The notes below the pieces were generated by a model. It did not search any database, was not told the DNA's origin, and saw nothing but the letters and a program-made list of their open reading frames with translations. Source: Bradyrhizobium sp. AZCC 1610 (lineage in GTDB: Bacteria; Pseudomonadota; Alphaproteobacteria; Rhizobiales; Xanthobacteraceae). Taken from it: a stretch of 64,000 nucleotides of DNA. A program made the position numbers and the translations under genes. Where the stretch lies: contig NZ_JAZHRR010000001.1 of assembly GCF_036924515.1 (NCBI RefSeq), positions 6,481,001 through 6,545,000 of the forward strand, given 5' to 3'. Shown here piece after piece: positions 1 to 64,000 of this stretch; position 1 is the first letter of the stretch, and each line of letters starts with the position of its first letter.

Positions 1-1
1 A

Positions 2-75
2 AACGCGATCGGAATCAAAACCCGCTTAATTCACAAGTACCTCTCCCAGGCGCTCTGCCATAGAGCTTGTCGCTC
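2..75 (-). other. Possible degenerate tRNA-like sequence
   Basis: Read on the minus strand, this stretch holds a perfect D-arm-like stem (GCTC, loop TATGGCA, GAGC, followed by GCCTG). About 25 bases further on comes a T-arm-like run, GCGGGTTTTGATTCC. The spacing suits a tRNA, but the anticodon stem does not pair and the acceptor ends match poorly. It is therefore not a functional tRNA. It may be a decayed tRNA or a chance match. Confidence 0.22.
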
Positions 76-129
76 AGGCATTGACGCATCCGTACGCGAG
101 AATATGTTGATCTCGCAAAGGGATCATCA

Positions 130-840
130 ATGAATCGCGAGCCCGGGTCAGGAAAAACCTGTCGGATGCGCAATATGCAAATACACCAGTTGTGCTTGTT
201 CAGGCGCTCTTACCGAGTCGCTAGTTGGCATTCGCGCATAAGCCGACGGTCCTTGTGGGCCATTTTGTTTATTTTGGTGTTCCCCGCCTACTGCCTAGCC
301 GGTGAAGGGAAACCCATCAGCATCACCGTGGCGGCCGACCACACGAAGGCCAACGGAGAACCCTGGGACGGCATTCCAGGCCTTGGCGGGGGGCGCGGTC
401 CGACGGCCATTCCCATCCCCAACAAAAATGCGCCGGATCTGGCGGTCTGCGTTGTTCGTTTGGAAACGCCTCCGGAATGCAGCATGCGGTATGTGAACTT
501 GAAACAATATTCGCTGTGCCAGAACAGCTATGATTGCATTTTCAAGCGGGTGAGCATCCCCGATGGTCCTTTCGGGCTCATCATTCTGGATTTGGACTTA
601 CAGCGGCATGACCTAGTTGGTTTCCTTTTAATGACGGCTGGGAAGGCACTTACTCCTGACCAGCGAGCCGCTTTGGAAAGTGAGATTCGGAGAAGAGCCG
701 ACCAGTTAGCGCCAGCTTTTTCCCAAGGAGAGAAGCAACGCAGGTTGAGGGAGATGCTTGTTGTTCCGATGGACCGCTGCGCCGAAGCTAAGGGTTGCAG
801 GCTCGTCCAATCCGAAATCCGCGTGAACTCCGCCGAGTGA
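130..840 (+). CDS. Exported hypothetical protein
   Basis: I do not recognise the family of this 236-residue protein. A hydrophobic stretch at about residues 41-57, ending in a signal-peptidase-like YCLAG, suggests export. The mature part carries several cysteines (in VCVV, PECSM, SLCQNSYDC, DRCAEAKGC), which may form disulfides in the periplasm. The ATG at 130 has a good AAAGGGA ribosome site at 117-123. That start gives an unusually long basic region before the hydrophobic segment, so a downstream start (for example TTG at 253) is possible. A palindrome found upstream of two kinase genes in this window falls inside its first codons (148-162). Confidence 0.6.
   Translation: MNREPGSGKTCRMRNMQIHQLCLFRRSYRVASWHSRISRRSLWAILFILVFPAYCLAGEGKPISITVAADHTKANGEPWDGIPGLGGGRGPTAIPIPNKNAPDLAVCVVRLETPPECSMRYVNLKQYSLCQNSYDCIFKRVSIPDGPFGLIILDLDLQRHDLVGFLLMTAGKALTPDQRAALESEIRRRADQLAPAFSQGEKQRRLREMLVVPMDRCAEAKGCRLVQSEIRVNSAE
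148..162. promoter_or_regulatory. Palindrome TCAGG-AAAAA-CCTGT, shared motif
   Basis: The 5-5-5 palindrome matches the element upstream of the two sensor kinase genes at 9 of the 10 arm bases. Here it lies in codons 7-11 of the exported-protein gene if that gene starts at 130. Either it acts from inside the gene, the true start is downstream, or the match is fortuitous. Confidence 0.4.
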
Positions 841-940
841 TCCTTGCCGGGGCAGTTCCGTCCCGTCGCCACATCAAAGGTGATACGAGCGGCAAGCCGC
901 CCCTGACGTGCCGCCGTGACGGCGCAATGGGCCGGTCATC

Positions 941-966
941 GGCAATGCCCAGGTCCGGGCATTGCC
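941..966. terminator. Perfect 10-bp hairpin after the exported-protein gene
   Basis: GGCAATGCCC at 941-950 pairs exactly with GGGCATTGCC at 957-966 across a 6-base loop. It lies about 100 bases past the end of the preceding gene. No T-run follows (ccgtggctt), so it could be a weak terminator or another structured element. Confidence 0.4.
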
Positions 967-1002
967 CGTGGCTTAACCCGGAAACCGCGCTAGGAGGCAT
1001 TT

Positions 1003-1430
1003 CTAGACGCTTTCGGCTTGAGCCTGGATATCATCGTCGAGCTGACCTTGAAACAGGCCGCTATTGACTTCAGGTGCTCTCCGGATTGGCGTCGGCGAAG
1101 CGCCTAACTTTGTTGCTCCGGCGAGAGCTTGGGCTGCGCCAAACTTCACACCGCGCAGCCGGGCTCGCTCGCGGCCGGCGGCGGTCCGCCTAAGAATGCC
1201 CTCTCGTGTCTTTTGAGCGATGTACCCGACCAGTGCGGCTAGCACTTCGCCCAATTCGTGCGTGGTGTCCGCCCACGGCTCCGCCAGGGATTTAGCTGCA
1301 CCACGCGATGTGATCTCGGCGAGGACGCTCGGCATCTTGAAGGGGGGCCGCCCCCCGCGTGAGACGATCGAGAGCCGACACAATCACGATATCGCCTGCC
1401 GCAGTGAGAAGTTGGTGTGAGAACGCGGCG
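1003..1430 (-). pseudogene. Serine recombinase (resolvase) remnant
   Basis: Two minus-strand frames together carry parts of a resolvase/invertase. One frame has DIVIVSALDRLTRG (about 1330-1400), the conserved stretch around the Arg-rich catalytic core. The next frame has EPWADTT and then KTREGILRRTAAGRERAR with RGVKFG (about 1100-1290), typical of the region before the DNA-binding C-terminus. At least one frameshift separates them. The N-terminal catalytic serine region is not recognisable upstream, and the C-terminal HTH is altered. It is a decayed mobile-element gene and marks this end of the window as accessory DNA. Confidence 0.7.
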
Positions 1431-1576
1431 ATTATCCTTAGCGCCGCTTTCCTGTTCACAAAAGAAGCGCTTGCACCGAGCCGCGACCAGACGCGACCAC
1501 GGCTGTCGCACAAGGGGCTAAACGACGAACCATGGCCGCTCCGGCCGGAGGAGAGGAATCGATCCTCCAAGCTTCT

Positions 1577-1837
1577 TCACGGCGGGGCGGAGCCTTTCGC
1601 AGCATACTTCACTTGCCGGTATCGCAAGCCTTCCTTGGCGATTTCGTATGAACTCAACTCCCGCTCTGCTTTCACCCGCCGAAGATCGATTTGCGAACTC
1701 AGACTGCGGCGCACTGCGTCCACTGCCGATTGCCTGGTCGGATGCCCCACGTAGAAAAAGCAGTACTCAAAGAATACACCACCTCTTTGGCGCCGGCCGA
1801 TGCTTACGACCCACGCCTTTCTCGCGCATTCTTCCAT
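1577..1837 (-). CDS. Small hypothetical protein
   Basis: This 86-residue open frame starts with ATG and has plausible composition: an aromatic FFEYCFFYVGHP patch followed by a charged helical half (AVDAVRRSL, RVKAERELSSYEIAKEGLRYR). I do not recognise it. It sits just upstream, in the same orientation, of the broken resolvase. It could be cargo of that element or a chance frame in decayed DNA. Confidence 0.33.
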   Translation of the reverse strand: MEECARKAWVVSIGRRQRGGVFFEYCFFYVGHPTRQSAVDAVRRSLSSQIDLRRVKAERELSSYEIAKEGLRYRQVKYAAKGSAPP

Positions 1838-2345
1838 TCGATCGCCCTGTCCCGAGATCCCACCAATCGAATCGTTCCGTGTTGTACCCGACCTTGGCCT
1901 CCGCTTGTGTCAGGATATCCCCGACAAACAAGGGTGTGCGCCCCTGTAAGGCTTCCAGCGGTGTTGATGCGTGACAGACCGTTCGACGTTTAAGCAGTCC
2001 CGGTTGGGAGGCGGGCTGCTCTTCGTGTAAGGAAATTCCTGACATGTCCCGCAATGCCATTTGTGGCGAATTCTAAGCTCTTCTTTGTTCGTGTTTACTA
2101 CCATGCGCAATCCGCTGTGGTTATGATGTGTGACAGTCATCGAGTAAGGCATGACGACAAAGATTCAGTCTGCGGTGCTGAGAAATTACACCGCTGATAG
2201 CAACTACGGCAGTTGTCGAAGAGGATATTTTTGGTTTCAGGTGCAAGCCGTAAAACTTCGCCTGCTCGGAAACTCTGTGGTTGAGCGCCTACTTGGGAAA
2301 TACCCATACTTTTGGTCGTGCCGACTCAGCTCGAAGGAGGTCACA
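1838..2345. other. No supported gene
   Basis: Only short overlapping frames occur here, without convincing ribosome sites or recognisable motifs. The end of the stretch holds the AAGGAGG site (2334-2340) of the next gene. Confidence 0.5.
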
Positions 2346-2525
2346 GTGGCAGATTCCCAGAAGATGAAGATCACAAGGCGCGCTTACGAACTGTGGCAGC
2401 AGGCAGGCGAGCCGAAAGATAGAGACGAAGAGTTTTACCTTCAGGCTGAGCGAGAATTGAACGAGGCTTCAGAAAATGCAATCACTGCAAAAATCTCGCC
2501 GGCACCGTCTCAAGGACGTCTCTAA
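2346..2525 (+). CDS. DUF2934-like small protein
   Basis: The protein has 59 residues. Its core, ITRRAYELWQQAGEPKDRDEEFY followed shortly by LQAERELNEA, matches the pattern of DUF2934 proteins (I-x-x-RAYxLWExxGxPxGRDxxxWLxAExEL), common in Rhizobiales and of unknown function. The open frame extends upstream to an ATG at 2151. I place the start at GTG 2346 because a perfect AAGGAGG lies 5 bases before it and the domain begins shortly after. It is probably soluble and cytoplasmic. Confidence 0.72.
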   Translation: MADSQKMKITRRAYELWQQAGEPKDRDEEFYLQAERELNEASENAITAKISPAPSQGRL

Positions 2526-2973
2526 CTTTACCCTGCTACTGAATTTGTTGCCACAACTGCATTTGACCTCGATTGCGATGAAATTCCCGAGAGCGTCCAG
2601 CGCGTCGCTGGTACTTTGAAGCCGTACACGGCGGTTACAGGACGCCGCGGGGTTGCTGTGCATGACTACTATGGAAGTCATTCAGAAGCTTCTGACGATT
2701 TAGCCGCAAATCCAATTTGCCTTGGGTCATTAACGCAAGCTAAGTAGCGCCCTTCCCTCGTTCGCTCCCCCTCGATAACGACTTGGCCCGGCTGCTGGCC
2801 GCCCAAATGCCATAAAGGTCTGCCGCCACGGCCTGACGGGCTTTTCCTGACATTCTCGATCCAGGCACCAGTTTTAATGTGCCTTTGCGCGAGCAGCCGA
2901 TCGAATCTGCCATAGACCAATCCGTATCATCAAAACCATCTTCGGGCATATCGACAGCACGAGGTGAATACAG
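2526..2973. other. No supported gene
   Basis: The frame of the DUF2934 gene stays open after its stop for about 220 bases, but the sequence is not recognisable. Other frames look like shadows. A weak copy of the shared palindrome is at 2836-2850. Confidence 0.45.
2836..2850. promoter_or_regulatory. Weak copy of the shared palindrome (ACGGG-CTTTT-CCTGA)
   Basis: The right arm CCTGA is perfect and the left arm matches TCAGG at three of five positions. The element ends 123 bases before the small membrane gene at 2974. It counts only as a possible degenerate site. Confidence 0.2.
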
Positions 2974-3171
2974 GTGAAGCAGTTCTTCCATCTCGTAGTC
3001 ATATCTGTTCTTGCCTTGGGCAGTGCGGCGATCGTGGCGTACGCGACGGCGCACTTTGCACACTACAGTCTCGGCTTTTCTCGATCCGCGCTTCGCGAGC
3101 AGGCGCTGATCTGCGCGGCCCTCATGGCGGGCCTTGTCACGATCGAAATGCTCGCGAGCAAGGAGCGATAG
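2974..3171 (+). CDS. Small membrane protein, first of a tandem pair
   Basis: This 65-residue protein has two hydrophobic segments (about residues 6-27 and 44-60), joined by HYSLGFSRSALREQALI. The start is GTG at 2974, with a purine-rich GAGGTGAA some bases upstream. I do not recognise a family. It ends in ASKER and TAG. The following 216 bases stay open in the same frame and encode a homologous second unit (HYxLG, SxLR, ALIxAA shared). The pair therefore arose by duplication. The AAGGAG in its last codons (3160-3165) would be the ribosome site of the second unit. Confidence 0.6.
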   Translation: MKQFFHLVVISVLALGSAAIVAYATAHFAHYSLGFSRSALREQALICAALMAGLVTIEMLASKER

Positions 3172-3174
3172 CAA

Positions 3175-3387
3175 GTTAGCCAACTATGGATCGTAGATCG
3201 GGCTGTTGCGCTCACCATCTTCATCGGAAGTGCCGGCGTGACCGCGTTGTTAACGGTGCTGCTTATCCACTACGGGCTGGGGGTCCCCGCCTCCGTATTG
3301 AGGCTTAATGCTCTCATCTCCGCTGCCGCCCTCTCGTTCGTGCTTGTGGTGGTGATTGTTGGTGGGGCTGACGAGAGAGAAAAGTAG
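3175..3387 (+). pseudogene. Second small membrane protein with lost start codon
   Basis: The frame encodes a 70-residue protein with two hydrophobic segments and the pattern IHYGLGVPASVLRLNALISAA, homologous to the preceding gene. It is in the same frame as that gene, separated by a single TAG (3169-3171). No ATG, GTG or TTG stands where a start is needed. An AAGGAG lies at 3160-3165, and 9 bases later GTT (3175) occupies the expected start position, one base away from GTG. It may be a start-lost gene, use a rare start, or be made by readthrough of the TAG. Confidence 0.55.
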
Positions 3388-3420
3388 CTGGAGATTCAAA
3401 TTCAATATCGAGGCTTGAAA

Positions 3421-3609
3421 ATGTTCAATGGCAACACAGTCAATAATCAACCTTTGGCTTACTGCGTTCCATGTTCGGAAAGAACGCCGCACCGCTACGA
3501 ACGGCTAGGCGTCAACGGCCGGCTTACATCGAGAGCCGTCTGCCTGGTCTGCAGCAACGACTCGCGCAGTGATACAGCGCACCAAAGGGCAATCGGATCA
3601 TCTTCATAA
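3421..3609 (+). CDS. Small protein with two CxxC pairs (zinc-ribbon-like)
   Basis: About 62 residues long, with CVPC near the start and CLVC about 27 residues later. This spacing suits a zinc ribbon or treble-clef site. The rest is polar. The ATG at 3421 is favoured over the in-frame TTG at 3415, though neither has a strong ribosome site. No partner gene points to a role. Metal binding is inferred from the cysteine pattern only. Confidence 0.45.
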   Translation: MFNGNTVNNQPLAYCVPCSERTPHRYERLGVNGRLTSRAVCLVCSNDSRSDTAHQRAIGSSS

Positions 3610-3675
3610 GCAGCACGGTTCGAGCGCCTTCGTGCAGCGTAATGTTCGGTGCGCCATGTTCGGCATTAACAGTTG

Positions 3676-3690
3676 ACAGGTTTTTCCTGA
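3676..3690. promoter_or_regulatory. Palindrome ACAGG-TTTTT-CCTGA, shared motif
   Basis: The copy is near perfect (9 of 10 arm bases) relative to the element upstream of the kinase genes. It lies 74 bases before the GTG at 3765. The bases that follow, CGCGCCG, also follow the copy at 7666-7680, so the two sites share about 12 bases on that side. Confidence 0.5.
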
Positions 3691-3764
3691 CGCGCCGGCG
3701 CGGGATTGGGCTCTAGGATGGTGATTGGTCGAGTGAGAGCATGCAACTTCCGAGGGGGCGCGCG

Positions 3765-4004
3765 GTGGACCAAAAGGACGACAAATCGCTCAAGCAGTAC
3801 CGGAGTAAGCAACTGTACGAACGGGCGTTTTTCTTCAAGCGCCTGGCGATCGGCGCAGCCGATCCGAAATTTGCGACAAAGCTTCAGGCCTTGGTGGACG
3901 AATATGAAAAGGAGGCGGCGCGAGCAAAGCTGGAAATAGAACAGCCCGCCGGGCCGCGAGAGACCGCCGCGGCCCATGGCAGGCCGGAGTGTCGCACCGG
4001 GTGA
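3765..4004 (+). CDS. Small hypothetical protein, helical and charged
   Basis: The protein has 79 residues and is rich in Lys, Arg and Glu. It contains YRSKQLYERAFFFKRLA, then a region resembling ADPKFATKLQALVDEYEKEAARA. The latter is reminiscent of small rhizobial proteins with a YRxxAExxRxLA...DP...L-x-xLAxEYExLA pattern and unknown function. GTG 3765 is preferred because GAGGGGG lies 6-7 bases before it; ATG 3741 in the same frame lacks a ribosome site. A shared palindrome lies 74 bases upstream, so it may belong to the same regulon as the two-component systems. Confidence 0.5.
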   Translation: MDQKDDKSLKQYRSKQLYERAFFFKRLAIGAADPKFATKLQALVDEYEKEAARAKLEIEQPAGPRETAAAHGRPECRTG

Positions 4005-4069
4005 GAAATTTCCGCAGCAAGCGAATTCACTCCGCGATTGGTCTGGAACCCACAACATCAACCGACGGC

Positions 4070-4444
4070 ATGGCAACGCAATACGTCCCCGGCGACATCA
4101 GGGACTTCATATTGAAGCATATCGCTTCGGTAGCCCAGATTGAAGCGCTGCTCCTGATCTGGTCGAATCCGGAGAAGCGCTGGAGCGTGTCGAAGGTCGC
4201 GGCCCGCATCTACGCCGGCGAAACCGAAACGGCAAAAGCGCTCGAGGGACTTTGTGCCAATGGCTTGCTGGTCCGCAAGGACGATGTTTTTGGCTTGAAC
4301 GCATCGGAAGAAGACGTCGAAATGATTGGAAGGCTGAAGGAAGCATACGCTCGCAATCTCATCCCGGTGACGGATGTCATCCACGGCAAATCGCGAGGCC
4401 CTCGCCCGACGGCAGAGACGCGCGGGCTTCGAAGGGATCGATGA
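4070..4444 (+). CDS. Probable winged-helix-like small protein
   Basis: The likely start is ATG 4070, giving 124 residues. The frame is open from 3989, but the conserved-looking part begins with VPGDIRDFILKHI. The pattern, an early FI-x-x-HI helix, EALLLIW, then WSVSKVAARI and ALEGLCANGLLVRKDD, resembles small alphaproteobacterial proteins predicted to carry a winged-helix fold. The C-terminal 20 residues are Arg-rich and unlike that group, so the end may be altered. Its stop overlaps the next gene's ATG as ATGA (4441-4444), suggesting coupling. Confidence 0.5.
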   Translation: MATQYVPGDIRDFILKHIASVAQIEALLLIWSNPEKRWSVSKVAARIYAGETETAKALEGLCANGLLVRKDDVFGLNASEEDVEMIGRLKEAYARNLIPVTDVIHGKSRGPRPTAETRGLRRDR

Positions 4445-4752
4445 AGTGCGCGCAAGCAAGCCGGGCCCGGGCCGCGGACGCACCTCAGGCACTGTGGTCC
4501 TGCGCGAGGCAGGCGGGCCTCGCGGTGCTTCTGATGGTCTTGTTCATGGCACAGCCATCTTTCGCCCAGAAACTATATGCTTACGAGCCACTGATGATGG
4601 ATCCGTACTCCACGATCTATGTCAACGATGGCTCCTGTTCGGCAGGCAAGGTTCTGAAGGTGCAGGGCGCACCTCGGAATCAGCGCCGCAAGAAGAGCTG
4701 TGTGCCTATGAGCGATCTGCAGGGCGTGCCGCGCTCCGGCCTCGCCAAGTAG
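4441..4752 (+). CDS. Small exported protein, DUF6719-like
   Basis: The protein has 103 residues. A basic start (KCAQASRARAADAPQ) precedes a hydrophobic stretch ending in QPSFAQ, a clear signal peptide. The mature part contains VNDGSCSAGKVLKVQGA and a later CVP, two cysteines spaced as in small rhizobial exported proteins of the DUF6719 type. The start is ATG 4441, which overlaps the previous stop. The frame is open upstream, but that part is a shadow of the preceding gene. The role is unknown and probably periplasmic. Confidence 0.55.
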   Translation: MKCAQASRARAADAPQALWSCARQAGLAVLLMVLFMAQPSFAQKLYAYEPLMMDPYSTIYVNDGSCSAGKVLKVQGAPRNQRRKKSCVPMSDLQGVPRSGLAK

Positions 4753-4828
4753 CCCACATCCCCATAGCCGCTCGACACAGCTTGGGCTCGCGTTAGCGCA
4801 AGGTGTAGTTGCCTGCCCCCGCCCCATG

Positions 4829-5482
4829 TCAGTTTGGCGCGGCGAGCCAGCCCTGCTTGATGCCATAGCGGACAATATCCGCTCGGCTATGAAGCCCCTT
4901 CTTTTCCGACGCTCGCGCCTTGTAGGTCTCCACGCTTTTGACGCTCACCTCAAGCTGTCCTGCGATCTGCTTGTTGCTGAAGCCCTGAGCCACGAGCTTA
5001 AGCACGTCCTCTTCCCGCCGGCTGAGTTCGCCACCATCGCTCTCTTCCGACAAGGCTGGTTCGGGCGCGTTCATCGCCGCCTTTTCGGCTATCGCGGGAT
5101 CGAGATAGAGGTCGCCCTGGTTCACGGCCCGGATGGCACGGAGCAGTTCGTCCCCGGCCGATCGCTTCAACAAATATCCCCTCGCGCCCGCTTCAAGCAC
5201 CGGATGCACATAGGCCCGATCTTCATGAACGGTCAGCGCAATGATCTTCACGTCAGGGCATTGCCTGCTCACCTGACGGGCAAGCTCCATTCCGCTGATG
5301 TCAGGCAGCGAAAGATCGATGACCGCGATATCCGGCGAGGAATCGCAAATAGCCTTCAAGCCCGTGGCTCCCGTGTTGGCTTCGCCAACGAGTTCGACCT
5401 CGGGCACGCCCTGCAGCAGCGCGCGGATGCCGGCGAGCACGACGGGATGGTCGTCAACGAGCGCGATGCGAACAGGCGTCAT
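4829..5482 (-). CDS. NarL/FixJ-family response regulator
   Basis: The protein has 217 residues. The receiver domain (about 1-120) has acidic D10/D11, phospho-acceptor D56 in AVIDLSLPD, T84 in ALTVHED and K106 in YLLKRS. A LuxR-type helix-turn-helix follows at about 152-212 (LSRREEDVLKLVAQGFSNKQIA and SVETYKAR). It should be phosphorylated by the kinase encoded just upstream, whose stop overlaps its ATG by 4 bases. It is about the same length as, and very similar to, the regulator at 27822-28484. DNA binding as a dimer to an inverted repeat is expected. The TCAGG-N5-CCTGA palindrome upstream of the kinase gene is the prime candidate. Confidence 0.95.
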   Translation of the reverse strand: MTPVRIALVDDHPVVLAGIRALLQGVPEVELVGEANTGATGLKAICDSSPDIAVIDLSLPDISGMELARQVSRQCPDVKIIALTVHEDRAYVHPVLEAGARGYLLKRSAGDELLRAIRAVNQGDLYLDPAIAEKAAMNAPEPALSEESDGGELSRREEDVLKLVAQGFSNKQIAGQLEVSVKSVETYKARASEKKGLHSRADIVRYGIKQGWLAAPN

Positions 5483-7557
5483 CTGACGGCCTCCGACGCT
5501 TCCATCGGAATCTGAACAAAAATCGTACTTCCCTTTCCTGGCGCAGATTCGACGGCGATCGTACCGCCGAGAAGGGCAACCCGCTCCTTCATGCCGGAGA
5601 GACCCAATCCCGATGCCCGACCGCCCCGTGACGCCACCCGGCCGACGTTCTCAGGGTCGAAACCGATCCCGTCGTCTTCGAGAACCAGCGCCAGCCCTTC
5701 CGGTTTCTTCTCAAGCACAATGCTCACCTTGCTTGCGCTGGCGTGCTTCAGCACGTTGGTTAATCCCTCCTGAACCAGCCGGTACAGCACCGCCGCCGCG
5801 TCGGGTGGCAGCGAATTGTCGCGCCCGAAGGTCTGGATATCGACACGAACGCCGTAGCGCTCCTGCCATTCCGCAACATAGGCTTCGATCGCCTTGAAGA
5901 TGCCGAGGTCATCGATGGCCGTCGGCCGCAGGTCCGACGCCGTGCGATGAATGTCGCGGCCGATCTGTGCGGCAAGCTGTTCCAGCCATCGCACCTGCTC
6001 GGTCGCCGCCTCGCCGTTGCCGCCTTTGGCCAATCCCTGCTCGAGCGCTTTCAGGCCAAGAGACAGCCCGGTCACGGTCTGCCCGATCTGGTCGTGCAGC
6101 TCCCGCGAAATCCGGCGCTGCTCCTCTTCCTGGGCCGAAGCCAGGCGCCGAAGCAAGTGAGACCGTTCGGCTTCTGCGCGCTTGAGAACATGGATGTCGG
6201 CCAACACGCCGTGAATCACATGACGGCGGTTGGGTGGCCCTTCGGCCCTCCCCGCCGCGCGCAACCAATACTCTCCGCGATCGTCCGACTGAATCGGAAA
6301 CTCGACGCTGCTCGATCTGCCGCTCTCGAGGCAGTTGGTGGCAAACGAGGCCAGCGCCGCGCGATGCGTTGGTTCGACCAGCGCGACAATCCGGTCTGCC
6401 GACCATCGGGTTTCTCCCGATCGCGCGCCTGCCAGGCCCAGAAGCGCGCAGAAGCGGCCACAGCCGCTGAATTCGTTTGCGGATAGATCCCAGCGCCATG
6501 TACCGAGTTCAGCCGCATCGATCGCAAGCGCCCCGCGCTTTTCACTGTCCAGCAACGCCGCTGCCGACTGAAGCGCCTCCATTCGCCGCCGCTGGGCAAT
6601 TTCCCGGGCGATTACCAGCCCGAGGGCGATGGCGAGGCCAACGCTCGCCGCCGTGCCGCCGAACAACAGCCGCAACGAGCGGGATACGGGCGCATTCAAT
6701 TCCGAAACCGGCACGCCAACGTGGACCGACCACCCATCGGTGCCCGCGAGCATGCGGTGGACAGTCTCAACATCGATGCCTTCACGCGTCTGCGTTCGTG
6801 CCGAGTTCGAGCCGCCGCGCGCCATGGCTTCCTGTACGGCCGGCGTCGTCGCGCCTGCCTTGGCGATTTTCGTGTCGGGCGTGCGCGCAACGATCTTCTC
6901 CTTGGCGTCAACGACAGTACCAGCCCATCCGGCGGGCAGTCCCGCCTGGCCTAGAATCGTACCGATCTGGTCGGGCAACAGGCCGATCGTCAGGACGTAG
7001 CGGAGTTCCCCATCCCTGATAACGGGGACACGCAGGGACACGAGTTGCTTGCCAATGGCGGCCTGGTACGGACCGAGCCCGCCGAGCACCGGCTTTCGTG
7101 TCCGCAGCACGGCGTTAAAGCTCTCGGCGTCGGTTACCGGTCCGAGCGGGGCGCCGAGCGGCCGCAGCACGTTCAGGACCTGCTCCTGATCCGGCTTCGT
7201 CAGCGCCGCGGTTTCCCACAGCGGGCGGGCGGCCACGATCCGGGTTGCCTCGAGATAGAAATCCCGCAGGTTCCCCTGATCGAGCGCGGCCGAGCTTGCA
7301 AGCGTCTCAGCCACCTGCAATTCACGGGAGATCTCGCCTTCAATCCGGTGCGCCGCTTGGGTCAGCGCTTCTGTGGCGGCCTTGCGGGCGTAGCTTCGTT
7401 CCTGATCGGCGGTGATATAGGCCATCCATCCCCCGAGAAGCAGGACCGGAATGGCGGCCGTGAGAACGAGCGCCGTGAAAAGCCAGACTCCTTCCTTTGG
7501 CCGGCCTGAAGCGGAGGAGAGCCTGCTCCCCAATTCCGCGATCACGGTTGTGCGCAT
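5479..7557 (-). CDS. Membrane sensor histidine kinase (HisKA_3 type)
   Basis: The protein has 692 residues. TM1 is at about 27-47. A periplasmic region of about 250 residues looks like a double-Cache sensor (FYLEATRIV, RPLWETAAL, VLTIGLLPDQ, GTVVDAKEKIVART). TM2 is at about 296-318, followed by a PAS-like segment at about 345-455. A dimerisation/phospho-acceptor helix has H488 in RELHDQIGQTVTG. The HATPase domain has the N-box QEGLTNVLKHA (about 597), EDDGIGFD (about 627) and GLGLSGMKERV (about 650). It passes phosphate to the overlapping response regulator gene. The ligand is unknown. A perfect palindrome TCAGG-TAAAT-CCTGA lies 109 bases before the start, suggesting autoregulation. The kinase at 25780-27825 is a clear paralogue. 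Confidence 0.95.
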   Translation of the reverse strand: MRTTVIAELGSRLSSASGRPKEGVWLFTALVLTAAIPVLLLGGWMAYITADQERSYARKAATEALTQAAHRIEGEISRELQVAETLASSAALDQGNLRDFYLEATRIVAARPLWETAALTKPDQEQVLNVLRPLGAPLGPVTDAESFNAVLRTRKPVLGGLGPYQAAIGKQLVSLRVPVIRDGELRYVLTIGLLPDQIGTILGQAGLPAGWAGTVVDAKEKIVARTPDTKIAKAGATTPAVQEAMARGGSNSARTQTREGIDVETVHRMLAGTDGWSVHVGVPVSELNAPVSRSLRLLFGGTAASVGLAIALGLVIAREIAQRRRMEALQSAAALLDSEKRGALAIDAAELGTWRWDLSANEFSGCGRFCALLGLAGARSGETRWSADRIVALVEPTHRAALASFATNCLESGRSSSVEFPIQSDDRGEYWLRAAGRAEGPPNRRHVIHGVLADIHVLKRAEAERSHLLRRLASAQEEEQRRISRELHDQIGQTVTGLSLGLKALEQGLAKGGNGEAATEQVRWLEQLAAQIGRDIHRTASDLRPTAIDDLGIFKAIEAYVAEWQERYGVRVDIQTFGRDNSLPPDAAAVLYRLVQEGLTNVLKHASASKVSIVLEKKPEGLALVLEDDGIGFDPENVGRVASRGGRASGLGLSGMKERVALLGGTIAVESAPGKGSTIFVQIPMEASEAVR

Positions 7558-7665
7558 ATCTTTTCGCCAGCGAAGACTAAAAAATGCCGTGGTGTCCCTT
7601 ACATTGCATTCCGCTGTCGGACCAGCCTGACATTAGTCTGCCAAGCCCCGTGTCGCCCACTAAGG

Positions 7666-7680
7666 TCAGGTAAATCCTGA
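7666..7680. promoter_or_regulatory. Palindrome TCAGG-TAAAT-CCTGA upstream of kinase gene
   Basis: A perfect 5-bp inverted repeat with a 5-base AT-rich spacer, 109 bases before the ATG of the minus-strand kinase. The same arms recur perfectly upstream of the paralogous kinase (25690-25704) and nearly perfectly at 148 and 3676. A binding site for the LuxR-type regulators is the simplest reading. Confidence 0.6.
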
Positions 7681-8346
7681 CGCGCCGCAGCCGTCACTCT
7701 CGTTTCCAGGCGCCGTTTCGGATCCGATCAGGCAAAACGCGAACAACAGGGTCCCCGCGGAAAACCAGCTCTCGACGAGCGCGTCGGCGGCTGCACGATT
7801 TGACGTCGAGTTACAGTCAAGCCTGAAGGTAGACGTTCGACAACTCCATGCCGTGGGAAATACTATTTGCGTTTGAGGCCCGGTCCCCTTTATCCGATAC
7901 ACGCACAAAGGGCCCCTTGGTTGCGGAGCGGATCGGCATCGCGTGAGACGGCAGCCGCCCTCGTGGCGCGCGCTTCGCAATGCGGCGCCTCTTGGCGTCA
8001 TCTGCCCGGATCAAATTTCGAGCCGAGGAAGTGATCGCCTACGACGGCGGTGTCCTCGCGATGCCGACTGTTCAAATGTTCGCACTTCTTGGAGTTGAGC
8101 CAAAATCGGTGCATCACCGCTACGTTACCTTGGTCAGCGGATCGATCTCGAAGCATTCGTCCCGGGCCGGCACGATAGGCCATCGCATAGCGATCGCTTG
8201 AGAGATCACAGGAAGCACCTACACGCCGTCCAATGAACAGCCGCCTTCGCGCTCCTGCGGGGCCCGGCAATGACACGGCGGCCGACAGCGCAAGAACACC
8301 GAACACACCGCTGAACAATAGGCGTAGTAAAAGAAGGGAGGGACGC
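7681..8346. other. No supported gene
   Basis: Several short frames on both strands overlap one another without recognisable motifs. The last bases contain the ribosome site of the small gene at 8347. Confidence 0.5.
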
Positions 8347-8478
8347 ATGAGGTACGCGACACTTGTGCTGGTTACGTCCGCAGCCCTGCTGCTGCTCGGC
8401 AGCGGGATCTGGGCCAACATCAGTAAGACACCGCTTTGGGAAATCCGGGGGCTCTGGGTCACCCAGGCCACGCGGTAA
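8347..8478 (+). CDS. Small membrane or exported protein
   Basis: The protein has 43 residues. A hydrophobic N-terminal helix (about 3-20) is followed by WANISKTPLWEIRGLWVTQ. A strong purine-rich site (AGAAGGGAGGG) lies just upstream of ATG 8347. I do not recognise it. It stands alone between regions without genes. Confidence 0.5.
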   Translation: MRYATLVLVTSAALLLLGSGIWANISKTPLWEIRGLWVTQATR

Positions 8479-8600
8479 ATGGCTTACTAACCTGATCGGG
8501 AACCCCTTATGGGCATATATCGACCTGCTTGGGGCCGGCGGTAAGGCGCGTGCATCCGTCGTCCCGCATCCCATCGATCTCGGCGCGCTCGGCTCTCGTG

Positions 8601-8830
8601 TCAGTTGATGGCTCTGTCAGCATCGCTGGGGAGCCGCACGACCCGCCGCTTTTGATCAACTAGGGCGTCATTACCGCGAAGCCCCGGCCTGATGGACGCA
8701 AGCCGAACGAATGCGAGGTAGTTGCCGGCGAGCTCGTCGTGGCGGGTTGTCAAGGTCTTCGCTACCCGCCGGAGGCCGTCTGGCCCTTTCCAACAGCTTC
8801 CTGCGCTTCGACAAGTGAGAGCGGGGCCTC
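8601..8830 (-). mobile_element. IS5-like transposase C-terminal remnant
   Basis: One minus-strand frame contains LRRVAKTLTTRHDELAGNYLAFVRLASIR, close to the C-terminus of IS5-family transposases (FRRIATRYDKLAANYLAFxxLAxxR). The region before it, holding RRKLLERA, is in another frame. The DDE catalytic part is absent and no terminal inverted repeats were found. It is a short decayed fragment. Confidence 0.55.
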
Positions 8831-9179
8831 CGCCAAGTCCTCTCGTCGGCAGAGAGCCTCGCAAGAGCTCTTGTGAACAAAATCGGCAGGAAGGAGGTGC
8901 TTCGGCATCTCCCGGGTATCCGAAGCCGATCGTATCGGTCTCGGCTCCCGCGACTGCGATTTCCGTCCACTGGTCGAGGCGGTGCAGCGCCGGCGTCCCT
9001 CAAACTACATTGTCTTGAGCTTCTTGGTGTGTGATTGCTTTGCACCCTCGCCACGAACAGGGGCAGGCATACTTACAAGCAGTAGCCGCATCGGCGTCCG
9101 AGCGACTATGACATGGAATCCGAAGCCGGGTCGCGCAGCGAGGCACCATCTGGGACGTCACCCCCGGCCTCGCATTCAA

Positions 9180-9779
9180 TCAGTGTGCCTTGGGTGCTGT
9201 ATCTTTGTCATTATTCTGAGTTTTTGCCGGAGACTCTGCCGTTTTGGGGAGTGACACCGGATTGTCTGCCAGCGTGTGAAGGTAATCGACAACGTCGGCC
9301 CGCTCGCTCGCGCGCGAAATGCCAGCGAATGTCATCGATGTGCCGGGGACATACCCACGCGGATCGGTCAGAAATTTGTCTAGCTCCTCAAACGTCCATT
9401 TTCCGCCCTTATCCTTCATCGCCGTCGAGTAGTTGAAACCATCCTCCGAGGCTCGTCGCCGGCCGACGATGCCCCAGAGATTAGGACCGACTCGGTTCGG
9501 ACCGCCCCTTTCGAATGTGTGACACGCTGAACATTTCTTCGCGGCGCTCTTGCCTCGCTCGACGTTTGCTTTCGCCAGACGTTGTTCGATTGGCTCCGGC
9601 TCGGCGGGCTGTTCGACTTTGGCTTCGGGGGTCGTTGGCTCTTGTACCGCAATGTCATAGCCGGGCTTTGCCGGCTCGTCGGGCGCAAAGATCGCGTCTG
9701 TGCCGATATTGACCGCGAGCAAGAAGGTAGAAGTACCCAGGATTGCGCCGAGAATCTTGTTGATTTCAAAGGAATCCAT
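9180..9779 (-). CDS. cycM: Membrane-anchored cytochrome c, CycM type
   Basis: The protein has 199 residues. An uncleaved N-terminal membrane anchor at about 7-25 is followed by a Pro/Glu-rich linker (about 35-66) and then a class I cytochrome c domain. Heme c attaches at CSACH (83-87) and the axial methionine is in PGTSMTF (about 149). It resembles CycM (cytochrome c552) of Bradyrhizobium, which carries electrons from the bc1 complex to the aa3 oxidase at the periplasmic face. A gene for oxidase subunit I lies in this window at 40214-41827, but it is not adjacent. The C-terminal 25 residues (SLPKTAESPAK onward) are a polar tail. The gene stands alone. Confidence 0.85.
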   Translation of the reverse strand: MDSFEINKILGAILGTSTFLLAVNIGTDAIFAPDEPAKPGYDIAVQEPTTPEAKVEQPAEPEPIEQRLAKANVERGKSAAKKCSACHTFERGGPNRVGPNLWGIVGRRRASEDGFNYSTAMKDKGGKWTFEELDKFLTDPRGYVPGTSMTFAGISRASERADVVDYLHTLADNPVSLPKTAESPAKTQNNDKDTAPKAH

Positions 9780-10740
9780 CAGGTTGACTGTCCACGCAAA
9801 TGTCCCTCCGCAGTCACGAACTCAAAGATGACTGCGACACATCAGTAGGCCGCACCTGCCATTCGTCATTATCAACATACGTTCCGCCCTGCGGTTTCTC
9901 GACAAAGTACGGCGGCGTACGTAGTCGCGTTTGCTGCTTTCCTCGATTACTTCCGACCGTCCGATAAAGTGGTGAACGTCACTTCCTAAGTGCGACCTTG
10001 ATGATGCAATTGACCGATGTCGTCGTTAAGGCCGTCTTGGATGTCCATTGAGGACTCCAATAATTCCGTCTTCTGTACCGGCAATTGAGATCGGTATCTA
10101 GATCACGACAAATGACTGGTGCGACGAGTTCCGGCGCTCCGCTGCGACAGACATCAAGGTTAGGTACGGCATCGGACAATAGCTTCCGTTCTCTCGTGAC
10201 GTGAGCGAGAAGATGGGAAGCCGCATTCATGGTCTGCCCGCAGGAATCATACTGTGCACGAACTCGTTTTCGAGCCGGAGAGAATTGATGCAATGACGTC
10301 CACGCTCGACATTGCGTGACGGGTGTCGAAGCATTCAGGCACCCCCTTGGCGAGTCTCCTGGCAGAACATGCGCGTCGCTCTTTCCCAAAGATAACAATC
10401 GAGCTTGCTCACGATAGAGAGGAAGACGAGGCGAGAATTTGCGCGGGAGCGCTCGCGCGCCTGATCGCTTCACAGTCAGCAATAAAGCGGTGGCGAGGCT
10501 CAGTGGAAGCTCGCGTGACACCCGTCGTGGACCGTACGCCATGACCGCCGCCGCCCATAAGGCTGGACATGGCAAGCGCATTTCTTGGACCTCGAGGGCT
10601 CGTGCGCGATCAAGCGCGCCTGGCACGAACCGGTCGTCTAGGGCCGGCTCGGCGTGCAGATCTACGAATAGTTCGTCCGTCTGTGCCGATTCGCGGTGGA
10701 GAGAAGGGAGAGTTGTCAGGAGCCACTCGAATGTTTGATC
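9780..10740. other. Long stretch without a supported gene
   Basis: A 215-codon minus-strand frame (9979-10626) and plus-strand frames at 10323-10738 overlap. None has a good ribosome site, a plausible composition or a known motif. Plus-strand text around 10590-10710 looks faintly protein-like, but stop codons interrupt it. This is probably decayed DNA. Confidence 0.4.
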
Positions 10741-11433
10741 TCATGACAGCAGATTTGGCTGCTCCGGTACAGTCGTTTCGCGCTTGATCTCCGCAAGAAT
10801 CTCTTTTGCGCGAGCGATCGCGACTTTTTGATCCTTTACGCTCAGGTCGTGAAGTAACGCATCGCGATCGCTCTTTGCGAAAGTGCTGCCCTCAAGCACA
10901 GCGACTTCCAACCACGCGTATGCCTCTATCGGATCTGCAACTACACCAAGACCAAGGCGGTACGTGCGACCTAGCAGCATCGCAGCGCGCGGGTCGCCGT
11001 GGTAGGCCGCTTCCTTCAGATAGATCTTTGCTTGCGAGAAATCAGGCGGTACGAGATTGCCGTGAAGGTAGATTTCCCCGAGCCTGAGCTCTGCAGCAAC
11101 GACGTTCTGATTGGCGGCCATCTTGTAAAGCTCAATAGCCCTCCCCGGATCACGGGGGGTCTCCAATCCAAGCTCGGTCATGTACCCGAGCCAATATTGC
11201 GCATCGGGATTGTTCTTATCGGACAGCTGAGTGAAGACGCTGATTGCAAACTGATTGTCCTCCCGAATGGCCTCCTTAGCGCGTTCCAGCTGTGACTGAC
11301 TTACCGCTGTGAAGCCGCGCCAACGCCATTCTTGGACCCCGAGACCAATTGCTACGCCGAAGACGGCAACAATCACGAGGGCGATAAGTAACGGACGCGG
11401 AACGCGTGGCTCACGAGGGTCAAGTGTCGTCAT
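10741..11433 (-). CDS. Membrane-anchored SEL1-repeat protein
   Basis: The protein has 230 residues from the ATG at 11433, chosen because GAGGAGC lies just before it (the frame is open 37 codons further). One TM helix (about 15-34) follows a short Pro/Arg-rich cytoplasmic tail. The periplasmic part holds SEL1/TPR-like repeats: AQYWLGYMTELG with DPGRAIELYKMAANQN, AELRLGEIYLHG, SQAKIYLKEAAYHGD, and AMLLGRTYRLGLGVVADPIEAYAWLEVA. Such repeats bind protein partners. The specific partner is unknown and no operon mate is seen. Confidence 0.8.
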   Translation of the reverse strand: MTTLDPREPRVPRPLLIALVIVAVFGVAIGLGVQEWRWRGFTAVSQSQLERAKEAIREDNQFAISVFTQLSDKNNPDAQYWLGYMTELGLETPRDPGRAIELYKMAANQNVVAAELRLGEIYLHGNLVPPDFSQAKIYLKEAAYHGDPRAAMLLGRTYRLGLGVVADPIEAYAWLEVAVLEGSTFAKSDRDALLHDLSVKDQKVAIARAKEILAEIKRETTVPEQPNLLS

Positions 11434-11951
11434 GCGAAGCTCCTCAGCGCCAAAGATGGACGGCGCGATTGGTCGGTACCAGGCAACAGATCGAGAGCAA
11501 GCATTATTCGTTGGACTGACTGATCCCATTTGTTTCGACGCCACCTATTTGGTGATAAAATTCTTTCGTTTCAACGTCACCCATGGGTCAGGCCGTGCAA
11601 GCGACCGCGCTGCTCTTGTTGGTACGGAGGCTCAATGCATTTTTCTTTCCCCGACATGCCGACCCGGTAGCCTGATCGCACTAAGCACACGGCGCTCCTG
11701 CGGATATGGAGCCTTCCCCCGAGCTGTGGATCGCGGCGCCGACACCATCAAGAATTTCCCGACTGGGTCTATTCTTGGTAGCGAAACTGCGACGAGCGCG
11801 CACCAATGTGCCGATTGCGAGGTTAGTCGGTCTGCCATCGTACCGAGTTCGTGATCTTTAGTGCTAGGCCCAACACCTATAGATCGCCATTTCCATTTGG
11901 GACGGTCGAACACCTTCAATGCACACTGTGCACACCCGGAGGAAACCAGCG
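11434..11951. other. Intergenic region, no supported gene
   Basis: This divergent region between the SEL1 protein gene and the DegP-like gene contains only shadow frames. The ribosome site GGAGGAAA of the protease gene is at its right end. Confidence 0.5.
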
Positions 11952-13448
11952 ATGATGCCAACACGTGCTTATCGGTTTGCGGTGGGTAGGATTGGAACGC
12001 TCGGGCAATCGAGCCTCCTTGCGGCAGCCCTGATTGGACTGGGCCTGCTGGTTGGTGGGTCCGGCACCTCACCTCAGCTGAACCTTCCAGGACTGATGAC
12101 TCACGCCTATGCGACCGAAAGCACAAGGCCCCCGGGTTTCGCGGATATCGTGGAACGGGTGAAGCCGGCCGTGATCGCGGTCCGCGTCAAGGTGGAAAAC
12201 AAGGTTGGGCCGGAGGCAGTGTTTCCATTCGATCCGGGATCACCTTTGGAGCGCTTCTTCCGCGAGTATGGCTTCCCGGAAGGAATACCGCGACATCGCT
12301 TTTCGAGGGCGCAGGGGTCGGGGTTCTTTATCTCGGCCGACGGATACGCTGTGACGAACAATCACGTGGTCAAAGGCACCAAATCGGTAGAGGTCGCCAC
12401 GGATGATGGGAAAACCTATAGCGCCAAGGTGGTCGGGGCGGATGCGAAAACAGACATTGCCCTTCTCAAGGTCGAAGGACGCGAGAACTTTCCGTACGTT
12501 ACATTTGCCGAAGGCGCTCCGCGAATTGGCGATTGGGTGATCGCGGTCGGCAACCCCTTTGGGCTGGGCGGCTCGGTGACGGCTGGCATCGTTTCCGCTC
12601 GCGGCCGAGATATTGGGGCCGGTCCCTACGACGACTTCATCCAGATCGATGCGCCAATTAACAAGGGCAATTCTGGCGGGCCGGCGTTCGACGCGAATGG
12701 GAGCGTCATTGGTGTTACGACCGCGATCTACTCACCGACCGGAGGATCTATCGGCATCGGTTTTGCCATTCCAGCGGACACAGCCCAGTCCGTGGTCGCG
12801 CAACTCAAGGACACAGGCTTCGTCACCCGCGGGTGGATCGGTGTCAGGATCCAATCGATCACGCCCGATATGGCCGACGCTCTGGGCATGAAGCAAGCGC
12901 GGGGGGTGCTGATTGTCCAACCTCAGCAGGGCAGGCCAGCGGCGGAGGCCGGTATCAAGGCGCGTGACGTGATCACTTCAGTAAACGGTCAAGACGTCAA
13001 AAATTCTCGCGACCTTGCGAAGAAGATTGCCGCGAGTCGTCCAGGCTCGAAGGTTGAGCTCGGGATCTTGCGGAATGGTGCCGAAAAGAAGATCTCCCTG
13101 ACGGTCAGCGAGATGCCAAGCGAGCGGCAGGCAGGCCTGGGTTTCAAGGGGCCGTTGAGCGGAGGCGCAGCCCCCCTTGGACTCACCCTCGTGCCGGCGA
13201 GCAGTGTCGCGGGCGTCGGCGACCGCGGCGTGGTGGTGATCGACGTCAGTCCCGACGGCCCAGCGGTGGCCGCTGGTATCCGCTCAGGTGATGTGATCCT
13301 TGAAGTTGCAGGCGAAGCCGTGAACAGTCCTTCAGACGTGCGCCAAGAAGTACGCGACGCGGCTCAATCAGACAAGCGGCACGTGCTGATGCGCGTGAAA
13401 TCCGGAGACGTCACTCGGTTTGTCGCATTAGCTCTTTCTGAGGGATGA
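11952..13448 (+). CDS. degP: DegP/HtrA-family periplasmic serine protease
   Basis: The protein has 498 residues from ATG 11952, which follows GGAGGAAACC. A signal sequence (about 15-40) leads to the periplasm. The trypsin-like domain shows the triad H138 (TNNHVV), D168 (KTDIALL) and S241 (GNSGGP). Two PDZ domains follow, one at about 285-385 (GWIGVRIQSI, AEAGIKARDVITSVNG) and one at about 405-495 (PAVAAGIRSGDVILEVAG). It should degrade or refold damaged envelope proteins. The length and order are normal for DegP/DegQ. It stands alone between a divergent SEL1 gene and a convergent DUF502 gene. Confidence 0.93.
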   Translation: MMPTRAYRFAVGRIGTLGQSSLLAAALIGLGLLVGGSGTSPQLNLPGLMTHAYATESTRPPGFADIVERVKPAVIAVRVKVENKVGPEAVFPFDPGSPLERFFREYGFPEGIPRHRFSRAQGSGFFISADGYAVTNNHVVKGTKSVEVATDDGKTYSAKVVGADAKTDIALLKVEGRENFPYVTFAEGAPRIGDWVIAVGNPFGLGGSVTAGIVSARGRDIGAGPYDDFIQIDAPINKGNSGGPAFDANGSVIGVTTAIYSPTGGSIGIGFAIPADTAQSVVAQLKDTGFVTRGWIGVRIQSITPDMADALGMKQARGVLIVQPQQGRPAAEAGIKARDVITSVNGQDVKNSRDLAKKIAASRPGSKVELGILRNGAEKKISLTVSEMPSERQAGLGFKGPLSGGAAPLGLTLVPASSVAGVGDRGVVVIDVSPDGPAVAAGIRSGDVILEVAGEAVNSPSDVRQEVRDAAQSDKRHVLMRVKSGDVTRFVALALSEG

Positions 13449-13939
13449 AGCCTGATCTCCCCCTGCGATGGTCCGATCGACCCCGTGGCACCCGAGTTCG
13501 GAGGGCTAAGCTACTTATGGGAGGGTACGCGTTTTCGAGCTCGGTGTGGCGCTCATCCGAACGACTGCGCCGGCCGAGCAGCCTGGCAGCGCCGTTGCGT
13601 AGTGAGGTTCTCCACGGGAACTCAAAAGGAAGGTGATCTCTTGACGTTCGAAGGCTTGTTCAAATATCCGCTCGGGGACTGACGTTCGCGCTGATTAGGT
13701 GCGGATTGAGCGAGCTGCGCACGCGGCAGCCTTGTCGACAGCGATCGGGGACATCCGTTACTTCATTCTCGCTCGCACTGTTGACGATTTTCGTATCGAT
13801 CGACTGCCAGCTGTTGGTTGGTTGCTGGAGCCTTCTGCGCAACCGCGCCAAGGTGCCGCATCCACATCGTGTTGATCCGTGACCGAAGCGCATCGGCACC
13901 GCTTGGTACTGAACTAACAGCCCGTCTGTCTTCCATTCA
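13449..13939. other. Intergenic region, no supported gene
   Basis: This region between the convergent protease and DUF502 genes shows no recognisable coding frame and no clear terminator hairpin. Confidence 0.45.
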
Positions 13940-14614
13940 TCAGGACCGCGCGACCGTCGGGATAACCTCGCGGGCAAGCACACCGAAGGAAAAGTAGAGC
14001 TTTATCAGCGCGTCCGCGTCCATGCTGGGAACGCGTATCACTGCGGCTTCCGGTACTAAAACCAGGCCACCCCAGGCGGGGAGAGGCGAAGTCGGCAGGT
14101 AGACCAACAAGCGTCGGTCGCCGCCAACATCGAAAACCTCGTTAGCAGCGAGCAAGGCTGGGACGTCCGCCCCTTGATCCCCTCCGAGGCGGCACATCAC
14201 AACCGGCAGGCCGGCCAAGTCTGCTTTGCTGGCGGCAAAAAGACGAACGACTTGGGAAACGGGGCGATAGATGGATCGAAATAAAGGCACCGTCGCCAGC
14301 ACGTCGTCTAGGGTCCGATCGAGTGCGCGTCGTGCCTCGATTCGCACGATAAGGCCAAGGAGCCAAAGGCTTGCAAGGGCGATGCAAGCACCGATGAGAA
14401 AGGCGATTAGCCCACGTTTCTGCCCGACGATTGCCGCGCCGCCACTCGTCAGCAGATCGCCGATCCACGTACCCGGACCGATTGTCGCTCCAACGGTACT
14501 GATGACCCAACTGATGATCAGGACGGTCAGCATAAATGGCAGCAGAACGAACATGCCAGTCAGCAGATTTCCAATGATACCTGTTCGCCAAAACTTTCCT
14601 AAGATCGAGTGCAT
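13940..14614 (-). CDS. DUF502 membrane protein
   Basis: The protein has 224 residues. Two strong membrane helices (about 12-40 and 66-90) are followed by a soluble domain with typical DUF502 features: PLFRSIYRPVSQVV, then a GGLVLVPEAAVIRVP stretch resembling the family's PTTPNPTSG region. The ATG at 14614 has GAGG about 8 bases before it. DUF502 proteins are widespread inner-membrane proteins of unknown function. No operon partner is visible. Confidence 0.85.
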   Translation of the reverse strand: MHSILGKFWRTGIIGNLLTGMFVLLPFMLTVLIISWVISTVGATIGPGTWIGDLLTSGGAAIVGQKRGLIAFLIGACIALASLWLLGLIVRIEARRALDRTLDDVLATVPLFRSIYRPVSQVVRLFAASKADLAGLPVVMCRLGGDQGADVPALLAANEVFDVGGDRRLLVYLPTSPLPAWGGLVLVPEAAVIRVPSMDADALIKLYFSFGVLAREVIPTVARS

Positions 14615-14827
14615 TGTCGAGACCTCAAGCTTGGACAGGGACCAGGACGCTGTTAGTTCAGCAGCTGAACTACGGTATCATTGTTGACTACGAAGTCCTG
14701 TGCTCGGCGACCAAACGATTGCGCTCTGTTAATTCCAGTCATCGCGACCTACCAGGCGGAGCCGGGGCCGCCAGGGGTCAATCTGACGGTGGGGGAAAAG
14801 GCGTGAAACGCATGGCTGCGTTTTTAC

Positions 14828-16633
14828 TCACGGGCGCCTGTGTCTCGCTTCGCTTCCAAGCGTGTTGAAGCGCGCTTTCTGCTCGCCGCTCAACGAAGCG
14901 TAGAACGTCTGGAGTGCCGGCTGCACTGTCCTGGCAGCGTCGACCATCGCCTTTAGCCGGCTCTCCATCGCCTCGAGCCGGCCGACCGGCGTCTGCGGAG
15001 TAACGTCGGGACAAGCGGATTGGAGCATATCAACTGCGCTCACCGTCGCTCCTCTCAATTCGTCGAGCGCCTTCTCCTGCGACCCCTGTGGCCGCACAAC
15101 CTCCTCGATCCTTCCAATCGGCAGGTCTATCAGGCCTGGCTTGGGCTCGCCGCAACGGGAGGCTTCGTCTTGCGCCTGAGTCTGCCGGCCGGTGCTGGCG
15201 CGGCCCACCTCCGGCCCGAGCAGGTTGAAACGCGCCTTCTGCTCGTCGTCCAGCGAATTGTAGAACGCCTCGAGCGGCGGCCGCACAATACGGATGGCCT
15301 CAAGCGTCGCCTCAAGCCGCTCAATCATGACCTGCAAACGTCCGGTCGGCGTCATCGGAATGTCCGTGGGGCAGGCAGCCTTGAACGCCTCGGCTGCCTC
15401 CGCTGCCGCCGTCTTGAGGTGATCCAGAAGCTTTTCCTGCGCGGGATCCAGCCGAATAGCATTCTCGATGCGCTCGAACGGCCACGCCGTGACGACTTTG
15501 GCCGGCTCGCAGACCTGCGCAATCACCCGGGCGGCTCGGTCGCGGGACGCCCGGTCGCCAGGCGACGCACTCTTCAAACCGTCCGGGTACGGCGCGGCAT
15601 ATGTGGATTGAGAATAGGAACTGCCGTACGGCCAGAAGATTCCTTCGAAAATGTCGTCGTAGGCGTATGCCCAATAACCCTCGCTATAGGCATAAGGCCA
15701 GAACGTATAGTGGAAGATGTCAAAGTAGGCATACGGCCAGAAGACCGGTCCCACCCACGCTACGAAGTGAGCGTGATGCTTATGCCGCCAGGCGTGCCGT
15801 GCAGCGACCCCGGCCCGGCGCGCCTCTCTGGCCTGCTGCCGGGCTTCCTCGGCCTGCCGCCGGTCGGCGCGGAATTGCGCAGCGAAGCGCCCGCGAGCGG
15901 CCGCCTCCGGCGTTAGGGGAGCGGGCCGCCGCTCACGCGCTTCGAGTCGCTCCTGGCGCCGCTGTTCGCGCTGCTGCGCACGTTCCCGAAACAACTGCTC
16001 CCGTCGCTGCGCACCGTCCTGTCGCCGCTGCTCACGCTGCTCCAGCCGCTCCTTCCGCTCTGCGGCACGCTCCTGCTGGCGTTGCTCTCGTTGCGGCTCC
16101 GCCTGCCGCGCGCGCTCGCGGTCCTCTCGGCGGTCTGGCTGCACCGCGCGCTCCCGCCGTTTCTGCAACCGCTCCTCGGCCCGTTCCCGCCGGCGCTGCA
16201 GCCGATCCTCGGCCCTCTCCCGTCGGGGCTGCAACCGCTCTCGACGTTGCTGTTGAACGTTCTCATGCCGTTGCGGGCGCCGGACACGTTCCTGTCGGCG
16301 CTGTTGGCGGGCGCGCTGCTCGATCCGCGACCGAGGTTGCGCACGCATGTGCCGCTGAATTCGCTGTTGCCGTTGCAGTTTTTGGCGAACCTGCGGTGGC
16401 GCAGCCCGTCGGATGCTTGGTGCGGCGCGAGACGGCATGCCGCGCGGGGCAACGCGCGGAACCGGAGCAGCCCTCGGGACCACCCGGTGCGGTGCTGCCT
16501 GTCTTGGCATCGCTGCGCGAGGCGCGGGTGCGGCAGCTCCTGGACGATGCCCTCTCGGCTGTGCGTCCAAAGTCATGGGCATTGCCGTGAACACAAGAAG
16601 CCCGGTGACGAGGCAGGCGACGAACCTGATCAT
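14828..16633 (-). CDS. Exported Arg-rich protein with two LTXXQ (Spy/CpxP-like) domains
   Basis: The protein has 601 residues from ATG 16633. A signal peptide is at about 1-24 (ends in TLDAQ). Residues about 25-120 are Pro/Ala/Arg-rich. Residues about 70-270 are extremely Arg/Gln/Glu-rich, with repeated RRERAEERLQ-like units likely to form a long charged helix. A Tyr/Trp-rich patch with repeated FWPYAY follows. Two homologous C-terminal domains of about 100 residues carry the LTXXQ-type ends DDEQKARFNLLG and SGEQKARFNTLG. Such domains occur in Spy/CpxP periplasmic chaperones and in rhizobial LTXXQ proteins. A perfect EcfG-type promoter lies upstream, so general-stress control is likely. Confidence 0.8.
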   Translation of the reverse strand: MIRFVACLVTGLLVFTAMPMTLDAQPRGHRPGAAAPAPRAAMPRQAAPHRVVPRAAPVPRVAPRGMPSRAAPSIRRAAPPQVRQKLQRQQRIQRHMRAQPRSRIEQRARQQRRQERVRRPQRHENVQQQRRERLQPRRERAEDRLQRRRERAEERLQKRRERAVQPDRREDRERARQAEPQREQRQQERAAERKERLEQREQRRQDGAQRREQLFRERAQQREQRRQERLEARERRPAPLTPEAAARGRFAAQFRADRRQAEEARQQAREARRAGVAARHAWRHKHHAHFVAWVGPVFWPYAYFDIFHYTFWPYAYSEGYWAYAYDDIFEGIFWPYGSSYSQSTYAAPYPDGLKSASPGDRASRDRAARVIAQVCEPAKVVTAWPFERIENAIRLDPAQEKLLDHLKTAAAEAAEAFKAACPTDIPMTPTGRLQVMIERLEATLEAIRIVRPPLEAFYNSLDDEQKARFNLLGPEVGRASTGRQTQAQDEASRCGEPKPGLIDLPIGRIEEVVRPQGSQEKALDELRGATVSAVDMLQSACPDVTPQTPVGRLEAMESRLKAMVDAARTVQPALQTFYASLSGEQKARFNTLGSEARHRRP

Positions 16634-16664
16634 GATGAATTCCCGCGCGTCGCCCTTCAATGCA

Positions 16665-16690
16665 AACGCCCCCGGGACTCTTGCAGTTCC
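16665..16690 (-). promoter_or_regulatory. EcfG-type general stress promoter
   Basis: On the minus strand GGAAC (16686-16690) is followed after 17 bases by CGTTT (CGTT at 16665-16668). This is the consensus for the alphaproteobacterial general stress sigma factor EcfG. It ends 31 bases before the ATG of the LTXXQ protein gene, an apt distance for a promoter. Confidence 0.7.
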
Positions 16691-17289
16691 TTGCGCAACC
16701 AATGGGGCCTTCGAGACAGTACGGTATCGTACCGGGTCAATGGGCGCCGTTACAGGTTAGAGACGAAGCCGACTGACGCTATGCAGCCCAGAGGCGGACT
16801 TGTTCTCTAGTCGAGCGTCGCGACGTATCTAGTCGAATTCCGGTGCACTTTGCTTACGACGAGAGCCTTAACGCTGATTCGGGCCTCCAATATCTGGCAT
16901 CCAGCAGTTTGCATCCTGTAGAGCATGCTCTCGTCAACGGCGAGGTCGACATCCTTAGTTTCGTCAGTGCGTCGTCACCGAAAACCTTCGTGACCGTAAA
17001 CTCGCGTGGCCGCGCGCTTCGTTCCTCGACGGATGCTGGGAAACGCATCATCGTCTTCGCAAATGTTCATGGCTCTGTTTCGGTATTGGTACGCAACGAG
17101 ACCAATTGGCCTCGCTTTCCGGGGGACTGCCGGTCCACACCAGGAAACGAACGCGGCGGTTCTTGCTTCTTCCTATATGTGTGTTTCTTGGACTGGGACT
17201 TTAGACCGGACGCGAATGATCGGGAATGATCTGCTGTCGCTGGCGTGCCCGCATCCCAAAAGCCAATTCATTGGCAAGTTGCGCGAACC
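16691..17289. other. No supported gene
   Basis: An open frame at 16843-17229 has no ribosome site and no recognisable motif. The stretch separates the stress promoter from the MscS remnant. Confidence 0.45.
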
Positions 17290-18370
17290 GTGATGCAAGA
17301 CTGGAGTGCGTCGATGGCTACCGTCATAAACTCGGTGCCAGCGTGGGTCATCGTCGCAGCAACGCTTCTGGCAGCCATCGTCGCCGGGCTGCTGGTTTAT
17401 CGATTTCTATTTCTCACTCTTGAAAAGTGGCTCCGCAGTACCGAGAATTTTGCCTGGCTGCTGGTCCTGAAGAAGCTGCGGGCTCCATCCGCTCTTGGCA
17501 CTGTCATTTTTTTCGCGACATCGCTGCTGCAACTTACCCCGATTAGCGGTGCGCTCCCCCGCTTTTCTCGCTCGCGTTCTGCAAGTCGCTGTCATTGCGC
17601 TACTTACGTGGATTGCGATCGTTATTATCGAAATCTTTGGTTCGGTGTATCTTCGTCATCTTCAAGTCAACGTGGAGAACAACCTTCTTGCGCGCAAGCA
17701 CGCCACGCAAGTGCGAATATTGAAACGTGCCGCAGTCACCGTGACTGCCGTGATCGGCACCGGAGTTTCGACGCGGTTCGGCAATACGGAGTCAGCCTGT
17801 TCGCATCGGCGGGCGTGGCGGGACTTGCGGTAGGCCTCGCTGCGCGCCCCTTGCTGTCGAATCTGATCGCCGGCGTTCAAATTACCATGACACAGCCGAT
17901 CCGAGTTCAGGATGTCATCATCGTGGGAGGGGGAATACGGCACCGTCGAGGAAATCACCTCAACCTACGTCGTGATACAGTTGTGGGACTGGCGCAGAAT
18001 GGTTCTCCCCCTAAGCTACTTCATCGAAAAGCCGTTCCAAAACTGGACCAGCGAGAGTTCATCCATCATCGGCGCTGTCACCTTCAACGTCGACTATTCG
18101 ACGGACGTCCCAACGATACGCTCGAAACTAAACGAGATAGTCGCCGCCAATCCGAGGTGGGACCGCCGCGTCGTCAGTCTTCAGGTTACCGACCCTACCG
18201 CGGAGACCATCCAGTTGCGAGCGCATGTGAGCGCTGCAACATCCGCCGCCGCATGGGACCTCAGATGTGAGGTCCCGGAAGAGCTCATCGAGTTCGTCAA
18301 TACCAGGATGCCGGGATGCCTGCCGCGTCGTCGTCAGCAGGTAGTCCACCGTGAGGTCGTCGCCCCCGCC
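17290..18370 (+). pseudogene. Small-conductance mechanosensitive channel (MscS) remnant
   Basis: The protein is recognisable only by joining frames. Frame one starts at 17290 with N-terminal membrane helices (WVIVAATLLAAIVAGLLVY). Frame two (about 17550-17765) holds RVLQVAVIALLTWIAIVIIE and then RKHATQVRILKRAAVTVTAVIG. Back in frame one (about 17770-17930) is the pore helix SLFASAGVAGLAVGLAAR. Frame two again (17930-18340) has the beta domain, with EGEYGTVEEITSTYVVI and the C-terminal NPRWDRRVVSLQV. At least three frameshifts rule out a normal product. In intact form it would release solutes on hypo-osmotic shock. Confidence 0.85.
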
Positions 18371-18904
18371 ACCGATGTTGAGGCTCGGCAGTCGGAGAAG
18401 ATGGGACTGGCAGCGAGTGCTCGCGCACGCAAGTTGGCGCGAAGCGAACATCGAGACCGAAGGTGCAGGCTCAGGGGAAGCCCTGACAACCCGGTGTTTT
18501 GCCTCCAAGGTCGACAAAGTATCAGCCGAAGCAAGCCCGCAACATCTCCCATCTCGGCCTCACGGCCGCTCCGACAAACGAAGTGGCGAGCTCCGGCGAT
18601 AAAGGAGACAAAAGTGTGATCGTGACAACCGTCGATCCCGAGGGCGCGGACGCGGGTCACGGCTCGCAGTCCGGCAACATCGTCGGCGGCGCAGGAGACA
18701 TCCGCAAGGCGCTCACGGAAGCGAAAAGCGACGGCAACACGACGTGCGGTAAAGGTGAAGACATCGCGGGCCACCAAGTTCGTCGCGATGCGGATTGGCT
18801 GGTAGCAGGAGGTGCTGCCTGTGCGCGTCGCCGGACGCGCCAAGCGGCAAGGCCTATAAGGGCGGGTTGTTCGATCCGGTCCCCTTTCCTTCAATGCTAG
18901 ACTT
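18371..18904. other. No supported gene
   Basis: Frames on both strands (18499-18900 plus, 18334-18894 minus) overlap and show no recognisable domain. The right edge abuts the stop of the RND transporter gene. Confidence 0.4.
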
Positions 18905-21900
18905 TCAGACCGTCCTCACCGCACCGGGGGCGCCCTGCTCCACCCGGCGGGAATGATCGGATGCTATCAACAGATAGACCGCCGGAACCACGAACAGCGT
19001 AAACAGTGTTCCGATCGAAAGTCCGCTCGCGATCACGAGTCCCATGTTGAACCGCGATACGGCGCCGGCGCCGCTTGCGGTGATCAGCGGCACAACCCCG
19101 AGCACCATCGCCGCGGTCGTCATTAAAATCGGACGCAACCTGATACCGGAGGCCTGCTCGATAGCCTCACGCTTGGAGACGCCGCTGCGCTGCAGCTCGT
19201 TGGCGAATTCGACGATCAGAATCGCATGCTTGCTGATCAGCCCCATCAGGGTCACCAGGCCAACATTGGTGTAGATGTTTAGCGATGCGCCGCCGACGCC
19301 AAGGTTCACGAAGATCAGCGCGCCCGCGATCGACATCGGCACCGAGACCAATATGATGCACGGATCGCGGAAGCTTTCGAACAGCGCAGCAAGCGAGAGG
19401 AAGATAATGACAAGCGCGAATCCGAAGATAGCAAGGAACCCGGAGGATTCCTGGATGTATTGCCGCGACAGCCCGCTGTAATCAGCAGTGTAGCCCTGAG
19501 GCAAGGTTTTGGCGGCCAGGTTGATGAGGAAATCCAGCGCGTCGGCATGCGCCACGCCGGGCGCTGCAACGCCCTGGATCGTGGCGCTGTTGAGTTGCTG
19601 GAAGTGATTGAGTGTCTCCGGTACCGTTTTGGCGGTGATGTGTGCAATCGTCGACAGAGGCACCGGAACGCCGGAGACGTTAGCGACATAATAATTGAGC
19701 AGCTGATCGGTGTTCAGGCGAAATCGCCGTTGAACTTGGGGGATCACCTTGTAGGAACGCTGATCGAGGCTGAAATAGTTCACATACCCACCGCCCAGCA
19801 TCGCCGCCATGGCGTTGCCGACATCGCTCATATTGAGCCCGAGTTGCGCGGCCTTGTCGCGATCGATCTCGACCACCGCTTGCGGGCTGTCGATCTTCAG
19901 ATCCGTATCGAGGAAGATGAACATGCCACTGTCGAGCGCGGCCCTAAGGAAGCGCTGGGCGACATCATTGAGCCTGTCGAATGAATCGGTGGTCTTGATC
20001 ACAAACTGTACCGGCAAGCCCTGGCTGCCCGGCAGCGGCGGGAGCTGAAACGCGGCAATGCGAGCGCCAGCGACCCGGTCGAGCTGGCGTTGAACGATCG
20101 GCTGGAGCTGGTTGCTGGTTCTCTTGCGTTCGTCCCATGGTTTCAGCACCATGCCCGCGACCACGTTGGCGGGGGAGTTGATCTGGAAGACGTGATCGGT
20201 CTCCGGAAATCCTTTCATGATCCGGTAAACCTGCTGGGCATAGAGCACCTTCTGTTGCAACGTGGCGTTTGGCGCTAGCGTCGACGACGCGATAACGACG
20301 CCTTGATCTTCCTGCGGTGCGAGCTCGCTTTTGGCGCCAGCATAGAGGAAATAGATGCTGGACAGCACCAGCGATGCGAAGACCGCCGTTACGGGGATAA
20401 AGTCTAGGCTGCTGTGCAGCCACCTCATGTAAAAGCGCCGTAGTAGCTCGAAGCGATAGTCGATAAGGACGACGAGGCGTTCCTGCCAGCCTTGCGCCGT
20501 GCCGTGGCCCTTGAGCAGGCGCGAACTCATCATCGGCGACAAGGTGAGCGCGACGACTGCCGATATGGTCACGGCGCCGACCAGGGTGAATGCGAATTCG
20601 TTGAACAGCGCGCCGGTCAGGCCGCCCTGGAACGCGATCGGGACATAGACCGCGACCAGGACGATCGTCATTGCGATGATCGGACGCCCGAGTTCTCGCG
20701 CACCCTCGATCGCCGCGACAACCGGCGTCTTTCCTTCCTCAAGATGACGGTTGACGTTCTCGACGACGATGATGGCGTCATCAACTACGAGGCCGATGGC
20801 AAGCACCAGTGCTAGTAGAGTCAGGAGATTGATCGAGAAGCCGAGCACCAGCATCATCGTGAAGGCGCCGACCAATGACAGCGGGATCGCGACCATTGGG
20901 ATGACGACGGAACGCGCAGATCCCAGAAACAGGAACACGACCAAATTGACGATCAGCAGCGCCTCGACCAGCGTCCACACCACGTCGCGAATTGCGGCAT
21001 GCACGAAATCCGTCGAATCGTAAACGATCCGGCCGTGCAGGCCATTCGGCAGTGCTGCATGGATGGCCGGGAATATCTTGTGTATGCCAGCGATAACGTC
21101 GAGCAGATTGGCCGTCGGCGCCACCTGGATGCCGATATAGACCGCGGACTTGCCGTCGAAGGCGACTTGGGTTTCGTAACTTTCCGCGCCGAGCGAGACG
21201 TCCGCTACGTCCTTCAGCCGCACGATCGCGCCGCCCACCTGCTTAACGATCAGATTGGCAAATTCGCTTTCAGTGTGCAGGCCGGTCGACGCGGTCAGAT
21301 TGACCTCCACCATTTGGCCCTTGGTGGTGCCGATTCCAGAGATATAGTTGTTTTGGGTCAGCGCCGCGGAAACGTCGGCGGCACTGAGGCCGTAGGCGGC
21401 GAGCTTCTCTGGGTCGAGCCACGCGCGCAACGCAAAGTTCTGCGCACCCAGAATCTCTGCGGTCTGCACCCCCGGTACAGTCTGTAGCTTCGGCTGCACG
21501 ACGCGGGTGAGATAGTCGGTGATCTGGTTCCGGGCCAGCACTTCGCTATCGAAGCCAAGATACATGGCGTCCACGGTCTGGCCGATCTGCACCGTCAAGA
21601 CCGGTTGCTGCGATCTTGAGGGAAGCTGGTTCAACACCGAATTGACTTTGGTGTTGATTTCCGTCAGCGCCTTGGCGGCATCGTAGTTCATCCGCAGGTT
21701 GAGAGTTATCGAAGAGACACCGCTCGCGCTTTTCGAGGCCATGTAGTCGATACCGTTCACCTGCGCGATCGCATTCTCGAGCGGCGTGGTGATGAATCCC
21801 GCGATCACGCCGGGATCAGCGCCGTAATAGGTCGTGGTGACGGTTACGACGGCGTTCTGCGTGCGCGGATACTGCAGCACCGGCAACGAACCCATGGCGC

Positions 21901-21979
21901 GCAGGCCGAGTGCAAGGATCATCAGACTAACGACAGTTGCGAGAACCGGTCGACGAATGAAAAGCTCGGTGAAGTTCAT
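18905..21979 (-). CDS. RND efflux transporter, AcrB/MexF family
   Basis: The protein has 1024 residues from ATG 21979, which follows GAAGGGACTGCA; the frame extends 40 codons upstream without need. It has the full HAE1-RND layout: TM1 after NFTELFIRRPVLATV, two large periplasmic loops, and twelve membrane helices. The proton-relay aspartates are in GLVVDDAIIVVENV and the C-terminal half has SKHAILIVEFANEL. It exports amphiphilic compounds in exchange for protons. The adaptor gene ends 10 bases upstream, so the two form an operon. No outer-membrane TolC-like gene is present here, so it must use one encoded elsewhere. Confidence 0.95.
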   Translation of the reverse strand: MNFTELFIRRPVLATVVSLMILALGLRAMGSLPVLQYPRTQNAVVTVTTTYYGADPGVIAGFITTPLENAIAQVNGIDYMASKSASGVSSITLNLRMNYDAAKALTEINTKVNSVLNQLPSRSQQPVLTVQIGQTVDAMYLGFDSEVLARNQITDYLTRVVQPKLQTVPGVQTAEILGAQNFALRAWLDPEKLAAYGLSAADVSAALTQNNYISGIGTTKGQMVEVNLTASTGLHTESEFANLIVKQVGGAIVRLKDVADVSLGAESYETQVAFDGKSAVYIGIQVAPTANLLDVIAGIHKIFPAIHAALPNGLHGRIVYDSTDFVHAAIRDVVWTLVEALLIVNLVVFLFLGSARSVVIPMVAIPLSLVGAFTMMLVLGFSINLLTLLALVLAIGLVVDDAIIVVENVNRHLEEGKTPVVAAIEGARELGRPIIAMTIVLVAVYVPIAFQGGLTGALFNEFAFTLVGAVTISAVVALTLSPMMSSRLLKGHGTAQGWQERLVVLIDYRFELLRRFYMRWLHSSLDFIPVTAVFASLVLSSIYFLYAGAKSELAPQEDQGVVIASSTLAPNATLQQKVLYAQQVYRIMKGFPETDHVFQINSPANVVAGMVLKPWDERKRTSNQLQPIVQRQLDRVAGARIAAFQLPPLPGSQGLPVQFVIKTTDSFDRLNDVAQRFLRAALDSGMFIFLDTDLKIDSPQAVVEIDRDKAAQLGLNMSDVGNAMAAMLGGGYVNYFSLDQRSYKVIPQVQRRFRLNTDQLLNYYVANVSGVPVPLSTIAHITAKTVPETLNHFQQLNSATIQGVAAPGVAHADALDFLINLAAKTLPQGYTADYSGLSRQYIQESSGFLAIFGFALVIIFLSLAALFESFRDPCIILVSVPMSIAGALIFVNLGVGGASLNIYTNVGLVTLMGLISKHAILIVEFANELQRSGVSKREAIEQASGIRLRPILMTTAAMVLGVVPLITASGAGAVSRFNMGLVIASGLSIGTLFTLFVVPAVYLLIASDHSRRVEQGAPGAVRTV

Positions 21980-21989
21980 TGCAGTCCCT

Positions 21990-23120
21990 TCACTCTTCCG
22001 AGACTTGCGGGTTCGCGCTGAAGGGTACGGGAATTTCGTTGTTGGTCCGAACGGGCGACCCGTTGTGGAGCTTGTTCTGCCCAGCTGTGACCACGACATC
22101 GCCGGGCTTGATTCCCTCCAGCACCGCGACCTGGTCGCCGCGCGTCTGACCCGTCTTCACGAAGACCTGGCGCGCGACCTCCTGCTCGCCTCCGCCCTCG
22201 TCCTTTCCTGCATTCTCAACCACGTAGGTGATGCTGCCATAAGAGTTATAGTAGATCGCAGTTTTCGGCAGGGTCACGTAGCGCTTTGGCTCGCCAATGT
22301 CGATGTCGACGGTTGCGAACATTCCCGGCAATAGCCTTTCGTCGGGATTGTTAAATGTCGCGCGGATCTGGACATTGCGGCTCGCCTCATCGACGAGCGG
22401 ATTGATTGCCAGGATCTCGCCGGTGAACTTCAACTTGGGATAGGTGTCGACCTCGGCGATGACGGCCTGCCCGACCCTGACCTTCGCCAGCGCCTGCTGC
22501 GGCAGGTAGAAATCGACGAAAATCCGCTCAAGCTGCTGCAGCGTCACGATCGGCGTGCCTGGCGCGATATATTGGCCGAGATCGATCTGTCGGATGCCAA
22601 GCCGGCCGGAGAAAGGGGCCCTGATCGATTTGTAACTGACCAGCGCCTGCTGTTGCGCCACCTGCGCCTGATTGTTCTTGAGCGTCGCCAGGGCGTTATC
22701 GACGGTCTGCTGGCTGATGGCCTCGGTCTTTAGCAACTTGCTGTCGCGGTCATAGTTGAGCTGCGCTAGCGCCGCCGTCGCCTGGAAAGCGTGCAGACGG
22801 GCGACATCGTCGGCATCTTCCAGTTCGACGAGCAGCGCTCCCTTCTCGACTCTTCCGCCGGACTCGAAGTGGATCGATTTGACCATTCCGGCGACCTGCG
22901 CACTAAGGTCGGCCCCCTTCGCCGCCCGGGTACTGCCCACAGCCTCCAGGCGATCCTGCCACTGCTGCGTGGTGGCCGTGATCGTGGACACCGTCTGCGG
23001 CGGGTTCCGCAGACCCTCGATTGCTTTCTGGATCATTCTCGCCCTGAAAGCTTCAAACCCAAAGATCGCCGCAAAAACCACGCCGACAGCGACCAACATT
23101 ATGGCCATACGTCGAAACAT
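21990..23120 (-). CDS. RND efflux periplasmic adaptor (membrane fusion protein)
   Basis: The protein has 376 residues from the likely ATG at 23120 (an in-frame TTG at 23153 would add 11 residues). An N-terminal membrane anchor is at about 3-25. The lipoyl/barrel-sandwich halves surround a coiled-coil hairpin (about 95-165; QATAALAQLNYDRDSKLL, TLKNNQAQVAQQQALV). Next come SYKSIRAPFSGRLGIRQIDLGQYI and the beta-barrel and membrane-proximal parts (LLPGMFATVDI, GIKPGDVVVTAGQNKL). It links the inner-membrane pump, encoded 10 bases downstream, to an outer-membrane channel. No regulator gene is adjacent. Confidence 0.93.
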   Translation of the reverse strand: MFRRMAIMLVAVGVVFAAIFGFEAFRARMIQKAIEGLRNPPQTVSTITATTQQWQDRLEAVGSTRAAKGADLSAQVAGMVKSIHFESGGRVEKGALLVELEDADDVARLHAFQATAALAQLNYDRDSKLLKTEAISQQTVDNALATLKNNQAQVAQQQALVSYKSIRAPFSGRLGIRQIDLGQYIAPGTPIVTLQQLERIFVDFYLPQQALAKVRVGQAVIAEVDTYPKLKFTGEILAINPLVDEASRNVQIRATFNNPDERLLPGMFATVDIDIGEPKRYVTLPKTAIYYNSYGSITYVVENAGKDEGGGEQEVARQVFVKTGQTRGDQVAVLEGIKPGDVVVTAGQNKLHNGSPVRTNNEIPVPFSANPQVSEE

Positions 23121-23497
23121 CCGGGGGCCCCGGCTCTTATAAGATACACCCAATAACGCGCGCGCTACCTGGCGGTCTCACTCTTTCGAGATGTTGATTG
23201 GGGAATTGATTCCTTCTCAAGGAGAGTTGAGTTTCTTGCGGCGCGCCCTCGCCTTGAATTTCATTTCTCGCGTCGCCCTAGGACGCCTCTCCCCCTCACC
23301 TTCGCTTTAATTTGGAGGCGATCTCGATCAAGAATCGAGTCCGCAAGAAACAAGTGCAAGACGCACGCATTGCGCCGACTTCGCGACAATCGCAGCATGC
23401 GACGTTCGGAGGTCTGCCCGCGGTGACGAGCCAAGCGAGCGGGATCGACAAATTAGCCCTCCGCTACACTCTCGCGCGGAGAGTTACTCCATGAGTG
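23121..23497. other. Intergenic region, no supported gene
   Basis: This region upstream of the efflux operon contains the plus-strand frame 23312-23494, which has no motif. No clear operator or repeat was seen. Confidence 0.45.
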
Positions 23498-24721
23498 CTA
23501 TGAGCTGGCCTCAGCGTTCATGACCGGTCCGAACAACTCCCAGGATTTCCCGTTAAACCGCATCATCTGTAACTGCTCAATTGGCGCAAAGTCCGAAGTG
23601 CTGGTGTTGATCTTGATTCCGGGCAACAGCAATCCGGGATCGAAGTCCTTCAGGTTGGCGGCCTGCTTCATAACGTTTTCGCGCGTCAGATTGTCACCGC
23701 ACATGTCGAGGACATGAACAAGCGTCCGCGCCACCGAATAGCCGACTGCCACGCCTGCATCGGATCTGTCGGCGTCCGGCATATATTTGTCGAGGAATGC
23801 CGCCCATTCCTTGGAATCCGGTTCGCTCATCCACCTGGGATCCGTTTCGTCCTTCATGTACGCGGCCGAGATGATCCCCTTGGCATTTTCAAATCCGGCG
23901 GGCTTCAGAACCGCGCCGATCGATGCACTTACGTTGTTGAGAATGAAGAGCGGATCCCAACCGAGCTGGCGCACCTCTAGGATCGTCTGCGCGGCGAATT
24001 TGGGCGTCGCGACGGTGAACAGAACGTCGGCTCCGCTGGCCTGCAGGTTCACGATGTGAGACGATATCGTTGGTTCTGATACATCGTAGCTGTCCTTGGC
24101 CACGATCATACCTGCTTTGTTCCCCAACCCGTCAACCAGACCTTTCAGGTAATCCCTTCCGTAGTCGTCGTTCTGATACAGGACGGCGATTTTCGCGTTT
24201 GGTTTGTGTTCGAGGATGTAGCGGGCGTAGATCCTTGCTTCGGTCTGGTAGTTCGGCTGCCAGCCCATGGTCCACGGAAAGTCCTTTGGATCCGCCCATT
24301 TCGTGGCTCCGGTAGCGACGAACAATTGCGGTACCTCCTTCCGGTTCATGTAATGGTGAATGGCTGTGTTGGTTGGCGTGCCAAGCGAATTAAAGATCAG
24401 CAAGACACCGTCGCTCTCAACCAATTTTCTGGCTTGTTCGACGGTCTTTGGGGGACTGTACGAGTCATCGTACGATATAAAGTTGACCTTCCGACCGTTG
24501 ATGCCGCCTTCGTCGTTGATCTTCCGGAAATACGCAGCTTCGGTGCGCCCGATAACGCTATAGGCGGACGCAGGCCCGCTGTAGGGCATGATATTGCCGA
24601 TCTTGATCTCAGTGTCGGACGCGCCGGTGTCATACTTCTTTTGTGCGGTGGCCGCTCCAATGGACGAGACCAGGGCCATTGCCGCAATTAGAGCGGTCGC
24701 ACTTCGCATACTGACTTTCAT
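23498..24721 (-). CDS. Branched-chain amino acid-type ABC substrate-binding protein
   Basis: The protein has 407 residues. A signal peptide (about 1-26) ends in GAATAQ. The mature protein has the type I periplasmic binding fold of LivK-like proteins: IKIGNIMPYSGPASAYSVIGRTEAAYFRKINDEGGINGRKV at the start, later KIAVLYQNDDYGRDYLKGL, and ARTLVHVLDMCGDNLTRENVMKQA near the end. It should deliver an amino acid, amide or aromatic acid to a permease. No intact permease or ATPase gene is near; a livF remnant lies 18 kb away at 42.5 kb. It is probably an orphan receptor using a transporter encoded elsewhere. Confidence 0.92.
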   Translation of the reverse strand: MKVSMRSATALIAAMALVSSIGAATAQKKYDTGASDTEIKIGNIMPYSGPASAYSVIGRTEAAYFRKINDEGGINGRKVNFISYDDSYSPPKTVEQARKLVESDGVLLIFNSLGTPTNTAIHHYMNRKEVPQLFVATGATKWADPKDFPWTMGWQPNYQTEARIYARYILEHKPNAKIAVLYQNDDYGRDYLKGLVDGLGNKAGMIVAKDSYDVSEPTISSHIVNLQASGADVLFTVATPKFAAQTILEVRQLGWDPLFILNNVSASIGAVLKPAGFENAKGIISAAYMKDETDPRWMSEPDSKEWAAFLDKYMPDADRSDAGVAVGYSVARTLVHVLDMCGDNLTRENVMKQAANLKDFDPGLLLPGIKINTSTSDFAPIEQLQMMRFNGKSWELFGPVMNAEASS

Positions 24722-24785
24722 GTCATGCTCCTTGCATACGTTTTCCGACTGAAGAAGGCCCTGCCTGAGAAGCGACTTTTGTCCT

Positions 24786-25604
24786 TTACGAATGAGCGAT
24801 TCGGATCGCGGGAGGCAAATTGAGCGAACGATCGTGAGCGGATTGGATTACATGATAGCAATTGCAAGATACCGCTTCGAGGCGTCTCTCGTCGACGATA
24901 ACGGTCCTTCCTCGGCCCCGCCGGATCATGCCGGCGTGCTCCATCGCACCCATGGTCGTCGTGATTCCAGCGCGGCGTACGGCCAATGCCTGCGCCATCG
25001 CGCGATGCGTCAGAGCGATCTCATTTGAACCAAATCTGTCCTTGGCTACCAGCAGCCATCTTGCGAGGCGCTGTGTCAGGTTATGCCGCGAATTGCACGC
25101 AATCAGCTGGGAGCTGTGTATCAGCGTGGCCTGCACGTATCCCAAAAGCAGCTTTTCAATCTCGACGTTCGTCTTGACGAGATGGACGAGGTCCTCGGCT
25201 GGCAGGCGCAACGCTTGTCCCGCCACCTGCACTGTGCAGCGATGCGGAGAAACCCGCATTCCAAGAATTAGGGGTATGCCGACGAAATCCTTTCTGCCCA
25301 ATGTATGAATCTCAACGGGCGGGCAGTCCCCCGCTCGGGCAGTGAGGGAGGCGGCACCCGACTCGATGAAATAGGCAAACCGCAATTCAGCCCCCCGCTC
25401 CTGCAGCATTTGTCGCTGGAACAGGCGGACCGTCTCGCAACGATCGAGCAGTTGGTGACGCGATTGCGACGACAGGCGTCCGACGAGATCGTTAGCAATT
25501 AAGCAACCGGGCCCGCCTGTCCATGCGCGAGGTGCTCTCAATGCAGTTTCGACCCCATCTGAGTGCCTCGTTCTTGCTTCTGCCGTTTGATCGGGCCTAA
25601 GCAT
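24786..25604 (-). CDS. Crp/Fnr-family transcriptional regulator
   Basis: The protein has up to 272 residues. The first 30 residues may not be translated, since the domain starts near VGRLSSQSRHQLLDRCE. A cyclic-nucleotide-binding-like beta barrel spans about 40-150 (YFIESGAASLTARAG, VEIHTLGRKDFVGIPLIL). A dimer helix and C-terminal winged helix follow (LTQRLARWLLVAKDRFGSNEIALTHRAMAQALAVRRAGITTTMGAMEHAGMIRRGRG). It lacks the Fnr cysteine cluster, so it is not an oxygen-sensing Fnr. It is transcribed divergently from the kinase gene at 25780, and the 175-base gap holds the TCAGG palindrome. Confidence 0.9.
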   Translation of the reverse strand: MLRPDQTAEARTRHSDGVETALRAPRAWTGGPGCLIANDLVGRLSSQSRHQLLDRCETVRLFQRQMLQERGAELRFAYFIESGAASLTARAGDCPPVEIHTLGRKDFVGIPLILGMRVSPHRCTVQVAGQALRLPAEDLVHLVKTNVEIEKLLLGYVQATLIHSSQLIACNSRHNLTQRLARWLLVAKDRFGSNEIALTHRAMAQALAVRRAGITTTMGAMEHAGMIRRGRGRTVIVDERRLEAVSCNCYHVIQSAHDRSLNLPPAIRIAHS

Positions 25605-25689
25605 AACTATCTCCTGGATAATGGTGACCTCTGCCTAAAGGTTGGGGCAGATGGCCGCCATCAGCAGTCGGGCTGAGCGTCAGGGTCGG

Positions 25690-25704
25690 TCAGGAAAAAC
25701 CTGA
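25690..25704. promoter_or_regulatory. Palindrome TCAGG-AAAAA-CCTGA upstream of kinase gene
   Basis: A perfect inverted repeat between the divergent Crp/Fnr gene and the sensor kinase gene, 75 bases before ATG 25780. The flanking bases extend the symmetry (GGTCAGG and CCTGACC), giving a 7-7 repeat. It is the best copy of the element in the window and a candidate site for autoregulation by the downstream response regulator. Confidence 0.65.
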
Positions 25705-25779
25705 CCATGGGCCTGGCCGAGTTCGCGGCATCCTAGGAAAGGCTAAAGGATTCAAGGCGTAGGGCGTCTGGTCGCAAGG

Positions 25780-27825
25780 ATGATTAGGTCCGAAGCATCC
25801 GGAGCAGGCATGACAAAGAACGTAGCACAACGTCCGCTAATTCTGCTGGTGATGGCTGCAGCAATCCCGCTTGTCCTGTTCGCAGGCTGGGTCGTGTTCT
25901 TGAACGCCCGTCAGGAACGTACTGATTCACGCCTTGCCGCGCTCGAAACACTCGATCGGGTCGTGACCCGCCTCTCATCCGAACTCGGTGTGCAAGTCCA
26001 GATCGCAGAAACCCTGGCGGCCTCGGCGACACTGGACAAGCCGGACCTGGGCTCGTTCTATCTGGAGGCTCTGCGTGTCAAGGAAGCCCGGCCGCTTTGG
26101 GAGACGATCGAACTTGTCGACCCTCAAGGAAATCAGGTGCTCAATCTGCTGCGTCCGATCGGCGCCGATCTTGGAGCAACGGCGGATCGGGAAAACTTCG
26201 AGAGAATACTGCGGACGCGCAAGGCGGCCATAGGTGGGATAGGCCCGCTCGGACCGATCTCGGGAAAACGCCTGATCGCGCTCCGGGCGCCGGTCGAGCG
26301 CAACGGCGAACTTAAATACGTTCTGACGATTGCGCTCGTTCCTGATGCCGTAAGCCAAATTCTGAAGGGCGTCGGCGCTCCGACCGGCTGGATCGGCGCT
26401 GTCGTTGATGCAAAGGGGAATATTGTCGCGCGAACGATTGGAGAGCAATTTGAGCTGGGGCGTCCGGCGAGCCAGTCTGTGCGCGAGGCCATCGCACAAG
26501 GACCCGAGGGCGCTTATATCGGCACGACCCTCGAAGGACATCAGGTTGATTCGATTTACAAGGAGCTTCCCGGTACAAACGGCTGGTCCGTACACCTCGG
26601 TATTCCGACCGATCAACTCGATGCACCGGTTCGTCGCTCGGTCGTGTTTCTCGCCGGTGGCGGTGCGGTCAGCTTGGCATTGGCACTGGCGCTTGTGTGG
26701 TTTACGGCGCGCGACATATCGCAGCGCCGCCAAGAACAAGAGGCGCAGGCCGCTCTCGCGCTCAAGGCGAGCGAAGAACGGCGGAGACTTACGATCGATG
26801 CGGCAGATCTCGGCGTATTCAGCTGGAATTTCAGGACCGGCGAGGTGGTCGCTTCCGCGCGAGCCTTGGAAATGCTTCACCTTGAAGCTACTCCTGGCTT
26901 GGCGGAAACAAGCCTTTCGTTCGAGCGGTTGCTGGCCAGCATCGACCCGGCCGATCGCTCGTTCTTCGAGCCATCTTTCCTTCAGTGTCGCGACGGCAAA
27001 GCCGTCGTGGTCGATTTCCGAACTGCTCCGCCGAACGGCCGCTGGTTGCGAGCAAGCGGACGCGTGTCTAGTCTTGATCGCTCAGCGGCGGACTCAGTTT
27101 TCTCTGTCCTTCTGGATATCGAGGAGACCAAGCGCGCGGAACTGGAGCGCCACCAATTGCTGAGGCGCCTTGGACAAGCCGAGGAGAATGAACGTAGGCG
27201 AATTGCGCGCGAGTTGCATGATCAGATCGGGCAAACCGTGACCGGCCTGCTGCTCGGCCTCAAGAGCCTGGAGCAGTCGCTTGGAGACGTGCCGGCGCGG
27301 GCGGCACGCCTTGAGAAGCTGCATTGGCTTCAAGGTCTTGCAAGGGCGATTGGTCGCGATATTCATCAAATCGCTGCCGATCTGCGGCCTACCGGACTGG
27401 ACGATTTAGGGCTGTACAAGGCGCTCGAAGCGTTTTGCTCCGAATGGAGCCGGCGCTTCGGAGTGAACGTTGACGTTCAGGTGCTGGGAAATATCGAAAG
27501 ACCGGCGGCTGATGTCGAGATCGCCGTATATCGCGCTATTCAGGAAGCGCTCAACAACGTTGTAAAGCATGCCAGCGCCCGAAACGTCAGCATCGTGCTG
27601 GATCGTCGGAACCACGAGCTTCGCATCATAGTCGAAGATGACGGCTGTGGTTTTGACACCCAGGAGCTGACACGGCTTGAAGTTAGAAATTCAAAACTCG
27701 GCCTGTCCGTTATAGAAGAACGACTGGTACTGCTGGGAGGATCGCTCACCATCGAGTCTCAGCCGTCGAACGGTACAACGCTTTTCATGATGGTGCCGCT
27801 GAGTGGAAGGGAATCCGACCCGTGA
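25780..27825 (+). CDS. Membrane sensor histidine kinase, paralogue of the first
   Basis: The protein has 681 residues from ATG 25780. An in-frame ATG at 25810, with GGAG 6 bases before it, would be 10 residues shorter and is equally likely. TM1 is at about 21-42. The periplasmic double-Cache-like region (FYLEALRVKEARPLWETIELV, LKYVLTIALVPDA, IGAVVDAKGNIVART) closely parallels the kinase at 5479-7557. TM2 is at about 289-309, then a PAS-like segment (about 335-450). H480 lies in RELHDQIGQTVTG, the N-box QEALNNVVKHA at about 587, EDDGCGFD at about 618, and a G2 box KLGLSVIEERL. The response regulator gene overlaps its stop by 4 bases. Confidence 0.95.
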   Translation: MIRSEASGAGMTKNVAQRPLILLVMAAAIPLVLFAGWVVFLNARQERTDSRLAALETLDRVVTRLSSELGVQVQIAETLAASATLDKPDLGSFYLEALRVKEARPLWETIELVDPQGNQVLNLLRPIGADLGATADRENFERILRTRKAAIGGIGPLGPISGKRLIALRAPVERNGELKYVLTIALVPDAVSQILKGVGAPTGWIGAVVDAKGNIVARTIGEQFELGRPASQSVREAIAQGPEGAYIGTTLEGHQVDSIYKELPGTNGWSVHLGIPTDQLDAPVRRSVVFLAGGGAVSLALALALVWFTARDISQRRQEQEAQAALALKASEERRRLTIDAADLGVFSWNFRTGEVVASARALEMLHLEATPGLAETSLSFERLLASIDPADRSFFEPSFLQCRDGKAVVVDFRTAPPNGRWLRASGRVSSLDRSAADSVFSVLLDIEETKRAELERHQLLRRLGQAEENERRRIARELHDQIGQTVTGLLLGLKSLEQSLGDVPARAARLEKLHWLQGLARAIGRDIHQIAADLRPTGLDDLGLYKALEAFCSEWSRRFGVNVDVQVLGNIERPAADVEIAVYRAIQEALNNVVKHASARNVSIVLDRRNHELRIIVEDDGCGFDTQELTRLEVRNSKLGLSVIEERLVLLGGSLTIESQPSNGTTLFMMVPLSGRESDP

Positions 27826-28484
27826 ACCCTATCCGCATTACCCTGACTGATGATCATCCGCTGGTACTGGCCGGCATGAAGGCCCTGCTCGAACCGGTCG
27901 AGGACATTACGATTGTGGGCGAAGCGACCGACGGGAAAGCTGCAATAGAGATGATCAGCCAAGCCATGCCCGATATCGCTGTCCTGGACATCTCGCTACC
28001 GGGTCTCGGCGGGATCGAGCTTGCGCGAAGAATCTCGGCTGATTTCCCGACCGTTCGGCTGTTGGCCCTGACCGTGCATGAGGACCGTGCCTACGTACAG
28101 CCGATGATGCAGGCCGGAGCACGCGGCTACCTCCTGAAACGCTCGGCCGCCGACGAACTGGTGCGCGCGATCCGCGCCGTCGCCGGTGGCGGGCTTTACC
28201 TCGACCCCGCTATCGCCGAGAAGGCCCTACCCTCCGGCTCCGGCGAACATCGATCACCGGGCAAAGCCGCCCAACTCGAACTGACTCCTCGCGAGACCGA
28301 GGTTCTCCGTTTCATTGCCCAGGGGTTCAGCAACAAGGAAATCGCCGCCCGTCTGGACGTCAGCGTCAAGACGGTCGAAACGCACAAATCCAGGGCTGTG
28401 GAAAAGCTGGGGCTGTTTACGCGGGCTGACATCGTACGTTACGGCATTTCTCAAGGGTGGCTTGAGCATTCTCCGAAGGGTTGA
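27822..28484 (+). CDS. NarL/FixJ-family response regulator, paralogue of the first
   Basis: The protein has 220 residues with a GTG start overlapping the kinase stop (27822-27825). The receiver has D10/D11, D56 in AVLDISLPG, T84 and K106. The LuxR-type helix-turn-helix at about 155-215 contains LTPRETEVLRFIAQGFSNKEIAARL and SVKTVETHKSRAVEKLGLFTRADIVRYGI. That recognition region is nearly the same as in the regulator at 4829-5482, so both may bind the same DNA element. Cross-talk or hetero-regulation between the two systems is plausible. Confidence 0.95.
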   Translation: MNPIRITLTDDHPLVLAGMKALLEPVEDITIVGEATDGKAAIEMISQAMPDIAVLDISLPGLGGIELARRISADFPTVRLLALTVHEDRAYVQPMMQAGARGYLLKRSAADELVRAIRAVAGGGLYLDPAIAEKALPSGSGEHRSPGKAAQLELTPRETEVLRFIAQGFSNKEIAARLDVSVKTVETHKSRAVEKLGLFTRADIVRYGISQGWLEHSPKG

Positions 28485-28804
28485 TGTCGGCCGCGGCGAC
28501 TATCAAAGGACGACCGGCGCGCCCGCCTCTCTTTTGAGAATCGAACCCAGCCGTTGATTAGTTCGGGAATGAGCTTAGCAGCGCGGCCACTCCGAAACCG
28601 ACGGTCGCGGCATTCTGTTCCTGGCTTCTGGCAATACCGCTGTTGTGGCGGGCTCTATCTTTGATCTCAACCCGCGGCAACAAGCGCGCGTTTGGATCTA
28701 ACCGTTCGCTTTCACATCTGTACGCATCTGTACCGTCGCTGATTGCAACCAAGCTGCGCGCTTACGAATTGGTCGCATGCAGTGCACGACAACGGAGGTG
28801 AAAC
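28485..28804. other. Intergenic region, no supported gene
   Basis: No coding frame or clear promoter was recognised. The BA14K gene's GGAGGTGAAAC site lies at the right end. Confidence 0.45.
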
Positions 28805-29185
28805 ATGAGATTCAATCGGACTTTGCGAATTGCGGCCATTGCGTCCGTTGCATCCTTTTCGGGCGTCGGCTCCGTCGCGGCAGCTCCGGTGACGGTGCAA
28901 AACAGTCCCGAAGGTGCGGGCCACATCGTTGACGTCGGCTGGCGAGGCAGTGGCTGGCACCACGGACGGCACCATTACGGCGGGCGACACGGCTATCCGC
29001 ACTACTATGGCTGGGGCCCGGCCATCGGCGGCTTTGCAGCAGGTGCAGCGATCGGCGGTGCTATTGCCAACAGTCGTGCCCAGGCTCTGGAAAATGACGC
29101 GTACTGTTCGCAGCGGTTCAAATCGTATGACCCGCGGTCGGGAACATATCTGGGCTATGATGGACTGCGTCACCCCTGCCCGTAG
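28805..29185 (+). CDS. BA14K-family exported protein
   Basis: The protein has 126 residues. A signal peptide ends near SVAAAP (about 28). A His/Gly/Tyr-rich stretch follows (WHHGRHHYGGRHGYPHYYGW). A glycine-zipper-like hydrophobic segment (AIGGFAAGAAIGGAIANS) precedes the C-terminal BA14K signature: YCSQRFKSYDPRSGTYLGYDGLRHPCP. BA14K proteins were described in Brucella as immunoreactive, lectin-like envelope proteins. A perfect GGAGG lies upstream of the ATG. A broken second copy is at 33335-33791. Confidence 0.88.
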   Translation: MRFNRTLRIAAIASVASFSGVGSVAAAPVTVQNSPEGAGHIVDVGWRGSGWHHGRHHYGGRHGYPHYYGWGPAIGGFAAGAAIGGAIANSRAQALENDAYCSQRFKSYDPRSGTYLGYDGLRHPCP

Positions 29186-29408
29186 CGCTTGTCTAGAAGA
29201 GGCCGTTAGGAGGGCGAAGCCGATTTGAGGACTCGCGCGGCGGCGCCACGCGCAGATAGAGGCAAAACTCGCCGTTTTCCTCAGCCAGCGAAGACGTCCA
29301 GAAACGGGCGTCGCCATCCTTATTTCAGATTCAAGGAGATTGCCAACATGAAATTCATCCTGGGCTTGATTTGGAAATGGTCGTGCAGCAGGTATCTCGC
29401 CGTCATCG

Positions 29409-29672
29409 ATGCTCAAACGCGCAACGTGCGTCACTCAGGAGCTTCGTGCCAGCGCGGACCGCGAAATCACGGATCTGTTAGCGGAGGCGAACTCCGAGTC
29501 TGAGCAAATTCGAGGTCAAGGTGACACCGAGCGAAACGCGATCTTCGCTCCAGCTTTCGGCCGGGATCCCGATTTCTCTCTGCTTACAGGTCCGCCTGCC
29601 CGGTGCTCATCTGGGTTCGGCAGGCCTGCCATTGTGCGCTACGTAGACGAGCTGAGCCATACGGGCTCCTAG
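29409..29672 (+). pseudogene. hflC: hflC C-terminal remnant
   Basis: Residues 12-56 of this frame read LRASADREITDLLAEANSESEQ and then IRGQGDTERNAIFAPAFGRDPDF. This is the conserved coiled-coil and GxGDAERNxIFAxAFGxDPxFF end of HflC, the membrane partner of HflK that modulates the FtsH protease. The N-terminal membrane anchor and SPFH domain are missing. The final FYRSMxAY segment is replaced by unrelated sequence. It is a fragment. Confidence 0.65.
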
Positions 29673-29876
29673 TCCCCCATTCTTTTGCACCAGCAGTACC
29701 CTCCAATTCGACGGCTGAGTCGGAATCGACAGTGCGTACACCAGCGTACAATCTATCAGCACGACAGTGGAGCTTTCTTTAGCGATCGCGGTTATTGCGT
29801 CGAGGTTTCGTCTCCGTCGATACAAGCAGAGTCAAGACGCTGACGATGGACCGATAAGCAGTGAGGAGATCACAAT

Positions 29877-30323
29877 ATGGCTAGCGCCCAGTTACTGGGG
29901 CGGCGTTGGCGAGAATATCGTCCTTCAAAAGCGGCTCTATTCTGGAGCTGCGTGGGCTCTGTCGTCGTCGCACTGATCATCGGTTTCACGTGGGGCGGCT
30001 GGGTAACCGGCGGGACAGCCAGGGAGATGGCCGACAAGGCCGTCCGGGACGCACGCGCTGAGCTCGCGGCGAATGTTTGCGTTCAGCGTTTCGCCGACGC
30101 GTCCGATGCGCGCGCTCAACTCACGGCCCTTAAGAATACCAGCTCTTGGCAGCGTGATGATTTCATTGAGAAGGGGGGATGGGCCAAGCTCCCCGGCTTG
30201 GACAAGCCGGTCGCCGCCGCCGCAGAACGTTGCGCTGAGCGACTTGCCGCGATGGACGCGACGGAGCTTTCTCAAGCCAACCAAGACATGCGGTCTGGCG
30301 AGAGACGCACCTCCGTTCAGTAG
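29877..30323 (+). CDS. Single-pass membrane protein of unknown function
   Basis: The protein has 148 residues. A cytoplasmic basic start (LLGRRWREYRPSK) precedes one membrane helix at about 24-45. A helical C-terminal domain follows with two cysteines (ANVCVQRF and AERCAERL), in a pattern seen in small rhizobial membrane proteins (GGTAREMADKAVRDARAELAAN, GWAKLPG). GAGGAG lies about 8 bases before the ATG. No named family is known to me. Neighbouring genes are unrelated or broken. Confidence 0.7.
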   Translation: MASAQLLGRRWREYRPSKAALFWSCVGSVVVALIIGFTWGGWVTGGTAREMADKAVRDARAELAANVCVQRFADASDARAQLTALKNTSSWQRDDFIEKGGWAKLPGLDKPVAAAAERCAERLAAMDATELSQANQDMRSGERRTSVQ

Positions 30324-30896
30324 GTCCACCGCACTGCATGCAAGTTCACTCGAGCGAAGGCGATCGGATGAAATTGGCTGCGCGACCTGTCGGCCTGTTC
30401 TACCCCGTCTCCGCCTATAACGCCGCGCCGGCGGCGGGGCGACCATCTTCACCTTCGACATGACGCCATATCGAAGGGCTAGCCTTCGGCCTTCCTGGTC
30501 TTGGAAGCGTCCCTCATCTTCGGGACGCATTGTCAGCCCGCCTCAGAGCTGCATGTCCTGATGGCGGGCAGTTCGGCAGTACTAAACGTGCACGTACCGT
30601 TGGTTTCTCACGTTCCACAACTCTGCCAACGAGCGACGAAGTTGGTACGCAATCGCACCAATCCACTTTGCGACATGAGTTTGACTTACCTTCGACCAAG
30701 AGAACTTGAAAAGCTTGCCGCGCGCACTGGACTAAACGTTGATAGGTCCCTATCTCGATGCCGCCGATGTTGATGTCGTGGGCTAAGGATTGCGGGCCGC
30801 CTGCGACGTGTTCGCACGACCTCGCAAATGCAAAAAATAGTTGCGGCTCTTGGTGTCCGAGTTCTGATGCTGCCTTGCTCCAAATCTTCAGTCGAG
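30324..30896. other. No supported gene
   Basis: Only short frames on both strands occur here, without motifs. The frame of the next gene is open from 30828, but its plausible start is later. Confidence 0.4.
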
Positions 30897-31112
30897 ATGG
30901 AAATGCCGCTCGTCAAAGAATGCGCTTACACGATCTTGGTACAGTACGAACAAGCTCAGACCGAATTGATAGGAAAGGCAGTTGTGCTCAGCGATGGAAA
31001 AGCAGGAACAATCGACGGACTCTTCTTGGACGAATTGCACGGCTTGCGCATTTCGGTCAGCGGCCACGCCGGACAATGGCCTATTTCGACGATTAAGCTT
31101 ATACAGAATTAG
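30897..31112 (+). CDS. Small hypothetical protein, possible beta-barrel fold
   Basis: From ATG 30897 it encodes 71 residues. The text (IGKAVVLSDGKAGTIDGLFLDELHGLRISV, then GQWPISTIKLIQ) suggests alternating strands, like PRC-barrel or similar small beta proteins, but I cannot assign it firmly. Longer starts (30828) are possible. There is no operon context. Confidence 0.42.
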   Translation: MEMPLVKECAYTILVQYEQAQTELIGKAVVLSDGKAGTIDGLFLDELHGLRISVSGHAGQWPISTIKLIQN

Positions 31113-31354
31113 CTCCAGAGTCGGTTTGCCAGCCGCCTAATTCGCGCGCCGCGCCCCCTACTCCTACCTGTATCCCTCGCGATCAAAACAAAGCTGATCT
31201 CATCGTCCGCGTAGAGTTAGGACCGAGAACGACGATGCATTTGTTCCGCATCTACTTAGCCTTGCCATCTGTTTGCCTTCGACTGCGTTACGACACTCGT
31301 CCATTTTCGTTGGATACATGCAGGCCGCATCAAGGTCGACACGTGGTCAACCTC

Positions 31355-31582
31355 GTGAGTGAGGAGATGATGCACGCCGCGATACAACAGCTGACGACTG
31401 AAACCCGCCAAGCCGATCCGCTGCCTCCACCCGTGTTGGACAAACGACGCGGCTACCTGCAGCAGCTCGACGAGCACGGATTGGCCGACCTACGCAGGCG
31501 ACACGCCTTCTTCACAGCTATCGTAACGGGCGGCGTGCTCCGGGCGCTGGAGCTACAAAACCCGATTCCAGATCGCGAGTAG
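31355..31582 (+). CDS. Small hypothetical protein
   Basis: The protein has 75 residues if it starts at GTG 31355, or 71 from ATG 31367. The frame is open from 31235. The sequence is helical and charged (AAIQQLTTETRQ, GYLQQLDEHGLADLRRRHAFFTAIVTGGVLRALEL). A GAGGAG lies just before ATG 31367, slightly too close. I do not recognise it. Confidence 0.42.
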   Translation: MSEEMMHAAIQQLTTETRQADPLPPPVLDKRRGYLQQLDEHGLADLRRRHAFFTAIVTGGVLRALELQNPIPDRE

Positions 31583-31739
31583 CGTGCTTGGGGAAAGAAG
31601 AGATGTTTGCAGTGGTGCGAAAACGTACCGTCTATCGAAAGTGCAGGCGAACTTTCTCGCGACGTTCGGCTTTTATCGACCTGCTCTCAGAAATCCATTT
31701 GAGCGAGACCGTCTTCATAATCCTATGGGAGAAATGACG

Positions 31740-31868
31740 ATGCGCTTGGCCCTGACAATCCTTTTTACGGCGATGTTCATAGCGATTGCGGTGGCCGGCA
31801 TACTGCTGGCGCCGGCACCGTCGGACGCTGCACCAGTGGTTGCCGAGACGCTGCCTGTCAGCCGCTAA
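31740..31868 (+). CDS. Small membrane or exported protein
   Basis: The protein has 42 residues, almost all hydrophobic (MRLALTILFTAMFIAIAVA, then GILLAPAPSDAAPV). GGGAGAA sits about 7 bases before ATG 31740. It could be a single-pass peptide or an exported peptide cut after SDAAP. No family is recognised. Confidence 0.45.
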   Translation: MRLALTILFTAMFIAIAVAGILLAPAPSDAAPVVAETLPVSR

Positions 31869-33334
31869 CATCGCGAGCGATAACTTGCAGCCGACGATGG
31901 CCGCTCTGCACCGACGACTCCAGCTATTCTGCCTTAGAACACAGCCTCACCGGCCAACAAGGCGACGAGAGCTGCAAAAGCAGCCACCTGGCAATGGTCG
32001 CGGCGTCTGATGCTAGGATAGATGCCTAGTCGAAGAGGCTTGCATATTCGAAACGTCAGCGTCTTTCAGCGCAATCGACGCCAAACTGGAACTGCGGCAA
32101 TCCTTGCCGCCGCTCCCTGACCTCGCCTCGGGACAGGATGCGGATGATTCCCGATAATCTTGGTGATCAGGAACTGTCGCGAACGACGCTGGTCTTGATC
32201 TAGATCGTAGAAAACGTAAAGCGAAATCGATCGTCGAGGGCTGCTATTCGTCCCCTCAACCCGCGGAGATTTTACAACGCAGTTCGTCACCCAGAGTGGT
32301 TCGGAAAGCTATACCACCGAGCGGGCTTATACGTCTTAAAGAACTTGGTGCCTCTGACTTATGCAACCTAGGTGCGTGACAGCGCTAGGCGTTTGCTAAA
32401 GAGCCAACGACGAAGACTATCATCTGCGACTCTCGCGAAAAGAAATGCCCCAACTCCGAGTAAGGAGTTGGGGCCTTGGGCTTTCAGAGGAACTGCCATC
32501 CGTGGGGGACAGATGGCAACCCAGACATACCACGAAGGCTCAACTCTGCAGATCACGATTGCGAACCTTGGTACGCTATCAGACATCTGTCGTAGCGCGT
32601 AGTCGCGGTGAGAGGGCTGGGTTCTCCTTCTATCTGCGCTGTCCGGCGCGAATTGGATTTCAGGGCAAGATTCAGCCGCGCCTCGGCTTTGGCTTCAAAG
32701 CAAGGGTGACAGATCCTCCGTGATCGCAAGCTGGCCTCAGACACAGCATCTGCGCGAAATCAACCTCGTGACCATGCGGCGGCAGGGTGCGCATCGGCTT
32801 CCCGTTATTGGACGCTTTATGAAATCCGTTCTACGCCGGGCGGCTGCCAGCTTCCGTTGCCAATCGGCAGTATCGAAGGCGGTTCCGTTTTCGGCCAGTT
32901 TTGAGCTGCTCAGTGATCTGGCCGCTCTGAATGGCGGCGAACGCCACTAAGACTATGTCTCTCAACATCCATAAGGCGAACATCAGGATTGCAATCCATC
33001 CAACGCGAAGGGTCCGGCCGATCCCACGAAGATGATGTGCTGCCTTTCCTCCACCGTGAGGAGTACTTGAACTGGCAGGTGGGCAGAACGCGACTCTTCA
33101 TCCCTGGGATAAACGATAAAACATCAAGTAAGGACGCGGACTTTGTTCGCGACCAACCGTTTGTCATGGGAATTTCGAGCTTTCTCTTTGAGACACCCAA
33201 TTCGGGGGCAAGCCCAGACCAGGCGAGCTTTCCCAGCGCGCTCTCTCTTCTGTACGTATGCGTACCTTCATTGATGCAACCACCCGTAATGCGATGGATT
33301 GACTTTGGTCAGTGCAAAGCACAGGGGAAAAGAT
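31869..33334. other. Long stretch without a supported gene
   Basis: This is about 1.5 kb of short conflicting frames. The plus frame 32989-33417 and minus frames at 32066-32290 and 32910-33200 were considered, but none shows a family motif. A perfect hairpin at 32447-32474 and a 7-bp one at 32494-32518 are the only structures noted. It is probably decayed DNA, or it may hide a small RNA. Confidence 0.4.
32447..32474. terminator. Perfect 11-bp hairpin, terminator-like
   Basis: GCCCCAACTCC (32447-32457) pairs exactly with GGAGTTGGGGC (32464-32474) over the loop GAGTAA. An A-rich run (gaaaagaaat) precedes it, and cttgggcttt follows rather than a pure T-run. It looks like an intrinsic terminator of rhizobial style, but no gene ends just before it. 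An untranslated RNA could end here. Confidence 0.45.
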
Positions 33335-33791
33335 ATGTTCAATCGCAGTTTGCGAGCCGCGGCCGTCATCTTTCCGCGCTGGCGCGTTTGCCGGCTCAGC
33401 CTTGGCAGCTCCCTTGATCGCGGGCACGGGCGTCGCCCCTGAGGTGGATACAGCCGTCAAGCTCCAATGGCGCGGCGGACGCTAGCACCATGGCTGACGG
33501 CACATGGTTGGCGACATGACTATCATCGCCACTACGGCTTGGGGGCCGGCGGTAGGCGGGCTTGCCGCGGGCGCAATCATTGGGGGCGCTATCGCCAACA
33601 GCAAGGCGCAGGCGGCCCAAAATGACGCCTACTGTTTCCAACGCTTCAAATCCTGTGATCCGACCTCAGGGACTTACCTTGACTATGACGGACAGCGTCG
33701 TCCTTGTCCTAACTGCCATGGCCTTCGGCAACGCCACGGCACAATTCATGAGTATGCTCAGCCGATCGAAGATGAACTGAACGGCAATTAG
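33335..33791 (+). pseudogene. BA14K-family gene remnant
   Basis: The ATG at 33335 starts FNRSLRAAAV, like the intact gene (RFNRTLRIAAI). Frames then shift: the signal-peptide end AGSALAAPLIAG is in another frame. The His-rich segment is out of frame and contains a stop. The frame from about 33540 restores WGPAVGGLAAGAIIGGAIANS and YCFQRFKSCDPTSGTYLDYDG, ending QRRPCP. The normal stop after that signature is lost, so the frame runs on to 33791. It is a broken paralogue of the gene at 28805-29185. Confidence 0.8.
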
Positions 33792-33844
33792 CCGCCGTTT
33801 CAGCTCTCCATTCCGAGTGGCGACATGTCTGTTAAGGTTATGCC

Positions 33845-34450
33845 ATGCTCCGCAGGAATTCAGCAGCCGATTGGATGGCATAAGGCACCGCCGGTGCCAT
33901 GGTGGGATTTGGGGCGGCGCTCGCGGCAGGCGGCACCTGGTTGGTCGCGTCGGGCGGGTCGTTCTACTATATGCTGGTCGGTGTCGGGCTTATCGTATCA
34001 GGTTATCTGTTGGGCCAACGTCGGGCCGAGGGAGCCTGGATCTACCTGCTGGCCTTCCTGCTCACCCTGGTTTGGACTTGGTGGGAAGTCGGTGCGAACC
34101 GCTGGGATCTATTTGCTCGGATCCTCGGACCGGCCTTGCTGTTAATTTGCGTGATTGCGATCACCCCAACACTGCGGACATATCGACATGACTACGAAGC
34201 TGCCGCAACTATTGCAGTCGGTCTCCTGCTCTTAATCGGAGCAATCCTCGTACTGGTGGGTCCCTTTGGCAAGCCGAATGCCGAGGCTGGCGCCGCCCTT
34301 CCGCCGCCAGGCATGAAAATGGAGGAGCCCTCGCCGCAGCGAGCGGATTGGCCCTCATATGGCGGCGGCTACCGCGCACGCCGTTATTCTCCCCTAGATC
34401 GAATCAATTGCGAAAGAGGTATCGAACAAAGTTTGGGTGTTCCCATTGCA
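33845..34450 (+). pseudogene. gcd: Membrane-bound PQQ glucose dehydrogenase N-terminal remnant
   Basis: The first twelve codons (from ATG 33845) end in an in-frame TAA (33881), and the frame then continues. It encodes four to five membrane helices (GTWLVASGGSFYYMLVG, AWIYLLAFLLTLVWTWWEVG, LFARILGPALLLICVIAI) and then DWPSYGGGYRARRYSPLDRIN. This is the N-terminal membrane domain and first blade of quinoprotein glucose dehydrogenase (gcd). The remaining roughly 600 residues of the beta-propeller, with the PQQ and calcium sites, are missing. The frame continues to 34855 with unrelated sequence. It cannot be a working enzyme. Confidence 0.8.
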
Positions 34451-34727
34451 GACATCGTGCGCATGCGCCTTGTGGCTATCGGCGAGGCCATCGAGCACGG
34501 AGCCTATCGTGGACGCCGCGCCGAAGAAGAATGCACCGGTAGCGGTACACTACAAGGTCGGAATCGATCGCGCGCGCAGGACCGTAAGGCGTGCAGCGTC
34601 CGCCGCCACTTGGCGTCATGTCTCCGAGCTGCCCATAAGGCACACGGTCACGCGCGGGCATTGGCGGCGGTTCATCCTGGCCGGGCAGCAGCCCTCCTTT
34701 CCGTTTCGCCTAACTTAGGCAAAAACA

Positions 34728-35246
34728 TTACGCGGCGCTGCGACGTCCCGGGCCCCGCGGCCGCGTATCCGTCGTGCCGGCCGCCCTTTGTTCGGGGGCA
34801 TCGAGGACAGCCACCCGATGGCGGTACACCATCTCCCAGCCCTTCCAGCCGGTGAATAGCAGGATGCCAACCACGACAAAAGACAACACTGCGCCCCATG
34901 GCCTGATCGCGGATTCGGCGCCTTGGCTGTAGCGGAGTGCGAAGTTGACCAGCGCGATGACCACCGCAGTCAGGTTGCCGATCATGTGATACCAGGCATC
35001 GGACAAGGCGCGGATACGGGGTTCGCTGAAGAAATCCGCAAAGCCTGCCAGAGCGGCGAGAAGCGCCATCACGATCGCGGCGCCGATCAGCCACATGGAC
35101 GCTCTCGCCCAGAAGCTGTCGCCGGTACCTAGGAATCCCAAGTCGCTGACGAATGCACCGACGAGGAATGCAACCGGGAACGGGATGAGCATTGGATGAA
35201 GGGGATGATTTCCGATCTTTGCAGTGCTTTGGGGGTTAGCAGGCAT
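34728..35246 (-). CDS. DUF2231 membrane protein
   Basis: The protein has 172 residues from ATG 35246, preceded by GAGGTGCT. It begins with the DUF2231 hallmark IGNHPLHPMLIPFPVA. Four membrane helices follow (about 22-40, 47-70, 85-105, 118-138). The family is widespread and often predicted to bind heme or to work with redox or stress proteins; the function is unproven. An EcfG-like promoter lies 32 bases upstream, so stress induction is likely. The end overlaps the run-on frame of the gcd remnant on the other strand. Confidence 0.88.
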   Translation of the reverse strand: MPANPQSTAKIGNHPLHPMLIPFPVAFLVGAFVSDLGFLGTGDSFWARASMWLIGAAIVMALLAALAGFADFFSEPRIRALSDAWYHMIGNLTAVVIALVNFALRYSQGAESAIRPWGAVLSFVVVGILLFTGWKGWEMVYRHRVAVLDAPEQRAAGTTDTRPRGPGRRSAA

Positions 35247-35278
35247 AGCAGCACCTCGCGTGGAAAGGGTATCCAATT

Positions 35279-35303
35279 GACGCTAGTTGGTGGGTTTGGT
35301 TCC
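35279..35303 (-). promoter_or_regulatory. Probable EcfG-type stress promoter
   Basis: On the minus strand GGAAC (35299-35303), 16 bases, then CGTC (35279-35282). This is one base from the EcfG consensus GGAAC-N16/17-CGTT. It ends 32 bases before ATG 35246 of the DUF2231 gene, the same distance as the perfect site upstream of the LTXXQ gene. Confidence 0.5.
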
Positions 35304-35526
35304 TGCAGGAAGGTCTTTAGATTATGCCAACGATGATGACGAGCGGCGCGACTAAGGCGAAAGCACGAAGTTCAGTTCACCCGTAAAGCAAGCCACGATA
35401 GGACCAGAAGTCGAATCGGATTGAGCACTATGCCTCCAGACCTTTGGAACTAACGTCAGTTTTCGTTCTTGATAGAGAAAGCTGCTGCGCGGGGGCCTTA
35501 CACTTTCGTTCAAAGGGAGTGCTTAC

Positions 35527-35748
35527 ATGTCAACTCAAATAGTGATGGACCGCTCCGGCGATACTCGGCATACCTTCGATAGCAATGATCACGCTGAGCT
35601 GGCGCTGGCAGAGAAGCGTTTCCTGGAGTTGACGGGCGCTGGCTTCACGGCGGCCGCTCGCTCTGGGCTTGGCGAGCCCCGGGTTATCAAAAATTTCGAT
35701 CCGACCGCGGACGAAACACTGTTCTTTCCGCGGCTGGTTGGCAGCTGA
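35527..35748 (+). CDS. Small conserved-looking hypothetical protein
   Basis: The protein has 73 residues. The order VMDRSGDTRHTFDSND, AEKRFLELTGAGFTAAAR, FDPTADETLFFPRLVG recalls small rhizobial proteins that share a DRxGDTxHxFD start and an ETLFxPRLVGG end, and that are of unknown function. AAGGGAGTG precedes the ATG. It is probably soluble. The next gene begins 8 bases after its stop, so the two may be co-transcribed. Confidence 0.68.
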   Translation: MSTQIVMDRSGDTRHTFDSNDHAELALAEKRFLELTGAGFTAAARSGLGEPRVIKNFDPTADETLFFPRLVGS

Positions 35749-35755
35749 TCAATGC

Positions 35756-36172
35756 ATGTCGCAGATGGCGATGACCATTTCGTTGATCATCATTATACTG
35801 ATGTTGCTGCTTGCTGGGATTCTCGCACAGCATTCCATACAACGTAGTGGTCATGCCCGCGCTCTAAGGCTCCTAAAGCAGTGGCTCTCGCCGGAGCAAC
35901 TCGCCTGCTATGAGCGATTTGCGTATTTCGACGTCATCGGCAGCCATAGCGGCAGCGTCTTTAGGATCCGCCATGGTACGCAGACGAATATTGAGGAACT
36001 GAACAGCGCGGGTGAGGCCGTTTGCCGATGGTGCTTCGGGCCAGTTGGCTATCTAGCGGCCGGTGACGTCATGCTGGCTCAGAAGATTGCCCTCGAAACC
36101 AATGAGCCCGGCGCACTAAGCATCGCCAATCGTTTGATGGGCCCTCACACGTGCCTGCGTGGGATGTACTGA
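35756..36172 (+). CDS. Membrane-anchored hypothetical protein
   Basis: The protein has 138 residues from ATG 35756. One N-terminal membrane helix (about 5-24; ISLIIIILMLLLAGILA) is followed by a soluble domain: LSPEQLACYERFAYFDVIGSHSG, then RIRHGTQTNIEEL and VCRWCFGPVGYLAAGDVMLAQKIALE. The CRWC pair could bind metal. The pattern recalls uncharacterised rhizobial proteins; I cannot name a family. It lies 8 bases after the previous gene. Confidence 0.65.
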   Translation: MSQMAMTISLIIIILMLLLAGILAQHSIQRSGHARALRLLKQWLSPEQLACYERFAYFDVIGSHSGSVFRIRHGTQTNIEELNSAGEAVCRWCFGPVGYLAAGDVMLAQKIALETNEPGALSIANRLMGPHTCLRGMY

Positions 36173-36218
36173 AGGGGGCAGCGACTTTTTGCCCGATGCC
36201 CTAGCCTGTTGAAAGTAA

Positions 36219-36785
36219 CTACCCGCACCGATCCTTGCGTCGAGAGAGCCGTCGCTTCTGCGGCTCGCGGCCGAGCTTGGATTCCAGTTCCAATAAATCG
36301 GTGAAGACATCGGCCTGTCGCCGTAGCTCATCGGCGATCATTGGCGGCTGTCTCGAAATCGTCGAGACCACGGTGACGCGGACGCCGCGGCGCTGCACCG
36401 CTTCGACCAGCGAGCGGAAATCACCATGGCCGGAGAACAGCACGATCTCGTCGACATGCTCCGCGAGCTCCATCGCATCGACCGCGAGCTCGACATGCAT
36501 GTTGCCCTTGATCTTGCGGCGGCCGCTGGCGTCGATAAATTCCTTGGTTGCCTTGGAGACGACGGTGTAGCCATTGTAATCAAGCCACTCGATCAACGGA
36601 CGAGCCGAGGAAGGCTCCCGATCCTCGATGATCGCCGTATAATAGTTCGCGCGCAGCAGCGTTCCGCGGGTCCGGAATTCCGTCAGCAGGCGTTGGTAGT
36701 CGATGTCGAAACCGAGCGCCTTGGCGCTCGCCGAAAGGTTTACTCCATCGATAAGGAGCGCGATCCTATTCTCGCCACCCTTCAT
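36219..36785 (-). CDS. NYN-domain protein, LabA/DUF88 family
   Basis: The protein has 188 residues. The NYN (PIN-like) nuclease fold shows its acidic motifs: IALLIDGVNLSAS near the start, HVELAVDAMELA in the middle, and IVLFSGHGDFRSLVEAVQRRGVRVTVV. The C-terminus holds ELRRQADVFTDLLEL and a basic tail. Such proteins are predicted ribonucleases; LabA-type members act in regulation. The start ATG 36785 gives a normal length. It is convergent with the preceding small gene and not in an operon. Confidence 0.88.
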   Translation of the reverse strand: MKGGENRIALLIDGVNLSASAKALGFDIDYQRLLTEFRTRGTLLRANYYTAIIEDREPSSARPLIEWLDYNGYTVVSKATKEFIDASGRRKIKGNMHVELAVDAMELAEHVDEIVLFSGHGDFRSLVEAVQRRGVRVTVVSTISRQPPMIADELRRQADVFTDLLELESKLGREPQKRRLSRRKDRCG

Positions 36786-36875
36786 ACTTTGCTCATTGTC
36801 ATGATTAGAACAACCAAAGAGTTGTGCGTGCCTTCATCACAGGTTTGACTGAGTAGCCTCGTCAGCGGCAAGCAT

Positions 36876-37205
36876 TCAGCTCCATTGGACGAAAGGGCTC
36901 GACAGACGTATCACACTACTGAGCTCGGGATACTGCGTGAGTAAATCGATCGGCGCTATGCCCGGTATCGCGATGATAGGCAAACTTGGGTCGTGCTCCC
37001 GCAGCATTCTAATAAGCTCGATGCCGCCCATGCCGTCCTGCAAGAAAATGTCGATGACAACCAACTCAAAATTCGAGTCCTCGAGCTCCTGCAAACCTGC
37101 CCCACCGCTTTCGGCCACGACGACCTCGAGCCCTTTAATGCGGAGAACCATAGCAAGGACCGAACGTAAGTGATTCTGATCATCAACAACGAAAACGTGG
37201 GACAT
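36876..37205 (-). CDS. Single-domain response regulator (receiver only)
   Basis: The protein has 109 residues from ATG 37205; an in-frame GTG at 37226 is possible. The receiver motifs are HVFVVDDQNHLR, D in LVVIDIFLQDGMGG, and GIELIRMLREHDPSLPIIAI. The usual lysine near the end of the domain is not evident (SSVIRLSSPFVQ), and the domain ends early. It may therefore be a weak or altered receiver. It has no output domain and no adjacent kinase. Confidence 0.75.
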   Translation of the reverse strand: MSHVFVVDDQNHLRSVLAMVLRIKGLEVVVAESGGAGLQELEDSNFELVVIDIFLQDGMGGIELIRMLREHDPSLPIIAIPGIAPIDLLTQYPELSSVIRLSSPFVQWS

Positions 37206-37581
37206 TTCATGTCCACTACTGATCACGGACGGCTCTCTTCAGCTCCCCAGAAGGGTTGGGCTGCCCCAAAGTATATGGTTCGTTTCTGCCAAGCCTGAGA
37301 CCTATGTATATCTGACGCGTCATTTACAGACCTCTGGCGTAAGGACGCCAATCCCCGTGCCTTCCATGCATCTGGTTTCGTGAAATTCGCCTGCGACTTT
37401 GGGGCATGCGGCAATGTTATGGAGCCGCACAAGCCCGTCAGACCGTCGAACGCGATCTGATGTTGCCCCTGCGATATTTCATTCGTGCCGGCAGATTGAT
37501 TCTTGCTATCATCTTATTACTGGGCGCAAAGGTTACTCGGCCATATAGGCATATTTCCTCGGCTACGTAGGTACACCCCAG
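37206..37581. other. Intergenic region, no supported gene
   Basis: This divergent region between the receiver gene and the AraC-family gene contains no recognised operator or coding frame. Confidence 0.45.
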
Positions 37582-38556
37582 ATGGATAAACTCTTTTCGA
37601 CGATGGATGTACATCCTCGAGACCGGTTTGACTATTGGCATGACGTTGCGTGCAGAAACATTGCGGGACATTCCTCAAAGCCGGCGTCCAAGCAGACTTT
37701 TGAAGCACAGATCGAAGGCGGGTCGATCGCAGATATGGGGCTTGTTCTTTTCGAGAATTCCTCCATGACAGTCACACGTACAGCGCTGCACATCGCGCAA
37801 TCGGAGAGCGATAGCCTTTTCGTTTGTCAGCAGGTCAGAGGCTCAGTCGCGATAGAGCAGAACGGCCGTCAAGTCATACTGCAAGCGGGCGACGTGACGC
37901 TCGTTGACCCGCTGTTACCTTATTTTGCAAGATTCTCGGACGTATCCAAGCTACTTGTGCTGAAGGTTCCTAGGGCCGATCTAAGAGCCCGCCTTGGGCA
38001 AACACGCGAGATGGTTGCAATTCCAATCTCGGCGTGCGATCCCCGGTTCGGTTCGACCTCATCGTTCGTAGCGATGTTGCCCGGAATTGCCGGCTCCATT
38101 CCGTGCGCTGCGGAAGAAATCGCCAGAGATCAAACACTCGATGTCATTGCATGGTCACTTCTGAACGCGGTGGGATTATCAAAACCGCGCGTTTCGTCCG
38201 CGCGGTCACTCGCGCTGCTCAACGTGCGCACAGCTATCGAATCAAGATTATGCAATCCAGCGCTGGATCCTCGAACAGTGGCCGAGGCCGCCGGAATTAG
38301 CGTTCGGTATGCCAACGCACTCCTCGGCGAGCAGAGCACCTCGATTACGCGCCTGATCCGAACCCGGCGACTTGTGAGATGTCGAATAGCGCTTGAAGAC
38401 CCTCTGCAAGGACATCGGACGATCAGCGACATCGCGTACGGCTGGGGATTTTCCGATATGACCCATTTCGGTAGAAGCTTCAAGGCTATGTACGGTGTCT
38501 CGCCCCAACACTACAGAAGTTTACACAAGAGTCCTCGTTCGGGCGCCCAAAGATGA
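37582..38556 (+). CDS. AraC-family transcriptional regulator
   Basis: The protein has 324 residues. The N-terminal part (about 1-190) resembles the AraC-binding-like domain of FeaR-type regulators (RFDYWHDVACR, DSLFVCQQVRGSVAIEQNGRQVILQAGDVTLVD). The C-terminal double helix-turn-helix at about 215-320 contains LDPRTVAEAAGISVRYANALL and RTISDIAYGWGFSDMTHFGRSFKAMYGVSPQHYR. It probably responds to a small aromatic or amine compound, but the target genes are not evident next to it. Confidence 0.9.
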   Translation: MDKLFSTMDVHPRDRFDYWHDVACRNIAGHSSKPASKQTFEAQIEGGSIADMGLVLFENSSMTVTRTALHIAQSESDSLFVCQQVRGSVAIEQNGRQVILQAGDVTLVDPLLPYFARFSDVSKLLVLKVPRADLRARLGQTREMVAIPISACDPRFGSTSSFVAMLPGIAGSIPCAAEEIARDQTLDVIAWSLLNAVGLSKPRVSSARSLALLNVRTAIESRLCNPALDPRTVAEAAGISVRYANALLGEQSTSITRLIRTRRLVRCRIALEDPLQGHRTISDIAYGWGFSDMTHFGRSFKAMYGVSPQHYRSLHKSPRSGAQR

Positions 38557-39067
38557 AGACTATCTTGTTTCTCTCTCGCACGCATATCGGATACTGCCGA
38601 CAAGTAATCCGTGGCGCGTTCAATACGGCCGAAGGATGGGCACGCGATGGATGTTCGCGCCGCCCTCCTCGAAGGCGAGCCGCAACGCCGGCGGCTCTGA
38701 GATGTCGTTCATAAAGCCGAGGCGCAACGGGACATCTCCGGTGAGAAAGCGTCGCCACGATCACAATCGCAGACGGCAGTTGAGGTTGCGTCTCGCATTG
38801 CGGCGCCATCGCCGGTTCAAGAGCTGCCCGATCGACCTCCCCCGTCAGGCCCGCATCCGTGTCGCCTTGCTCCGCGGCACGCGTGCTAACCCTTCCAAGT
38901 TGGCGATCGGACGCGGGCAGCGCGATGGTCAGAAGAGAGTGGACACAGCACGCCTCCATCCGGGTGATTTCACGTCCTGCTTCCCTCCATTCGCAAATCC
39001 AAGAAACTGCGGGCGGACGCGAACTCTAAGTTCAAGATTATCGCTACCAGGGTTGCCGGTGGTCAGT
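38557..39067. other. No supported gene
   Basis: Overlapping frames on both strands (38495-39076 plus, 38486-38959 minus) have skewed Arg or Cys content and no motifs. One minus frame contains a protein-like stretch (LRLGFMNDISEPPALRLAFEEGG) that I could not assign. Confidence 0.4.
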
Positions 39068-39898
39068 TCAACGTGACATCAGGGTTGGAGCAACCGTCGA
39101 TTCGAGAATGTCGCGCGTCGCGCCACCTAGAACGAACTCGCGAAGCCGCGAATGCCCATAGCCACCCATAACAATTAGATCTGCCGAGTGCTGCGCCGCA
39201 TGAGAACGAATCCTGAGTGACACGTCTTGGCCGTGAGCGACAATATTCCTCACTTCGACGATCACATCATGCCGGGCAAGATGATGTGCTATACACAGTC
39301 CGGCCGTGCTGTCATTCGCTCTCCCATCAGTCGCAACGGTTACTACTTCAACCTGTTTGGCGCATCTCAGGAATGGCATCGCGTCGGCTATCGCGCGCGC
39401 GGCGTTGTGGCTGCCGTCCCAGCAAACAAGAACCCGGTCAAACTTGACTGCGCCTTCCATGAAATAGGGAACGAGCAAGATTGGGCGACCGGATCCCAGC
39501 AAGGCTGCCTCGATCATCACCTCCTCCGACCGCTCGTCCTCCGGGTCAGCCTGAGGAAGGATTGTCAAATCGAACCTCCGCGCTGCGCGTGCAAGGAGTT
39601 CAGGAAGGCTGACCGCTCCCGCGTTGAGAATCATCGATTCAGCGGAGAGGCCTTCTCGCTGGCACGTTTCCTCGAACCGGGCTTTGGCAGCTTCAGCGGC
39701 AGCTTCCACTTCTCGACGATAATCATCCAGAACAATCGTCGGAGCCCAGTCAAACAACGCTCCAGAGCTGGCCACGTCTTGCACAAATGCAATGCCCGTG
39801 AGGTGCGCATTGAAAGTTCTGGCGACTGTTGCGGCGTAGTCCACCGCGAAGGACGGCGTATCGCCCGCCGGAAGGGTCACCAGAATGTCCTTGATCAC
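39068..39898 (-). CDS. Universal stress protein, two Usp domains
   Basis: About 276 residues from GTG 39898, which follows GGAGAG (39904 is an alternative; the frame is open to 39976). Two UspA-like domains lie in tandem. The second ends with the nucleotide-binding-type motif GGYGHSRLREFVLGGATRDIL, while the first half is less canonical (ILPQADPEDERSEEVMIEAALLGSGRPILLVP). Usp proteins help cells survive starvation and oxygen or redox stress. This gene stands alone. It is one of three Usp genes in the window. Confidence 0.85.
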   Translation of the reverse strand: MIKDILVTLPAGDTPSFAVDYAATVARTFNAHLTGIAFVQDVASSGALFDWAPTIVLDDYRREVEAAAEAAKARFEETCQREGLSAESMILNAGAVSLPELLARAARRFDLTILPQADPEDERSEEVMIEAALLGSGRPILLVPYFMEGAVKFDRVLVCWDGSHNAARAIADAMPFLRCAKQVEVVTVATDGRANDSTAGLCIAHHLARHDVIVEVRNIVAHGQDVSLRIRSHAAQHSADLIVMGGYGHSRLREFVLGGATRDILESTVAPTLMSR

Positions 39899-40213
39899 AA
39901 TCACTCTCCACTTGTCACCGCGTATGCCGCTTCGCTTTAAGATCGTCTCGGCAGCACTTGAGGATCCATCTTGCAAGGACGTTAGACAAACGAATTCTAT
40001 TGACGCTTGAATACATTTTTGCGGTTGGATGAGAATGGAGTGCCTTGTGTGACACCTTTCGGTCTGCGCACGGGCTCGGATCCCTTTAACGATGGCTTCA
40101 ACCGCTACCGTGCGTGCGACGCAAAGCGGAGCATCGTTGACGCGGAATCGGAGGCGTCTGCCGGCTCCTTTGCCACGTCGGCGCGGCTGATTTGTAGAGC
40201 TCGTAGAATTGAT
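39899..40213. other. Intergenic region, no supported gene
   Basis: A plus-strand frame (40007-40231) has no ribosome site and overlaps the oxidase gene end. Nothing else was recognised. Confidence 0.4.
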
Positions 40214-41827
40214 CTATTCAATTCGGGGTAAGATCTCAAATTGATGAAACGGTGGCGGCGAAGATAACGTCCACTCCAGCGTGGTTGCGCCAGGTCCCCA
40301 CGGATTGTCCGCAGCCCTCTCCTTCCGTACGAAGGCATAAACCATGCCCACGAAGAACGCGATCAGACCGGCTGCGGAGACATAGGACCCCATCGAGGCA
40401 ATCTGGTTCAAGCCTACAAATGCGTCGGGATAATCTGCAACTCGTCGCGGCATTCCCGACAATCCGAGGAAATGCATCGGAAAAAACGCAAGGTTGACGC
40501 CGACAAAGGTCAGCCAGAAGTGCAGTTTGCCGAGGGCTTCCGAGTACATGTATCCAGTCATTTTCGGGAACCAATAATACCAACCTGCGAAGATCGCGAA
40601 TACGGCGCCAAGCGACAGTACATAATGGAAATGCGCAACTACGTAGTAAGTGTCCTGCAACGTCCGGTCGATGCCCGGATTGGCGAGCACAACACCGGTG
40701 ACACCGCCGACCGTAAACACGAAGATGAATCCGATCGCCCACAGCATCGGCGTTCGAAATGTTATGGAGCCGCCCCACATGGTTGCTATCCAGGAAAAGA
40801 TCTTTATGCCAGTTGGAACTGCGATCACCATGCTGGCCAACGCGAAATACGCCTGGGCGGTGCTTGACATCCCGACCGTGTACATATGATGGGCCCAGAC
40901 GAGAAATCCGATAAATCCGATCGCAACCAGTGCATAGACCATTCCGAGATAGCCGAAGATCGGCTTGCGGCTGAATGTGGAAACGACGTGGCTGACGATG
41001 CCGAAGCCCGGCAGAATCATGATGTAAACCTCGGGATGACCGAAGAACCAGAAAAGATGTTGATACAATACCGGATCTCCGCCGCCCTCCGCCGCGAAAA
41101 ACGTCGTTCCAAAATTGCGGTCGGTGAGAAGCATGGTAATGGCGCCGGCGAGCACAGGCAGCGACAGCAACAACAGGAAGGCCGTCACGAGGACCGACCA
41201 GGCGAATAACGGCATTTTATGCAGGCTCATACCCGGCGCCCGCATATTGAATATGGTGGTGATGAAATTGATCGAGCCGAGGATCGAAGACGCACCCGCG
41301 ATATGCATCGACAGGATTACGAAATCGACGGCCGGTCCCGGATGGCCCGAGGTCGACAACGGCGCGTACAGCGTCCAACCGGTACCGGCGCCGCTCGAGC
41401 CGGGCTCGCCTTCGACGAACATCGAGATAATGAGCAGTGCAAATGATGCAGGCAGTAGCCAAAACGATATGTTGTTCATGCGCGGAAACGCCATGTCCGG
41501 CGCGCCGATCATCAGCGGCACCATCCAATTGCCAAATCCACCCATCATCGCCGGCATGAGCGTGAAAAAGATCATGATCAGGCCGTGGCCGGTTACAAAT
41601 ACATTGTAGGTATTCGTGTTCGTGAAAATCTGGAGGCCCGGCTGCTGCAATTCCATCCGAATTACAACTGAAATGATTCCACCGATCAGACCTGCGCAGA
41701 TAGCAAACACGAAGTACATCGTGCCAATGTCTTTGTGGTTGGTTGAGTAAAGATAGCGGCGCCAGCCGCTCGGATATGCGTGACCTCTCTCGGGCGCGTC
41801 GCTAACTCTCGACATAGTCGGCATCAC
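40214..41827 (-). CDS. ctaD: Cytochrome c oxidase subunit I (aa3 type), orphan
   Basis: The protein has up to 537 residues with twelve membrane helices. Heme a ligands are H81 (TGHGLIM) and H401. Heme a3 is bound by H399 (VVAHFHY). CuB is bound by H264, with the cross-linked Y268 in FGHPEVY, and by H313/H314 (WAHHMYT). E266 and K342 (TGIK) mark the D and K proton paths, so it is an A1-type oxidase subunit. It reduces oxygen and pumps protons. No subunit II, III or assembly gene is adjacent, so it depends on partners encoded elsewhere. CycM at 9180-9779 is a plausible electron donor. Starts at 41827, 41824 or 41815 are all possible. Confidence 0.96.
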
Positions 41828-42168
41828 TAGCTCCGATCAAGCAGCTCACCCGCGAGTGATACAAGCGCCGAATGCTCCCGTGGCCTTCGACATCCGCCAC
41901 ATCTGCTATTGTGTCTCATCGGAGGATGCAGGCGACAATCGAATTTTATTATTGTTTGAGTGCATGTTTCTTGATCAATCAACCGCCAGCGCCGTGATTG
42001 CCGTTTACTCGCCCTCTCCATCGCTGAGCACGCTTTCCTCGTTCGAAATCGTAACGGACTCTCCCAATCGACACCGCTGCCTTGGATGTCCGGAGGCCCG
42101 AATGATGGAGCTGGACCCAACAATTCAGCACGGACGATCCTTGGTGTAGCCGTTCGCCTATCTTCTGC
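41828..42168. other. Intergenic region, no supported gene
   Basis: This region upstream of the oxidase gene contains the plus frame 41856-42149, which has no motif. A TTGATCAATCAA run at 41971-41982 resembles half-sites of Fnr-type boxes, but the spacing is wrong. Confidence 0.4.
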
Positions 42169-42372
42169 CTACGACGGCCAAGAAGGCTTCGAATATCTAG
42201 GGGTCACCACCGGATACATCTCGTGGATCTTCCGGAACTCGCGTGCGACCTCTCCATAGCCGGCTGCATCAAGGAAGTCGCAAAGAACCGTCTCGGCGTT
42301 CGCGTGCACGTTGGAGCCTTCACCGTTCCGTTGCAGCGATCTAAGTTCATCAATCGCGTCTTCCTTGGTCAT
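42169..42372 (-). CDS. Small hypothetical protein
   Basis: The protein has 67 residues from ATG 42372 (MTKEDAIDELRSLQRNGEG). It is mostly helical and acidic (VLCDFLDAAGYGEVAREFRKIHEMYP). The composition is convincing for a real gene, but I do not recognise the family. It lies between the oxidase upstream region and the livF remnant. Confidence 0.5.
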   Translation of the reverse strand: MTKEDAIDELRSLQRNGEGSNVHANAETVLCDFLDAAGYGEVAREFRKIHEMYPVVTPRYSKPSWPS

Positions 42373-42456
42373 GGCATGCTCGACTTTAAGCGGAACTAGC
42401 AACTCAACCTGCCTTCCTTCCGACTTGATACGAAACTGTGTCCTCGCGGCCGGTTA

Positions 42457-42850
42457 TCACATAGGACAGACGCTACTCTCGACGGTTTTTCCGTCATTAG
42501 CTGACGTCTCAACGAGTCCGAGATAGGCACGCCGGACTTCAGGATCGTCTATGAGTTTCTTGGTGGACCCGCTACGAACGATATGACCGGTTTCCATGAC
42601 GTAACCTCGATCGGCAATCGACAGAGCCAGATTGACGTCCTGTTCAACCAATAAAATCGTCACGCCCTCGCAACGGATCGTTGCCAGCGCATCCATCACT
42701 GTTCCACGACGACGGGCGCCAGTCCCAAACTCATCTCGTCGATCATCAGCAGGATTGGAGCCGCCATCAATCCGCGAGCCATCGCGCACATCCGCTGTTC
42801 GTACATTCTATCTAGGTCGCGGATTATCGCGAGTTTGTCATCACGTATGA
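42457..42850 (-). pseudogene. livF: livF (branched-chain amino acid ABC ATPase) remnant
   Basis: Two frames together give the C-terminal half of LivF. One has [21 protein letters not shown] and then [11 protein letters not shown] (Walker B and D-loop region; the glutamate after the aspartate is kept), interrupted by a stop. The other has EGVTILLVEQDVNLALSIADRGYVMETG (H-loop region with Gln-Asp) and IDDPEVRRAYLGL. The Walker A half is absent. It is non-functional. It may be left from the same transport locus as the orphan binding protein at 23.5 kb, but this is inference. Confidence 0.8.
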
Positions 42851-42884
42851 AGGCGCCCATCAGCAGAGGTTTTCAACATGAAGT

Positions 42885-43367
42885 TTATCCTTTACCCCGC
42901 GCCTTCCGTTGCTGAATCGGCGTGACGTTACTCGCCCCTTGCTCGGACTTTACGGCTACGAGCACGCTGCATGGCGGTTGATGCAAGATTGATTCGCCGA
43001 CCGACCCGTTCAACCAACGCGCAAGCGTCCCTTGATCCCGATGACCAACGACGATCAGATCCGCGCTTATGTCTGTTGCGGACAGAATTATCTGTTCCGC
43101 TGGCTTGCCATACTTGAGTTCGCTGGTTGCAGTGCATCCAGCGCGTCGCAACCGCTTCACGCCCTCGTCAAGTACGGTCTGGACTACAAAACGCTGATTG
43201 TCGGGAATGAAAGACATTGCCTCAACGATGAGCATGCTTTCGGACGGGTCTATGATCGCAAGAAGATGAACTGTCGCACCACATGCTAATGCTAAGTTTT
43301 CGGCTTGAACCAGTGCTTCGCGGCCATCGGGTGAACCGTCGAAAGCTAGGAGAATTTTTTGATACAT
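42885..43367 (-). CDS. Universal stress protein, single domain
   Basis: The protein has 160 residues from ATG 43367, preceded by GGGAGATC (the frame extends further but without need). The start YQKILLAFDGSPDGREALVQAENLA and the C-terminal ADLIVVGHRDQGTLARWLNGSVGESILHQPPCSVLVA are UspA hallmarks with a nucleotide-binding-type motif. A short basic tail follows. It likely supports survival in stress. It is separate from the other Usp genes at 39068 and 54421. Confidence 0.9.
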   Translation of the reverse strand: MYQKILLAFDGSPDGREALVQAENLALACGATVHLLAIIDPSESMLIVEAMSFIPDNQRFVVQTVLDEGVKRLRRAGCTATSELKYGKPAEQIILSATDISADLIVVGHRDQGTLARWLNGSVGESILHQPPCSVLVAVKSEQGASNVTPIQQRKARGKG

Positions 43368-43525
43368 GCGGGATCTCCCTTTTGTAGGTTGGTACGCTGA
43401 GCTCATAATCGGCGCATTTGGCTGCCGATATCTGAGGCTCCGCCCTGCATCGGCGACAACGGAGTCACGCTCACTCACGGGCTTGGCGTCGAAACGGACG
43501 CTTGAAGGAGCTGTTGCGCGCTGTG

Positions 43526-43729
43526 CTAGAGTCGCCTGCTGTAAGGGCGAATGGGTATTAGCGCCGGCCGCAAGCGTCCTTCATCGATAGATCCAGGCCG
43601 TAAGAGCGATGCCCGTTCGTTGTCGAGACTTTCGGGACTAACCAAAAGCAAACGGGCGTCCATGACCCGCCTTAGCGTTCTGAGCAGAGAAGTCACCAGT
43701 TCAAATCTCCGAAATGATTTCTTCGTCAT
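43526..43729 (-). CDS. Small basic hypothetical protein
   Basis: The protein has 67 residues from ATG 43729, which has GGAGG 6 bases before it. It is rich in Arg and Leu (SFRRFELVTSLLRTLRRVMDARLLLVS). I recognise no family. The good ribosome site is the main support. Confidence 0.4.
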   Translation of the reverse strand: MTKKSFRRFELVTSLLRTLRRVMDARLLLVSPESLDNERASLLRPGSIDEGRLRPALIPIRPYSRRL

Positions 43730-43863
43730 CTGGTCCTCCACTATGCGCCTCGCCGGTGCAACGACCGGCGCGCTAGCGTTGCCGTCAACGTATGCCCGCG
43801 ATCAATTTTGACAAACGAAAAGTATCGTCACTTATTATCGATTTTATTGAGGTAAGGTCTCGC

Positions 43864-44115
43864 ATGGACCCAGATCCGGCAAGGTTCGGGCCGTCATCAC
43901 GAGTGGACACTTCGTTAGCGCGGCCGACCGGATTCACGTCAGCCTGTGACGGTCAGCGCGCGCATCCGCACGCTCGAAGACCAACTTGGATGCACACTCT
44001 TTGTCCCGAACAAGGCTGGCACAATGTCCGGAGCAAAGGCTGGCACAACGCCCCTGCCGGCCGAAAATATCAAGGCAAGCCGCTACGCTCGTTCGAACGA
44101 TAGAACAGGAGCGCA
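43864..44115 (+). pseudogene. LysR-family regulator N-terminal remnant
   Basis: From ATG 43864 the frame starts MDPDPAR and then shifts. AVITSGHFVSAADRIHVS appears in a second frame that ends in TGA. VSARIRTLEDQLGCTLFVPNKAG then follows in another. Together these are the helix-turn-helix of a LysR regulator. The effector domain is not recognisable after about 44115. A second remnant of the same LysR type lies at 58633-59030. Confidence 0.75.
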
Positions 44116-44244
44116 ATGATGTTGGAAGGCTTCAGTGGTACGCTGGTTGTTGTGGACGAATTGGCCAGTGGCTTCAGCTGGATGCGCGAAGCCAGGCCGA
44201 AGATAGCCGCACCGCTGCTTGAAGACCCCTCGCGCAGCCTTGCA

Positions 44245-44696
44245 TGATCTATCACGGTTCGCTTTATCTGGCCGGACAGTACGCCAGCGTGATTTACAAG
44301 TAACTGTTCGACTTCCGCACAGGCGTCCGGACCAACGCTGTGATGTCTCCGTTGGCGTCGATCTGACGGATCAGGAAATCACCGACATCGCGACCTGCTA
44401 CGCCTATCTGCCCAGGCTGCCGGCCTATCACCCGACACCGCGAGTTCCGAAGCCGCGCATCGTGATCTGCGGAGCACCGCTACGGGGCATCGCGCCCTGC
44501 GGGTCCTGCCACGGCGGCCCGGACAACAAGGTTGGCAGCCCATAGTAGGAGGGTCAGTCGGCAGCCTATATGAAAGACCAGCTTCTGGCCTTCTCGTCGG
44601 GCCAACGCCGCAACGACATCACCCAACAGATGCGCAGCATCGCGTGCGATGAGGCCGCTGCAGATCGAGAAGCAGCGGCCCACTACGCATCGTAGC
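44245..44696 (+). pseudogene. Cytochrome c (c4/c553-like) remnant
   Basis: The pieces are: GQYASVIYK, a stop, LFDFRTGVRTNAVMSPLA; then in the next frame LTDQEITDIATCYAYLPRL and the heme site CGSCHGG with DNKVGSP; then two in-frame stops followed by EGQSAAYMKDQLLAFSSGQRRNDITQQM. This is the layout of a di-domain class I cytochrome c, with the second-domain heme site kept. Frameshift and stops make it non-functional. Confidence 0.82.
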
Positions 44697-45125
44697 AGCC
44701 GGAGATCGTGAAAGCGACGGACCAACAGATCGACGCAAGTCTCGTCGGGGGCCGCTACTGCACACGACCGCCGTCGGTTTTGCAAAGGAACCGGGTCGCG
44801 TAGCCTTGCGAACCGTCCGACGCCCTGTTTTCATTGTTGCCGACCGGGCGCGCTGCAATGCGATTCTAGCGCGCAGCTCCTAAGCTGCACTCGCCGCCCG
44901 GCGAAGGTCATGGCCGAGCAGTCCGCGCGATTGTCATGGAATGGATCTGACACGCCAACGGCGACCAGGAAGGGCCCGCCTGGCGCATCATCACATGAGC
45001 AACTGCGTGACGTAAACGAGGCCAATCAGCCCTATTGTAGTGCAAATCACAATCAGAATAGCATGTTCAGACCGATTGTCGCGCATACCGGATCCCTTCT
45101 TCCTGCTGTGAAACGCGGAGAACGG
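44697..45125. other. No supported gene
   Basis: Shadow frames only. This region separates the cytochrome remnant from the Rnk-like genes. Confidence 0.45.
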
Positions 45126-45506
45126 TCAATTTTCCCGTTTCATACCTGGCGTCTGGAATTCGATCGCCTGTCCGACCGACAGGCCGATGAGCGCCGCGCC
45201 GAGGGGAGTAAGGACCGAGATCCGCCCATGCATGTCGGCATCGTGCGGATACACCAACACCAAATGCCGGACCTCGCCGGTCTTGTCGTCGCGGTAACTG
45301 ACCTGGGATCCCATTCGAACCACACTCCGCAGATCGCTATCATCTTGCACCACGCTGGCGCGGTCCAACTCGTGCGCCAAGAAGTTCACAACGCGCGGGA
45401 TAAAGTCCATTTTAGAGTTCGCAAGCGTTCTCAATCGACGCATCTCGTCGCCTGTAACGTGGATGGGCGGTAGTTGGGATTTAGTCCTTCGCTTATTCTG
45501 GCTCAT
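45126..45506 (-). CDS. Rnk/GreA-GreB C-terminal-family protein (copy A)
   Basis: The protein has 126 residues from ATG 45506, after GAAGGAGACC. A helical N-terminal part (about 20-60) is followed by the GreA/GreB/Rnk FKBP-like C-terminal domain: VVRMGSQVSYRDDKTGEVRHLVLVYPHDADMHGRISVLTPLGAALIGLSVGQAIEF. This matches Rnk (regulator of nucleoside diphosphate kinase), which binds RNA polymerase in the secondary channel region without the long coiled-coil of GreA. It begins 15 bases after copy B, so the two form an operon. The locus is duplicated at 53148-54420. Confidence 0.88.
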   Translation of the reverse strand: MSQNKRRTKSQLPPIHVTGDEMRRLRTLANSKMDFIPRVVNFLAHELDRASVVQDDSDLRSVVRMGSQVSYRDDKTGEVRHLVLVYPHDADMHGRISVLTPLGAALIGLSVGQAIEFQTPGMKREN

Positions 45507-45521
45507 TGCGGTCTCCTTCAA

Positions 45522-45992
45522 TCAGGCGGCGGTGGGCCCTGGATCGTCATCAATTGAGGCATTGTCGACGGACTTGGCCGCTCGGACCAGCGGCACAACA
45601 TTGGACTCGGGTCCCGTGACGCTTTCGATCCTGACCACGTTCATGCAGCCCGCGACGAAGTATGGCATCTGGTCACCGACATGAAGGCCGATCAATGCAG
45701 CCCCCAAGGGCGATAGAACGGATATCTGGGCAAGGTCGGACGTGCAGTCCTCTGGCCAGACTAACTGCACCGTCTTTCGCGCGACACCCCAATTTGTCCC
45801 ATACGTGATCCAGGATCCGATCGTTATGATCGATTGGATATCGCGGGCATCGTCCGGAATAATCTCCGCGCGATTGATCTCGACCATCAGGAACATCGCA
45901 CTCGCGTCCCCTCGTTGTGCGGCAACGCGCGCTAGTTGCTCAAGACGAGGATACTCGGAGGCGGAAAGGACGATCTTGGGAAGAGGCAGCAC
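45522..45992 (-). CDS. Rnk/GreA-GreB C-terminal-family protein (copy B)
   Basis: The protein has 156 residues from GTG 45992, which follows AAGGAGTGCGCC. The N-terminal helical part includes LPKIVLSASEYPRLEQLARVAAQRGDAS. The C-terminal Rnk-like domain has TIGSWITYGTNWGVARKTVQLVWPED, SDLAQISVLSPLGAALIGLHVGDQMPYFV, and then an extended acidic tail (DNASIDDDPGPTAA). It lies directly upstream of copy A in the same operon. The family regulates transcription elongation or nucleotide pools; the exact role of this paralogue is not known. Confidence 0.85.
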   Translation of the reverse strand: MLPLPKIVLSASEYPRLEQLARVAAQRGDASAMFLMVEINRAEIIPDDARDIQSIITIGSWITYGTNWGVARKTVQLVWPEDCTSDLAQISVLSPLGAALIGLHVGDQMPYFVAGCMNVVRIESVTGPESNVVPLVRAAKSVDNASIDDDPGPTAA

Positions 45993-46379
45993 GGCGCACT
46001 CCTTCTGCTCAAGGCGAGTCGGGCTCCTGTAGGGAAGCCACAAAACCAAACTGTTGTTGAGAAGAGAGCCCGGACGGCGCGATCGACCGTCCGGCTAAAC
46101 GCGTGCTTGCAAGCGACCGGCGTGTGGACAGAGCCGCGCGATGCGCGGATCGATGTCAAAGAAAGTCGTCATGACATCAACATAGTCCCAGATCGCGTTG
46201 CCAACATTGCGGCGAAAGCGCGCACTGTTCAATGTTCACGCCTGCCCCGCCGGCTGTCCTATGCTGTCAAAGTGGCGGGCAATTTGACGCCAAAGTGAGC
46301 CGAAATTCTGCGGACCGGGGTTATAGTCTTCAACTTATCGCTCACATCCCCGGAGCTTCGGAACAATGAGGGGCTTTTT

Positions 46380-46550
46380 ATGAAACGCGACGCCGCCCCA
46401 CGTTTTAGCGAAGAGGACACCCGGCCGGTCGAGACGAGCGGTTGGCGAGTGATCGGGTTGTGGGCGTTCTACGTTTTGCTCAGTGCTCTCACAGTCGCAC
46501 TTTCGGCTGCGATTGGTACGCTACCACACTGGGTCTGGCCAGCTCATTAA
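46380..46550 (+). CDS. Small membrane protein upstream of Mrp operon
   Basis: The protein has 56 residues: a polar start KRDAAPRFSEEDTRPVETSG, then one strong membrane helix (about 24-47) ending in LPHWVWPAH. GAGGGG precedes ATG 46380. It is transcribed away from the Rnk-like pair and toward mrpA, 200 bases further on. The duplicate locus has a decayed counterpart near 54340-54420, where wording like VIxLxAxYVLLS is still visible. It could be an accessory subunit or leader gene of the antiporter operon, which is inference from position only. Confidence 0.6.
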   Translation: MKRDAAPRFSEEDTRPVETSGWRVIGLWAFYVLLSALTVALSAAIGTLPHWVWPAH

Positions 46551-46758
46551 TCGGATCGGATTGCGGCTGGAACGACACATTAATCGACAGTATTCTCAAG
46601 AGTTCCGGGACAGATAACCGCGGCTTGCGGGTCGCGGCGAATTCGCACGATCGTTCAGCGCGAAACTTTAAATCTGGCAGTGGAGATATCCAGCTATGCA
46701 ATTATCGATGACGGAGACTAATCTCCCGGAACCTCCCAGTAAGGGGTAACGAACGCAA

Positions 46759-49680
46759 ATGTTCCTCCTTGCCGTTCTCGTTCTTCCATTCGTCGGAAGC
46801 TGTATTGCCGCTGTCCTGCCGGTCAATGCCCGCAACGCCGAGGCATGGCTCGCCGGCTCGGTCGCTCTTGTCGCTTTTGGTCTCATGGCAACAGCCTATC
46901 CGAGCGTCGATAATGGTGGCGTGATCCAACTGAGAGCAGAGTGGATCGCGGATCTTGGTCTCGAGTTCGTGCTGAGAGCAGACGGCTTCGCGTGGACCTT
47001 CGCTATGCTGGTCACCGGAATCGGCTTCCTGGTGGTACTGTATACGCGCTACTACATGTCCCCCAGCGATCCCGTTCCGCGTTTTTTCTCCTTCCTGCTC
47101 GCGTTCATGGGGGCGATGCTAGGCATCGTGCTCTCGGGCAACTTGTTGCAGCTCGTGTTCTTTTGGGAGCTAACAAGCCTGTTTTCCTTCCTGCTGATCA
47201 GCTATTGGCATCACAACGTGGCCGCTCGCGACGGCGCACGGATGGCCCTGACCGTCACGTCGGCTGGCGGCCTTTGCCTCTTCGCCGGCGTACTGGTGAT
47301 TGGACACATCGTCGGCAGCTACGACCTCGAGCGGGTGCTGGCGTCCGGCGATGTGATCCGTTCGCACTCGCTTTATCTTCCAGCACTGATCCTGATTCTC
47401 CTTGGCGCCTTCACGAAGAGTGCTCAGTTTCCATTTCATTTCTGGCTGCCCCACGCGATGGCCGCTCCAACTCCGGTCTCGGCTTATCTCCATTCAGCGA
47501 CAATGGTGAAAGCCGGCGTGTTCCTGCTGGTGCGGCTGTGGCCGGCGATGGGCGGAACAAATGAATGGCTATGGCTGGTGGGATCGGTTGGCCTGATCAC
47601 GTTTTTTCTAGGCGCGTTTCTCGCGGTATTTCAGCAGGATCTCAAGGGACTACTGGCCTACTCGACGATCAGCCACCTCGGGTTGATTACGCTCTTAACG
47701 GGACTCGATACTCCTTTCGGGCAGATAGCCGCGATCTTCCATATCTTCAACCACGCGACTTTCAAGGCGTCGCTGTTCATGGCGGCAGGTATCATTGATC
47801 ACGAAACGGGCACTCGTGACATTCGTCGCCTCAGCGGGCTATGGGCCTTCATGCCGATCACGGCGACGCTGGCTATGGTGGCCGCCGCAGCGATGGCAGG
47901 CGTGCCCTTGCTGAATGGTTTCCTATCGAAAGAAATGTTCTTTGCCGAGACGATCGAGGTCCATGACAACTCGCTCGTCGATCAGGCGCTTCCGTATATC
48001 GTCACCCTTGCCAGCACCTTCACCGTTGCCTATTCGCTGCGATTCATTCGCGACGTGTTCTTCGGCCCGGCTCCCACAGCCCTGCCACGCATTCCGCACG
48101 AGCCCCCGCTCCTGATGCGGTTTCCGGCCGAGTTCCTCGTGCTGACGTGCCTTGTCGTTGGCGTCGCACCGTCGTTTACCGTAGCGCCGATACTCGATAC
48201 GGCCGCCCGGGCGGTTCTCGGCTCGGCGATGCCGGAGTACAACCTTGCTCTCTGGCACGGCTTTACGCCCGAACTCCTGATGAGCTTCGTCGCAATGGCC
48301 GGCGGCCTGGCCGTCTACGTGATGCTGCGCTCCTATCTGCTCACACGTGAGGGGCCGCCCCTGCTGCGTCGTATCAATGGCAAGCGGATCTTTGACTGGG
48401 TGCTTGTGACGTTATCCTGGCGACTTGCACGATGGCTTGAGAGCAACCTCGGGACAAGGCATTTACAGCCACAGCTGCGGCTCTTGGCCGGGGCAGCGTT
48501 CGTCGCTGCCCTGATGCCGCTTTATGCACGCGGAATCCTGGTCGGGGACCCGCCTCAGGGCCAACTCGACGTCGCGTTTGGGCTGCTCTGGACGGTCGGG
48601 ATTGCTTGCGCGCTGGGTGCCGCCCTTCAGGCTAAATTTCACCGCGTCGCCGCGCTGATACTGCTCGGCGGCGCGGGTCTCGTCACCTGCGTCAGCTTCG
48701 TCTGGCTGTCCGCGCCCGATCTCGCTCTGACGCAGATCGTCGTCGAGACCGTAACTACAGTACTCCTCCTGCTTGGCCTGCGATGGCTGCCGAAACGCGT
48801 CGCGGAAATCGCCCCGAGCACCACCGTCGGCAGGATCCGATGGCACCGCGTTCGCGACTTCGCTATCGCGCTCCTCGTAGGCGTCGGATTAGCGGGCCTT
48901 GCATTAGCGGTGATGCAGCGCCCTGCTCCCAACAGTATTTCGCGGTATTTTGTCGAGAACGCTTACACCATGGGCGGCGGAACCAATGTGGTGAACGTCA
49001 TCCTCGTTGACTTCCGCGGCTTCGATACGCTGGGCGAGATCACCGTGCTCGCGGTCGTTGCGCTGACCGTTTATGCGTTGCTACGCCGCTTCCGTCCGGC
49101 GCCCGAAAGCATTCCCGTCCCCGAACAGCAGCATGCTCAGGACGCCTACGACCACGCGCATCCCGATCGCAAGAGGGGCGACACTGTAAAGGATACGACA
49201 ACTACGGCAGCGCTGATAATGGGGCTGCTGTTTCCGGTGATCGGCGTAACGGCCATCTTCCTGCTGCTGCGCGGGCACGACCTTCCGGGCGGAGGCTTCG
49301 TCGCTGGCATCACCATGGCCTGCGCATTCATCCTGCAGTACATGGCTCGCGGCACGGTATGGGTTGAGGCGCGTCTGCACATCATGCCGGTGCGCTGGAT
49401 GGGATTTGGCCTCCTATTGGGGGCTGGTACGGGAGCTGCCGCCTGGGTTTTCGGACGCCCGTTCCTGACCTCATACTTTGCTTACACCGAACTTCCTCTG
49501 ATCGGGCGCGTTCCGACGGCCAGCGCTCTCGTCTTCGACATCGGCGTGTTCTCGCTCGTCGTCGGGGCAACGGTGCTGATGCTGATCGCAATCGCGCATC
49601 AATCCCTGCGGCGCTACGGTGTCCCGCTCCAGAGAGAGCAACGCGCGTCCGCCCATCGGCCGAAGGAGGAGGTGGTGTGA
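46759..49680 (+). CDS. mrpA: Mrp Na+/H+ antiporter subunit A fused to subunit B
   Basis: The protein has 973 residues. The first 500 or so form the NuoL/MrpA-like proton channel (YTRYYMS, FFWELTSLFSFLLISYWH, FPFHFWLPHAMAAPTPVSAYLHSATMVKAG, LLAYSTISHLG). The middle part (about 580-780) is the MrpA-specific DUF4040-like region (LSAPDLALTQIVVETVTTVL). The end (about 810-950) is an MrpB domain (LLFPVIGVTAIFLLLRGHDLPGGGFVAG). The A-B fusion is typical of rhizobial Pha systems. The complex exchanges Na+ or K+ for protons and supports pH and salt tolerance. The start is ATG 46759; the stop overlaps mrpC. Confidence 0.95.
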   Translation: MFLLAVLVLPFVGSCIAAVLPVNARNAEAWLAGSVALVAFGLMATAYPSVDNGGVIQLRAEWIADLGLEFVLRADGFAWTFAMLVTGIGFLVVLYTRYYMSPSDPVPRFFSFLLAFMGAMLGIVLSGNLLQLVFFWELTSLFSFLLISYWHHNVAARDGARMALTVTSAGGLCLFAGVLVIGHIVGSYDLERVLASGDVIRSHSLYLPALILILLGAFTKSAQFPFHFWLPHAMAAPTPVSAYLHSATMVKAGVFLLVRLWPAMGGTNEWLWLVGSVGLITFFLGAFLAVFQQDLKGLLAYSTISHLGLITLLTGLDTPFGQIAAIFHIFNHATFKASLFMAAGIIDHETGTRDIRRLSGLWAFMPITATLAMVAAAAMAGVPLLNGFLSKEMFFAETIEVHDNSLVDQALPYIVTLASTFTVAYSLRFIRDVFFGPAPTALPRIPHEPPLLMRFPAEFLVLTCLVVGVAPSFTVAPILDTAARAVLGSAMPEYNLALWHGFTPELLMSFVAMAGGLAVYVMLRSYLLTREGPPLLRRINGKRIFDWVLVTLSWRLARWLESNLGTRHLQPQLRLLAGAAFVAALMPLYARGILVGDPPQGQLDVAFGLLWTVGIACALGAALQAKFHRVAALILLGGAGLVTCVSFVWLSAPDLALTQIVVETVTTVLLLLGLRWLPKRVAEIAPSTTVGRIRWHRVRDFAIALLVGVGLAGLALAVMQRPAPNSISRYFVENAYTMGGGTNVVNVILVDFRGFDTLGEITVLAVVALTVYALLRRFRPAPESIPVPEQQHAQDAYDHAHPDRKRGDTVKDTTTTAALIMGLLFPVIGVTAIFLLLRGHDLPGGGFVAGITMACAFILQYMARGTVWVEARLHIMPVRWMGFGLLLGAGTGAAAWVFGRPFLTSYFAYTELPLIGRVPTASALVFDIGVFSLVVGATVLMLIAIAHQSLRRYGVPLQREQRASAHRPKEEVV

Positions 49681-50021
49681 TGGAGTTTGTCCTGGCCGTC
49701 GGTATAGGTGCGCTTGCGGGCTCCGGTGTGTGGTTGATCCTGCGACCGCGCACGTTTCAAGTAATCATCGGGCTGTCACTACTTTCCTACGCGGTCAATC
49801 TCTTTATCGTGGCCATGGGACGGTTGCGGACGGGAGCACCGGTGCTCGTTGCACCCGAAACCGGGGATGCATCGCAGTATGCTGATCCGCTCCCACACGC
49901 GCTCGTTCTGACTGCGATCGTTATCAGCTTCGCGACAACGGCGCTGTTCCTGGTTGTCCTCCTGGCATCGCGCGGCCTGGCAGGGACTGATCATGTTGAC
50001 GGTCAGGAGCCAGAAACGTGA
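49677..50021 (+). CDS. mrpC: Mrp antiporter subunit C (NuoK-like)
   Basis: The protein has 114 residues starting GTG-ATG at 49677/49680, overlapping the mrpA stop. Three membrane helices with the MrpC pattern (GSGVWLILRPRTFQVIIGLSLLSYAVNLFIVAMG, PLPHALVLTAIVISFATTALFLVVL) match NuoK-type subunits, including the conserved DPLPxALVLTAIVI stretch. It forms part of the antiporter membrane arm. Confidence 0.95.
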   Translation: MMEFVLAVGIGALAGSGVWLILRPRTFQVIIGLSLLSYAVNLFIVAMGRLRTGAPVLVAPETGDASQYADPLPHALVLTAIVISFATTALFLVVLLASRGLAGTDHVDGQEPET

Positions 50022-51649
50022 GCGGCGTAGCAAACCTGATTATCGCGCCAGTCGTCCTGCCCCTCGTTGCCGGTGCCGGCATGCTGCTGCTTAGCGGAGA
50101 ACGACACCGCAACATCATGGCTACCATCAATGTTGCCGTGACCTTTGCACTCGCTTGCATCGCGATAGCGTTGCTCAGAGTGTCGGATGCGAGTCAGACG
50201 GGGATCAGCCAAGTCTATCGTCTCGGCGATTGGCCGGCTCCGTTTGGAATTGTGCTCGTTCTGGATCGCCTCTCCGCTCTTATGCTGTTCCTGACGAGCA
50301 TCCTGGCCTTGGCCGCGGTGGTGTTCTCGCTCGCCCGTTGGCATCGCGCAGGCGCGCATTTCCATCCCCTCTTTCAGTTCTTACTGATGGGCCTGAACGG
50401 CGCCTTCCTGACCGGCGATCTCTTCAACCTGTTTGTTTTCTTCGAGTTATTGCTGGCGGCGTCATACGGTCTTCTGCTGCATGGTTCCGGCCTTGCGCGG
50501 GTGAAAGCCGGGTTGCATTACATCGTGGTGAATCTGGTGGCATCGCTGCTGTTTCTGATCGGCGTCAGTCTGATCTACGGCGTGTCCGGGACCCTCAATA
50601 TGGCAGATCTTGCGGCGCGGATACCGACGATCGCTGCTGAGAACCGCGGTTTGCTCGAGGCAGGTGCCGGCATCCTAGCGATGGCATTCCTGCTCAAAGC
50701 GGGAATCTGGCCACTATGTTTCTGGCTGCCGACGACCTACGCAGCAGCGAGTCCGCCGGTGGCCTCGATCTTTGCGATCATGACGAAAGTCGGCGTCTAT
50801 ATCGTGCTGCGACTCTCGCTATTGCTTTTTGGCGACGGTGCTGGCGCATCGGCGGGCTTCGGCAGCAGCTGGTTGTTTTTGGGCGGGTTGGCGACGATCG
50901 TATTCGGCGCAATCGGAACCTTGGCATCGCAAGACACGGCCCGTCTAGCCTCTTTTTCAGTGCTCGTATCCTCCGGAACGGTGCTGGCCGCCACCGGGAT
51001 GGGACAAGTCGGTGTCACCGGTGGAGCGCTTTTTTACCTGGTTAGCTCGACGCTCGGCATCAGCGCTTTCTTCCTTCTAATCGAACTAATCGAGCGCGGG
51101 CGCGAACCTGGAGCGGACATGATCGCCGTCACCCGAGAGGCTTACGGAGAAGATGATGACGCGGACAAAGAGGAAGAGGAGGTCGGCATGGCCATTGTGG
51201 CCACGATGGGGCTGCTTGGTGTTGCTTTCATCGGGTGCGCGCTCGTCATCGCCGGATTTCCGCCGCTGTCGGGGTTCATCGCCAAATTCGCGCTCCTCAC
51301 AGCCGCCCTCCATCCATCGGAGATGCACCGAGCCGGTGCCATTCCTGGCAATGGATGGGCGATCCTCGTGGTACTAATTTCGTCCGGCTTTGCGACGCTG
51401 GTCGCGATGACGCGAGCGGGCATCCGCTCTTTCTGGGCCTCACCGGATCGCACCGTGCCGCGTGTGCGCGTGATCGAGATGGCGCCGGTCATGTTCCTCT
51501 TGATCATTTGCGCCGCCCAAACCGTACAAGCCGGACCGGTCATGCGCTTCATGCAGGCCACAGCACAATCGCTGCATGCGCCGAGCGGCTACATCCGCGA
51601 CGTCCTGGAGACCAGCGGGCAAAGCACACGAAAGGCAGGCGGCATATGA
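50018..51649 (+). CDS. mrpD: Mrp antiporter subunit D (NuoN/NuoM-like)
   Basis: The protein has 543 residues with about fourteen membrane helices. The start is GTG 50018, overlapping mrpC by 4 bases. Channel motifs include FFELLLAASYGLLLHG, LLKAGIWPLCFWLPTTYAAASPPVASIFAIMTKVGVY and FPPLSGFIAKFALL. A charged insertion of about 20 residues (REAYGEDDDADKEEEEVGM) sits between late helices, an acidic cytoplasmic loop commonly seen in rhizobial PhaD. It is a proton-conducting subunit of the complex. Confidence 0.95.
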   Translation: MSGVANLIIAPVVLPLVAGAGMLLLSGERHRNIMATINVAVTFALACIAIALLRVSDASQTGISQVYRLGDWPAPFGIVLVLDRLSALMLFLTSILALAAVVFSLARWHRAGAHFHPLFQFLLMGLNGAFLTGDLFNLFVFFELLLAASYGLLLHGSGLARVKAGLHYIVVNLVASLLFLIGVSLIYGVSGTLNMADLAARIPTIAAENRGLLEAGAGILAMAFLLKAGIWPLCFWLPTTYAAASPPVASIFAIMTKVGVYIVLRLSLLLFGDGAGASAGFGSSWLFLGGLATIVFGAIGTLASQDTARLASFSVLVSSGTVLAATGMGQVGVTGGALFYLVSSTLGISAFFLLIELIERGREPGADMIAVTREAYGEDDDADKEEEEVGMAIVATMGLLGVAFIGCALVIAGFPPLSGFIAKFALLTAALHPSEMHRAGAIPGNGWAILVVLISSGFATLVAMTRAGIRSFWASPDRTVPRVRVIEMAPVMFLLIICAAQTVQAGPVMRFMQATAQSLHAPSGYIRDVLETSGQSTRKAGGI

Positions 51650-52134
51650 CACGACTGCTACCTTTTCCGTTCGTGAGTTTCGGCCTTCTAGTGCTATGGA
51701 TGTTGCTCAATCAAACAGCCTCATTGGGACAGCTCCTCATCGGTTGCGTGATCGCGCTTGTCGGCGGGTGGATCCTGACCACCCTGCAGTTGCCAAGAGC
51801 GCACGTTCGCCGGCCGAGTACCCTCCTCCGATTGTTGGGCCTGGTATCGATGGACATCATCCGCTCAAACATCGCAGTTGGCCGGATCATTGTCGGTTTT
51901 GGAAGGCGACAGCGAACGTCTGGGTTCGTGACCATCCCCCTCGACATCCGCAATCCCTACGGGCTGGCCTTATTAGCTTGCATCATCACTTCGACTCCCG
52001 GCACGCTGTGGGTCAACTTCGATGCACAGAAGCGCTTGTTGATGATCCATGTTCTCGACTTGATCGATGAAGGCGAGTGGATTCGCACGATCAAGGGCCG
52101 CTACGAACGTCATCTGCTGGAGATATTCGAATGA
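51646..52134 (+). CDS. mrpE: Mrp antiporter subunit E
   Basis: The protein has 162 residues from ATG 51646, overlapping the mrpD stop as ATGA. Two or three membrane helices (LVLWMLLNQTASLGQLLIGCVIALVGGWIL) are followed by the MrpE signature: DIIRSNIAVGRIIVGF, the GFVTIPLDIRNPYGLALLACIITSTPGTLWVNF stretch, and HVLDLIDEGEWIRTIKGRYER. It is needed for assembly and function of the complex. Confidence 0.94.
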   Translation: MTRLLPFPFVSFGLLVLWMLLNQTASLGQLLIGCVIALVGGWILTTLQLPRAHVRRPSTLLRLLGLVSMDIIRSNIAVGRIIVGFGRRQRTSGFVTIPLDIRNPYGLALLACIITSTPGTLWVNFDAQKRLLMIHVLDLIDEGEWIRTIKGRYERHLLEIFE

Positions 52135-52412
52135 CCGCCCTCCTGCTGACATACTCTCTTGCGGTCGCACAGATCCTGCTTGGGATGGCCATGGGTTGCG
52201 CTGTCTTCCGCATCTTTCGGGGACCGAGAGCGCAGGACCGCGTGCTGGGCTTCGACACATTGTATGTGAATGGGATGCTATTGCTTCTGACGCTCGGCAT
52301 CCGATCAGGCAACACGCTCTATTTCGAGGCGGCTCTGGCGATGGCCCTCCTAGGTTTTGTTGGCACAGTCGCTTTGGCCAAATTTCTGCTACGCGGCGAG
52401 GTGATCGAATGA
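52131..52412 (+). CDS. mrpF: Mrp antiporter subunit F
   Basis: The protein has 93 residues from ATG 52131, overlapping the mrpE stop. Three membrane helices carry the MrpF pattern FRIFRGPRAQDRVLGFDTLYVNGMLLLLTLGI and ALAMALLGFVGTVALAKFLLRG, including the conserved R-G-P-x-x-x-DRVxxxD motif. It is a small subunit of the Mrp complex. Confidence 0.94.
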   Translation: MTALLLTYSLAVAQILLGMAMGCAVFRIFRGPRAQDRVLGFDTLYVNGMLLLLTLGIRSGNTLYFEAALAMALLGFVGTVALAKFLLRGEVIE

Positions 52413-52765
52413 CTGGTATGGAACAAGTGCCGGCTTGGGCTGCTGCTCTCACGGCAGCTCTCCTTTTGATGGGCGCCGCGGTCACGCTGGTCGGCTCGCT
52501 CGGTCTCTTGCGGCTCGGCACCTTCTACGAGCGGGTCCATGCACCAACGCTCGGGACAACGCTCGGCACCGTATTCGTGGCGCTTGCTTCAATCGTTTAC
52601 TTTTCAGTTCTCCAGAGCCGGCCCGTGCTGCACGAAATCCTGATTGTCGGGTTAGGTGCCGTGACCCCGCCCGTCGCTCTGACCGTATTGGTCGGCGCCG
52701 CCCGGTTTCGCGACACAGCCGAAAACGCGGCCAACGTTGCGAACGCAACCTCGAATAGATCGTAG
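52409..52765 (+). CDS. mrpG: Mrp antiporter subunit G
   Basis: The protein has 118 residues from ATG 52409, overlapping the mrpF stop. Three membrane helices carry the MrpG hallmark GLLRLGTFYERVHAPTLGTTLGTVF, then LHEILIVGLGAVTPPVALTVLVGAA. It is the last gene of the operon, and all joints in the operon are 4-base overlaps. No terminator hairpin is obvious in the 100 bases after it. Confidence 0.94.
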   Translation: MTGMEQVPAWAAALTAALLLMGAAVTLVGSLGLLRLGTFYERVHAPTLGTTLGTVFVALASIVYFSVLQSRPVLHEILIVGLGAVTPPVALTVLVGAARFRDTAENAANVANATSNRS

Positions 52766-52864
52766 ACAATAGTTTTCGAAGTAACTGATCTCAGCATTAG
52801 TTCAACTCCTTCGAGAACGAGGGTTAGGTTAGTGAACACCGCCATTGCCTTCGAACAAACTCAT

Positions 52865-53074
52865 TCAAACAGATCTCCTTGGCTTACTCTGCCGACCGAT
52901 TCGGGTGCCAGGGATGCCGACGCCGATATCCGCGGCTCGGGCCTTGATGGACGCGATAGGGCGATTGAGTTTGACGGTCATTAGCGTGATGCTCTTTCCC
53001 GCGTGAGACATCGTGCGCAGCAGTTCGTCATCCTTTGCCGACCATGGTTCATGGCGAGCCCTACGGGTAAACAT
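52865..53074 (-). CDS. Small DNA-binding-like protein
   Basis: The protein has 69 residues from ATG 53074; the frame is open to 53137. The text RHEPWSAKDDELLRTMSHAGKSITLMTVKLNRPIASIKARAADIG has the shape of a SANT/Myb-like helix-turn-helix, as in small alphaproteobacterial proteins that start W-x-x-x-E/D-DxxLxxL and end with a repeated-helix motif. It may be a small regulator. It lies convergent with mrpG and upstream of the right duplication arm. Confidence 0.5.
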   Translation of the reverse strand: MFTRRARHEPWSAKDDELLRTMSHAGKSITLMTVKLNRPIASIKARAADIGVGIPGTRIGRQSKPRRSV

Positions 53075-53147
53075 CACAGCACAATCGGGCCTGTCCCTGC
53101 AAAAGACTTTGTCACGTGTTCGCGAGCCACTCCTCACTTCGAAACGC

Positions 53148-53501
53148 TCAAAACGGTAATGTTTCGCGTTTCATGGCTCGGCGTCCGAATTCGACCGCCT
53201 GTCCGACCGACAGACCGACCAGAGCGGTGCCGACCGGCGCAAGGACGGAGATCCTTCCATGGGAGATGTCCGCCTCGTGCGGATAGACCAACCTCACATT
53301 CCGCACCTCGCCGGTCTCTTCATCGTGATATGTGACCTCGGAGCCCATCCGGACCACGTTCCGCAGTTCGTTACTGTCAGGCACGACGCTCGCACGATCG
53401 ATCTCGCGCGCGAGGAAGCGCGCTGCACGCGGGAACAGACGCGCATTGATTACGATAGACGGCAGCGTGGGTCTGGGCTTGCCCTCGCATCTGCTCTTCA
53501 C
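53148..53501 (-). CDS. Rnk/GreA-like protein, copy A' (shortened)
   Basis: The protein has 117 residues from GTG 53501, with AAGGAGG 7 bases before it. The C-terminal domain is intact (VVRMGSEVTYHDEETGEVRNVRLVYPHEADISHGRISVLAPVGTALVGLSVGQAVEF) and highly similar to copy A at 45126-45506. The N-terminal helical hairpin lacks about 14 residues relative to copy A, so its contact with RNA polymerase may be altered. The stop codon that should separate copy B' from it is lost, so a fused frame runs from 53894 to 53148. Confidence 0.75.
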   Translation of the reverse strand: MKSRCEGKPRPTLPSIVINARLFPRAARFLAREIDRASVVPDSNELRNVVRMGSEVTYHDEETGEVRNVRLVYPHEADISHGRISVLAPVGTALVGLSVGQAVEFGRRAMKRETLPF

Positions 53502-53989
53502 TGCACTCCCTCCTTCTGAGGCGGTTGTCGTTCCTGGATCGTCGCCGTCATCATTGACCAATACGGGAGCGCGGAGTAGCGGATCAAGAGGATCGACATT
53601 GGGCTTGGACTGTTTCACGCTTTCGATCGTACGACGTTCATGGCACCGGCGACAAAGTATGGCCATCTGATCGCGGCACGGAGGCCGATCAGTGCCGCGC
53701 CCAATGGGGACAGAACCGAGATACGGGCGAGGTCGGACGTGCGGTCCTTCCGGCCAGACCAGTTGTACGGTCTTTCGAAACATGCGCCGCCTCGTCCAGT
53801 AGTTCACCCAAGACCCGATCCTTGCGATCGATTCGATTTCGAGCGCATCGTCAGGGACAATCTCCGCGCGGTTGATCTCAATCATCAGGGACAACGCATC
53901 GATATCCCCCCGTTTAGCGGCTACCCGCGCGGGCTGTTCAAGGCGGGATAGTTGAAAGCAGTCAAGGCGAGCTTAGGAAGAGGCAGCAC
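53502..53989 (-). pseudogene. Rnk/GreA-like protein, copy B' (broken)
   Basis: Compared with copy B (45522-45992), the GTG start (53989) and VLPLPKLAL are kept, but an in-frame TAG follows NSPRG. A shifted frame gives LMIEINRAEIVPDDALEIESIARIGSWVNYW and KTVQLVWPEG. Another frame gives RTSDLARISVLSPLGAALIGL and YFVAG. The tail returns to the previous frame, and its TGA has become TCA, so the reading runs into copy A'. Two frameshifts and a stop destroy the domain. Confidence 0.75.
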
Positions 53990-54420
53990 GGCGCACTCCC
54001 ACGTTCGAAGCAACCGGCCCCTGCAGAGCAGCCACAAATCAGAATGGGATTCGAAAAGAAGCCGGACGGCGCGACTAGCCGCCCGGTTAGATGCCTAGTT
54101 GCAGGCGGCCGGAATGCGCACAAAGCCGCGCGATGCGCGGATCAATGTCGGAAGCGTTTGTCATGGAAGACCTAACATAGTGCCACATCGCGTTGCCTAC
54201 ATTGCGGCGAAACCGCGCACTGGATTCTCGTTCAAGCCGGGTCTGCCGGCGTAGCTCACGCCATCACAACATCGAGGCAAGTTGACGTCGACGGAGGCCC
54301 GCAATTCCGACAATTATAAGCTGCTGCACGGCGACGATCGTCGAGACCCGAGACGAGCATACCCAGCCGATCGTGACGGACGGCTGCGAGTGATCGCACT
54401 GTGCGCCTTGTATGTCTTGC

Positions 54421-55296
54421 TCAGGGCCCGGTTATATCTTCCCGTTTGTTAGGTGGCACAGCCAGAATGTCCACATTCAACGAACGCAGCACCTCTTCGG
54501 TGACGCTTCCAAGCAGCACCTTCAGCAACCCAGAACGGCCATGCGTTCCAATGACCAGAAGATCAGGCCTCATCCTATCGACTCCAGCAGAGATCACTTC
54601 GAAAGCACCTCCTTCCTCGACGCGCAGAGATGCTCCAAGCCCACCAAGATCGCTTTCGAGCAAGAACGCTGTCAGGTCCTCCGTCACTTCCTGACGTTCA
54701 CTCGAAACGTACTCGTCGATGTCGGCTTGATCGAGACCCGCCATCGACATCTTCCCCTTCCCCACCGGCAGGAATGCGTGAAGGATCTCCAAGCGGGCTC
54801 CGTCGATCACCCCCACGGTTCGGGCAGCCCTGATCGCATTCGCGGATGCGTCCGACAAGTCGACAGGAGACAGCACAACCTCGTAAGGTAGGTTCACTTC
54901 GTTGTTTACCATGAGCACCGGATGGTGTCCGGTTCGGATCACGCGCTCAACTGTCGTGCCCACGAAGATATCGCGCAGTAACTGCTTGCGGTGTGCACCC
55001 ATCACGATGAGATCAGCCGTTTGCGCCACGGCCGTGCGCACGATGGCGTCGAAGGGATCGCCTATCACGACCCTCGGGTGGCATCGCACGTCGCGCAATT
55101 CCGACACTGCGCCGATCAGTTCCGTAAGCATGCGTTCGCTCTCCCGCGCCTCCATTTCGACGAGACGCTGTGGCTGATCATCATCCACGACATGGACGAT
55201 GGCGAGTTCCGCGGCCGTGGCTTGAGCCAATTGGCCAGCTCGACGCAACGCCCGCTGGGACCGCGTGGAAAAATCCGTTGCTGCCAGGATCTGCAT
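54421..55296 (-). CDS. Universal stress protein, two Usp domains
   Basis: The protein has 291 residues. The first domain (about 1-140) has QILAATDFSTRSQRALRRAGQLA and LIVMGAHRKQLLRDIFVGTTVERVI. The second (about 145-285) starts YEVVLSPVDLSDASANAIRAA and ends with a perfect nucleotide-binding motif GTHGRSGLLKVLLGSVTEEVL. Tandem UspA proteins of this kind respond to starvation, anoxia or oxidative stress. The 3' end abuts the duplicated segment. The gene stands alone. Confidence 0.92.
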   Translation of the reverse strand: MQILAATDFSTRSQRALRRAGQLAQATAAELAIVHVVDDDQPQRLVEMEARESERMLTELIGAVSELRDVRCHPRVVIGDPFDAIVRTAVAQTADLIVMGAHRKQLLRDIFVGTTVERVIRTGHHPVLMVNNEVNLPYEVVLSPVDLSDASANAIRAARTVGVIDGARLEILHAFLPVGKGKMSMAGLDQADIDEYVSSERQEVTEDLTAFLLESDLGGLGASLRVEEGGAFEVISAGVDRMRPDLLVIGTHGRSGLLKVLLGSVTEEVLRSLNVDILAVPPNKREDITGP

Positions 55297-55699
55297 ACGA
55301 TCGCTCCTAACAAAGATTGCCGAGGTCCACTCATCAAGAGGCCCGGTCCGACACCCTTGTTGATTCCCTCTCGTTTCAGTTGGTCCGTCCGATTCTAAAA
55401 GCTACCCTTCGACGGGACGACAAGACGCGACGCGTTGTCGCTAGAGGCATTGGCGAGCAGATTGTCAATGCGCCAGTCTGCACGTGCAGTTGCGCGACAA
55501 TTCGGCTTCGACAGCTCGCCATGTAGCTCATGCTACCAGTCTACGACGTTCATGGCCGAAATTCCTCGCCGCGCCACGATTAGCAACAATCATGAATTGA
55601 AATCACAATTATATTCGTTTGCCTGGTCCGACCCTTGGTGAAATACAACCTTTTAAACCACTCAAGCCAAACGGTGCTGATCCGTCCGAGGAGGCTTCA
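55297..55699. other. Intergenic region, no supported gene
   Basis: This divergent region between the Usp gene and the next exported-protein gene has only shadow frames. GAGGAGG near its right end is the ribosome site of the next gene. Confidence 0.45.
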
Positions 55700-56386
55700 A
55701 TGTCACGGAACGTAATACGACAGGCCCTCACCGATCGTCGCGAGCTTTTAACCGTCGGTGCCGCTATCGCAGCGTTAGTGCCACTCTCCGGAAGTGCCTT
55801 CGCGGCCAGCAGACATTCTCACCGCGCCAAAAGAAAGGCCCGCACCGATAAAACGTTCGAGACCGCAGCGCTTCTTCGAGATCTTTGGATCGGACATATC
55901 TTCTGGGTAAGAGCGGTCTCGGTAGCCACGATCGAAAAGCACGACGCCGCCGCAACAATAGCAGAGCAACAAGCCGTCACCAACGCGCAGTCCATCGCCG
56001 CGACCATCGAACCATTTTACGGAGCAGCGGCCAAGGACACCTTCTTCAAGCTCCTCGCGGGGCACTATGGTGCTGTAAAGGCCTATCTTGTGGCGACGGT
56101 CGCAGACGACGCCACCAAGCAAGGCACGGCAACTCAATCTCTGACGTCGAACGCTGAGGAGATTGCCAGCTTCTTAAGCAAAGCAAACCCTTTTTTGCCG
56201 AAGGATGCAGTTAACAACCTTCTTTTGGCGCATGGCGGTCATCACATCCAGCAGATCCAACAATTGAAAGGTCGCAAGTACGAAGCCGAGGCTCACACCT
56301 GGGAAGAGATGAAAAATCACATCTATCAAATTGCCGATGCTACCGCTGACGCGCTAGCAAAGCAGTTTGCCGATAAATTTTCCTGA
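55700..56386 (+). CDS. Exported protein, helical, unknown function
   Basis: The protein has 228 residues from ATG 55700, which follows GAGGAGGCTTCA. A Tat-like signal is visible: DRRELLTVGAAIAALVPL, ending in SAFA. The mature part is helix-rich (LRDLWIGHIFWVRAVSVATIEKHDAAATIAEQQAV, AATIEPFYGAAAKDTFFKLLAGHYGAVKAY) and contains several His residues (GHI, GHY, HGGHHIQQ) that could bind metal or heme. I recall similar rhizobial proteins of unknown role but no named family. It is probably periplasmic and folded before export. Confidence 0.7.
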   Translation: MSRNVIRQALTDRRELLTVGAAIAALVPLSGSAFAASRHSHRAKRKARTDKTFETAALLRDLWIGHIFWVRAVSVATIEKHDAAATIAEQQAVTNAQSIAATIEPFYGAAAKDTFFKLLAGHYGAVKAYLVATVADDATKQGTATQSLTSNAEEIASFLSKANPFLPKDAVNNLLLAHGGHHIQQIQQLKGRKYEAEAHTWEEMKNHIYQIADATADALAKQFADKFS

Positions 56387-56532
56387 GCTTCGACACAGAC
56401 GATCTGTATGAGCGTGGAAGTGAAATAACGACGACTTGACGTTTCTGATTTCATGATTAGCTCGTAGGTATGATGATGTCAAAAGCGCCCCCCTTACAAT
56501 CTCGCGTGGGCCTCCTGCAAGCTGGCAGGTAG

Positions 56533-56556
56533 CCCGGACGGCTTACGCCGGCCGGG
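56533..56556. terminator. GC-rich imperfect hairpin
   Basis: CCCGG (56533-56537) pairs with CCGGG (56552-56556), and inside it GGC pairs with GCC around a TTAC loop. It lies 150 bases after the exported-protein gene. It resembles REP-like palindromes or a terminator. No T-run follows. Confidence 0.35.
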
Positions 56557-56660
56557 ATGATTCTATCCAATTTTTGCAATCTCACCTACTCGACCCGCTT
56601 GGCACGCGTCGTTGCACGCCTGCCAGGCGGAACGGTCGTAGCTCGCGCGATAGAGGAGTG

Positions 56661-56801
56661 ATGATGTCAATGCTGCTAATGTTAACAGCGACTGTCCTGA
56701 TTTTGTGGCTAAGCTTGGTGTTGTTTTTTGACCCCGATGGATTCAGCGCACCGAGACCTCGTCGGAGCCACAGCGGGGCCGAGAAAAGCCCTGACTGCTG
56801 A
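56661..56801 (+). CDS. Small membrane protein
   Basis: The protein has 46 residues from ATG 56661, with GAGGAG before it. One membrane helix (about 4-24; LLMLTATVLILWLSLVLFF) is followed by a short basic tail (APRPRRSHSG). No family is recognised. The strong ribosome site supports it. Confidence 0.48.
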   Translation: MMSMLLMLTATVLILWLSLVLFFDPDGFSAPRPRRSHSGAEKSPDC

Positions 56802-56962
56802 TCGTCGGACCAACGCTTAACAAGCAATCAGCCGGCAGCTAACGCCGGAAGCCGCAGTGCAGACCGCCTAAGGAAGATAACGTAATGACTTCGGTGCCGT
56901 CCGACCGCCGATGCTTACCTAGCAAAACGGCGACTTGGCGAGCATGAATCAGGGAGATTGAG

Positions 56963-57391
56963 ATGACAATTGAAAAGACAGTCACCATGGCGAGGAGCGA
57001 CGTCAAGCCCGCGATCATCCTCTCAGCAAAGGACTATGATCGGCTTTCCACGCTTGCGCGCGCGGCTCAGAACAGACTGCCTGATCTGGCGTCTGAGTTG
57101 GCCGCGGAGGTCGGCCGCGCGCACGTGCTGGGCCGGGACGAAATAGCGAACCAGTTCGTGGGCATGAACGACGACGTCGAATTTCGCGATGATACGACGG
57201 GGCGTGCCCGTCAGGTTACACTCGTGTATCCTGACGAAGCCGACATCTCGCAAGGGAAGATCTCCGTGATGACGCCGGTCGGAACAGCCCTAATTGGCCT
57301 GCGGACCGGACACTCGATCACGTGGGAAACGCCCCTCGGAGAGACGCGGCAACTCACCGTAATCTCGGTCCGCAAACTTCATCGGCACTGA
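56963..57391 (+). CDS. Rnk/GreA-like protein, copy C
   Basis: The protein has 142 residues. The N-terminal helical part is VKPAIILSAKDYDRLSTLARAAQNRLPDLASELAAEVGRA. The C-terminal domain is FVGMNDDVEFRDDTTGRARQVTLVYPDEADISQGKISVMTPVGTALIGLRTGHSITWETP. It is the member closest to classic Rnk in this window. The start ATG 56963 follows GGGAGATTGAG. It is on the opposite strand to copy D and convergent with it, 89 bases away. Confidence 0.9.
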   Translation: MTIEKTVTMARSDVKPAIILSAKDYDRLSTLARAAQNRLPDLASELAAEVGRAHVLGRDEIANQFVGMNDDVEFRDDTTGRARQVTLVYPDEADISQGKISVMTPVGTALIGLRTGHSITWETPLGETRQLTVISVRKLHRH

Positions 57392-57479
57392 CGCGATGCT
57401 TGGCCGTGCGACGTTGTAAACCCGTCGCACGGAAGCGTTGTATACATTGCCTGCCCTACTCGCCTTGCCCGCATTTACC

Positions 57480-57944
57480 TCACATGGGCTTTTCGAGTTG
57501 CGATACTTTCCTATCGGCGAGCATTGCCGAACTCGGCGTGGAGCGAACAACCGTTATACTCCTTCGATCGCCGCTTGCAGTGCACCATTCGACCGACGCG
57601 CCTTCCGACAGTCCAATCAAGGCCGCGCCCAGCGGGCTCAACACCGAAACCGTGTTCGGTTCGCAAGACGTTTCGTCTGGCAGGGCGAGGACTATTCGCC
57701 TGTTCGCGCCGGCGACGTTGTCCCGTACATCTACGCATGAGTTGACAGCTACAACATTCGTTGGAAGCTGATCATTAGGGACAATTGTCGCTCGATAGAT
57801 CTCCCGCAATACGTTTGACGCAGCCGGCGCCATGCGACTATTCGTCAGCGCGGAGGTGGCAATAGTGTACAGATTCTCTCGATCCGTCTCTGAAATAATG
57901 ACCGGGGGAAGCGTCACGGGATGATGGTAGTCGGCGGCATTCAT
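57480..57944 (-). CDS. Rnk/GreA-like protein, copy D (divergent)
   Basis: The protein has 154 residues. It keeps the order of the family (PPVIISETDRENLYTIATSALTNS, VLREIYRATIVPNDQLPTNVVAVNSCVDVRD, TVSVLSPLGAALIGLSEGASVEW), but the otherwise conserved YPDEAD segment reads ALPDETSCEPN. The tail (SITVVRSTPSSAML) is longer. It may have a changed partner specificity. It is convergent with copy C and divergent from the PAS gene at 58123. Confidence 0.82.
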   Translation of the reverse strand: MNAADYHHPVTLPPVIISETDRENLYTIATSALTNSRMAPAASNVLREIYRATIVPNDQLPTNVVAVNSCVDVRDNVAGANRRIVLALPDETSCEPNTVSVLSPLGAALIGLSEGASVEWCTASGDRRSITVVRSTPSSAMLADRKVSQLEKPM

Positions 57945-58122
57945 TTTCCAGACTCCTGTCGTATCCAGCCACGCAATTCTCGCTTACCACTCGCTTTCTA
58001 CAAGCGAAAAAAATTGCGCCTCGGGCCCAAAACAATTGCTGCAATCCTCGAGACCAGCAGGTTGCTCGACAATCAGAAGACGTCTAGCGTTCGTCGCGGA
58101 GCCGATGTCCGGGAGGCTACCC

Positions 58123-58527
58123 ATGGAAGACCGACTCTTGGCTGAGAGAATTCTCGATCAAATTGCCGATGCCGTTGTCTACGCAAACCGATCGGGCGAA
58201 ATTGTCCGATGGAACCGCGCTACGACGAGTATGTTTGGCTTCTCCGCGGAAGAGGCGCTCGGCCGTAGCCTCGATCTGATCATTCCAGAGCATCTGCGCG
58301 CCTCGCACTGGAGCGGCTTTAACGCGGCGATGACAACGGGCGTAACGAAGCTTCAAGGTCGTCCGACGTTGACCCGGGCGCTGCACAAAAGCGGACGCAA
58401 ACTCTACGTCGAGATGACCTTTGCCATCGTCAAGGTCGACGAAGGCGAAGTGCTTGGTTCGGTCGCCGTGGCACGCGACGTCACCGAACGCGTCGAGCGA
58501 GAGCGCTCCGCAGTCCGCACGACCTGA
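58123..58527 (+). CDS. Stand-alone PAS-domain protein
   Basis: The protein has 134 residues from ATG 58123, with GGGAGG 8 bases before it. A single PAS fold spans about 8-125: ILDQIADAVVYANRSGEIVRWNRATTSMFGFSAEEALGRSLDLIIPEHLRASHWSGF, then RPTLTRALHKSGRKLYVEMTFAIVKVDEGEVLGSVAVARDVTER. There is no kinase or output domain. Such single PAS proteins can bind heme, flavin or a ligand and signal by partner contact. No specific cofactor residue is obvious. Confidence 0.88.
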   Translation: MEDRLLAERILDQIADAVVYANRSGEIVRWNRATTSMFGFSAEEALGRSLDLIIPEHLRASHWSGFNAAMTTGVTKLQGRPTLTRALHKSGRKLYVEMTFAIVKVDEGEVLGSVAVARDVTERVERERSAVRTT

Positions 58528-58632
58528 GAGGGATCGTAGCCATGCAGGACAAATCCTCTTCCATTACCAGATCGATCTTTAGTCATGGCCGGTGTTGAGG
58601 CGCATACGCGATGTCGACAATTCCCGCTGCTA

Positions 58633-59030
58633 CATGAGTGATGAGATCCTGTGGACATCGACATGAACGCGAAGAGCAATGTTCGAGTATGAACGTCGCA
58701 TCCGCCGAACCCAGTTGAGCAAGAGAGACTGCCACAGGGACCTCGCTACCCACCGGCAAGCACCGCGCGATTTCCGGCTGGCACGGCCACTTGCTGGTGC
58801 ACGTGGCCAGAGTTGCACAAAGCTTGGTGCGAAACGCAGAAATTGCTGTTCGGCTGGGGCCAGAGACGCTCCGGCTTTGTTCCGGACAAAACGCGGACGC
58901 CCAAGCTGTTCAAGCGTACCCAAGCGCTGATGGTTGTTTGACCGACATGTAGTCACTCGGCAGCCTTGATGAAGCTTGCCGTCGAGGCGATCTCCAAAAA
59001 CGTCCCAGCCAATTCGATGTCCAGGGACCT
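58633..59030 (-). pseudogene. LysR-family regulator remnant
   Basis: On the minus strand the start of the helix-turn-helix (DIELAGTFLEIASTASFIKAAE, stop, LHVGQTTISA) is in one frame. LEQLGRPRFVRNKAGASLAPAE, FLRFAPSFVQLW and then SLWQSLLLNWVRRMRRSYSNIALRVHVDV follow in others. It is a LysR regulator with an in-frame stop and frameshifts; the rest of the effector domain is missing. It is of the same subtype as the remnant at 43864-44115. Confidence 0.8.
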
Positions 59031-59379
59031 CATCTAGCATGACAATTACATTCAAATGTGAATTAAATTGTTTTGCATGCTGCATCCTTCGATGAGAGAC
59101 TATTGGCATCTCCATTCGTGCGCAGGCTTTTGTTGTCGATCGACGACTTGCTCAGATCCAGCTTCCATTGTGTTGGCTTAAGCTTGTTTGCCAGCGAACG
59201 TATTGTAGAGGAACAGCTGGGCCACTTGGAGGCGGTGTCGACCATCAGCCTGCATAGGTACATGACCCCGTTGCTCCAAATAGGCGAACCGCCCCGTCCT
59301 GATCCATTTTTCGCTGAGGAACGGATGCCCCTGCTGGTTCAACTCGCCTGTCGGAGATTGGAACGGAAAGGCGCTACCC
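59031..59379. other. No supported gene
   Basis: Overlapping frames at 59073-59393 (plus) and 59178-59570 (minus) show no motif. Confidence 0.45.
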
Positions 59380-59646
59380 ATGCGAAGACTTAGCCCCGGC
59401 CAAATCGCTCTTATCGCAGTTCTCGTTGCCTTGCTCATTCTCACTGGCATATGGGCAACGATGGTATGGAACTCCTCCGGCGACGTCGTGATGGATAAGC
59501 ACGGCTGGATCGCCCTCGGTCTCGGCACATTCTTTTCGCTTCTCATTGGATGCGGTCTGATGGCCCTCATGTTTTTCAGCAGCCGCAGCGGTCACGACGA
59601 TGCGGCCGATCCGTTTAGGAAACGGAGGGAGCCGCCCGCCGAGTAA
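59380..59646 (+). CDS. Small membrane protein, two helices
   Basis: The protein has 88 residues. Membrane helices at about 9-30 and 43-68 are joined by a short polar loop (NSSGDVVMDKHGWIALGLG), with a basic-acidic tail (DDAADPFRKRREPPAE). The pattern resembles small rhizobial inner-membrane proteins of unknown function. The start is ATG 59380. It has no close partner gene. Confidence 0.65.
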   Translation: MRRLSPGQIALIAVLVALLILTGIWATMVWNSSGDVVMDKHGWIALGLGTFFSLLIGCGLMALMFFSSRSGHDDAADPFRKRREPPAE

Positions 59647-60280
59647 AGCCGCCTGGAGGCCTCTTGCTGGTCAATGTCAGTCTTTGGCCTAGCCGAACAG
59701 GGCCATCGCCCGTCGTTACGTCGCGACCAATCCAATTGTCGATATCGTGAAGATCATGAGTAGGCCTATGGCTACGAAAGCAGCGTCGATGTCCAACATC
59801 CCGCTCGATCCGATTTTGACACCAATGCTTTGAGGCACACCGGAATTGTTAACGTCGACAACGAGTGCTGATCGATCAGACGCCTCACCGTCGTACTATC
59901 AATCCGCAAATGACTTGGACCTGCTAGCATGAAGGTTCATCATCCTTATGCGCGCTCCTTCAATGCTATCGGCCAATGTTATCGGCGCGATGTTCATCAA
60001 CGTCGCTGACCAATTTCACGTCAGCGTGTTCACAGCGTCACCCAATACCGCTCGCTCACCCGCGAAGTGGAAGACGGAGCCCGCGCAACATACGCATATC
60101 GCACACTGCGCCACTCCAACTCTTTCAAGTAACAACTTTCTTGATGCAAACTGACAATACTTTTCGCTTGTAGAACTTGGCCAAATAGCAAGTAGTTGTG
60201 CGCGGCAGCCCAAGCAACACGCGGTCCGAAGAGTAAGACGGCTGCAGATCCTCATCTCGTTCTCGCAGGGAAACGAAATC
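59647..60280. other. No supported gene, possible tiny ORF
   Basis: Most frames look random. A minus-strand frame at 59716-59838 (GTG start, 40 residues, one hydrophobic segment LDIDAAFVAIGLLMIFTIS) could be a small membrane peptide, but it has no clear ribosome site. Confidence 0.3.
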
Positions 60281-60793
60281 ATGCGGAAAGCCCGGTTAGG
60301 CCAACAAGCGGACTTAGACGACACGACCCAACATTTCGCGTCCTCTCCTCGCAGGACGAATGTGGGCGACCCCAGGTACCTCGGCTATTGGTCTAAGGAA
60401 GAGATACTGCATTTTCTCAAGGAGCTTCTTGAAAGTGAACGCATCGGCGTCACTGCATATGCAGCAATCGGACGCACGGCCGACTCTCAGGTTGCAGACC
60501 TGGCTTTTGAGTCCGAACTGGCTCAGGCCGCGATCTGCATCCTTCTCAAAAAGGAGATGGCCGCAAGAGGTGGCGCCAACATAATTCGTCGCAAGAGGGC
60601 ACCCCCTGTTCCTAACAGCGATTGCAGCCTCGGACGGACAATCGGATTCGCAAGCCGCAACCAGGCTAGGCTGGCCGATATGATTGAGGAAGCCGTCTTG
60701 AACATCTTCGATTCAAAACTGAATGCGAAGCTTATGTACTTGCTGCTGTTGCACCGTAAACAGGTCGAGCAGCTTGAAACGTTTGTTACCTAG
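60281..60793 (+). CDS. Hypothetical protein, ferritin-like helical (DUF6306-like)
   Basis: The protein has 170 residues. A polar start (about 1-35) is followed by WSKEEILHFLKELLESERIGVTAYAAIGRTADSQVADLAFESELAQAAICILLKKEMAARGG, then a helical end (NQARLADMIEEAVLNIFDSKLNAKLMYLLLLHRKQVEQLETF). The LLExERxG pattern with later helices resembles DUF6306 proteins with a predicted ferritin-like bundle. I give this family with reserve. No metal-ligand set is certain. It stands alone. Confidence 0.6.
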   Translation: MRKARLGQQADLDDTTQHFASSPRRTNVGDPRYLGYWSKEEILHFLKELLESERIGVTAYAAIGRTADSQVADLAFESELAQAAICILLKKEMAARGGANIIRRKRAPPVPNSDCSLGRTIGFASRNQARLADMIEEAVLNIFDSKLNAKLMYLLLLHRKQVEQLETFVT

Positions 60794-60948
60794 CTCGCTC
60801 GGGTCCGACCTTCATGATTTCCGTCCATTCTTGCGCGAGATGGTAGGATTGACGGGGACAATTGCTTCAAGTCGAGCGTTGAGTCGAATGATCGGAGCCG
60901 AACCAACATTGTGCTGCACCGCATGTATAAAGATGGATGGAGTTCGTC

Positions 60949-61149
60949 ATGAGCGCAAAAGACAGTGTTACGCAACGAGAAAAGAGAGAAATCGACCGTC
61001 GGTTGGATGAGGAGCTGGAGGGCACATTTCCAGCAAGCGATCCCCCGAAGATTACCCGCTCTTCAGCAAAATCCCCCAGCGTCGTGGTCCGAACACGGAG
61101 AACCACTAGCGTACCAAAGGTCCAACGGAGGCACCTATCAGTTTCGTGA
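60949..61149 (+). CDS. Small hypothetical protein with ETFPASDPP-like motif
   Basis: The protein has 66 residues from ATG 60949, with GGAG before it. It contains REIDRRLDEELEGTFPASDPPKI, the widespread LDExLExTFPASDPP motif found in short uncharacterised bacterial proteins, followed by a basic tail (VRTRRTTSVPKVQRRH). The role is unknown. Confidence 0.65.
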   Translation: MSAKDSVTQREKREIDRRLDEELEGTFPASDPPKITRSSAKSPSVVVRTRRTTSVPKVQRRHLSVS

Positions 61150-61242
61150 TTATGAATCGCGCAGGATACCACAGCCCCCGATAGCGCAACGACGCCGCAC
61201 CGTTTGCCAATCGGACATTTCCTTCGAGAGTGGGAGCGTAAT

Positions 61243-61725
61243 ATGACCGAACTATCTGGTCTCGAATCCCAGTATGATGCTTTCCTATTCGCTTCGGTTT
61301 GCGAGACAGATGAGTCGACATTGAGCGTCTTGTCCCTACTCGCACGTCAGGACGTCGATCCCTGGCAAGAGGCGGCTCGCCTGACTCAGCTTTCTAAGGC
61401 TCAGGCGATAAACAGCCTTGCTACAAAGATCTGGAAATCGAATAACGACCAGTGGTCGCCGTCGGAGGCGAGCATAGTGGCGGTTCGTTTGATCGATCTT
61501 CTGCCGTCACATGGTTGTCCCCGCTCTACTCCGCTCTGGGCGGGCGATGGTAACGGCAGGTTGACGTTTTGGGTGGTCGCCGGGATGCTATTTATGTCGA
61601 TCGCTATTTCGGGAAACAGCATGCAGAGCTTAACCAAGGACTCCGGCGATCCGACCCACGTGGTCAGCAGAGCTGCACCGGAGCATACCGTCACACGATC
61701 ATCGCGCGGAATTGGAACAGATTAA
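61243..61725 (+). CDS. Hypothetical protein with C-terminal membrane helix
   Basis: The protein has 160 residues from ATG 61243, preceded by GTGGGAG. The N-terminal domain (about 1-90; YDAFLFASVCETDESTLSVLSLLARQDVDPWQEAARLTQLSKAQAINSLA, ATKIWKSNNDQWSPSEASIVAVRLIDLLPSH) looks helical. One membrane segment (about 107-123; FWVVAGMLFMSIAIS) follows. It resembles uncharacterised rhizobial proteins. It is 22 bases before the DUF488 gene, so it may be co-transcribed. Confidence 0.6.
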   Translation: MTELSGLESQYDAFLFASVCETDESTLSVLSLLARQDVDPWQEAARLTQLSKAQAINSLATKIWKSNNDQWSPSEASIVAVRLIDLLPSHGCPRSTPLWAGDGNGRLTFWVVAGMLFMSIAISGNSMQSLTKDSGDPTHVVSRAAPEHTVTRSSRGIGTD

Positions 61726-61747
61726 TCGAGATACGGGAGCAGTATCG

Positions 61748-62179
61748 ATGGGCAGAAGGATTGTTGCTAAGAACGTCAAGCTAAGACGGGCATACGATGC
61801 CGCTCGCTCCGGTGACGGGACTCGAATACTGATCGACCGTCTTTGGCCTCGCGGGGTCAGGAAAGTAGATGCTGCGATTGACCTGTGGGCCAAGGACATT
61901 GCACCCAGCACTGCGCTGCGGAGGTGGTTCGGGCATGATCCCGCTCGCTGGGACGAGTTTCGACGCCGCTACTCGGAAGAGATCCATCAGCACGGCGACC
62001 GGCTCGACGAACTACGTGCTCTCGCGCAAGGAGGACGGATTACACTCGTTTTTGCAGCGCATGATAAGACTCATAACGACGCGGTCGTTCTGAGAGAGAT
62101 CTTGCTTGGCCGGAGTATCACACGAGGGCCTCATTCTCGCTCGACTTCGCCCCACCGTAGCCGATCGGGGTTTCGCTAG
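61748..62179 (+). CDS. DUF488 protein, YeaO-like
   Basis: The protein has 143 residues from ATG 61748 (the frame is open to 61712). It has the YeaO-like features LRRAYDAARSGDGTRILIDRLWPRGVRK, DLWAKDIAPSTALRRWFGHDPARWDEFRRRY and RITLVFAAHDKTHNDAVVLREIL. DUF488 proteins are uncharacterised; the fold contains a conserved RLWPRG motif and Cys/His residues. Here the usual final His/Asn set is largely kept. It lies upstream of Rnk-like copy E and the second DUF488 gene. Confidence 0.85.
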   Translation: MGRRIVAKNVKLRRAYDAARSGDGTRILIDRLWPRGVRKVDAAIDLWAKDIAPSTALRRWFGHDPARWDEFRRRYSEEIHQHGDRLDELRALAQGGRITLVFAAHDKTHNDAVVLREILLGRSITRGPHSRSTSPHRSRSGFR

Positions 62180-62353
62180 CCGAACGTCATCGATCGGATA
62201 CTTTTTCGCTGAAGCGGCTTCGTCGCGTTCGTAGGTTCGCAAGACATTTGCAAACAGGCTGGCCGAGATTACATGTGTGAGGAGGCAGTTCGCCCAGTCG
62301 ATCGCCCTCAGTGAACTCGGTGATCACTAATGATCGTTGCGAAAGAAACAATC

Positions 62354-62824
62354 ATGAACGACTTCGAGCGAAATCGCGTTGAACAAAGGCCGCCTATCGT
62401 CTTGACGGCATCGGACCGTGAAAGGTTGTTCGCGTTGCTTGGCGCCACGCCGGCGGCATCGAACACGGAGGTTGCTTGTTTTCTTCGCGAGGAGATCGAG
62501 CGTGCGGTTGTTGCGCCAGATGATGTCGCGCCTAATTCGGTCGTAAGGCTCGATTGTGACGTAAAATTCGTGGATCACGCAGATGCACGAATTCATCAAG
62601 CTCAACTTGTCTTCCCGGGAGAGGCTCAGCGCTGCCACTGCATCTCAGTGCTCAGTCCAATCGGAAGTGCGTTGATCGGTCTTGGGCCGGGGCAATCGAT
62701 TCGTTGGATCGAGCAAGGTAGAGAGCGTAGCCTCGCGGTTCTTGAAGTGGGATCGAGGAAAACGTCGGCAATGCGGCGGCTAATGAAAGTTACGAAGGAG
62801 CATCCTAGTCGAACGGAAGCTTAG
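62354..62824 (+). CDS. Rnk/GreA-like protein, copy E
   Basis: The protein has 156 residues from ATG 62354. An N-terminal helical part (PPIVLTASDRERLFALLGATPAASNTEVACFLREEIERAVV) is followed by the domain VVRLDCDVKFVDHADARIHQAQLVFPGEAQRCHCISVLSPIGSALIGLGPGQSIRWIEQG. Like copy D, it departs from the YPDEAD segment. Its stop is 4 bases before the ATG of the DUF488 gene at 62829, so the two are surely co-transcribed. Confidence 0.85.
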   Translation: MNDFERNRVEQRPPIVLTASDRERLFALLGATPAASNTEVACFLREEIERAVVAPDDVAPNSVVRLDCDVKFVDHADARIHQAQLVFPGEAQRCHCISVLSPIGSALIGLGPGQSIRWIEQGRERSLAVLEVGSRKTSAMRRLMKVTKEHPSRTEA

Positions 62825-62828
62825 AGAC

Positions 62829-63401
62829 ATGACGCTTCGATCCTTTACAATCGGGCATTCCACCCGCTCCTTCAGTGAGTTCGTGAACTTGCTGCGGCCG
62901 CAAGAGGTTAAGCTTGTCGTCGATGTTCGAAGCATTCCGCGCTCCCTGACCAATCCCCAGTACAATGCGACCCGGTTCGCTAACGCACTGTCCGAGTGTG
63001 AAATCGGCTATGAACATATCCCCGAGCTAGGGGGACTCCGCGGCAGGGGGCGAGACGTTCCGGCGAACGTAAATGCATTCTGGGAGAATCGGAGCTTTCA
63101 CAATTATGCGGACTACGCAATGAGCGATGAGTTTCGGTCCGGCCTCGCCAGGCTGCGCAAACTTGGGCACGGGACCACATCTGCAATAATGTGTGCCGAG
63201 GCCGTCTGGTGGCGATGCCATCGAAGGATAATTACTGACTATCTCATCACGGCGGGCGAGACGGTATTCCACATCTTGGGGACCAATCAGGTCGTGCCAG
63301 CATCTCTCACTCGAGAGGCTGTGCTGTTGCCAGACGGCTCGCTGTCCTACCCGGGCCCTCCTTTTCCTAGAACAAAATGCTTGCAGCAAAGCGCTAATTG
63401 A
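62829..63401 (+). CDS. DUF488 domain protein
   Basis: The protein has 190 residues. Classic DUF488 features are present: FTIGHSTRSFSEFVNLLRPQEVKLVVDVRSIPRS near the start, ELGGLRGRGR in the middle, and SAIMCAEAVWWRCHRRIITDYL, which holds the conserved Cys-Ala-Glu and Cys-His-Arg signature. The function is unknown; a nucleic-acid or metal-linked role is sometimes proposed. It follows Rnk-like copy E by 4 bases. Confidence 0.88.
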   Translation: MTLRSFTIGHSTRSFSEFVNLLRPQEVKLVVDVRSIPRSLTNPQYNATRFANALSECEIGYEHIPELGGLRGRGRDVPANVNAFWENRSFHNYADYAMSDEFRSGLARLRKLGHGTTSAIMCAEAVWWRCHRRIITDYLITAGETVFHILGTNQVVPASLTREAVLLPDGSLSYPGPPFPRTKCLQQSAN

Positions 63402-63495
63402 ATTCGTTTGTCTGAACCGAAGGTCACGCCTACTTCTTCCTTAACGCATCCCTTCGATTTGGAACCGCAGGCAAAGAGAGCGTTATGGAGGCATC

Positions 63496-63777
63496 ATGTT
63501 TACCCGGAAACGCCCGTATCTGATCTCGGCGGTCCTTTTGTTGGCCGTCGCGATCCCCCCTACCGGCCTTTTGCTTCTGACTCGTACACCTCTTCTGCTG
63601 GAATCGATGAGTGTGATCGCACTAGCGTTCTCAGCCATCGTGGCACTGGCCGCGTGGTGCTTGTCGTCCGATCGTCACGGCGCCGGCATTACCTTGTGGG
63701 ATGTTTCGGGCGCGTATGCATTCATTGGATTTGCAGCGGGAATGCTTAGCGATCCGCAACAAGTGCTAGAGCTCTGA
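63496..63777 (+). CDS. Small membrane protein, three helices
   Basis: The protein has 93 residues from ATG 63496, with TGGAGGCA before it. Hydrophobic segments lie at about 9-27, 35-55 and 68-84 (WDVSGAYAFIGFAAGMLSDPQQVLEL at the end). It resembles small rhizobial inner-membrane proteins of unknown role. It is followed by the TerC-like gene in the same direction. Confidence 0.65.
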   Translation: MFTRKRPYLISAVLLLAVAIPPTGLLLLTRTPLLLESMSVIALAFSAIVALAAWCLSSDRHGAGITLWDVSGAYAFIGFAAGMLSDPQQVLEL

Positions 63778-63864
63778 TCTGTGTCATCGGCGCCAGTTCG
63801 ATAATGGATCTGACAAATCGTCCAACAGACCGGATCGCCCCTCGGGAAGTCAGCCGTCTCGACC

Positions 63865-64000
63865 ATGCTCCATTTCATTTCAAACGAAGTCATGGCACTA
63901 CTTCAAGTCGTTATGATCGACTTGGTCTTGGCCGGTGACAACGCCATTGTCATCGGCTTGGCCGCGGCAGGATTACCGCTGCAGCAACGCACGAAAGCTG
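63865..64000 (+). CDS. TerC-family membrane protein, 5' part only
   Basis: The gene is cut by the window end. The first 45 codons from ATG 63865 include MALLQVVMIDLVLAGDNAIVIGLAAAG, the start of a TerC/YjbE-type integral membrane protein with the conserved DLVLAGDNA motif whose acidic residues may bind metal. ATG 63892 is an alternative start. Members relate to tellurite resistance or manganese export. The length and the rest of the motifs cannot be seen. Confidence 0.75.
   Translation, partial: MLHFISNEVMALLQVVMIDLVLAGDNAIVIGLAAAGLPLQQRTKA

Follow-up and report, generated by a model that had tools for sequence, protein, structure and literature searches.

A conserved GTCAGG palindrome as a putative operator of two paralogous sensor systems in Bradyrhizobium sp. 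AZCC 1610

The window analysed, a stretch of 64,000 nucleotides from the genome of Bradyrhizobium sp. AZCC 1610, encodes two paralogous two-component systems, HK1/RR1 and HK2/RR2 (Table 1). Both regulators are of the NarL/FixJ type, with a receiver followed by a GerE helix-turn-helix and a HisKA_3 kinase encoded alongside; the Response_reg and GerE matches (86.6 and 59.2 bits in RR1, 91.9 and 66.4 bits in RR2) all exceed the gathering score, and in each pair the kinase and regulator reading frames overlap by 4 bases. The dCache_1 matches of the two kinases reached 24.5 and 35.8 bits against a gathering score of 45. In the structural model of HK1, which is of middling confidence (mean pLDDT 63.3), positions from about 60 to 225 form mixed helices and strands (block pLDDT 59-85) and positions 228-261 fall below 50. 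A fold search with the whole model brought up mainly kinase cores and whole receptors, and none of its top 50 matched just a sensor domain.

Table 1. Features of the two loci, in window coordinates
Feature	Position	Strand	Basis or remark
Palindrome copy TCAGG-AAAAA-CCTGT	148..162	.	One mismatch
Degenerate copy TAAGG-AAATT-CCTGA, upstream of DUF2934 gene	2028..2042	+	Perfect counterpart site in relative L103
DUF2934 protein gene (ORF)	2151-2525	+	DUF2934 match
Decayed type I operator ACGGG-CTTTT-CCTGA	2836..2850	+	Perfect sites before homologous gene in relatives
-10-like TAATGT of the 2836 operator	2875-2880	+	Included in type I count
65-aa small hydrophobic protein (by eye); predicted type I target	2974..3168	+	Conservation
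Type I operator ACAGG-TTTTT-CCTGA	3676..3690	+	Conserved in relatives
-10-like TAGGAT, 24-29 bases after the 3676-3690 operator	3714..3719	+	Type I spacing
87-aa conserved small protein; predicted type I target	3741..4004	+	Conservation
RR1, NarL/FixJ (LuxR)-type response regulator	4829..5482	-	Domain match
HK1, sensor histidine kinase (HisKA_3, HATPase_c, weak dCache match)	5479..7557	-	Pfam domains
-10-like TCCGAC of HK1, 17 bases after TTGGCA	7616..7621	-	Conserved; weak match to TATAAT
-35-like TTGGCA of HK1	7639..7644	-	Conserved [CT]TGGCA
Putative HK1 operator GTCAGG-N5-CCTGAC, centre about -64 from predicted promoter	7665..7681	-	Sequence, conservation
Peripla_BP_6 substrate-binding protein, behind CRP/FNR-type gene	23498..24721	-	Family match
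CRP/FNR-type regulator, divergent from HK2; predicted type II target	24786..25604	-	HTH_Crp_2, cNMP_binding (Pfam); synteny
Third half-site GTCGGG	25667..25672	.	Conserved direct half-site
Type II operator (palindrome + GTCGGG)	25667-25704	-	Sole type II hit in genome
Palindrome GTCAGG-AAAAA-CCTGAC, between HK2 and divergent CRP/FNR-type gene	25689..25705	.	Sequence
HK2, paralogous sensor kinase	25780..27825	+	46% identical to HK1
RR2, paralogous response regulator	27822..28484	+	60% identical to RR1

Among proteins of solved structure, VraR, NarL and DevR come out as the best relatives of RR1, and both regulators share receiver and GerE domains with the class that comprises these three and RcsB. 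Dimeric inverted half-sites are usual in this family. We know of no NarL or RcsB consensus that would fit the GTCAGG half-site, the N5 spacer and the layouts near -43 and -64 described below. The recognition helices were compared with those of part of the other paralogs, so RR1 and RR2 are not claimed as their sole bearers in the genome. In NCBIfam the MctS and MctR models scored best, for the two kinases and the two regulators alike, but the scores (148 and 153 against 700 bits for the kinases, 165 and 186 against 300 bits for the regulators) lie far under the equivalog cut-offs. Among symporter-fused kinases, the RpuS/R system regulates mctP (PMC9100948). Neither HK1 nor HK2 has a symporter domain according to Pfam. 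A literature search by titles and abstracts brought up no description of the element or of these sensor systems; among its results were a paper on human muscle (PMC1769400) and a review of DNA methyltransferases (PMC10073500).

The full form of the element, as read from the DNA, is GTCAGG-N5-CCTGAC. The original prediction placed perfect copies of TCAGG-N5-CCTGA upstream of both kinases, and these are present at 7666-7680 (spacer TAAAT) and 25690-25704 (spacer AAAAA), at the quoted distances of 109 and 75 bases from kinase reading frames that start at 7557 (minus strand) and 25780 (plus strand). Its one-mismatch copies at 148-162 and 3676-3690 are also correct, but the list omitted four others at 1910, 2028, 25911 and 39540. 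The copy at 2836-2850, which it called weak, has two mismatches, yet its counterpart in relatives is perfect. With up to two mismatches allowed, the window holds 49 matches, whereas shuffled sequences average 27.05 (sd 5.43) and reach 39 at most.

When the whole genome was scanned (7,751,184 bases, one contig), 10 exact copies were found against 2 for the reversed control, and 8 copies of CAGG-W5-CCTG against 1; the idea thus withstood the enrichment test, with the non-coding copies confined to the window. Four of the eight CAGG-W5-CCTG copies lie within the window (binomial P ~3e-7, a post-hoc figure) and the other four are read as lying within argF, a glycosyltransferase gene, aspS and a dihydroorotase gene. 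No reading frame longer than 32 aa wholly covers either exact copy upstream of a kinase. The eight exact copies beyond the window each lie under a reading frame of at least 184 aa (the coding status at L001 being unsure) and look accidental, as do the one-mismatch copies in the window at 1910, 25911, 39540 and perhaps 148. For the element as a whole, however, an origin by chance and base composition is next to inconceivable: the element persists across genera while its spacer varies, which contradicts such an origin, and the excess of CAGG-W5-CCTG, the ranking among palindromes, the spacing to the -10 and the co-occurrence of composites with the regulators also speak against it. The function of the 148-162 copy is doubtful because no -10 at the right spacing was seen by eye and the nearest relative (L118) has no exact site there. 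The idea that this copy marks a boundary was dropped, since L116, to the left of the window, contains no tRNA.

Upstream of related kinases the element ranks first among 13,312 palindromes, with occurrence in 21 of 35 clusters against 4 for the next independent palindrome. Exact copies precede the kinase relatives in all five Microvirga loci examined, in the one from Azospirillum and in both Bradyrhizobium clades, and Beijerinckia has the TCGGG form, with one change. The idea therefore withstood the test of conservation upstream of related kinases, which here extends across genera, and the element upstream of related kinases argues strongly for autoregulation. HK1 and HK2 form separate clades (support 100/100); since the element occurs in both and in other genera, it is most simply older than their split. 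The bare CAGG-W5-CCTG motif shows no excess in 12 genomes that lack RR1 and have RR2 or a divergent relative (mean 2.25), compared with a mean of 2.42 in 118 genomes without a regulator match; that this background exceeds the reversed control there (1.27) is presumably due to coding sequence. Viral contigs were considered and discarded, as none of the three stretches matching a pattern encodes an RR1 relative.

Two layouts of the element were distinguished. In type I, all 20 non-redundant sites have a -10-like hexamer 23-24 bases past the end of the palindrome, a count made after exclusion of a third kind of site with the spacer TTAAT, which lies beside a BA14K gene in several relatives and shows TANNNT at 24/25 in 0 of 3 non-redundant rows. 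The TANNNT offset is 24 at 17 type I sites and 25 at three, and no other offset from 1 to 60 reaches two sites. This distance puts the centre of the operator near -43 from an assumed transcription start, and the six columns that follow the operator hold no TTGACA-like -35 consensus. Class II promoters show this combination of a weak or absent -35 with an operator that is centred near -41 to -43 and keeps a constant spacing to the -10. As with any inverted repeat, the element could form a hairpin in transcripts (an attenuator, leader structure or terminator), with arms of 5-6 bases around a mostly AT-rich loop of 5. This is very improbable as its role, given that at all 20 type I sites the palindrome lies upstream of the -10-like hexamer and would be left untranscribed from that promoter; moreover, no covariation of the arms was seen by eye, one arm often being changed alone (ACAGG, TCGGG), and the extra half-site of type II is direct instead of inverted.

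Genome-wide, the type I composite pattern hits a single site, the one at 3676-3690, before the 87-aa gene. A site precedes the homolog in 14 of the 15 named HK1-type loci that hold one, L126 being without. The 87-aa protein has relatives at E <= 1e-3 in 120 of 123 candidates and the 65-aa protein has 56; neither belongs to a family in Pfam or NCBIfam. The degenerate copy at 2028-2042 has no -10 at type I spacing.

HK1 itself is preceded by TC[AG]GG-N5-CCTGA in 17 of 20 HK1-type upstream regions, the palindrome missing in L132, L133 and L135. In all 17 regions that bear it, [CT]TGGCA starts 20-24 bases past the palindrome, and in 16 of these it belongs to [CT]TGGCA-N17-TCCGAY, a predicted promoter that puts the palindrome centre at -62 to -66. 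A sigma-54-like reading of the conserved TTGGCA block was dropped by eye. A 111-aa frame on the minus strand (7666-8001) has its stop codon inside the 7666 copy. These promoters bear on whether RR1 and RR2 bind the palindrome mainly to repress, in negative autoregulation at the kinase promoters. The good -35-like hexamer that HK1 has of its own would suit such repression, as would the HK2 orientation, where no conserved promoter and no -10 conserved across clades was seen by eye. We nevertheless regard it as rather unlikely: at HK1 the site, at about -64, precedes the predicted promoter, and type I promoters have the operator in place of a -35-like hexamer at the usual distance, a pattern of activator dependence. 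Activation seems the better reading.

Type II consists of the palindrome and a third half-site some 21 bases away, with sites near -64 and -43. Among 19 loci examined (not thinned), TC[AG]GG occurs at -20 or -21 in all 16 with an intact palindrome; no intact palindrome was found in L143 (halves 6 bases apart), L147 (two direct half-sites retained) and L163. YANNNT stands at 24/25 in 20 of 25 type II operators. The layout precedes mutually non-homologous genes, encoding a CRP/FNR-type regulator, a Peripla_BP_6 homolog (with its own type II operator in L097/L147/L232) and small proteins. In the window the CRP/FNR-type gene has only a poor -10 (CAACCT) at the expected place.

The position of the element between this gene and HK2 raises the question of whether another DNA-binding protein, such as the CRP/FNR-type regulator, owns the site instead of RR1/RR2. 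All 14 HK2-type loci tested, and all 5 from Microvirga, have a CRP/FNR match upstream of the kinase. Such matches were absent, however, from the fetched flanks of the 18 HK1-type loci L118-L135, 15 of which carry the exact element, and no CRP/FNR match accompanies the element and third half-site of Azospirillum L154 and Beijerinckia L160. Since the presence of composites follows the RR1/RR2 genes, foreign ownership is improbable and the two response regulators remain the favoured readers.

The type I composite is present at the locus in 15 of 16 RR1-type genomes and type II in 13 of 13 RR2-type genomes, figures that are not independent tests, as the patterns were defined partly on species later counted; the orthologs are, besides, related to one another. 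Independent of that definition are the hits at further genes and the rarity of the composites elsewhere. Type II occurs in 0 of 13 RR1-only genomes and in 2 of 118 with neither regulator (Fisher P ~4e-16 for 13/13 against 2/118), and its reversed control gave 0 in all 146 genomes. A scan of 397 genomes from the order returned just four non-own type II hits, each of which has a spacer containing 4 or 5 G/C. For type I, the 118 genomes without a regulator match gave 13 hits against 17 for the reversed control (hand tally).

We infer that GTCAGG-N5-CCTGAC is very probably the operator of RR1, RR2 and their orthologs, bound by these regulators and mainly activating, and that it serves to autoregulate a compact, mostly local set of genes. 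A phosphorylated regulator dimer would contact the element with one DNA-binding domain per GTCAGG half. At the small genes beside RR1, the type I palindrome near -43 would take the usual place of the -35 and recruit RNA polymerase in the manner of a class II activator. A palindrome near -64, as at the HK1 promoter and in the distal element of type II, would act two helical turns further upstream, in type II jointly with the proximal half-site near -43. The systems would in this way autoregulate and control small proteins and the CRP/FNR-type regulator, joined at some loci by a substrate-binding protein; the kinases, the CRP/FNR-type regulator and the small proteins are the predicted targets, mostly beside the systems. 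The predicted arrangement resembles class I/II activation at the lux box, which lies near -42.5, in that type I operators stand near -43 without a -35-like hexamer and that of HK1 at about -64. It differs in operator sequence and in the palindrome and half-site of type II.

The proposal that one element serves both systems holds for the half-site and the palindrome, but the two regulator clades use different layouts, and cross-regulation between the RR1 and RR2 systems would be possible. A tentative though quite conceivable reading is that the paralogs kept one half-site code after duplication and were split by operator architecture, in small and largely self-contained cassettes that would target mostly their own genes and adjoining small proteins. 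RR2-type regulators may then read the palindrome plus the additional half-site (at about -64 and -43), an arrangement shared with Microvirga, Azospirillum and Beijerinckia, and the RR1 branch a single palindrome at -43 or -64. For two sensor systems that the literature search did not find described, these results offer an operator code and a list of targets that can be put to the test. They also tie the systems to a CRP/FNR-type regulator and to small proteins that are conserved but of unknown function. Genomes with RR1 only, RR2 only or both offer a natural setting for studying cross-talk between duplicated regulators that share a half-site. Three of the sampled genomes (G000, G057 and G120) carry both systems and, if the split by architecture is true, would be natural tests of insulation against such cross-talk.

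Two paralogous pairs of a sensor kinase and a NarL/FixJ (LuxR)-type response regulator, HK1/RR1 and HK2/RR2, are present in the window, with 46% identity between the kinases and 60% between the regulators. Both kinases contain a HisKA_3 and a HATPase_c domain and match dCache weakly, and both regulators contain a receiver and a GerE domain, their recognition-helix segments being VSVKSVETYKARA and VSVKTVETHKSRA. The predicted kinase structure was weak (mean pLDDT 63.3), and several gene names used here derive from our reading of the translations.

Location of the two paralogous sensor-regulator pairs in the window
Feature	Position	Strand	Relationship
HK1/RR1	7557 to 4829	minus	paralogous to HK2/RR2
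HK2/RR2	25780 to 28484	plus	paralogous to HK1/RR1

The original prediction placed perfect copies of the palindrome TCAGG-N5-CCTGA at 7666-7680 and 25690-25704, which was borne out, and the remaining copies that it named were also found at their positions. Matches with up to two mismatches number 49 in the window, against 27.05 expected (sd 5.43). The genome-wide scan that had been proposed covered 7,751,184 bases in one contig and gave ten exact copies versus two for the reversed control. The form CAGG-W5-CCTG occurs eight times versus once for this control, and four of the eight lie in the window (P ~3e-7, a post hoc value). Of the ten exact copies, the eight that are not upstream of a kinase each fall under an ORF of 184 aa or more; no ORF longer than 32 aa wholly spans either kinase-upstream copy, and a 111-aa frame has its end inside the copy at 7666.

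Conservation upstream of orthologous kinases, a further proposed check, was observed in Bradyrhizobium, Microvirga, Azospirillum and Beijerinckia. Among 19 named HK1-type loci (L118-L135 and L139) the exact palindrome is found in 15, beginning 117-123 bases upstream of the kinase, and L139 carries a TCGGG form. The 16 HK2-type loci, all from Bradyrhizobium or related MAGs, have the exact palindrome in seven cases and the TCGGG form in another seven. It is exact in all five Microvirga loci examined and at the single Azospirillum locus, and has the TCGGG form in Beijerinckia. It is absent at the kinase of L156, a Hyphomicrobiales MAG locus, and altered in L163. Some orthologs lack the element. 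Across loci the arms are constant and the spacer is variable. When all 5-base half-sites with spacers of 0-12 were ranked on kinase-upstream DNA from 35 clusters, TCAGG-N5 came first (21 clusters), the best non-overlapping rival palindrome reaching four. The G and C on either side of the core occur almost as often (20 clusters), so the full element is GTCAGG-N5-CCTGAC. In the tree HK1 and HK2 form separate clades (100/100) with the other genera outside, so the palindrome would most simply predate the split. Bradyrhizobium sp. 190 has two HK1-type loci (L134 and L118), with palindromes at -122 and -123.

Beside RR1, ACAGG-N5-CCTGA sites are found upstream of unrelated small genes. In 20 non-redundant sites of this layout (type I, a lone palindrome at a set distance before a -10-like hexamer), the palindrome is followed by TANNNT at an offset of 24 (17 cases) or 25 (three cases) bases, and every other offset up to 60 occurs fewer than twice among the 20. 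If this hexamer is the -10, the palindrome would be centred at about -43; no TTGACA-like consensus is shown at the -35 place of these sites. The 3676 site of the window fits exactly and that at 2836 is a decayed member. The 148 copy has no -10 at the expected spacing, and at the matching place in L118, the closest relative, the exact site is absent. Sites with a TTAAT spacer, which several relatives have adjacent to a BA14K gene, are without the type I hexamer and were kept apart from this count. A conserved ATTAA/TTAAT-spacer copy lacking the type I -10 spacing is present in L122, L124, L125, L127, L130 and L132, and also in L103, with the regulator gene on one side and, at most such loci, a BA14K-like gene on the other. 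Behind the 65-aa protein of the window, at 3172-3386, lies another small hydrophobic frame, resembling a partner conserved in the relatives L099 and L108; no usual start codon was seen, and it may be decayed.

In the DNA separating HK2 from a divergent CRP/FNR-type gene, the palindrome is accompanied at -20/-21 by a third half-site, TC[AG]GG (type II), in 16/16 loci with an intact palindrome (19 examined), including Microvirga, Azospirillum and Beijerinckia. In 20 of 25 type II operators the proximal half-site is followed by a -10-like YANNNT whose start is 24 or 25 bases further on; that half-site would then fall at about -43 and the palindrome at about -64/-65. At HK1, [CT]TGGCA follows the palindrome by 20-24 bases in all 17 upstream regions carrying it (20 examined), and TCCGAT or TCCGAC lies 17 bases further in 16 of them. 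With these hexamers read as -35 and -10, the HK1 palindrome would be centred between -62 and -66, most often at -64, which is where type II has its distal element.

At E <= 1e-50, 28 of the 146 genomes of the genus, which named relatives indicate to be Bradyrhizobium, contain relatives of the regulators, leaving 118 without a regulator at that cut-off; by our own sorting, 16 have an RR1-type gene and 13 an RR2-type gene, three of these genomes carrying both, and two have only divergent relatives. Some of the species counted here had also served to define the composite patterns. Type I matches lie no further than ~2.1 kb from the regulator gene in 15/16 RR1-type genomes (20 local matches, our own tally), G033 having none. 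One extra match lies elsewhere in G057, and the sole match in the present genome is the 3676 site. The 118 no-regulator genomes gave 13 matches versus 17 for the reversed control (our own tally), and genomes lacking RR1 show no enrichment of the bare motif. Two RR2-only genomes, G041 and G130, have one match each, that of G041 beside RR2. The type II pattern, TCAGG-N5-CCYGAC-N15/16-CCYGAC, gave 25 matches in 15/146 genomes (reversed control: zero), with 13/13 RR2-type, 0/13 RR1-only and 2/118 no-regulator genomes. Downstream genes encode a CRP/FNR-type regulator, small proteins and, in L232, a protein homologous to that of the Peripla_BP_6 gene in the window. Some type II operators of the RR2 clade lie ~17-44 kb from the regulator gene, and this regulon is therefore not strictly local. 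In L230 and L233 (G113 and G143) type II is also seen at apparent further CRP/FNR-type paralogs, ~26-44 kb from RR2. A type II-like operator (L156:17-54) precedes a 594-aa ORF, porin-like in appearance, 2.3 kb from a kinase relative.

A common half-site code links the layouts, with two positions that are separated by two helical turns. This, and the fact that the layouts co-occur with the regulator genes, points to RR1 and RR2 as predicted binding proteins, which would recognize the shared half-sites and mainly activate, a model in which we infer every step from binding onward. The palindrome persists at HK1 in 11/13 RR1-only genomes, and type II precedes the CRP/FNR-type gene in 10/10 RR2-only genomes, which supports use of the element by each regulator alone. 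Cross-regulation is possible in genomes with both, but the way in which the layouts divide between the clades speaks for partly separated systems. No description of the element was found in full-text literature searches, whose coverage excluded most subscription journals.

The DNA between the two systems (9180-23153) encodes a cytochrome c, a Sel1-repeat protein, a trypsin-like PDZ protease, a DUF502 protein, an LTXXQ protein and an AcrB-type efflux pair, and the composite scans gave no match there. Within it, two frames overlap at 17245-18619, and the second matches a mechanosensitive-channel beta-domain, which suggests that a channel gene has been interrupted. A fragment at 1003-1383 with a weak resolvase match (21.7 bits, just under the gathering score of 23.3) is possibly a mobile-element remnant.
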